From IMG/VR virus record IMGVR_UViG_3300048061_000004, positions 1 through 22,853 of that record: a DNA stretch of 22,853 nucleotides; one strand, given 5' to 3'. Shown piece after piece: positions 1-22,853 of the stretch. The DNA comes from a virus. The notes beneath the pieces are model-generated. The model did not search any database, was not told where the DNA came from, and was given only the letters and a program-made list of their open reading frames with translations. Position 1 is the first letter of the stretch. Every line of letters starts with the position of its first letter. Position numbers and translations under genes: made by a program.

Positions 1-966
1 AAAGACAAGTATGGTTGGGAAGCTAAAGAATTTACTAATGATGGTAAACCAAAACTAGATGATACTGTATTAAGTAAATTGGAATATCCTGAAGCAAAAA
101 TTTTATGCGAACATTTTTTATTAGATAAAAGAATTGCACAATTAGCTACAGGTACACAAGCATGGTTAAAACATGAGAAGAATAATAAAATACATGGCAC
201 TTGTAATACTAATTCTACGGTAACTGCTAGAGCGAGTCACTCGTTTCCAAACCTAGCACAAATTCCAAGTGTGTCTGTACCTTTTGGTAAAGAATGTAGA
301 AGTTTATTTACTGTACCTACTGGTAAAAAATTAGTTGGTATAGATATATCAGGATTAGAAGTTAGAATGTTAGCTCACTTTATGTCTAAGTATGACAATG
401 GAGATTATTCTAAAGTTGTATTAGAAGGTGATATACATACAGAGACACAGAATCTTGCAGGTTTAGACTCAAGAGATTTAGCAAAAAGATTTTACTATTG
501 CTTTTTATATGGTGGTGGTGTCAAACGAATAGCTGAAGTAACTGGTAAAAAAGTTGGTGAAGCATCTAAGATTAAAAAAAGATTCTTAAATAATTTACCT
601 GCTCTTAGTAAACTTATAGAGCAAGTACAATTAGCATCAGAGCGTGGTCACTTACTTGGTCTTGATAAAAGACAGATAAAAGTAAGGTCAGCCCATGCCG
701 CACTCAACACACTTTTACAGAGCTCAGGAGCTTTAGTGTGTAAACAGTGGTTAGTTGAGTTTAATAAATTAGTTAAGGATATTCCTGAAACTCAGCAGGT
801 TGTCTGGGTGCATGACGAAATACAAGTTGAGTGTCTTGAAAAAGATGCAGAGACTATTGGTAAGTTAGCCGTTGAAGCAATACAAAAAACAGGTGAACAC
901 TTCCAATTAAGATTACCATTAACAGGCGAATATAAAATAGGAGATGATTGGAGTGGAACACATTAA
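1..966 (+). CDS. T7-like family A DNA polymerase, 3' part (5' end outside window)
   Basis: Replicative DNA polymerase, C-terminal 321 residues; the frame is open from base 1, so the gene starts upstream. Palm and fingers motifs of family A are all visible: motif A GIDISGLEVRMLAH with catalytic Asp at residue 115 of the fragment; O-helix RDLAKRFYYCFLYGGG with Arg158, Lys162 and Tyr166; NTLLQSSGALVCK; and motif C VWVHDEIQVEC with Asp272. The Tyr at the O-helix position equivalent to T7 Tyr526 is kept. The exonuclease and thumb domains must lie outside the window. The stop codon overlaps the next start as TAATG, so the two genes are probably translationally coupled. Similarity to T7 gp5 is clear by motif; whether thioredoxin serves as a processivity factor cannot be judged from this fragment. 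Confidence 0.97.
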   Translation, partial: KDKYGWEAKEFTNDGKPKLDDTVLSKLEYPEAKILCEHFLLDKRIAQLATGTQAWLKHEKNNKIHGTCNTNSTVTARASHSFPNLAQIPSVSVPFGKECRSLFTVPTGKKLVGIDISGLEVRMLAHFMSKYDNGDYSKVVLEGDIHTETQNLAGLDSRDLAKRFYYCFLYGGGVKRIAEVTGKKVGEASKIKKRFLNNLPALSKLIEQVQLASERGHLLGLDKRQIKVRSAHAALNTLLQSSGALVCKQWLVEFNKLVKDIPETQQVVWVHDEIQVECLEKDAETIGKLAVEAIQKTGEHFQLRLPLTGEYKIGDDWSGTH

Positions 967-1364
967 TGAAAAATAATAAATTTGATATAGATTTAAAGTA
1001 CGGTCAAGATAGAGAAAACAGAATAGAAAAAATACTTAAAGAAGGTAAACTAGAAGTTAAGACTGAGAGAGACTGGTGGTTTAAGAGTGGTAACATTGCA
1101 ATAGAAATAGAATGTAATGGTAAACCTTCAGGAGTTATGGCAACTAAGTCTGACTACTGGGTTCATATATTAGCTGATGGAGACAATGATTATTGTAGAC
1201 TAATATTTGATACACGTACTGTTAAAAAACTTGCTAGAAAATATATTAGTAAAATTAAAAATGTTGGTGATGGGTTTAGAAGTAAATGTGTAATGATACC
1301 TTTAGCTGAAATATTCTTAGCAAAAAATTTAGATGCAAATAAAACAAAAGGAAATAGTAAATGA
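966..1364 (+). CDS. Possible PD-(D/E)XK-type nuclease, 132 aa
   Basis: Small protein between polymerase and exonuclease. The ATG at 966 is chosen over an in-frame TTG at 948 because it overlaps the polymerase stop as TAATG, a junction used repeatedly here. Residues 29-32 read LEVK, an ExK signature, preceded by a Glu-rich helix (Glu17, Glu21) and followed by the segment GNIAIEIECNGKPSG and then a D-Y-W. That order (helix acid, ExK, then GN-x3-IE) is typical of many PD-(D/E)XK nucleases, including phage Holliday-junction-type enzymes, and the replication context fits. I infer a nuclease fold only; no classical upstream catalytic Asp is certain, so it could be an inactive or unrelated protein. 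The 3' end overlaps the exonuclease start by 4 nt. Confidence 0.55.
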   Translation: MKNNKFDIDLKYGQDRENRIEKILKEGKLEVKTERDWWFKSGNIAIEIECNGKPSGVMATKSDYWVHILADGDNDYCRLIFDTRTVKKLARKYISKIKNVGDGFRSKCVMIPLAEIFLAKNLDANKTKGNSK

Positions 1365-2125
1365 GTGATAAATACAAAAAGAAAAGAGTGTTACTAATTG
1401 ATGGTGACATATTGTTATATAAGATTGCTCTTAACAATGAAATAGATACACACTGGGGTGATGGTCTATGGACATTACATTGTGATGAGAAAGTATGTAA
1501 AGCAGATGTAGATGCAGTAATAGATGACTTAGGTTCTAGTCTATCAGCAGATGATTATGTTGTTACATTAACAGATGCTAACAATTTTAGAAAAGATGTC
1601 TTACCTTCTTACAAAAGTAATAGAAGAGAGAAGCGTAAACCTATGGTGTTAAAAGCATTACGTGAATATGTAATGGAAAAACACAATGGTGTGTCTTGGA
1701 AAAACTTAGAAGCTGATGATGTCATGGGTATTATGGCAACTGAACCTTCTTTAAATGAAGAAAGAATTGTTGTCAGTATAGATAAAGATTTACGAACAGT
1801 ACCATGTAACTTATCTCAAGATGGACAAACAATAGAGCAGATACCTCAACGATTAGCTGACTATCAATTTATGATACAAACTTTAACAGGAGATAAAGTT
1901 GACGGATATGATGGCATAGATGGTGTCGGAGTTGTTACTGCTAATAAACTAATACAAAAATACACTAATGTTAAGTTAAAAGATTTGTGGAAGGTAGTTA
2001 AAGGTATCTACAAAGACAAAGGTTACTCAGCTAAAGAAGCATTAGCTCAAGCTAGAGTGGCACACATACTTAGACATGGTGAATACAATAAGAAAACAGG
2101 GAAGGTTAAGTTATGGACAATATAA
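1361..2125 (+). CDS. T7 gp6-like 5'-3' exonuclease (FEN/PIN-like fold)
   Basis: A 254-residue exonuclease expected to degrade duplex DNA from 5' ends, recycling host DNA and removing primers. The acidic metal-binding residues occur in family order: DGD at 14-16, the arch region NFRKDVLPSYKSNR at 75-88, LEADD at 116-120, SIDKDLRT at 139-146, and TGDKVDGYDGIDGVG at 176-190, which resembles the helix-hairpin DNA-binding segment. In T7, gene 6 also follows the polymerase gene. It overlaps the upstream gene by 4 nt and the downstream DUF3310 gene by 13 nt, which indicates one polycistronic unit. Confidence 0.93.
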   Translation: MSDKYKKKRVLLIDGDILLYKIALNNEIDTHWGDGLWTLHCDEKVCKADVDAVIDDLGSSLSADDYVVTLTDANNFRKDVLPSYKSNRREKRKPMVLKALREYVMEKHNGVSWKNLEADDVMGIMATEPSLNEERIVVSIDKDLRTVPCNLSQDGQTIEQIPQRLADYQFMIQTLTGDKVDGYDGIDGVGVVTANKLIQKYTNVKLKDLWKVVKGIYKDKGYSAKEALAQARVAHILRHGEYNKKTGKVKLWTI

Positions 2126-2334
2126 AAAACCCACCTCATTATGCTAACTCAGAGATAGAACCTATTGATTACATTATAAAAAATAAGTTAACTTACTGTG
2201 AAGGTAATGTAGTAAAATATATTACACGTTGGCGTAAGAAGGGTGGCATAGACGATTTAAAAAAAGCAAAACAGTACATTGATATTATTATAGAAAAAGA
2301 AGGTGTACCTACTGTAACAGATACAAAAGATTAG
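2113..2334 (+). CDS. DUF3310 family protein, 73 aa
   Basis: Short soluble protein of the DUF3310 (SaV-like) family, common in phages next to nucleotide metabolism genes and sometimes labelled nucleotide kinase without direct proof. The diagnostic pattern is present almost from the start: NPPHY at residues 6-10, then EPIDYI, then EGNVVKYITRWRKKGGIDDLKKAKQYID across residues 30-57. The start codon lies inside the end of the exonuclease gene, 13 nt overlap, typical of coupled translation. Its place just before the SpeD-like and ribonucleotide reductase genes fits a nucleotide-related role, but function remains unknown. Confidence 0.85.
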   Translation: MDNIKNPPHYANSEIEPIDYIIKNKLTYCEGNVVKYITRWRKKGGIDDLKKAKQYIDIIIEKEGVPTVTDTKD

Positions 2335-2340
2335 AGGTGT

Positions 2341-2736
2341 ATGCTTGAACACAAACACATTTTAATCAGAGCAACAGTCAAAAAACCACCTGTGCAAATA
2401 GATAGTATAAAAGCATGGATAAGAAATTTAGTAAATGATTTAGGTATGAAACCTTTAGGTGAGACTGTTGCTGTCTATGTAAATAAAAAAGATAACAGAG
2501 GTTTAACTTGCTTACAAGCTATTGAAACATCACACATAGCATTACATTCTTGGGACGAAGATAGTCCTGCTATAATTCAATTAGATGTCTACACTTGTAG
2601 TAAGTTAAATAAAGATGTTGTATTTAAAGCATTAGATAAATTTGACCCAATAGAAATTAATTACTTAACACTAGATAGAAAGAGATATTTAGATATAAAA
2701 AACAAAGATGAGATAAACAATGACAATAGATTATAA
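2341..2736 (+). CDS. speD: S-adenosylmethionine decarboxylase-like protein (SpeD family, divergent)
   Basis: A 131-residue protein of the prokaryotic AdoMet decarboxylase type, which normally self-cleaves to make a pyruvoyl group and produces decarboxylated SAM for spermidine synthesis. The core is ETSHIALHSWDE at residues 62-73 followed by QLDVYTC to Cys86; Ser64, His69 and Cys86 align with the known cleavage Ser, His and Cys of the bacterial enzymes. Length matches the short single-domain bacterial form. Odd points: the residue before the Ser is Thr rather than the usual Glu (the Glu sits one place earlier), the Pro of the HTWPE signature is Asp, and two extra residues lie between His69 and Cys86. 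Activity is therefore an inference. The gene starts 6 nt after the DUF3310 stop, with GAGG upstream, and overlaps nrdA by 17 nt. Confidence 0.8.
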   Translation: MLEHKHILIRATVKKPPVQIDSIKAWIRNLVNDLGMKPLGETVAVYVNKKDNRGLTCLQAIETSHIALHSWDEDSPAIIQLDVYTCSKLNKDVVFKALDKFDPIEINYLTLDRKRYLDIKNKDEINNDNRL

Positions 2737-4477
2737 TAGAGATGAATTACTTACTGATTTTGGTAAGACAACATTAAAAGATAGATACCTTTTACCACAA
2801 GAAGAATCACCGCAAGATGGATTTATGAGAGCGGCTAAAGCATTTTCTGACAATGATGAAATGGCAGACCGTATATATAACTATGCTTCTAAACTTTGGT
2901 TTATGTTTTCTACACCTATTTTATCTAACGGTGGTACAAAAAGAGGTATGCCTATCTCATGTTTTTTAAATTATGTTGGTGATAGTAGAGAAGGATTAAC
3001 AGGACACTACACAGAAAATGCTTGGTTAGCTTCTGTTGGTGGTGGTATCGGTGGCTACTGGGGTGATGTAAGAAGTGATGGTACTGCTACATCAGGTGGT
3101 AGTCAATCTTCAGGTTCAATACCTTTTCTTCACGTAGTAGACTCAGAAGTATTAGCTTTTTCACAAGGTAAAACAAGACGTGGTAGTTATGCCGCTTACA
3201 TGGATATATCACACCCAGAAATTATAGAATTTATGGAGATGCGTAAACCTAGTGGTGGTGATGTGCACAGAAAATGTTTAAACTTACATCATGGTGTAAA
3301 TTTATCTAATGAATTTATGCAATTAATAGACCATTGTGTTAAAGAACCTACGTATGATGACAGTTGGAATCTTATAGACCCACATACAAAAAAAGTAGTA
3401 CGTACTGTATCAGCTAGAGACTTGTGGCAAAAGATATTAGAGACAAGAGTTGCTACTGGTGAGCCTTATGTTTCATTTATAGATACTGTTAATGAATCAT
3501 TGCCTGAACCTCAAAAGAAATTAGGACTAAGAGTTAATCATTCTAATTTATGTACTGAAATAACTTTACCTACTAATGAAAATAGAACAGCAGTGTGTTG
3601 TTTGTCTTCTGTAAATTTAGAAAAGTATGACGAATGGAAAAATGATACATTGTTTGTGCCTGACTTAATTAGATTCTTAGATAATGTCTTACAACATTTT
3701 ATTGACAATGCACCTGACGAATTATTCAGAGCTAGATTTAGTGCGGCAAGTGAAAGAAGTTTAGGTTTAGGAGCTATGGGTTTTCATGCTTACTTACAAT
3801 CTAAAGGAATACCTTTTGAGTCTGCTTTAGCTAAGTCATTAAATTTAAAAATATTTAAAAAGATAAAAGAACAAGCTGTAGAAGAATCTAAAAGATTAGC
3901 AATTAAAAGAGGTGAAGCACCAGACATGGAAAATACTGGTATGCGTAATGCACATTTACTAGCTATTGCACCTAATGCTTCTTCATCTATTATTTGTGGT
4001 ACAACATCACCATCAATAGAACCATACAGAGCTAATGCTTATGTGCAAAAAACTATGTCAGGTTCTTTTTTAGTTAAGAATAAATACTTAGAAAAATTAT
4101 TAGAAAAAAAGGAGATAAATAATGATAAGACTTGGACTTCAATACTTGCGAATAGAGGCTCAGTGCTTCATATTAAAGAGCTATCTGATTATGAAAAAGA
4201 TACGTTTAAAACTGCGATTGAAATTAACCAACAATGGGTAATAGAACATGCCGCAGATAGACAACAATATATTTGTCAAGGACAATCAGTTAATGTGTTT
4301 GTCCCTGCTGATGTAAACATTAAAGAGTTACATGACATACACATGTTAGCTTGGAAGAAAAAATTAAAGACACTTTATTACTGTCGTTCAGAAGCAATTA
4401 AACGTGCAGAATTGGTATCTAAAAAAATAGAAAGAACAATCATACCAGAAGCAGATTGTTTAGCATGTGAGGGATAA
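2720..4477 (+). CDS. nrdA: Ribonucleotide reductase class I, catalytic (alpha) subunit
   Basis: Reduces ribonucleotides to deoxyribonucleotides in the cytoplasm with NrdB, supplying dNTPs for phage DNA synthesis. At 585 residues it is much shorter than the roughly 760-residue E. coli enzyme; the N-terminus starts close to the core barrel and no ATP-cone is seen, so the usual dATP feedback site is probably missing. Catalytic residues are present: Cys81 in MPISCF, Asn276-x-Cys278-x-Glu280 in SNLCTE, Cys293 in AVCCLSS, the radical-transfer tyrosines Tyr553-Tyr554 in LKTLYYC, and a C-terminal CLAC pair (Cys580, Cys583) for reactivation by a thioredoxin or glutaredoxin. It overlaps speD by 17 nt, and its stop overlaps the next small gene as TAATG. 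Confidence 0.96.
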   Translation: MTIDYNRDELLTDFGKTTLKDRYLLPQEESPQDGFMRAAKAFSDNDEMADRIYNYASKLWFMFSTPILSNGGTKRGMPISCFLNYVGDSREGLTGHYTENAWLASVGGGIGGYWGDVRSDGTATSGGSQSSGSIPFLHVVDSEVLAFSQGKTRRGSYAAYMDISHPEIIEFMEMRKPSGGDVHRKCLNLHHGVNLSNEFMQLIDHCVKEPTYDDSWNLIDPHTKKVVRTVSARDLWQKILETRVATGEPYVSFIDTVNESLPEPQKKLGLRVNHSNLCTEITLPTNENRTAVCCLSSVNLEKYDEWKNDTLFVPDLIRFLDNVLQHFIDNAPDELFRARFSAASERSLGLGAMGFHAYLQSKGIPFESALAKSLNLKIFKKIKEQAVEESKRLAIKRGEAPDMENTGMRNAHLLAIAPNASSSIICGTTSPSIEPYRANAYVQKTMSGSFLVKNKYLEKLLEKKEINNDKTWTSILANRGSVLHIKELSDYEKDTFKTAIEINQQWVIEHAADRQQYICQGQSVNVFVPADVNIKELHDIHMLAWKKKLKTLYYCRSEAIKRAELVSKKIERTIIPEADCLACEG

Positions 4478-4644
4478 TGACGGATAGTAGTATATTTGAT
4501 GGTATGGATAAGCCAAGACGTAAACGTAGGAAAAGAAAACCACCTAAACAAACTGTCTTATGGACTGTATATCATACTATCTTAGCAATAGAATTATTAA
4601 TAATAATTATAATAGAAGGGATAGAATTGATTTATGGGCTTTAA
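4477..4644 (+). CDS. Small predicted single-pass membrane protein, 55 aa
   Basis: Unrecognised small gene. The ATG overlaps the nrdA stop (TAATG). The protein has an acidic first ten residues, then a strongly basic stretch PRRKRRKRKPPK at residues 13-24, and then a hydrophobic run from about residue 27 to the end (TVLWTVYHTILAIELLIIII), broken by a few Glu. By the positive-inside rule the N-terminus would stay in the cytoplasm and one helix would cross the inner membrane. Possible roles include a holin-like or membrane-anchoring function, but its position inside the nrd pair rather than in a lysis cassette gives no support for lysis. Its end overlaps the next gene by 11 nt. The start/stop coupling on both sides supports it as real. 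Confidence 0.62.
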   Translation: MTDSSIFDGMDKPRRKRRKRKPPKQTVLWTVYHTILAIELLIIIIIEGIELIYGL

Positions 4645-4819
4645 AGATTATAAAATTAGAGATGGTGTGCATCTTCCTACTGACGCATATAGAAAAAATT
4701 ATGATTCTATTTTTAAAAAGAAGAAGTGTAAGACACATACTAAAGAAAAAGAAAACAACAATGAGTGTTGTCACTCAGAAGAACAAACATATTTAGAGGA
4801 GTTAAAAAACAAACTATGA
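4634..4819 (+). CDS. Small charged hypothetical protein between nrdA and nrdB, 61 aa
   Basis: Not recognised. The 61 residues are Lys/Glu-rich, starting MGFKDYKIRDGVHLPTDAY, followed by a lysine block (FKKKKCK) and a CCHSEEQ segment, ending ELKNKL. Its stop overlaps the nrdB start as ATGA, and its start lies 11 nt inside the upstream membrane-protein gene, so it sits in a chain of coupled genes. Many phages place a glutaredoxin near nrdAB; this protein is too short and has no CPYC-like thioredoxin motif, so it is not one. The two adjacent Cys plus His could bind a metal, but that is speculation. Confidence 0.6.
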   Translation: MGFKDYKIRDGVHLPTDAYRKNYDSIFKKKKCKTHTKEKENNNECCHSEEQTYLEELKNKL

Positions 4820-5766
4820 GTTTATTTAAAGAAAGAGTACATTACAAACCATTTGATTACGAATGGGCTTTTGAATCTTACGACATGCAACAAAAAATGC
4901 ACTGGCTACCTAGTGAAGTACCTTTACATGAAGATGTAAGAGACTGGAATGAAAGATTAAGTGCAGAAGAAAAAAATCTTATATCACAAATTCTTAAATT
5001 CTTTACTCAAGGTGACGTAGATATAGCTCAAGCATACTTAGATAAGTATATACCTAAGTTTAAATCACCTGAAGTTAGAATGATGTTGTCTTCTTTTGCT
5101 ACAAGTGAAGCTAATCACGCACATAGTTATTCATTACTTAATGATACAATCGGATTACCAGATAAAGAATACAAAGCATTTCAAGAATATAAAGAAATGG
5201 CTGATAAACATGAGTATTTATTTGCTAGTAAAGGCAAAGGACTAGAAGGATTAGCTAAAGAGATAGCTTGTTTTTCTGCATTTGGTGAAGGCTTACAGTT
5301 GTTTGCATCATTTGTTATGCTACTAAACTTTCAAAGATACGGAAGAATGAAGGGCATGTGTCAAATAGTTACATGGTCTATTAGAGATGAGACTCATCAC
5401 GTAGATGGTATGATTAAATTGTTTCATCAATTAATAAAAGAAAATCCTAATATTTGGACAGAAAAATTTAAAGCAAGTATTTATCAAACAGCTAGAGATA
5501 TGGTTGCATTAGAAGATAGATTCATTGATTTAGCATTTAGTATGGGCGGTATTAGAGGATTGAAAGCAGAAGAAGTTAAACAATATATTAGATATATTGC
5601 TGACAGAAGACTGTTACAACTATCATTAAAACCTAATTTTGGTGTTAAACAAAACCCTTTAGGTTGGTTAGATTGGGTGTTAAATGGTGTAGAACATGCT
5701 AATTTCTTTGAAAATAGAGCTACAGAATATAACAAAGGTACAGTAACAGGGAGCTTGTGGGAGTAA
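4816..5766 (+). CDS. nrdB: Ribonucleotide reductase class I, radical (beta) subunit
   Basis: Ferritin-like di-iron subunit that generates the tyrosyl radical used by NrdA. With the start at 4816 (MSLFKERVHY) the protein is 316 residues; an in-frame ATG at 4765 would add 17 unlikely residues inside the upstream gene, and the 4816 ATG forms an ATGA overlap with that gene's stop. Metal ligands fall at the same spacing as in the E. coli protein: Asp67, Glu98, His101, Glu158, Glu192 and His195, with the radical Tyr105 in SEANHAHSY. The set is complete, so an active Tyr-radical class I enzyme is expected. The stop codon runs directly into the repeated 26-nt motif at 5765. Confidence 0.96.
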   Translation: MSLFKERVHYKPFDYEWAFESYDMQQKMHWLPSEVPLHEDVRDWNERLSAEEKNLISQILKFFTQGDVDIAQAYLDKYIPKFKSPEVRMMLSSFATSEANHAHSYSLLNDTIGLPDKEYKAFQEYKEMADKHEYLFASKGKGLEGLAKEIACFSAFGEGLQLFASFVMLLNFQRYGRMKGMCQIVTWSIRDETHHVDGMIKLFHQLIKENPNIWTEKFKASIYQTARDMVALEDRFIDLAFSMGGIRGLKAEEVKQYIRYIADRRLLQLSLKPNFGVKQNPLGWLDWVLNGVEHANFFENRATEYNKGTVTGSLWE

Positions 5767-5790
5767 AGTTCCCTTTTTAGACGAATACAA
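5765..5790 (+). promoter_or_regulatory. Copy 1 of a 26-nt repeated motif, candidate late phage promoter
   Basis: Begins in the nrdB stop codon and ends at the next start. It reads AAAGTTCCCT then TTTTAGA, and matches the copy at 20757 at 19 of 26 positions. It stands at the boundary of metabolism and structural genes, where T7 has its phi6.5 promoter. Promoter function is inference. Confidence 0.45.
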
Positions 5791-5963
5791 TGGACGATTT
5801 AACATTACCAAATAACGTAGATGATTTAGTTAAACTACTTAATGAAGTTTATCCTGAAAAATCTCCTGATTTAAAAGATGATACTAAAACTATTTATTTT
5901 AAAGCAGGTCAGCGTGACGTTGTAAATTTTATCAATACTTTAAAAGAGAGGACAGAGAAATAA
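5790..5963 (+). CDS. Small hypothetical protein at the start of the structural block, 57 aa
   Basis: Unrecognised acidic/amphipathic protein beginning MDDLTLPNNVDDLVKLLNEV and ending NFINTLKERTEK. It has no signal peptide or membrane segment and is predicted mostly helical, with a central segment DDTKTIYFKAGQRDVV. It follows the 26-nt motif directly and is followed 2 nt later by the next gene, with GAGAGG upstream of that gene's start, so it is probably co-expressed with the portal. Position matches the small T7 genes 6.5-7.3 that precede gene 8, but no sequence link is visible. Confidence 0.6.
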   Translation: MDDLTLPNNVDDLVKLLNEVYPEKSPDLKDDTKTIYFKAGQRDVVNFINTLKERTEK

Positions 5964-5965
5964 TT

Positions 5966-6184
5966 ATGTGTTTATCAAAACCTAAAGTTCCTGAAGTAAA
6001 ACCTGCTCCACCACCAGTTAATATGTCACCTATTGGTGATGACTTAGCTCCAACATTGGTTACAGCAGACGAGCAAGATGGAAAACTTAAAAAGAAAGCT
6101 AAGAAAAAGTCAGGTACATCTGCATTACAAACTTCTAGTGGAGTTAATACAGCGACATCTAGTAATACTTTAAATATAGCTTAA
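5966..6184 (+). CDS. Small probable virion-associated protein, 72 aa
   Basis: Begins MCLSKPKVPEVKPAPPPVN, then a Lys-rich block KLKKKAKKKSG at residues 40-50 and a low-complexity Ser/Thr/Asn tail ending TLNIA. The Cys-2 plus Pro-rich start is common in small structural proteins of marine podoviruses encoded just before the portal, in the place of T7 gp6.7/gp7.3; I infer a minor virion or head-tail role by position. The N-terminus lacks the hydrophobic region needed for a lipoprotein signal. It ends 3 nt before the portal start. Confidence 0.6.
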   Translation: MCLSKPKVPEVKPAPPPVNMSPIGDDLAPTLVTADEQDGKLKKKAKKKSGTSALQTSSGVNTATSSNTLNIA

Positions 6185-6187
6185 TAA

Positions 6188-7753
6188 ATGGAATACATGG
6201 ATAACAATTTTACAAAAGATACAGCAAAACAGCGTTATTCAAAATTAAAACAAGACAGAGAACATTTCTTAGATAGAGCAGAAGAATGTTCTGAAGTCAC
6301 TATTCCCTCTCTAATACAACCAGATGGTTTTACAGCATCTTCTGATTTGTATAACCCTTTCCAATCTGTAGGAGCTAGGGGTGTAAACAATTTAGCTTCT
6401 AAACTTTTATTACTATTACTTCCACCAAACTCTCCCTTCTTTAGATTATCAATAGCAGGAAAAGCTAAACAAGAATTAGATGAAAACAAAGAAATAAAAT
6501 CTGATGTAGAAAAATCTTTAGCTGTTATAGAAAAAGAAGTATCAAATAAAATTGAACAACTTGCTTTAAGAGTATCTGTATTTGAAGCATTAAAACATTT
6601 GATAGTGTCTGGTAATGTACTAACTTATTTACCTAAAAAAGGAAGCATGAGAGTATTTCCTTTACATCAATATGTTTGTCAAAGAGATAGTTCAGGTAAT
6701 GTTTGTGAAATAATTATACAAGAAAAATTAAGTATATTAGCTTTAGGTAAAGAAATAGCGGCACAAGTTATAGCTGACCCTGAATATAAAAAAGATGAAG
6801 AGATAGAATTATATACTCACATATATAAATTAGACGATAAGAAATTTTATGTTTGTCAAGAAGTTAATGGTATTAAAATGCCTGAATCTGTTGGAACATT
6901 TAATAAAGAACGTATGCCTTACCAAGCTCTAAGAATGGTTAGAGTTGATAATGAAGACTATGGTAGAGGATATGTAGAAGAATTTTTAGGAGATTTAAAA
7001 TCATTAGAAGGATTGTCTCAAGCATTAGTAGAATCTGCGGCGGCTTCAAGTAAAGTAGTATTTATGGTAAGACCAAATGCAGTGACTAGAAAAAAAGATT
7101 TATCATTAAGTAGAAATGGTGACATTATTACAGGAAGCAGAGATGATGTGTCTGTACTACAAGCAGAAAAACAATATGATTTACAAGTTGTAGAAAGAAG
7201 TATACAAAAATTAGAAGAAAGATTATCATTTGCTTTCTTATTACATACAGCAATACAAAGAAATGCTGAACGTGTGACTGCTCAAGAAATTAGATACATG
7301 GCTGAACAATTAGAAACAGCAATGGGTGGTATATATTCTTTATTATCACAAGAATTTCAATTACCATTAGTAACTATTCTTATGAAAAGAATGGAACAAG
7401 CAAATGAAATACCATCATTACCTGAAAAATCAGTAAGACCTACAATTATTACTGGTATTGAAGCATTAGGTAGAGGAAATGATTTACAAAAATTAAGAGA
7501 ATTTGTAGCTGAGATAGGTAACTTAGCTCAAATAAATCCTGCTGTTGTGCAGTCATTAAACCCAGACGATTTAATTAAGCGTATTGCTACTGGTTTAGGA
7601 ATTGAAACTGAAGGTTTAATAAAGTCACAAGAACAAATGGCACAAGAACAGGAAGCTCAAGAAGAGCAAATGCAAAATGAGCAAATGATGCAAATGGCTG
7701 AGAAAGCTGTAGCACCTGTTGCTAATAATGCAACTAAACCACAACCACAATAG
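6188..7753 (+). CDS. Head-tail connector (portal) protein, T7 gp8-like
   Basis: Dodecameric portal through which DNA is packaged and ejected. The 521-residue length is close to T7 gp8 (about 536). Family-like segments include the N-terminal KQRYSKLKQDREHFLDRAEE, the LLLLPPNSPFFRL segment near residue 80, a central VDNEDYGRGYVEEFLGDL, a SQALVESAAASSKVVFMV helix, and NAERVTAQEIRYMAEQLE near residue 360. The C-terminus is a Gln/Glu/Met-rich low-complexity tail. Start is uncertain by three codons: a second in-frame ATG at 6197 has the sequence TGGAAT upstream. The gene lies immediately before the scaffold gene, as in T7. Confidence 0.93.
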   Translation: MEYMDNNFTKDTAKQRYSKLKQDREHFLDRAEECSEVTIPSLIQPDGFTASSDLYNPFQSVGARGVNNLASKLLLLLLPPNSPFFRLSIAGKAKQELDENKEIKSDVEKSLAVIEKEVSNKIEQLALRVSVFEALKHLIVSGNVLTYLPKKGSMRVFPLHQYVCQRDSSGNVCEIIIQEKLSILALGKEIAAQVIADPEYKKDEEIELYTHIYKLDDKKFYVCQEVNGIKMPESVGTFNKERMPYQALRMVRVDNEDYGRGYVEEFLGDLKSLEGLSQALVESAAASSKVVFMVRPNAVTRKKDLSLSRNGDIITGSRDDVSVLQAEKQYDLQVVERSIQKLEERLSFAFLLHTAIQRNAERVTAQEIRYMAEQLETAMGGIYSLLSQEFQLPLVTILMKRMEQANEIPSLPEKSVRPTIITGIEALGRGNDLQKLREFVAEIGNLAQINPAVVQSLNPDDLIKRIATGLGIETEGLIKSQEQMAQEQEAQEEQMQNEQMMQMAEKAVAPVANNATKPQPQ

Positions 7754-7764
7754 AGGAATAAAAA

Positions 7765-8529
7765 ATGGTAGAAACAGTAGAAATAAAACAACCAGAAACT
7801 ACTAGCGAAAAGCCAGTAGAGGAGAAACAGTCTACACAAAGTGTTCAAGGTTTACCAGAAAAATTTAAGTCAGTTGAAGATTTGGCAAAAAGTTATTCGG
7901 AACTTGAAAAAAAACTTGGTGAACAATCTCCAAAAACAGAAGAAGTTGACCCAGTTAATCAAGCAACTTTAAAAGAAGAAGAACCTAAAGAAGAACAAAA
8001 AGGTGAATTAGATATAGCTGAAAAAGCTGTTGAAAATGCAGGTTTAAACATGGATAGTTTAGCTGATGAGTATGCACAAAATGGTAAACTAGATGATAAA
8101 TCTTATGACGCATTAGAAAAGTCAGGTATTCCAAAAGAATATGTTGACCAATTTATTGCAGGACAAAAAGCTATTGGTGACCAACAAACTTCAACCGTTA
8201 AAAATATGGTAGGTGGTGATGAAGCCTACACAGAAATGGCTGAATGGGCGGCAAGTAATATGTCTGATGGTGAGAAAAAAGCATATAACACAGCAGTAAA
8301 CAGTAAAGATATGGACACTGTTAAATTAGCAGTTGATGGTCTTAAAGCTAAGTATGAATCAGCAAATGGTTCAGAACCTTCTTTAACACAAGGCAGAGCT
8401 ACGCCTACTCCTGAACAAGGTTACGCATCTTGGGCTGAAGTTACACAAGCTATGTCTGACCCTAGATATGCTAAAGACCCTGCTTATCAAGCAATGGTTA
8501 AAAACAAAATATCTAACTCGGAGTTATAA
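7765..8529 (+). CDS. Capsid assembly (scaffolding) protein, T7 gp9-like
   Basis: Internal scaffold that directs procapsid formation and leaves before DNA fills the head. The 254-residue protein is strongly acidic in its first half (Glu/Lys/Gln-rich, low complexity), has LPEKFKSVEDLAKSYSELEKKL at residues 29-50, a pattern typical of phage scaffolds, a central acidic helical region (MDSLADEYAQNGKLDD), and a C-terminal ASWAEVTQAMSDPRYAKDPAYQAMVKNKI segment of the type seen in T7 gp9 relatives. GAGGA precedes the ATG at 7-11 nt. Order portal-scaffold-capsid is kept, although four small genes lie between scaffold and capsid. Confidence 0.9.
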   Translation: MVETVEIKQPETTSEKPVEEKQSTQSVQGLPEKFKSVEDLAKSYSELEKKLGEQSPKTEEVDPVNQATLKEEEPKEEQKGELDIAEKAVENAGLNMDSLADEYAQNGKLDDKSYDALEKSGIPKEYVDQFIAGQKAIGDQQTSTVKNMVGGDEAYTEMAEWAASNMSDGEKKAYNTAVNSKDMDTVKLAVDGLKAKYESANGSEPSLTQGRATPTPEQGYASWAEVTQAMSDPRYAKDPAYQAMVKNKISNSEL

Positions 8530-8530
8530 T

Positions 8531-8770
8531 ATGATTGCTTGGTTACATGCGTTAAAGAAAAGGTATGAAGCTGATGAAGCTGAACATACTGCAACAATAG
8601 ATACATTTTTACAAAACCCTGTGGGTGTTGCTGACCATGATAAATTTATGGATATATTGAAAGATAGATTTGATAAAAGAACTCATGCAAAATGTTGTCT
8701 TAAACAAATAGATGACATTATTGAAAAATCAAAAGTACCCCTAGTAGATAAAACCAAAAAGGAGAAATAA
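8531..8770 (+). CDS. Small helical protein after the scaffold, 79 aa
   Basis: Starts at the ATG 1 nt after the scaffold stop (MIAWLHALKKRYEADEAEH). An in-frame upstream start at 8468 would read through the scaffold gene and is unlikely. The protein is predicted helical, with heptad-like segments KKRYEADEAEHTATIDTFL and ILKDRFDKRTHAKCCLKQIDDIIEK, and no membrane segment. I cannot assign a function; the place suggests a head or assembly role. The last 13 codons overlap copy 2 of the 26-nt motif, so DNA-level constraint may affect its C-terminus. Confidence 0.7.
   Translation: MIAWLHALKKRYEADEAEHTATIDTFLQNPVGVADHDKFMDILKDRFDKRTHAKCCLKQIDDIIEKSKVPLVDKTKKEK
8732..8757 (+). promoter_or_regulatory. 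Copy 2 of the 26-nt repeated motif, candidate late phage promoter
   Basis: AAAGTACCCCTAG then TAGATAAAAC, matching the copy at 20757 at 23 of 26 positions. It lies within the 3' end of the preceding gene and 16 nt upstream of the first tiny basic protein, on the way to the major capsid gene. T7 has late promoters phi9 and phi10 in this part of its map. Function is inferred from recurrence and position. Confidence 0.5.
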
Positions 8771-8772
8771 AT

Positions 8773-8898
8773 ATGCCAATGGGAAAAGGAACTTATGGTT
8801 CTAAAAAAGGAAGACCAAGTAAAGCGTTAAAAGGTGGACAGAAAAGACTACCTGCCGCTTTAAAATCAAAAATAATGAGTAGTAAAAAGAAAAAATAA
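8773..8898 (+). CDS. Tiny basic protein 1, 41 aa
   Basis: Starts MPMGKGTYGSKKGRPSK and ends SKIMSSKKKK; about one third of the residues are Lys or Arg, with Gly and Ser making up much of the rest. GGAG lies 8 nt upstream of the ATG. The MPMGKGTYGS-x-GRP start is one I associate with small uncharacterised phage proteins of marine and gut phages. It is likely to bind nucleic acid or decorate the head by charge alone, but no function is known to me. Its stop is followed 1 nt later by the next ATG. Confidence 0.65.
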   Translation: MPMGKGTYGSKKGRPSKALKGGQKRLPAALKSKIMSSKKKK

Positions 8899-8899
8899 T

Positions 8900-9046
8900 A
8901 TGGCAAAGAACGGACTATACGCAAACATTCATAAAAAACGTGCTAGAATTAAAGCAGGTTCAGGTGAAAAAATGCGAAAAGCAGGAGCTAAAGGTAGACC
9001 TACTGCTAAACAATTTAAGAGAGCCGCCAAAACTGCGAAAGCATAA
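8900..9046 (+). CDS. Tiny basic protein 2 (KNGLYANIHKKR type), 48 aa
   Basis: Starts MAKNGLYANIHKKRARIKAG and continues SGEKMRKAGAKGRPTAKQFKRAAKTAKA. The NGLYANIH-x-KR and GSGEKMRK-x-G-x-KG-x-PTA pattern is a recurrent small protein in marine phages of several morphotypes, without an assigned role as far as I know. It is highly basic, has no Cys or membrane segment, and is probably structural or DNA-associated. Its stop overlaps the next start as TAATG, tying it to the third member of the trio. Confidence 0.68.
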   Translation: MAKNGLYANIHKKRARIKAGSGEKMRKAGAKGRPTAKQFKRAAKTAKA

Positions 9047-9264
9047 TGGTTGCTAAAAAATACCAAAGTCCTTCAGGCGGCTTAAACGCCGCAGGGAGAG
9101 CTCACTTTAAGAGCAAAGGACATAACTTAAAAGCACCTACCAAAAGTAAAACAAGTTCAAGACGTAAATCGTTTTGTGCTCGTATGGGTGGTGTAAAAGG
9201 AGCTATGTCTAAAAACGGCAAACCTACTAGAAAAGCATTAGCTTTACGTAAGTGGGATTGTTAA
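9046..9264 (+). CDS. Tiny basic protein 3 (SPSGGLNAAGR...KSFCARMGG type), 72 aa
   Basis: Carries YQSPSGGLNAAGRAHFK at residues 6-22, NLKAP, then RRKSFCARMGGVKG at residues 44-57, and ends KALALRKWDC. This arrangement matches a small conserved phage/bacterial family (I recall it as DUF6321) often found near capsid genes in marine phages; the function is unknown. The protein is strongly basic, with two Cys, one in the conserved SFCARM core and one as the last residue. It is the third member of the coupled trio and ends 143 nt before the capsid gene. Confidence 0.72.
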   Translation: MVAKKYQSPSGGLNAAGRAHFKSKGHNLKAPTKSKTSSRRKSFCARMGGVKGAMSKNGKPTRKALALRKWDC

Positions 9265-9407
9265 TATAGTTGTGCAACGCTTATGCGTGGCAACTGCCAA
9301 CTTTAATTAGCCAAATAACTTGACCTACTGCGGTAGACAATCTTGACTAAATAACTGAATTGAAGAGGCTTTTATAAACTAAGTCATAAATCACAAAGGA
9401 GACAAAT
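9265..9407 (+). other. 143-nt non-coding leader of the major capsid gene
   Basis: The longest intergenic gap in the window. It contains an imperfect hairpin at 9269-9294 (GTTG/CAAC and ACGC/GCGT arms around TTAT), a short stem-loop at 9325-9336 (CTAC-TGCG-GTAG), a direct repeat AAATAACT at 9313-9320 and 9349-9356, and two TTGAC sequences at 9320 and 9343. No well-spaced sigma70 -10 box follows the TTGAC boxes. The structure could act in mRNA processing or stability, or include a promoter. No open frame of note is present. Confidence 0.55.
9396..9401 (+). promoter_or_regulatory. Strong Shine-Dalgarno of the major capsid gene
   Basis: AAGGAG six nt before the ATG at 9408. It is among the clearest ribosome binding sites in a window where most genes depend on coupled starts with weak sites, and it fits very high capsid expression. 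Confidence 0.8.
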
Positions 9408-10385
9408 ATGGCAAACGCAAATCCAGTATCAGTTGGAAGAGCAAATGCAGGTGGTTCAGAAGACGCATTGTTTTTAAAAGTATTCGCAGGTGAAGTAATT
9501 ACTTCATTTGATAGAGCTTCAAAAACAGCAGGTGCAGATATGGTAAGAAGTATCGCATCTGGTAAATCAGCAACTTTCCCAGTAATGGGTAGAGTAGCGG
9601 CGGCTTACCACACAGCAGGAGCAGAAATCAACGGTTCTGACGTAAATCACAACGAAAAGGTTATTACAATTAATGACCTTTTAACATCTTCAGTATTTTT
9701 ATCAAATATTGAAGAGGCAAAAAACCATTGGGACGTAAGAAGTGCTTACTCACAAGAAATAGGAAGAGCATTAGCTTTTACTAAAGACAAGCACATTTTA
9801 CAAACTATTGGTCAAGCATCATTAGCATCAGCTAACGTATCTGACAGTGGATATGGAGCAGGAGCAACTATCACTAATACTGGTATCGCTTCAGCAACAG
9901 ACGCTACTGCGGCTAACGCAATGATTGATGCACTATTTGGTGCGGCAAAACAATTAGATGCAAACTACGTTCCTTCAGAAGGCAGAAAATGCTTTATGAG
10001 ATTGGAAGAATACTACAAATTAGCAAACGCTACAAACGCAGTGAATGTTGATTTCAGTGGTAACGGTTCAATCGCTGAAGGTAAAGTGCTTAAAATTGCA
10101 GGTATTGAATTAGTACCTGTTGCACACTTTGTAGCTTCTAATGTAAACTCAGGCGTAGACCAAGGTTCAGCTACAGCAGGTGGTTCAAACCCTCAAGCTG
10201 TAAACTTAACTAACTACGTTGCTCTAGTATCACACCCAAGTGCGGTTGGTACTGTTAAGCTAATGGACTTAGCTGTAGAGAAAGAGTATGATATAAGAAG
10301 ACAAGGTACGTTAATGGTTGCTAAATATGCTATGGGTCATGGTGTATTAAGACCAGAAGCGGCTGTAGGCATTAAAGAAGCGTAA
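9408..10385 (+). CDS. Major capsid protein, T7 gp10-like
   Basis: Forms the icosahedral shell (HK97 fold expected). The 325 residues compare with 345 for T7 gp10A. It begins MANANPVSVGRANAGGSEDALFLKVFAGEV, and shows typical segments SFDRASKTAGADMVRSI, GKSATFPVMGR, INDLLTSSVFLSNIEEAKNHWDVRSAYSQEIGRALA, and a C-terminal EYDIRRQGTLMVAKYAMGHGVLRPEAAV. Codon choice differs from neighbours: AAC outnumbers AAT (about 14 to 8 by eye) and TTC/TAC/CAC are frequent, as expected for the most highly expressed phage gene. It has its own leader with a strong ribosome site and is followed by a hairpin terminator, so its expression is insulated from the surrounding cluster. Confidence 0.95.
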   Translation: MANANPVSVGRANAGGSEDALFLKVFAGEVITSFDRASKTAGADMVRSIASGKSATFPVMGRVAAAYHTAGAEINGSDVNHNEKVITINDLLTSSVFLSNIEEAKNHWDVRSAYSQEIGRALAFTKDKHILQTIGQASLASANVSDSGYGAGATITNTGIASATDATAANAMIDALFGAAKQLDANYVPSEGRKCFMRLEEYYKLANATNAVNVDFSGNGSIAEGKVLKIAGIELVPVAHFVASNVNSGVDQGSATAGGSNPQAVNLTNYVALVSHPSAVGTVKLMDLAVEKEYDIRRQGTLMVAKYAMGHGVLRPEAAVGIKEA

Positions 10386-10410
10386 TCGTTTCTTTACTTA
10401 TACTTAGATT

Positions 10411-10440
10411 AGGGGGAGTCAAATCCCCCTTTTCTATTTT
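10411..10440 (+). terminator. Intrinsic terminator after the major capsid gene
   Basis: Perfect 7-bp stem AGGGGGA / TCCCCCT (10411-10417 and 10424-10430) with the 6-nt loop GTCAAA, followed by a T-rich tract. It stands 25 nt after the capsid stop, the same place as the T-phi terminator after T7 gene 10. Read-through must occur for the tail genes downstream unless another promoter serves them. Confidence 0.85.
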
Positions 10441-10457
10441 TAATTTAAAAGGATAAA

Positions 10458-11066
10458 ATGACAACACAAATTATACCAACTACTGAGTTACAAGCAGTAA
10501 ACACTATGTTGAGCACTATTGGAGAAGCTCCAGTAAACTCAATTACAGGGACAACTACTGTAGATGTATCTGTCGCTAAAAATATCCTTGACGAAACATC
10601 TATGTCAATCCAATCTCAAGGTTGGAATTTTAACACACACACAAATTATAAATCATTATCTTTAGATAGTGATAACAAAGTTCCTTTACCTGCAAACTGT
10701 GTAAAAGCAGATGCAAACCAACAATACAGAAATTACAATTATACAATTAGAAATGGTTTTTTATATGACATGGAAAAACATACTGATGTATTTACAAGTG
10801 CACCTAGTTCAGTTGACTTAGTCTTAGTTCAACAATTTGAACATCTTCCAGAATACGCAAGACGATATATAACAATGAAAGCATCAAGAAGATTTGCGTC
10901 AAGATTTATAGGTGACTCACAAATTACAAAATTAATTGGTCAAGATGAGAATGAAGCATTAATGTCATTTCATCAAGCAGATTCTCAAGAGTCAGATATT
11001 AACATTCTTAATGGTGATTCAAATACGTTTTCAATAATTAACAGAACAACTAGAAGGACTTACTAA
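10458..11066 (+). CDS. Tail tubular protein A, T7 gp11-like
   Basis: Adaptor ring protein joining the portal to the tail nozzle. The 202 residues match T7 gp11 (196). It begins MTTQIIPTTELQAVNTMLSTIGEAPVNS, the characteristic start of this family (helix, then LSTIGE-P-VNS), followed by NILDETSMSIQSQGWNFNTH and a later LPEYARRYITMKASRRFASRFIG segment. AAGGAT lies 5 nt upstream of the ATG. The stop overlaps the gp12 start (TAATG), coupling the two tail proteins. Confidence 0.94.
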   Translation: MTTQIIPTTELQAVNTMLSTIGEAPVNSITGTTTVDVSVAKNILDETSMSIQSQGWNFNTHTNYKSLSLDSDNKVPLPANCVKADANQQYRNYNYTIRNGFLYDMEKHTDVFTSAPSSVDLVLVQQFEHLPEYARRYITMKASRRFASRFIGDSQITKLIGQDENEALMSFHQADSQESDINILNGDSNTFSIINRTTRRTY

Positions 11067-13561
11067 TGGGTGGTGTGGTATCACAGTCAATACCTAATTT
11101 TCTTAATGGTATGTCTCAACAGACACCTACTCAAAGAGGAATAAATCAAGGTGAAGACCAAGTTAATTTTCAAAATAGTATAGTAGAAGGTTTATCTAAA
11201 AGACCTTCATTAGACTATGTAGCAACTTTAGATTCTACTAACTTATATTCTAATAAAACTAAATTTTGGTCTATTCAAAGAGATGAGTCTAACCAATATA
11301 TTGTAGCATTTTACAATGGTGGTGTTAAAGTTTGGGACTTAGAAGGAAATGTTAAAACTGTTACAGTTCAAAGTGGTTCAAGTTATTTAACATCTACAAA
11401 TCCTAAAGCTAATTTTAAATTAGTAAACATTGCTGATTTTACTTTTATTGCAAACACAGCTACAACAGTAGCGGCAGATTCAACTACAAGTGCGGCTAAA
11501 GTAGAAGAGTTTTTAATAAATGTTAAATTAACAAACTATGGTAGAGAATATAAAGTAGCATTAAAACACCCTAACATGGCTCAAGAGTTAGAAGTAAGAT
11601 TTCAACTTCCAACTGGTAATGATGCTTCTACTGATAGTAAATTTAGAGACACAGATAAAATTAAAGATATACTTTTAAATGGCACAGCAAGTTCTCACTA
11701 TGATAGTAATGCTGATGGTATTGGATTTAAAACTGTAAGAACAGATACAGGAGCAACTGTTTCTAGTTCACAAGGATTAGCAAACTATTCTGGTTTTACA
11801 TCTCATTTTACATTTGAAAGTTTTGATTCTGTAATTTATGGAAAACCTACAGACAACAATGCTAATTATACAGTAAGTACAGCAGACGGTTCAGGTAACA
11901 CAGGTATGTATGCTGTTAGAGATAAAATACAAGATTTTTCTAAGTTACCTTATTATGGTAAACTTGGTGTTATATTAAAAATTACTGGTGATGAAGGAGA
12001 TACATTATCTGATTACTATGTAAAATTTGAAGGTAATGGTGTTTGGAATGAAACTATTGCACCTGCAACAAGTGTAGGTTTAGATAATTCTACAATGCCA
12101 CACGCATTAATTAATAACAATAATGGTACATTTACATTTAAACAATTAGATTGGACAGATAGAGTATGTGGAGATAGTGATACAAATGCTGACCCTAGTT
12201 TTGTAGGTAAAAAAATAAATAATTTAACTTTTTATAAAAACAGATTAGGAATACTATCTGGTGAAAATTTAATATTTACAGAAAATGCTAGTTTCTTTAA
12301 TTACTTTGCAACGACTACAACACAAGTTTTAGATACTGACCCTATTGATATTGCGGCTTCAGGTACACAAGTTAATACACTTAAAAATTCTGTAGGATTT
12401 AATGAGTCTTTACTTTTATTTTCTGATACAGCACAATATAAATTAGATAGTTCAAGTGAAACTATATCACCTACTTCAGCTAAACTTGATGAAGTATCTT
12501 CTTTTGAACATGATGATTCTGTTACACCAGTGTCAGCAGGTAAGTTTGCATACTTTGCACAAGCAAGAACAAACAATACTGCAATAAGAGAATATTTTGC
12601 AGATGATGATACACTTACAAATGATGGATTAGATATTACAGTTTCAGTACAAAGTTTAATACCAACAAATGCTTATCAAATTATTAGTAATACAACTGAA
12701 GATACTATTGTAGTATTAACATCTGATACAGCAGATTCACAAACTGCACCATATACTTCAGGTACAGCAGTGTCACCAACAAATGCAGACACAATGTTTG
12801 TTTACAAATACTTTTTTGATAGAGGTGAAAAAGTACAAACTGCGTGGGCTAAATGGGAATTTAGTGGTGTTAAGATTTTAGGTGCTATGTCATTAGAAAG
12901 TTTTTTATATGTAATGGCGGCAGAAGGTACTAACACAAAATTATTTAAAATAGATTTAAGAAATTTAAAAGACACAACATTAGGACATGGTGTTTATTTA
13001 GATTTAAAAGCGTCAGTTACAGGTACGTATAGTGCGTCAACAAATTTAACAACTTTCACTTCACCAGTAGGTGCAAAAACAGGATTAATAGCAGTAGATA
13101 GAACAGATGGTTCAAACTATGTAGCCACAAACACAACAGGTTCTACATATACTATAGTAGGTAATCATACCTCATTATATATAGGTGTACCGTTTTCTTC
13201 TATTTACAGATTGTCTACACCTTATATTAGAGAAAATACTGGTAGAGGTTTAATTGCTATTACATCAGGTCGTTATCAAATAAGAAACATATCTTTTAAT
13301 TTTGAAAACAGTGGTTTCTTTAAAGTAGAAGTAACACCTAACAACAGAGATTTATCTACAACAATAATGAATGGTTATGTTATAGGTACAGCAACAAGTA
13401 TTGTAGGAAAACCTGCAATCGCTTCTGGTACTTTGAGAGTTCCAGTACAATGTAGAAATACAGAATTTGTAATGGATATAAAAAGTGATTCTCATTTACC
13501 AGTGTATATTGCTGATGCTGAGATAGAAGGATATTATCATTCACGTTCAAGAAGGATTTAA
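11066..13561 (+). CDS. Tail tubular protein B (nozzle), T7 gp12-like
   Basis: Forms the tail nozzle below the gp11 ring. The 831 residues compare with 794 in T7. The N-terminus MGGVVSQSIPNFLNGMSQQTPTQR and EGLSKRPSLDYVATL are typical (the family starts with a surface that binds gp11, then a KRP motif). Other family-like segments are LTFYKNRLGILSGENLIFTENASFFNYF near residue 390, SGTQVNTLKNSVGFNESLLLFSDTAQYKL near 430, and a C-terminal FEVTPNNRD-like strand region. It overlaps its neighbours by 1 nt on each side (TAATG junctions). Confidence 0.95.
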   Translation: MGGVVSQSIPNFLNGMSQQTPTQRGINQGEDQVNFQNSIVEGLSKRPSLDYVATLDSTNLYSNKTKFWSIQRDESNQYIVAFYNGGVKVWDLEGNVKTVTVQSGSSYLTSTNPKANFKLVNIADFTFIANTATTVAADSTTSAAKVEEFLINVKLTNYGREYKVALKHPNMAQELEVRFQLPTGNDASTDSKFRDTDKIKDILLNGTASSHYDSNADGIGFKTVRTDTGATVSSSQGLANYSGFTSHFTFESFDSVIYGKPTDNNANYTVSTADGSGNTGMYAVRDKIQDFSKLPYYGKLGVILKITGDEGDTLSDYYVKFEGNGVWNETIAPATSVGLDNSTMPHALINNNNGTFTFKQLDWTDRVCGDSDTNADPSFVGKKINNLTFYKNRLGILSGENLIFTENASFFNYFATTTTQVLDTDPIDIAASGTQVNTLKNSVGFNESLLLFSDTAQYKLDSSSETISPTSAKLDEVSSFEHDDSVTPVSAGKFAYFAQARTNNTAIREYFADDDTLTNDGLDITVSVQSLIPTNAYQIISNTTEDTIVVLTSDTADSQTAPYTSGTAVSPTNADTMFVYKYFFDRGEKVQTAWAKWEFSGVKILGAMSLESFLYVMAAEGTNTKLFKIDLRNLKDTTLGHGVYLDLKASVTGTYSASTNLTTFTSPVGAKTGLIAVDRTDGSNYVATNTTGSTYTIVGNHTSLYIGVPFSSIYRLSTPYIRENTGRGLIAITSGRYQIRNISFNFENSGFFKVEVTPNNRDLSTTIMNGYVIGTATSIVGKPAIASGTLRVPVQCRNTEFVMDIKSDSHLPVYIADAEIEGYYHSRSRRI

Positions 13562-14052
13562 TGATTAAAGAAAAATATGTACGACCTGCAATATTAGCAG
13601 ATGCGTTGGAGTTAGCTCCTAAAATGAAAGCAGAAGACAGAGCTGAAATACTAGCATCTAACAATGCCAGTCCTTTAAAGGCTTTAGTAGAACCTTTTAC
13701 TTATGAAAAAGGAAAGATATATTCTATTATAGGCACAAAAGATGAAGGTGTAATAGGCATGTTTGGTTGTTGTCCAAGTCAATTACCTGAATATGGAGTA
13801 GTATGGTTGTTGTCTAGTAATGACTTATACAAACATACAAGACAATTTTTAAAAGAGTGTCCTCGTTGGGTTGATGAAATGAGTCAAGGATTTGAATACA
13901 TTTACAATTTTGTAGATTCAAGAAACTGGAAGACTTTAAAATGGTTACAATTTTTAGGATTTGAACCAAAAGAAAAAATAGAAAAATACGGTCATGGCAA
14001 ATTGCCATTTTTACTAATGATGAAGGAGTTAAATAAACAAAAAAATGTGTGA
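13561..14052 (+). CDS. T7 gp13-like protein (DUF2833 type, GNAT-like)
   Basis: A 163-residue protein in the position of T7 gene 13 (138 aa), required in T7 for correct particle assembly though not clearly a virion component. Segments VRPAILADALELAPKMKAEDRAEI at 8-31, EGVIGMFGCCPSQLPEYGVVWLLSSNDLYKH near 61-91, and FEYIYNFVDSRNWKTLKWLQFLGFEP near 111-136 follow the DUF2833/GNAT-like pattern (N-terminal helix, central strands with VWLL, then the NxxSxxWLKWLGF-like motif). Acetyltransferase activity is not established. It overlaps gp14 by 8 nt. Confidence 0.85.
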   Translation: MIKEKYVRPAILADALELAPKMKAEDRAEILASNNASPLKALVEPFTYEKGKIYSIIGTKDEGVIGMFGCCPSQLPEYGVVWLLSSNDLYKHTRQFLKECPRWVDEMSQGFEYIYNFVDSRNWKTLKWLQFLGFEPKEKIEKYGHGKLPFLLMMKELNKQKNV

Positions 14053-14569
14053 TGTAGTTACAGCATTAAAAATAGGAACAGCGATATATTCTCATCAAAG
14101 TCAAAAAGCAGTTGCTAAAGGTAAAAGAAATGCAAACAATGAAACAAGAAAAAATGCTGATGCAAATTATTTAGCCAACATTGCTAAAATTGATAATGAA
14201 AAAAATGAAGCTGACATGGAAAAATCTAAAGAGTTATTTAAAAATTCTCAAGAAAAGAAAGCTGAACAAGCGTCAGGATTAAATTTAGGATTTGGTAATG
14301 CTACTAGAATATTACAAAGCATAAGTGGTAAATTTGATTCTTCTTACGCTGATATACTTGCAGGTTACAGACAAGACATGACAGCATTGCGAGGTGATGA
14401 AACTTCAGCGTATGCTAATCTTTCTAAAACTTATAACAGTATTAAACCTGTAACAGAACCTAGTAGAACAGGTCTTGCATTACAAATTGCAACAATAGGT
14501 GCTGAAGGTTATTACAAAAATCAAGCAAAAGAAGAACCTTTAAAAACATCAACCTACAATGAAGATTAA
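14045..14569 (+). CDS. Internal virion protein, T7 gp14-like
   Basis: Core/ejected protein of 174 residues (T7 gp14 has 196) that in T7 inserts in the outer membrane at infection. It begins MCDVVTALKIGTAIYSHQSQ, the short hydrophobic MC-D-x2-TA start typical of these proteins, followed by a long Lys/Asn/Glu-rich helical region (residues 20-75), and GNATRILQSISGKFDSSYADI, and a C-terminal GLALQIATIGAEGYYK. Its start lies within the end of gp13 (8-nt overlap). The order gp13-14-15-16 is as in T7. Confidence 0.87.
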   Translation: MCDVVTALKIGTAIYSHQSQKAVAKGKRNANNETRKNADANYLANIAKIDNEKNEADMEKSKELFKNSQEKKAEQASGLNLGFGNATRILQSISGKFDSSYADILAGYRQDMTALRGDETSAYANLSKTYNSIKPVTEPSRTGLALQIATIGAEGYYKNQAKEEPLKTSTYNED

Positions 14570-14574
14570 TTATA

Positions 14575-16713
14575 ATGGCTTATACAAAACAAAGACAAAA
14601 TAAATATTTTGATGCGTTTAATAAAGGATATGTGTCTTCCTCTAACGTATCAGACGCTACTCAACTTATAGATACTTTACAAAAAAGCACAATTCCAACT
14701 TTACAAAATATTCAAGATTACAAAATAGATAAATCAAAAGATGAAGCCGCTAGTAAAGTCAATACTTTGTATGCACAAGGTAAAGATAGCAAAACTATTT
14801 TAGAAGAAATTAATGCAGGTCAACACCCTGAATTAGCAGGTAAATATGTAGATAAAACAGTTCAATATCATTTAGGAAGAGTAGAAGCATCTAAACAAAA
14901 ATTAAAAATTCAAGAAGATATGCTTACTAATTATGATTTTAAAACAAGTAATTTAGATGTCTTTTTAAAACCATACATGGAATCTATGAATTTTGATGGA
15001 AAAGATGATTCATTTACATTAGGATTTGCTTCTTCTTTTACACCTTTTAAATCTAAATTAATGTCTGCTGATGCAGAAACAAGAGCTAAATTTAATTATG
15101 AAACTAAAATATTAGATTTGATTGCTATTACAAATGATATTCCTACAGATGAAATAGGAACAACATATTTTCAAACTTTAAAAAGTACACAATACGAATT
15201 ACCTAACAGTGAAGGTGGTAAATTTATTATGCACAGTAATGATGATATTAATAAAGCCGCTATGACTGATGTAGAAAATATTGTTAAAGGTGCAAAGACA
15301 AGCAAAGAATTACTTAGAGCATTTGAAATTTTAAATGCAGATAGAGGACTTGATGCTAAAGGTAATAAATTACAAAAATTCTTATTAAGTAACAAACCTG
15401 AAGTTAAAGCATTAATAGAAACTTATGAAAATAAAGCTAGAGCTTTAGAAAATCAAGAATACACAATTAATCAAAGAAAAATAGAAACTGATAAAAAAGA
15501 TAGATTATCTACTTTGTTTAGTATGGATAACAGTTCAGAAGAATTTAATAATTTTAAATCAGAATTTATTAAAGATTATCCTACTATGGCAATTACTATT
15601 AACAGTATTATGACTGCTAGTGATAACATGTTAGAAGATAAAGGTGCATTAGCAAGTATAGATAGAGATATACATTTAGGAGTTTATAATAATAATGTAG
15701 ATTTATTACTTACAGATTTAGCTAAAAACAACGCATCAAAAACAACTATATTATCTTCTTTTAAATCTTTAGCTAGTGCTGAATTAAGAGCTAACTCAGG
15801 GTTTACAAGTCCATTGCAAGACAATGAATATACAGGAACAGTAAACAAAATAGCTAAAATATTATCTGATAGTATTCCTACTCTATCTAAATTTGATGAT
15901 AATAGGAAATTTGATTTTATGGTAGACACTATTGAAAATGAATTATCAACAGATTGGTTAGCATGGAATAGAGAAAATCCTAAACCAAATTCTTCTCAAC
16001 CTGCTGAGGTGCAAATGCAATGGGTAGAAGATTCTAAAAAATATTTAACTGACCAGTATGAATCTATAATTAAAAAATATGACAACAAAACTTGGGGTGA
16101 AACTATGGCGGCTAGGATAGAACAATCAGGTTTAACCACGTCTGCTGATTTAGATAGTTATGCTCAAGAATACTATACTGATGTCATTAGTAAAGAAGTT
16201 ACAAGTTTATCAAAAGAAACAGAATTGTTATCTGAATTAGTTAAAGAATCTGAAACAGATTTAATTCCAGTTTCACAAAAAATATTAGAATCACCATTCT
16301 TTTCTAATTTAATGGCAACAGCAGGATTTGGTTTATTTGGTGATGACCCTAACACTCCTAACATTGATGAAAGAATGAATGTAGTTATGGATATAATGGA
16401 AGGTCTTGGATTACAGAATGTAGATTTTTCAGAACAAGCAAATGCTGTAATAGATAATATTAATAATTTTACTACTAATGTAGATTTACCAGAAATTACA
16501 AAAAACTTTAAATTCTTTACAGACCAAGACAGTGTAGAAGCACAGACAAATGCTTTTATAGAGGGCATTAATACAATGGCAGGACAACCTATAACTAAAG
16601 GTTTTTATGATTTCTACATTGCAAATAATGATGAAGTTAAAACTAACATGGCACAATCATTTGGAATTTCTACGGAACAACTAGATGAATTTGTCAATAA
16701 ATATATAAAGTAA
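14575..16713 (+). CDS. Internal virion protein, T7 gp15-like
   Basis: A 712-residue, largely helical protein in the position of T7 gp15 (747 aa), which forms part of the internal core and the periplasmic channel for DNA ejection. It begins MAYTKQRQNKYFDAFNKGYV. There are no strong membrane segments or catalytic motifs, and the sequence is dominated by Asp/Glu/Lys/Asn helices, for example KVNTLYAQGKDSKTILEEIN near residue 62. Identification relies on order, size and composition more than on a signature motif. It starts 5 nt after gp14 and ends 7 nt before gp16. Confidence 0.85.
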   Translation: MAYTKQRQNKYFDAFNKGYVSSSNVSDATQLIDTLQKSTIPTLQNIQDYKIDKSKDEAASKVNTLYAQGKDSKTILEEINAGQHPELAGKYVDKTVQYHLGRVEASKQKLKIQEDMLTNYDFKTSNLDVFLKPYMESMNFDGKDDSFTLGFASSFTPFKSKLMSADAETRAKFNYETKILDLIAITNDIPTDEIGTTYFQTLKSTQYELPNSEGGKFIMHSNDDINKAAMTDVENIVKGAKTSKELLRAFEILNADRGLDAKGNKLQKFLLSNKPEVKALIETYENKARALENQEYTINQRKIETDKKDRLSTLFSMDNSSEEFNNFKSEFIKDYPTMAITINSIMTASDNMLEDKGALASIDRDIHLGVYNNNVDLLLTDLAKNNASKTTILSSFKSLASAELRANSGFTSPLQDNEYTGTVNKIAKILSDSIPTLSKFDDNRKFDFMVDTIENELSTDWLAWNRENPKPNSSQPAEVQMQWVEDSKKYLTDQYESIIKKYDNKTWGETMAARIEQSGLTTSADLDSYAQEYYTDVISKEVTSLSKETELLSELVKESETDLIPVSQKILESPFFSNLMATAGFGLFGDDPNTPNIDERMNVVMDIMEGLGLQNVDFSEQANAVIDNINNFTTNVDLPEITKNFKFFTDQDSVEAQTNAFIEGINTMAGQPITKGFYDFYIANNDEVKTNMAQSFGISTEQLDEFVNKYIK

Positions 16714-16720
16714 ATAAATT

Positions 16721-19700
16721 ATGGGCGTATTTGATTCTTACCAATCTAGTACCTTATCATCTAACGATAATGATAAGTACAAACACTTACACAAGAACAG
16801 AAGAAAAAAAATAGAAAAAAATCAATACGATAATATGAAACGTGTTGAAAAACAAGCGTTAGCTCTTGAAAAATTACAATCTGACAAATTTGAAACTGTA
16901 CTTAGACGATACTATTCAGGTGGTATAACTGATAAAAACAACACTATTACAGGTGGTAAGAATATAAAAGATTTTACTAAACAAGAATTAATAGAAAAGT
17001 TTTATCAAGATAGAATATGGAGTGAATATAACACAGCAGGTATTGCTTATGATGTAGGAAATGTTTTAGCAAAAGATGATACTTACAAAGGTGACTGGGC
17101 TGAAATAACTCAAGTATACGCAGACTTACCTTGGTTTGGAAGTGAAACTATTGGTTTTGCAAAATGGGCTAAAGATTTTGTACCTGCCTTAGTGTCTGAC
17201 CCTCTTAACTTATTTACTTTTGGTACAGGTAGTACCATTGTTAGAGAAGCGGCTAAAGTTCCATTAAAAGGATTAGCAAAAAAAGAATTTCAAAAACAAG
17301 CGGCTAAAGCGGCGGCTATAGATGTTGCTAAAAAAGAAGCAATCTATGGTGCGGCTATAGGAGCATCTGCTGACATGGCAAGACAAACTGCTGAAATAGA
17401 TTCTAATTTAATGTCTGATTACAATTTAACAAGAACATTATTAGCAGGTACTATTGGTGGTGTAGCTCAAGGTACTATAGGTGGTACTATGGGTTATTGG
17501 ACTTCTAAAGGTAAAGCAGGAAAATTTTATGATAAAGGTAATGGATTTAAAGGTGATTTAGATAAAGATGCAGGATTTGGTGGTAAGAGCACAGAAACTA
17601 CTTGGTCAGGTAAAGATGGTAAAGTTACTAAAAAGAAACCAGACATTAAAGTTAAAGAACCTAAAATAACTAAAGTAAGAAAAAGTGAAGTAGAAGTTAT
17701 TGAAAAAAAAGTTAAAGAAGTAAAAAGAAAAACACCTATTATTAATTTAAACAAAATTAGTTCTAAAGAAGACCACAATATTGTTATAAAAGAAATTAAT
17801 GCTACTATTAAAAGATTAAAAGAAAAAGGTTCTATACGAACAAATGAAAGAGTTGGTCTTTTACAAAACATAAAAGAAAAATCTTTAAAATTACTAGACC
17901 CTAAAAATGCAAAAAAATTAGCAGAAGAATTAGGTTTAGTAGTTAGAGTTGCTCCTGACTTAGCATCTAGTATATTAGCAGGTAGATACAACTTAGTTAA
18001 TAAAGCAAAAGAAATTTCTGAAATTAGAAAGATAGGTGAAGAAGCAGTAGACCCTAAAGAAAAATTTGCAATAGCTCAAAAATTATTTGAAGCATTGAAA
18101 GAAAAACAATTATTATTACAAAATCACATCAAATCAGTAGAAGGCGTATCTGACGCTTTAAATTCCCAAAAACTTATAGTAGAAGTAACAGATGCAGATA
18201 AATTACGTATGGACGCAGACATTGCTATTACAAAAGAAATGCCTAACTTGTTGTCACGTATTGAAAAAATGACACCAGAAGACCAAGTTAAAGCTATTAA
18301 TCAATTTGCAGAATTATCTAGTAATGATGAATTATTAAGAAAATTTGTTAGAAAATATAACAGAACAAAAAAAGATACAAGAGTTACATTATCAGAAGCA
18401 TTGAATGAATATGTAACTGGTAACTTATTGTTTGACCCTACAACACACGAAATAAACGTATTGTCTACTATTGCTAGATTTCAAGCTAATATTGTAGAAA
18501 ATTATTATAGTGGTCTTTTAAGTTTTGCTAGAGGTGAAGGTAAATTAGGATTAAATAAAATTAGAATGGCTAATGACTTAATGGTTGGTCAAACTAGATT
18601 CTTTCAAATAGCATTTAAAAAAGCACAACTTGCATGGAAAGCTAATAGAGCAATCGGTGATACATTAGAACATAGATTTGATGGTAGACAACAAAGAAAC
18701 ATGGAAACTTATTTTACACAATTAAGAGAATCTAACAATGTATTAAAAAGAGCATTAGCGTTTGTAGGTTCACCTATTGGTAAATTATCTTTTCTATCAC
18801 TTAGAGGTTTACAAGCAGGTGACTCATTCACAAAAAACATATTTAATAGAGCACAACGAGTAGCTAATGTTAATCAAAGAATGAGAACATTTTATCCTGA
18901 ATTATGGAAAAGCAAAAAAATTAACAAAACACAAACGATAAAATTAGAAGAAAAAATTAGAAGTTTAAAAGAAAACATAAGATTTGAAAAAGCACAAGAC
19001 AAGATAAACACAAAAAAAGTAGCTACATTAGATAAAAACTTAATGAATCTTGAAGGACAAAAAGTGCAACAAACACCTTTTGAAAAAAAATGGTCTGAGT
19101 TATATTTTCAATATGAAGATGAATTTGGTAATTTTAGACAAACAAAAACATTTAATAAAATTGAAACACAATCATTAGATGATTTAACAAAATCTGTAGC
19201 TAATGACCCTACATATATAGCAAGGATTAGTTCATTTACACAAAATCTAAAGAATGAAGCATTAGACCCTAATCAATTTTATCCAAATCAAAAACAAAGT
19301 TCTAATAACTTTGGTGACTTGTTATTAAAATTAACAAACAAATATCCATTAATAAGAGTATTAACAGGTTTACACTTTGTTAAAACACCTGTTAGTTTAT
19401 TTAAGTATGGTTGGCAGATGACACCATTACTTAATAAATTAAACATGGAATACTCTGCTATGCGTAAAGCATCTGACCCTGTTGTTAGACAAAAAGCAGA
19501 AGCTCTAAGTTATTTAGGTATGACAGTTTATGGTATGGCAACTATGTATGCTATGAATGATAAAATTACAGGATATAAAACTAAAGATAGAAAACACAGA
19601 TTTTCATACAAATATCAAGATGAAAATGGTGTTGACCAATATGTGTCTATGTCTAGGTTCTTTCCATTGTCAATTCCTTTTATGGTAACTGCGGCAATAA

Positions 19701-20758
19701 AAGATTCAGTAGAAGATTTAGGTAATCTATGGGACGACCCTGCACACAGCATAGAACAAAATAAAATGACAGAGTTCTTTACACACTTGGCTAGTTCATC
19801 ATTTTCATTGTGGTCTAACATATTTGCAAGTAATTTAATGACACAAGATTTCTTTGAGATGATGGCAATATTTAGTGATACAGAAGCAACTAATGAAGAA
19901 GGTGCGGCTAATGTTTCTAAAATAGATAGATATTTAAGTAGAAGTGCTAGTAAATTATTTCCTGCCGCTACAGGTTGGAGATGGTCTAACAAAGTGTTTG
20001 CAGATTCAGAAAAAGAATTAATAACTATGGTTGACCATTTATCACAATCATCACCGTATGCTTTAGCAAAAATTGTAAATGAAGAATATCTTGATGGACA
20101 ATTTCCATTATTAAATTATGGTGATGCTTTATCACCTAGAAGAGATGCCTTAGGTAATACATATCCTAAACCACAAGGTTTATTACTTGGTAACTGGCAA
20201 GATATATTTCCAGTAACAAGTCATTGGAGTGCTAATATTACTGATAGAAATGGTAAAAATATACTTACAGATAGAGCAAAAGAAATATTACAAACTTCAA
20301 ACATTTTATGGGAAAGACCTAGATTTAAAGTAGATGTAGGAACAAAATTAGATATTAATTTAAAACAATATAATGTTGTCAAAATGAAATCTAACAAAGT
20401 TTTAGCAAATGCAATAGAATTAAGAGAAGGTACAACTTTATATGAGGCTATGAACCAAGTAAAATCTCAAGTGTTATTAGGTGGTAGAACCTTAAATGAA
20501 CGTATTATATATGAATTAGATAATCCAAAATCAGCATATAATACTAAAGGATATTTAAGAGACAACAGAATTTATGCAGGTAAATATCAAGGTGATAAAT
20601 ATTTGTTAGAAATAATAAGAGAATATGAAAGAGCATCAAGAGAATACATAATGCAATATGCGTTCTTTGAAGCTGATAATGGCAAAGTTTCTACAATTAA
20701 TGGGTACAAAGAGACTTATGGAAAGCAACAATCTCAAGTTTTAACACAATTACAATAA
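16721..20758 (+). CDS. Internal virion protein, T7 gp16-like, without an evident transglycosylase domain
   Basis: A 1345-residue protein with the size and place of T7 gp16 (1318 aa), the largest ejected core protein. The N-terminus is charged (MGVFDSYQSSTLSSNDNDKY, then a Lys/Arg-rich helix), followed by an amphipathic region around DFVPALVSDPLNLFTFG near residue 150 and a Gly-rich hydrophobic stretch LLAGTIGGVAQGTIGG from residue 240 that could enter the membrane. Long Lys/Glu helices follow (residues 300-450). T7 gp16 has an N-terminal lytic transglycosylase with a catalytic Glu in an ES-x-G type motif; I see no such motif here. The stop codon overlaps copy 3 of the 26-nt motif. Confidence 0.9.
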   Translation: MGVFDSYQSSTLSSNDNDKYKHLHKNRRKKIEKNQYDNMKRVEKQALALEKLQSDKFETVLRRYYSGGITDKNNTITGGKNIKDFTKQELIEKFYQDRIWSEYNTAGIAYDVGNVLAKDDTYKGDWAEITQVYADLPWFGSETIGFAKWAKDFVPALVSDPLNLFTFGTGSTIVREAAKVPLKGLAKKEFQKQAAKAAAIDVAKKEAIYGAAIGASADMARQTAEIDSNLMSDYNLTRTLLAGTIGGVAQGTIGGTMGYWTSKGKAGKFYDKGNGFKGDLDKDAGFGGKSTETTWSGKDGKVTKKKPDIKVKEPKITKVRKSEVEVIEKKVKEVKRKTPIINLNKISSKEDHNIVIKEINATIKRLKEKGSIRTNERVGLLQNIKEKSLKLLDPKNAKKLAEELGLVVRVAPDLASSILAGRYNLVNKAKEISEIRKIGEEAVDPKEKFAIAQKLFEALKEKQLLLQNHIKSVEGVSDALNSQKLIVEVTDADKLRMDADIAITKEMPNLLSRIEKMTPEDQVKAINQFAELSSNDELLRKFVRKYNRTKKDTRVTLSEALNEYVTGNLLFDPTTHEINVLSTIARFQANIVENYYSGLLSFARGEGKLGLNKIRMANDLMVGQTRFFQIAFKKAQLAWKANRAIGDTLEHRFDGRQQRNMETYFTQLRESNNVLKRALAFVGSPIGKLSFLSLRGLQAGDSFTKNIFNRAQRVANVNQRMRTFYPELWKSKKINKTQTIKLEEKIRSLKENIRFEKAQDKINTKKVATLDKNLMNLEGQKVQQTPFEKKWSELYFQYEDEFGNFRQTKTFNKIETQSLDDLTKSVANDPTYIARISSFTQNLKNEALDPNQFYPNQKQSSNNFGDLLLKLTNKYPLIRVLTGLHFVKTPVSLFKYGWQMTPLLNKLNMEYSAMRKASDPVVRQKAEALSYLGMTVYGMATMYAMNDKITGYKTKDRKHRFSYKYQDENGVDQYVSMSRFFPLSIPFMVTAAIKDSVEDLGNLWDDPAHSIEQNKMTEFFTHLASSSFSLWSNIFASNLMTQDFFEMMAIFSDTEATNEEGAANVSKIDRYLSRSASKLFPAATGWRWSNKVFADSEKELITMVDHLSQSSPYALAKIVNEEYLDGQFPLLNYGDALSPRRDALGNTYPKPQGLLLGNWQDIFPVTSHWSANITDRNGKNILTDRAKEILQTSNILWERPRFKVDVGTKLDINLKQYNVVKMKSNKVLANAIELREGTTLYEAMNQVKSQVLLGGRTLNERIIYELDNPKSAYNTKGYLRDNRIYAGKYQGDKYLLEIIREYERASREYIMQYAFFEADNGKVSTINGYKETYGKQQSQVLTQLQ

Positions 20759-20782
20759 AGTACCCCTTTTAGATAAAACAAA
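20757..20782 (+). promoter_or_regulatory. Copy 3 of the 26-nt repeated motif, candidate promoter of the tail fibre gene
   Basis: AAAGTACCCCTTTTAGA followed by TAAAAC, beginning in the gp16 stop codon and 17 nt before the fibre start. This is the place of the T7 phi17 promoter. The 41-nt gap otherwise holds only an AAGGA ribosome site at 20790-20794. Confidence 0.55.
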
Positions 20783-20799
20783 TTAAATTAAGGAATTAA

Positions 20800-22853
20800 A
20801 TGGCAAACAGTTTTGTAAGATACACTGGTAACGGTAGTACAACAGCGTATTCTATACCTTTTAGTTATAGAAGTACAGCAGACTTGGCAATTACCCTAGC
20901 AGGTGTAGCTTCAACAGCTTTTACATTAAATGCCGCAGGAACAACACTTACATTTAACACTGCTCCTGCAAATGCAGTAGCCATTGAGATTAGACGTAGA
21001 ACCTCACAAGGTACTAAATTAGTAGATTATGCTTCTGGTTCTGTACTTACAGAGAATGATTTAGATACAGATTCAGACCAAGCGTTCTTTATGGGTCAAG
21101 AAGCCATTGATGATGCTAATGATGTTATTAAAGTATCAAGTACAGATTTTCAATGGGACGCACAAAACAAAAGACTTACAAATGTGGCAGACCCTACGGC
21201 GGCACAACATGCGGCAACTAAGAATTATTTAGAAAACACGTGGTTATCAGCGTCAGATAAGACTACTCTTAACAATGTTAATAGCAATATATCAGCGATT
21301 AATACTGTTAATAGTAACATGTCAGCTATTACTACAACCAATTCTAACGCTACAAACATTAATACAGTAGCAACTAACATTGCTTCAGTAAACACAGTAG
21401 CAACAGATATTACAAAGGTTATAGCAGTAGCTAATGATTTAGCAGAAGCAGTTTCAGAAGTAGAGACTGTAGCTGATGATTTAAACGAAGCAACATCTGA
21501 GATAGATACAGTTGCTACAAACATAGCTAATGTTAATACAGTAGGTACTGGCATTGCTAACGTAAATACAGTAGCAGGTATATCAGCTAACGTAACTACA
21601 GTTGCAGGTATTCACGCAAATGTTACTTCAGTAGCAGGTATAAGTTCAGCAGTATCAGCAGTAAACAGTAATGCGACTAATATTAATGCTGTAAATTCTA
21701 ACAGTTCAAATATTAATACAGTTGCAGGTTTGTCTTCAGCAATATCAACTGTAAATTCTAATTCTAGCAACATCAATACTGTTGCAGGAAACAATACAAA
21801 CATTAACACAGTAGCAGGAGCAAATTCTAATATTACAGCAGTAGCAGGTGGTATTACAAATATTAATACTGTAGCTACAAACTTAGCGGCAGTAAATAAT
21901 TTTGCTGACGTATACAGAATTTCAAGTTCAGCACCTACAAGTTCACTAACTTTAGGAGATTTATATTTTGATACAAGTGCAAACGAATTAAAAGTATACA
22001 AATCGTCAGGTTGGGCGGCGGCAGGTTCTACAGTTAACGGAACAAGCAACAGGTTTGAATATACTGCAACAGCAAACCAAACAACATTTACAGGTTCAGA
22101 TTCAAATTCAAAAACTTTGGCGTATGACGCAGGGTTTATAGATGTATATTTAAACGGAGTTAAACTTGCAAATGCAGATTTTACTGCAACTTCAGGTACT
22201 AGCGTTGTATTAGGTACAGGTGCTTCAGCAAACGATATTTTAATGATTGTGGCTTATGGAACATTCCAATTAGCTAACATATCAATTAATGATTTAACAA
22301 ATACACCTGCAAGTATTGGCACAGCAGGACAGGCTTTAGTTGTAAATTCAGCAGGAAATGCTTTAGAATACGCAAATGCTTCTTCAGCAGAAGTTTATGG
22401 TTTTAATAAATATTACAATCCATCTACTTTAGTAAAAACAGTTACAGTTTCTTCAGTTGGTGGTTCTAACAAATATTTTATAGATGGTGTTCAACAAGAT
22501 ACTTTAGATTTATACGAAGGAAATACTTATGTATTTAATTATCCTTCAGCACACCCATTTAAGTTTTCAACAACATCAAATGGAACACACGCAAGTGGTT
22601 CAGAATACACAACAGGTGTAACTCACAATAGTTCAACACAAGTAACAATCGTTGTAGCTAGTGGAGCTCCAACACTTTATTATTATTGTAGTTCACATTC
22701 AGCAATGGGTGGAACAGCAAATACACCAACACCTGCAAATAATGCAGTTCAATATATTACGACCAATCAAGGTCAAGATAACATCACCGAAAGTCAATAT
22801 GCCAACTTTGATGATGTTCTATTTAGTGCTTCAGGCTTTGTCTTTAGCATTAA
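20800..22853 (+). CDS. Tail fibre protein, T7 gp17-like N-terminus, truncated by the window end
   Basis: Receptor-binding fibre; 684 residues are visible and the frame is still open at the last base. Residues 1-150 (MANSFVRYTGNGSTTAYSIP, then IRRRTSQGTKLVDYASGSVLTE, ENDLDTDSDQAFFMGQEA and a FQWDAQNKRLTNVADP segment) match the T7 fibre N-terminal domain that attaches to the tail. Residues 158-365 are twenty decapeptide units. Residues 385-405 contain a GDLYFDTSANELKVYKSSGW collar-like motif common in phage fibres. Residues 419-490 (TTFTGSD, DVYLNGVKLANADFTATSG) form a beta domain similar in outline to the N-terminal one. Residues 547-640 look like a cupredoxin. AAGGA at 20790 sets the start. 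Adhesion tip and stop lie outside the window. Confidence 0.92.
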   Translation, partial: MANSFVRYTGNGSTTAYSIPFSYRSTADLAITLAGVASTAFTLNAAGTTLTFNTAPANAVAIEIRRRTSQGTKLVDYASGSVLTENDLDTDSDQAFFMGQEAIDDANDVIKVSSTDFQWDAQNKRLTNVADPTAAQHAATKNYLENTWLSASDKTTLNNVNSNISAINTVNSNMSAITTTNSNATNINTVATNIASVNTVATDITKVIAVANDLAEAVSEVETVADDLNEATSEIDTVATNIANVNTVGTGIANVNTVAGISANVTTVAGIHANVTSVAGISSAVSAVNSNATNINAVNSNSSNINTVAGLSSAISTVNSNSSNINTVAGNNTNINTVAGANSNITAVAGGITNINTVATNLAAVNNFADVYRISSSAPTSSLTLGDLYFDTSANELKVYKSSGWAAAGSTVNGTSNRFEYTATANQTTFTGSDSNSKTLAYDAGFIDVYLNGVKLANADFTATSGTSVVLGTGASANDILMIVAYGTFQLANISINDLTNTPASIGTAGQALVVNSAGNALEYANASSAEVYGFNKYYNPSTLVKTVTVSSVGGSNKYFIDGVQQDTLDLYEGNTYVFNYPSAHPFKFSTTSNGTHASGSEYTTGVTHNSSTQVTIVVASGAPTLYYYCSSHSAMGGTANTPTPANNAVQYITTNQGQDNITESQYANFDDVLFSASGFVFSI
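21271..21894 (+). repeat. Twenty-unit decapeptide (30-nt) repeat in the tail fibre shaft
   Basis: In-frame units of ten residues with consensus NTVAG-x3-N-I/V, for example NTVNSNMSAI, NTVATDITKV, NTVGTGIANV, NTVAGISANV, TTVAGIHANV, NAVNSNSSNI, NTVAGNNTNI and NTVATNLAAV. Two four-residue inserts (VSEV at 21451-21462, TSEI at 21493-21504) interrupt the phase around the more acidic units 6-8. Hydrophobic residues recur at unit positions 3 and 10. DNA identity between units is moderate, so this is an old, diverged array rather than a recent expansion. Confidence 0.85.
22438..22719 (+). other. Cupredoxin-like (plastocyanin-like) domain within the tail fibre
   Basis: Fibre residues about 547-640. 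A beta-rich segment with YEGNTYVFNYPSAHPFKFS (His585), then EYTTGVTHNSSTQVTIVV, then APTLYYYCSSHSAMGG with Cys630, His633 and Met636. His followed about 45 residues later by Cys-x2-His-x2-Met at the end of a Tyr-rich strand is the arrangement of type 1 copper proteins, though plastocyanin itself has four residues between His and Met. The fold call is moderate; copper binding is inference. Confidence 0.6.

Follow-up and report, generated by a model that had tools for sequence, protein, structure and literature searches.

The absence of GCWGC (GCAGC and GCTGC) from the window, by which we mean the whole 22,853-nucleotide stretch of viral DNA analysed here, is probably one component of restriction-site avoidance, in response to a wide range of type II enzymes among the natural hosts. 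Avoided words are removed by synonymous change where this is available, Ala-Ala being written GCS GCN, and by amino-acid replacement where no synonym exists, as for Gly-Pro, Pro-Gly, Trp-Pro and Trp-Met and, in the HTVC011P clade, for Ala-Ala. The interpretation offered in an earlier note on this DNA, a GCWGC-specific defence in the host range, is thereby partly supported.

The window belongs to Pelagivirus (HTVC019P-type SAR11 podophages), as indicated by a tail tube B protein 83% identical to that of HTVC019P over 831 aa, by the same gene order as HTVC019P, by the nrdA/nrdB module and by its position in the tree. Its GC content is 32%, and its features are collected in Table 1.

Table 1. Features of the window, with the basis of each assignment.
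Feature	Positions	Strand	Basis
DNA polymerase family A, C-terminal part	79..966	+	PF00476
5'-3' exonuclease (gp6-like)	1361..2125	+	PF02739; synteny with HTVC019P
S-adenosylmethionine decarboxylase-like	2341..2736	+	PF02675
Ribonucleotide reductase alpha (nrdA)	2720..4477	+	PF02867
Ribonucleotide reductase beta (nrdB)	4813..5766	+	PF00268
Head-tail connector (portal)	6188..7753	+	phrog_449
Overlapping GCGGC at 7037 and 7040, consecutive Ala codons GCG GCG, portal gene	7037..7044	+	Frame from gene start 6188
Scaffolding protein	7765..8529	+	phrog_1052
Major capsid protein	9408..10385	+	phrog_267
Overlapping GCGGC at 9597 and 9600, consecutive Ala codons, capsid gene	9597..9604	+	Frame from gene start 9408
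Tail tubular protein A	10458..11066	+	phrog_446
Tail tubular protein B (used for tree and relatives)	11066..13561	+	PHROG match; 83% identity to HTVC019P
Two internal virion proteins	13561..14569	+	phrog_308, phrog_805
Internal virion protein region (gp15 position)	14575..16713	+	Position only, synteny with HTVC019P; no PHROG match
Internal virion protein D (gp16 position)	16721..20758	+	Synteny with HTVC019P; no PHROG or Pfam match
Tail fibre, continues past window end	20797..22852	+	Open frame; synteny with HTVC019P
Stretch without GCWGC, either strand, any frame, intergenic included	1..22853	.	Word counts

The observation on GCWGC is confirmed: GCAGC and GCTGC each occur zero times, exactly as the earlier note had read, and the roughly 40 GCGGC and GCCGC words that it reported correspond to 29 and 10, respectively (39 GCSGC), where dinucleotide composition predicts 22 GCWGC and 3 GCSGC for the whole window. 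Under the codon-shuffled null that had been proposed as a check, which keeps protein and codon usage and was applied to 17 chosen coding sequences (21,120 nt), GCWGC was 0 versus 31.1 ± 1.9 expected, none of 1000 shuffles being as low, and GCSGC was 35 versus 4.5 expected, with all 35 in codon frame 0. Every Ala-Ala junction in this set begins with GCG (28) or GCC (7), as claimed, although we counted 35 junctions and not 38; the remainder probably lie in short genes that the set does not include (those at 8770-9408, for example). Where a residue other than Ala follows, Ala is mostly GCA or GCT, also as described (509 of 544, against 35 of 544 for GCG or GCC), and the GCG GCG of the portal gene exemplifies the synonymous escape. 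Since GCAGC and GCTGC are reverse complements, counts cannot separate a palindrome GCWGC from an asymmetric GCAGC, and the word counts would be identical for an asymmetric GCAGC enzyme and for symmetric (TseI-like) GCWGC recognition.

GCWGC, presented earlier as a singular signal, is in fact one of nine known specificities purged in the window. The window also lacks GATC, GGATG, GCTGG, TCGA, CGATG, GCGC, GGCC, CCGG, GGNCC and CCNGG and, further, CCTCC, CCCG, CTGCAG, AAGCTT, CAATTG and CATATG, the HindIII and MfeI sites being among the missing words. In its coding sequences, the codon-shuffled null gives 0 versus 46.8 expected for GATC, 0/21.1 for GCTGG, 0/15.1 for TCGA and 0/13.6 for GGATG, with smaller expectations for GCGC (0/7.7), GGCC (0/3.6) and CCGG (0/3.2). 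The coding-sequence counts (17 chosen sequences for the window) derive from mechanical ORF sets, restricted to ORFs of at least 80 aa and to coding sequences of ACGT letters alone, in which a few ORFs may be spurious. Known type II sites are over-represented among the absent words, with 6 of 102 REBASE words avoided in the window versus 1 of 1037 other words, and 18 of 167 versus 15 of 1377 in HTVC105P; the comparison comprised 25 sequences, with no IMG/VR loci and with HTVC022P, HTVC304P, S35-C6 and HTVC201P left out, and skipped words containing a shorter avoided site. Among the avoided 5- and 6-mers of HTVC105P, 15 are unlisted and 18 listed, and it weighs against the restriction reading that avoided words lacking an enzyme are not rare; GCTGG/CCAGC, CCTCC and ACGG have no enzyme match in the Biopython list. 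Six genomes (Eistla, HTVC142P, HTVC134P, HTVC120P, Bylgja and S42-C7) avoid GCTGG while tolerating GCWGC, and a combined motif, SCAGC, uniting GCWGC and CCAGC was rejected on that ground.

The same words are missing beyond the window. In a near-identical record (100% identity for tail tube B and for the initial 600 bases), the 17.3 kb outside the window span served as an independent prediction and lacks GCWGC (0; 4.6 expected in its coding sequences), GATC, GGATG, GCTGG, TCGA and CATCG, and keeps GANTC (23 versus 24.4 expected). Across 91 clade loci (1.14 Mb of coding sequence), whose relatedness makes the pooled counts non-independent, GCWGC occurs 23 times versus 1,796 expected and GATC never versus 2,548, being zero in all three frames; IMG/VR relatives were the best 80 of 266 in one listing and the best 80 of 205 in another. 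Moreover, off-frame GCWGC in these loci is 1 versus 43 expected, so what is avoided is a word in DNA, as distinct from a pairing of Ala codons. Together with a 7.0-fold excess of GCSGC, this upholds the earlier proposal of selection against a word acting through synonymous choice, and the avoidance extends to all frames and both strands. A codon-pair or translational preference at Ala-Ala, where the visible change is located, is therefore virtually excluded, and Ala-Ala is readily spelled GCW GCN in relatives from the same strains (38/43 in HTVC120P and 53/58 in HTVC119P).

Mutational loss, whether through host methylation at GCWGC raising C-to-T change or through an AT-rich host mutation or codon bias, would fit the AT-rich genome and is nevertheless highly implausible. 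Among words one base away from GCAGC, deamination products are not in excess (GTAGC 1.08, GCAAC 1.07), the gain of GCSGC opposes AT bias, and varied residues replace Gly-Pro and Pro-Gly. Furthermore, HTVC119P, HTVC120P and HTVC134P, recorded from SAR11 strain HTCC7211 as is the avoider HTVC105P, do not avoid GCWGC, evidence against a mutational bias that they all share. Substitution products, off-frame words and same-strain phages thus led us to reject methylation decay, codon-pair preference and shared host mutation bias.

Avoided-word repertoires differ between close relatives and do not follow isolation strain. GCWGC status changed at least five times among 57 scored rows of a quick tree built from one protein (60 rows, with a locus of at least 9 kb and a minimum tail tube B identity to the window of 44%), rows with intermediate ratios being unscored (GCWGC 3, GANTC 3, TCGA 21). 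Between HTVC142P and HTVC031P, 15 Ala-Ala codons changed from W to S and none from S to W; at other Ala codons the two directions numbered 25 and 29. Since close relatives either avoid or tolerate the word, GCWGC tracks lineage history and not one fixed host enzyme; of the earlier reading, the link to type II restriction is retained, given the enrichment for known sites, and the single GCWGC-specific defence is not. C5-cytosine methylase genes are present in S42-C7 and HTVC134P, and as determinants of GCWGC tolerance they were discarded, HTVC120P and Bylgja being tolerant with no annotated methylase.

The same methylase genes bear on another explanation, in which a nuclease encoded by phages or mobile elements degrades host DNA or excludes competitors, while the phage genome avoids carrying its targets. 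A pelagiphage methylase has been read as a shield against host endonucleases or superinfecting competitors (PMC10504331), yet we regard this alternative as improbable. No gene is named as a restriction enzyme in the annotations of 21 autographivirus pelagiphage records, and endonuclease I, which is common, and one HNH endonuclease in HTVC025P are not numerous enough to account for 14-26 specificities. Among ORFs of at least 40 aa, no gene is common to the GCWGC-tolerant Eistla and HTVC142P and absent from both HTVC031P and HTVC168P, and none was found that would explain the relaxed GCWGC of the tolerant pair. Most small genes carry no assigned function.

Avoidance of palindromes or structured words in general, with a phage or host nuclease (a recombination or mismatch-repair enzyme or a resolvase, for example) as a possible cause in place of restriction, has slightly more in its favour and is still unlikely. 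For coliphages, GATC avoidance has an explanation in mismatch repair; GATC is zero in 19 of 20 autographivirus pelagiphages (HTVC119P, with 100 sites, is the exception), and many avoided 6-mers are palindromic, in several lineages at once (survey of 20 of 23 whole sequences). However, asymmetric words are purged equally strongly and in every frame (GGATG 6 versus 807 expected, GCTGG 35 versus 1,129; 91 loci), with asymmetric CATCG, CTTGAG and CTCTTC avoided in some genomes, whereas the palindromes CTAG (53/50, observed/expected), GTAC (55/63) and CATG (50/39) are not avoided in the window. GCSGC, equally palindromic, is in excess while GCWGC is purged, and the avoided sets switch between close relatives.

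Word avoidance also leaves its mark on proteins: a dipeptide that cannot be spelled without an avoided site is lost. In the 44 Pelagivirus representatives (of 56) that are at least 78% identical to the window, the four lowest of 397 dipeptides are Gly-Pro (1/430, observed/expected), Pro-Gly (5/430), Trp-Pro (0/70) and Trp-Met (1/62), trapped by GGNCC, CCNGG, GGCC and GGATG, respectively, as Ala-Ala is by GCNGC. HTVC011P and HTVC025P show avoidance of the Fnu4HI type (GCNGC), a related word in the same host genus that also affects Ala-Ala. Unlike the window, they avoid both GCWGC and GCSGC, which leaves Ala-Ala without a permitted spelling, and the pair disappears (2/54 and 2/61; 2/241 in the HTVC011P clade), although in HTVC011P part of the loss reflects avoidance of CCGC (CCGC/GCGG 0 versus 20). 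At aligned sites (nine chosen pairs for Gly-Pro/Pro-Gly, ten for Ala-Ala), HTVC105P retains 0 of 24 Gly-Pro and Pro-Gly of HTVC119P, versus 76/229 other x-Pro and 76/224 other Pro-x, with varied replacements.

The effect is specific in another cluster, where Pro-Gly is 2/24 with off-frame CCNGG at 0/47, and Gly-Pro 18/24 with GGNCC at 78/50. Avoidance does not explain every low value. In T7, Gly-Pro is lowish (10/29) although off-frame GGNCC is 56/52, and in the HTVC134P/HTVC120P/Bylgja cluster Pro-Gly is 31/66 with CCNGG at 30/13 and Gly-Pro 16/66 with GGNCC at 77/16, GGWCC being avoided there (0-3 sites versus 18-19). The cluster tally covered 303 loci, 261 with full tail tube B, dereplicated at 97%, with clusters below 25 kb dropped. 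No avoided word accounts for the very low values of Arg-Cys (3/52) and Trp-His (5/38), an attempt at such an explanation having failed. There was no graded relation between trapped fraction and depletion over all 397 dipeptides (Spearman -0.04), and a blind prediction named zero forced dipeptides in the HTVC011P clade and HTVC109P, probably because GGNCC and CCNGG lie near or under the expected-count cut-off. On balance, we lean towards the view that broad and effective restriction pressure in SAR11 expels dipeptides whose every spelling holds a purged site. We found no description of proteome change through forced-dipeptide loss; the main text of Rusinov et al. (2018; PMC6286503) contains neither 'amino acid', 'dipeptide' nor 'Pelagibacter', and the available part of Seong et al. 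(2022; PMC9516812) does not discuss protein-level effects.

In this context, near-complete elimination of type II recognition words is likewise known from other phages (Rusinov et al., 2018), where GCWGC falls below expectation in 66.3% of genomes in the Type IIM set. In our test, T7 likewise avoids GATC (6/124) and CCWGG (2/53), and the purged specificities number 14-26 in six full Pelagivirus references, 12 in T7 and 11 in phiKMV. Breadth does not set Pelagiviruses apart from all other phages, since Prochlorococcus phage P-SCSP1n reaches 21 and Puniceispirillum phage HMO-2011 20; HTVC011P has 18, HTVC010P 16, CRP-114 13 and HTVC008M (50 kb) 12. Within this phage group, it has already been published that one methyltransferase target, GANTC, is depleted in about half of 33 pelagiphages; the depletion partitions the phylogeny, and past defence, or strains with R-M, was proposed as the cause (Seong et al., 2022). 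That report concerns one word only, and the clade of the window keeps GANTC (50 sites in the window versus 45 expected), which places the window outside the depleted subgroup. The earlier note knew of no description of GCWGC avoidance in such phages; the consulted part of that article does not discuss GCWGC, but pelagiphage word depletion as such is already in the literature.

The selecting agents would be type II restriction enzymes present at low frequency across the natural SAR11 population, such that a phage meeting many host genotypes may gain from having no site for any of them, and a very large phage population could render even weak per-site selection effective. The missing word is the recognition word of TseI/ApeKI (GCWGC) and BbvI (GCAGC), and would reflect a candidate TseI-like or BbvI-like enzyme among those of the hosts. 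A scan of bacterial genomes for GCWGC enzymes, not centred on SAR11, returned a single locus, which lies in a MAG under the title Verrucomicrobia, and none in a SAR11 genome. Among 172 Ca. P. ubique genomes, 19 have putative anti-phage systems, which are without exception of the restriction-modification type (PMC11066056). Against restriction-site avoidance count that scan result, the reported lack of R-M in eight Pelagibacterales MAGs (PMC9516812) and in 14 bloom MAGs, for which a defence system was deemed unlikely in the cell state studied (PMC11066056), and the integrase found in many Pelagivirus records, given that temperate phages show less complete elimination (Rusinov et al., 2018).

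Many SAR11 podophages thus bear a strong imprint of restriction pressure, and their absent-word repertoire would record the restriction systems met by a lineage. SAR11, the ocean's most abundant bacteria, are often described as poor in phage defence, and to our knowledge few type II systems have been reported in them. The imprint points to the specificities worth looking for in the genomes and methylomes of SAR11, and phages might be told apart by it according to the hosts they once infected. A virus facing defences aimed at short DNA words can lose freedom in its choice of amino acids, which links restriction to protein evolution; if this holds, absent words and dipeptides together would form a readable barcode of a hidden SAR11 type II enzyme repertoire, and the same dipeptide rule may apply to other phages under broad restriction.

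In this virus record of 22,853 bases, tail tube B shares 83% identity over 831 residues with that of Pelagibacter phage HTVC019P, and both follow the same gene order (DNA polymerase, exonuclease, nrdA, nrdB, portal, scaffold, capsid, tail tubes, internal virion proteins, and fibre), identifying the window, on sequence grounds, as a Pelagivirus among the SAR11 podophages. The S-adenosylmethionine decarboxylase-like gene listed in the table is annotated in HTVC021P and not in HTVC019P. A MAG with the title Verrucomicrobia bacterium TMED56 contains an 8.9 kb Pelagivirus contig (NHDJ01000024.1), which matches at 91% along part of tail tube B; a binning error is the probable reason.

Positions of genes in the window and in two related phages
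Feature	Locus	Position	Context
S-adenosylmethionine decarboxylase-like gene	window	2341-2736	between exonuclease and nrdA
C5-cytosine DNA methylase gene (Pfam PF00145)	S42-C7 (L014)	36523-37956	
C5-cytosine DNA methylase gene (Pfam PF00145)	HTVC134P (L015)	1745-3184	

The earlier note had described GCWGC (GCAGC/GCTGC) as wholly absent, with Ala-Ala written by GCG or GCC, and both points were confirmed: the whole window holds GCAGC 0, GCTGC 0, GCGGC 29, and GCCGC 10. Under a codon-shuffle null preserving proteins and codon usage (1000 shuffles), the coding part had 0 GCWGC vs 31.1 expected, with 0 of 1000 shuffles at zero, and 35 GCSGC (GCGGC/GCCGC) vs 4.5 expected. The first codon was GCG or GCC in all 35 Ala-Ala pairs counted, and Ala ahead of other codons was GCA or GCT in 509 of 544. 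Moreover, Ala before GGN was GCA in 37 of 37 cases, a feature that had been missed, because GCTGG is also avoided. GCWGC is not the lone signal it was taken for, being one among many words missing from the window, including GATC (46.8 expected in CDS), GCTGG (21.1), TCGA (15.1), GGATG (13.6), GCGGA (8.1), and GCGC (7.7), as well as CATCG, AAGCTT, CAATTG, CTGCAG, ATGCAT, and CAGCTG (8 to 12 expected each).

When known type II sites were taken from the Biopython enzyme list, avoidance in the window involved 6 of 102 testable 5- or 6-base REBASE words vs 1 of 1037 others, and in HTVC105P 18 of 167 vs 15 of 1377. Enzymes are listed for the avoided asymmetric words GGATG (FokI), CATCG (CdiI), and CTTGAG (BpuEI); for GCTGG, CCTCC, and ACGG the Biopython list holds none. 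GCTGG/CCAGC and CCTCC, missing in the window and avoided in the clade, may represent unlisted specificities, as may GCGGA, missing in the window.

The avoidance of GCWGC is a property of the window's clade. In 91 loci (the window, the best 80 of 266 IMG/VR relatives, and 10 reference genomes; 1.14 Mb of CDS), we found 23 GCWGC vs 1,796 expected (1 vs 43 outside codon frame 0), and 0 GATC vs 2,548 expected. Furthermore, a near-identical record extends 17.3 kb outside the window's span, and this extension contains no GCWGC, GATC, GGATG, GCTGG, TCGA, CATCG, GCGC, GGCC, or CCGG, and 1 CCNGG site, with GANTC retained (23 vs 24.4 expected) as in the window. Where the two overlap, that record has one GGATG, one CCWGG, and one AAGCTT site, none of which occurs in the window. 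HTVC019P shows partial avoidance only (GCWGC 13 vs 45 expected, GCTGG 16 vs 33); most of its near relatives have few or no GCWGC/GCTGG.

Selection explains the missing GCWGC best and a mutational origin is very unlikely, since the cytosine-deamination products of GCAGC stand close to expectation (GTAGC 1.08, GCAAC 1.07), GCSGC is in 7.0-fold excess, and SAR11 phages from other lineages on the same strains retain GCWGC. Among the other single-base neighbours of GCAGC, GCAGG is in 1.9-fold excess, and CCAGC, itself an avoided word, is at 0.04.

The avoidance extends to the proteins themselves. Gly-Pro is spelled GGNCC and Pro-Gly CCNGG in every case, and the window has neither dipeptide, with 23.1 expected together by residue shuffling (never under 11 in 2000 draws). 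Dipeptide counts were also pooled over related loci. In 56 dereplicated Pelagivirus loci we observed 1 Gly-Pro and 19 Pro-Gly vs 592 expected for each, with off-frame GGNCC 0/102 and CCNGG 5/98 expected; comparison dipeptides were Ala-Pro 740/729, Pro-Ala 610/729, Pro-Pro 290/284, and Gly-Gly 1312/1349, and Ala-Ala, for which a site-free spelling is still available, was 1541/2142. For 44 loci near the window, we first identified avoided sites under a protein-preserving null and then derived the dipeptides left without a site-free spelling: Trp-Pro (0/70), Trp-Met (1/62), Pro-Gly (5/430), and Gly-Pro (1/430) proved to be the four lowest among 397 dipeptides. Likewise, the HTVC011P clade has 4 GCWGC and 0 GCSGC in 145 kb of CDS, and Ala-Ala falls to 2/241 expected; none of 43 Ala-Ala sites of HTVC119P is kept in the aligned HTVC011P, which most often has Ala-Ser or Ser-Ala instead. 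HTVC025P and HTVC011P each hold 2 Ala-Ala dipeptides (61 and 54 expected). In the HTVC119P clade, where avoidance is near nil, the counts are unremarkable (Gly-Pro 41/55, Pro-Gly 56/55, Ala-Ala 163/189).

Not every shortage follows this rule. Arg-Cys (3/52) and Trp-His (5/38) are strongly low in the Pelagivirus core set without any avoided DNA word. Partly trapped dipeptides show only a mild shortage, and over all dipeptides the correlation between trapped fraction and depletion is nil. The pooled loci are, moreover, related to one another. In T7, Gly-Pro is low (10/29) without off-frame GGNCC avoidance, and in the HTVC134P cluster Gly-Pro (16/66) and Pro-Gly (31/66) are low despite an off-frame excess of GGNCC and CCNGG, perhaps due, for Gly-Pro, to GGWCC avoidance there. 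Therefore, a moderate Gly-Pro shortage has other causes too, and it is the near-total loss that is explained by avoided sites.

By the test of known sites used above, the window, which covers half a genome, has eliminated 9 specificities, and the six Pelagivirus references have eliminated between 14 and 26 (HTVC131P 14, Jormungand 15, HTVC019P 21, HTVC021P 25, HTVC105P and HTVC109P 26 each). Eistla, HTVC031P, HTVC142P, and HTVC168P have 6 to 8 each, and there were 3 to 8 in S42-C7, HTVC134P, HTVC120P, and Bylgja, 18 in HTVC011P, 11 in HTVC025P, and 1 in HTVC119P. Pelagivirus is therefore not alone in avoiding many words: the same test gave counts of 21 in P-SCSP1n, 20 in HMO-2011, 16 in HTVC010P, 13 in CRP-114, 12 in T7, 11 in phiKMV, and 12 in 50 kb of HTVC008M. 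The Prochlorococcus phage P-SCSP1n is a mirror image of the window, with Ala-Ala written by GCA/GCT in 97 of 97 cases and GCSGC at 2 vs 18 expected. In Roseobacter phage CRP-114, GANTC (10 vs 159) and CCWGG (1 vs 89) are scarce, and Pro-Gly is 8/60 expected while Gly-Pro is 144/60.

Avoidance also switches between close relatives. On a tail tube B tree with 60 proteins, scored by fewest changes and using only rows with a clear state, avoided/kept changes were at least 5 for GCWGC (57 rows), 3 for GANTC (57), 5 for TCGA (39), and 1 for GATC (60). HTVC031P has 1 GCWGC vs 45 in HTVC142P, with tail tube B 94% identical between them; at shared Ala-Ala sites, all 15 differing codons are GCA/GCT in HTVC142P and GCG/GCC in HTVC031P, and at other Ala codons the differences run 25 and 29 in the two directions. 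Within the pairs sharing a recorded host (HTVC031P and Eistla on HTCC1062; HTVC168P and HTVC142P on HTCC7211), only one phage of each pair avoids GCWGC, so the isolation host does not decide avoidance. The GCG/GCC share at Ala-Ala in Eistla and HTVC142P (0.26 and 0.25; 0.10 and 0.08 elsewhere) could reflect avoidance in the past, suggestive only because S42-C7 (0.21 vs 0.09), HTVC134P (0.18 vs 0.11), and HMO-2011 (0.41 vs 0.17) show such an excess too.

Site avoidance is an already known strategy, according to PMC6286503. In open-access literature, searched by titles and abstract starts (most subscription papers and all bioRxiv preprints being outside this scope), we recognised no description of multi-word avoidance in pelagiphages or of dipeptide loss via site avoidance. 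As for the hosts, PMC11066056 reports putative anti-phage systems, all restriction-modification, in 19 of 172 Ca. P. ubique genomes and in 0 of 14 MAGs, its authors deeming a defence system an unlikely cause of ribosome-poor cells. According to PMC9516812, eight MAGs show no restriction-modification and roughly half of 33 pelagiphages are depleted of GANTC, and a restriction endonuclease in HTCC1062 is mentioned in PMC10504331. Words are seen directly to be purged from the DNA, by synonymous change where one exists and by residue replacement where none does; the most likely agents are type II restriction enzymes spread through the host population. A scattered repertoire, in which each cell carries few systems while the population as a whole carries many, would be consistent with these reports and with the phages alike.
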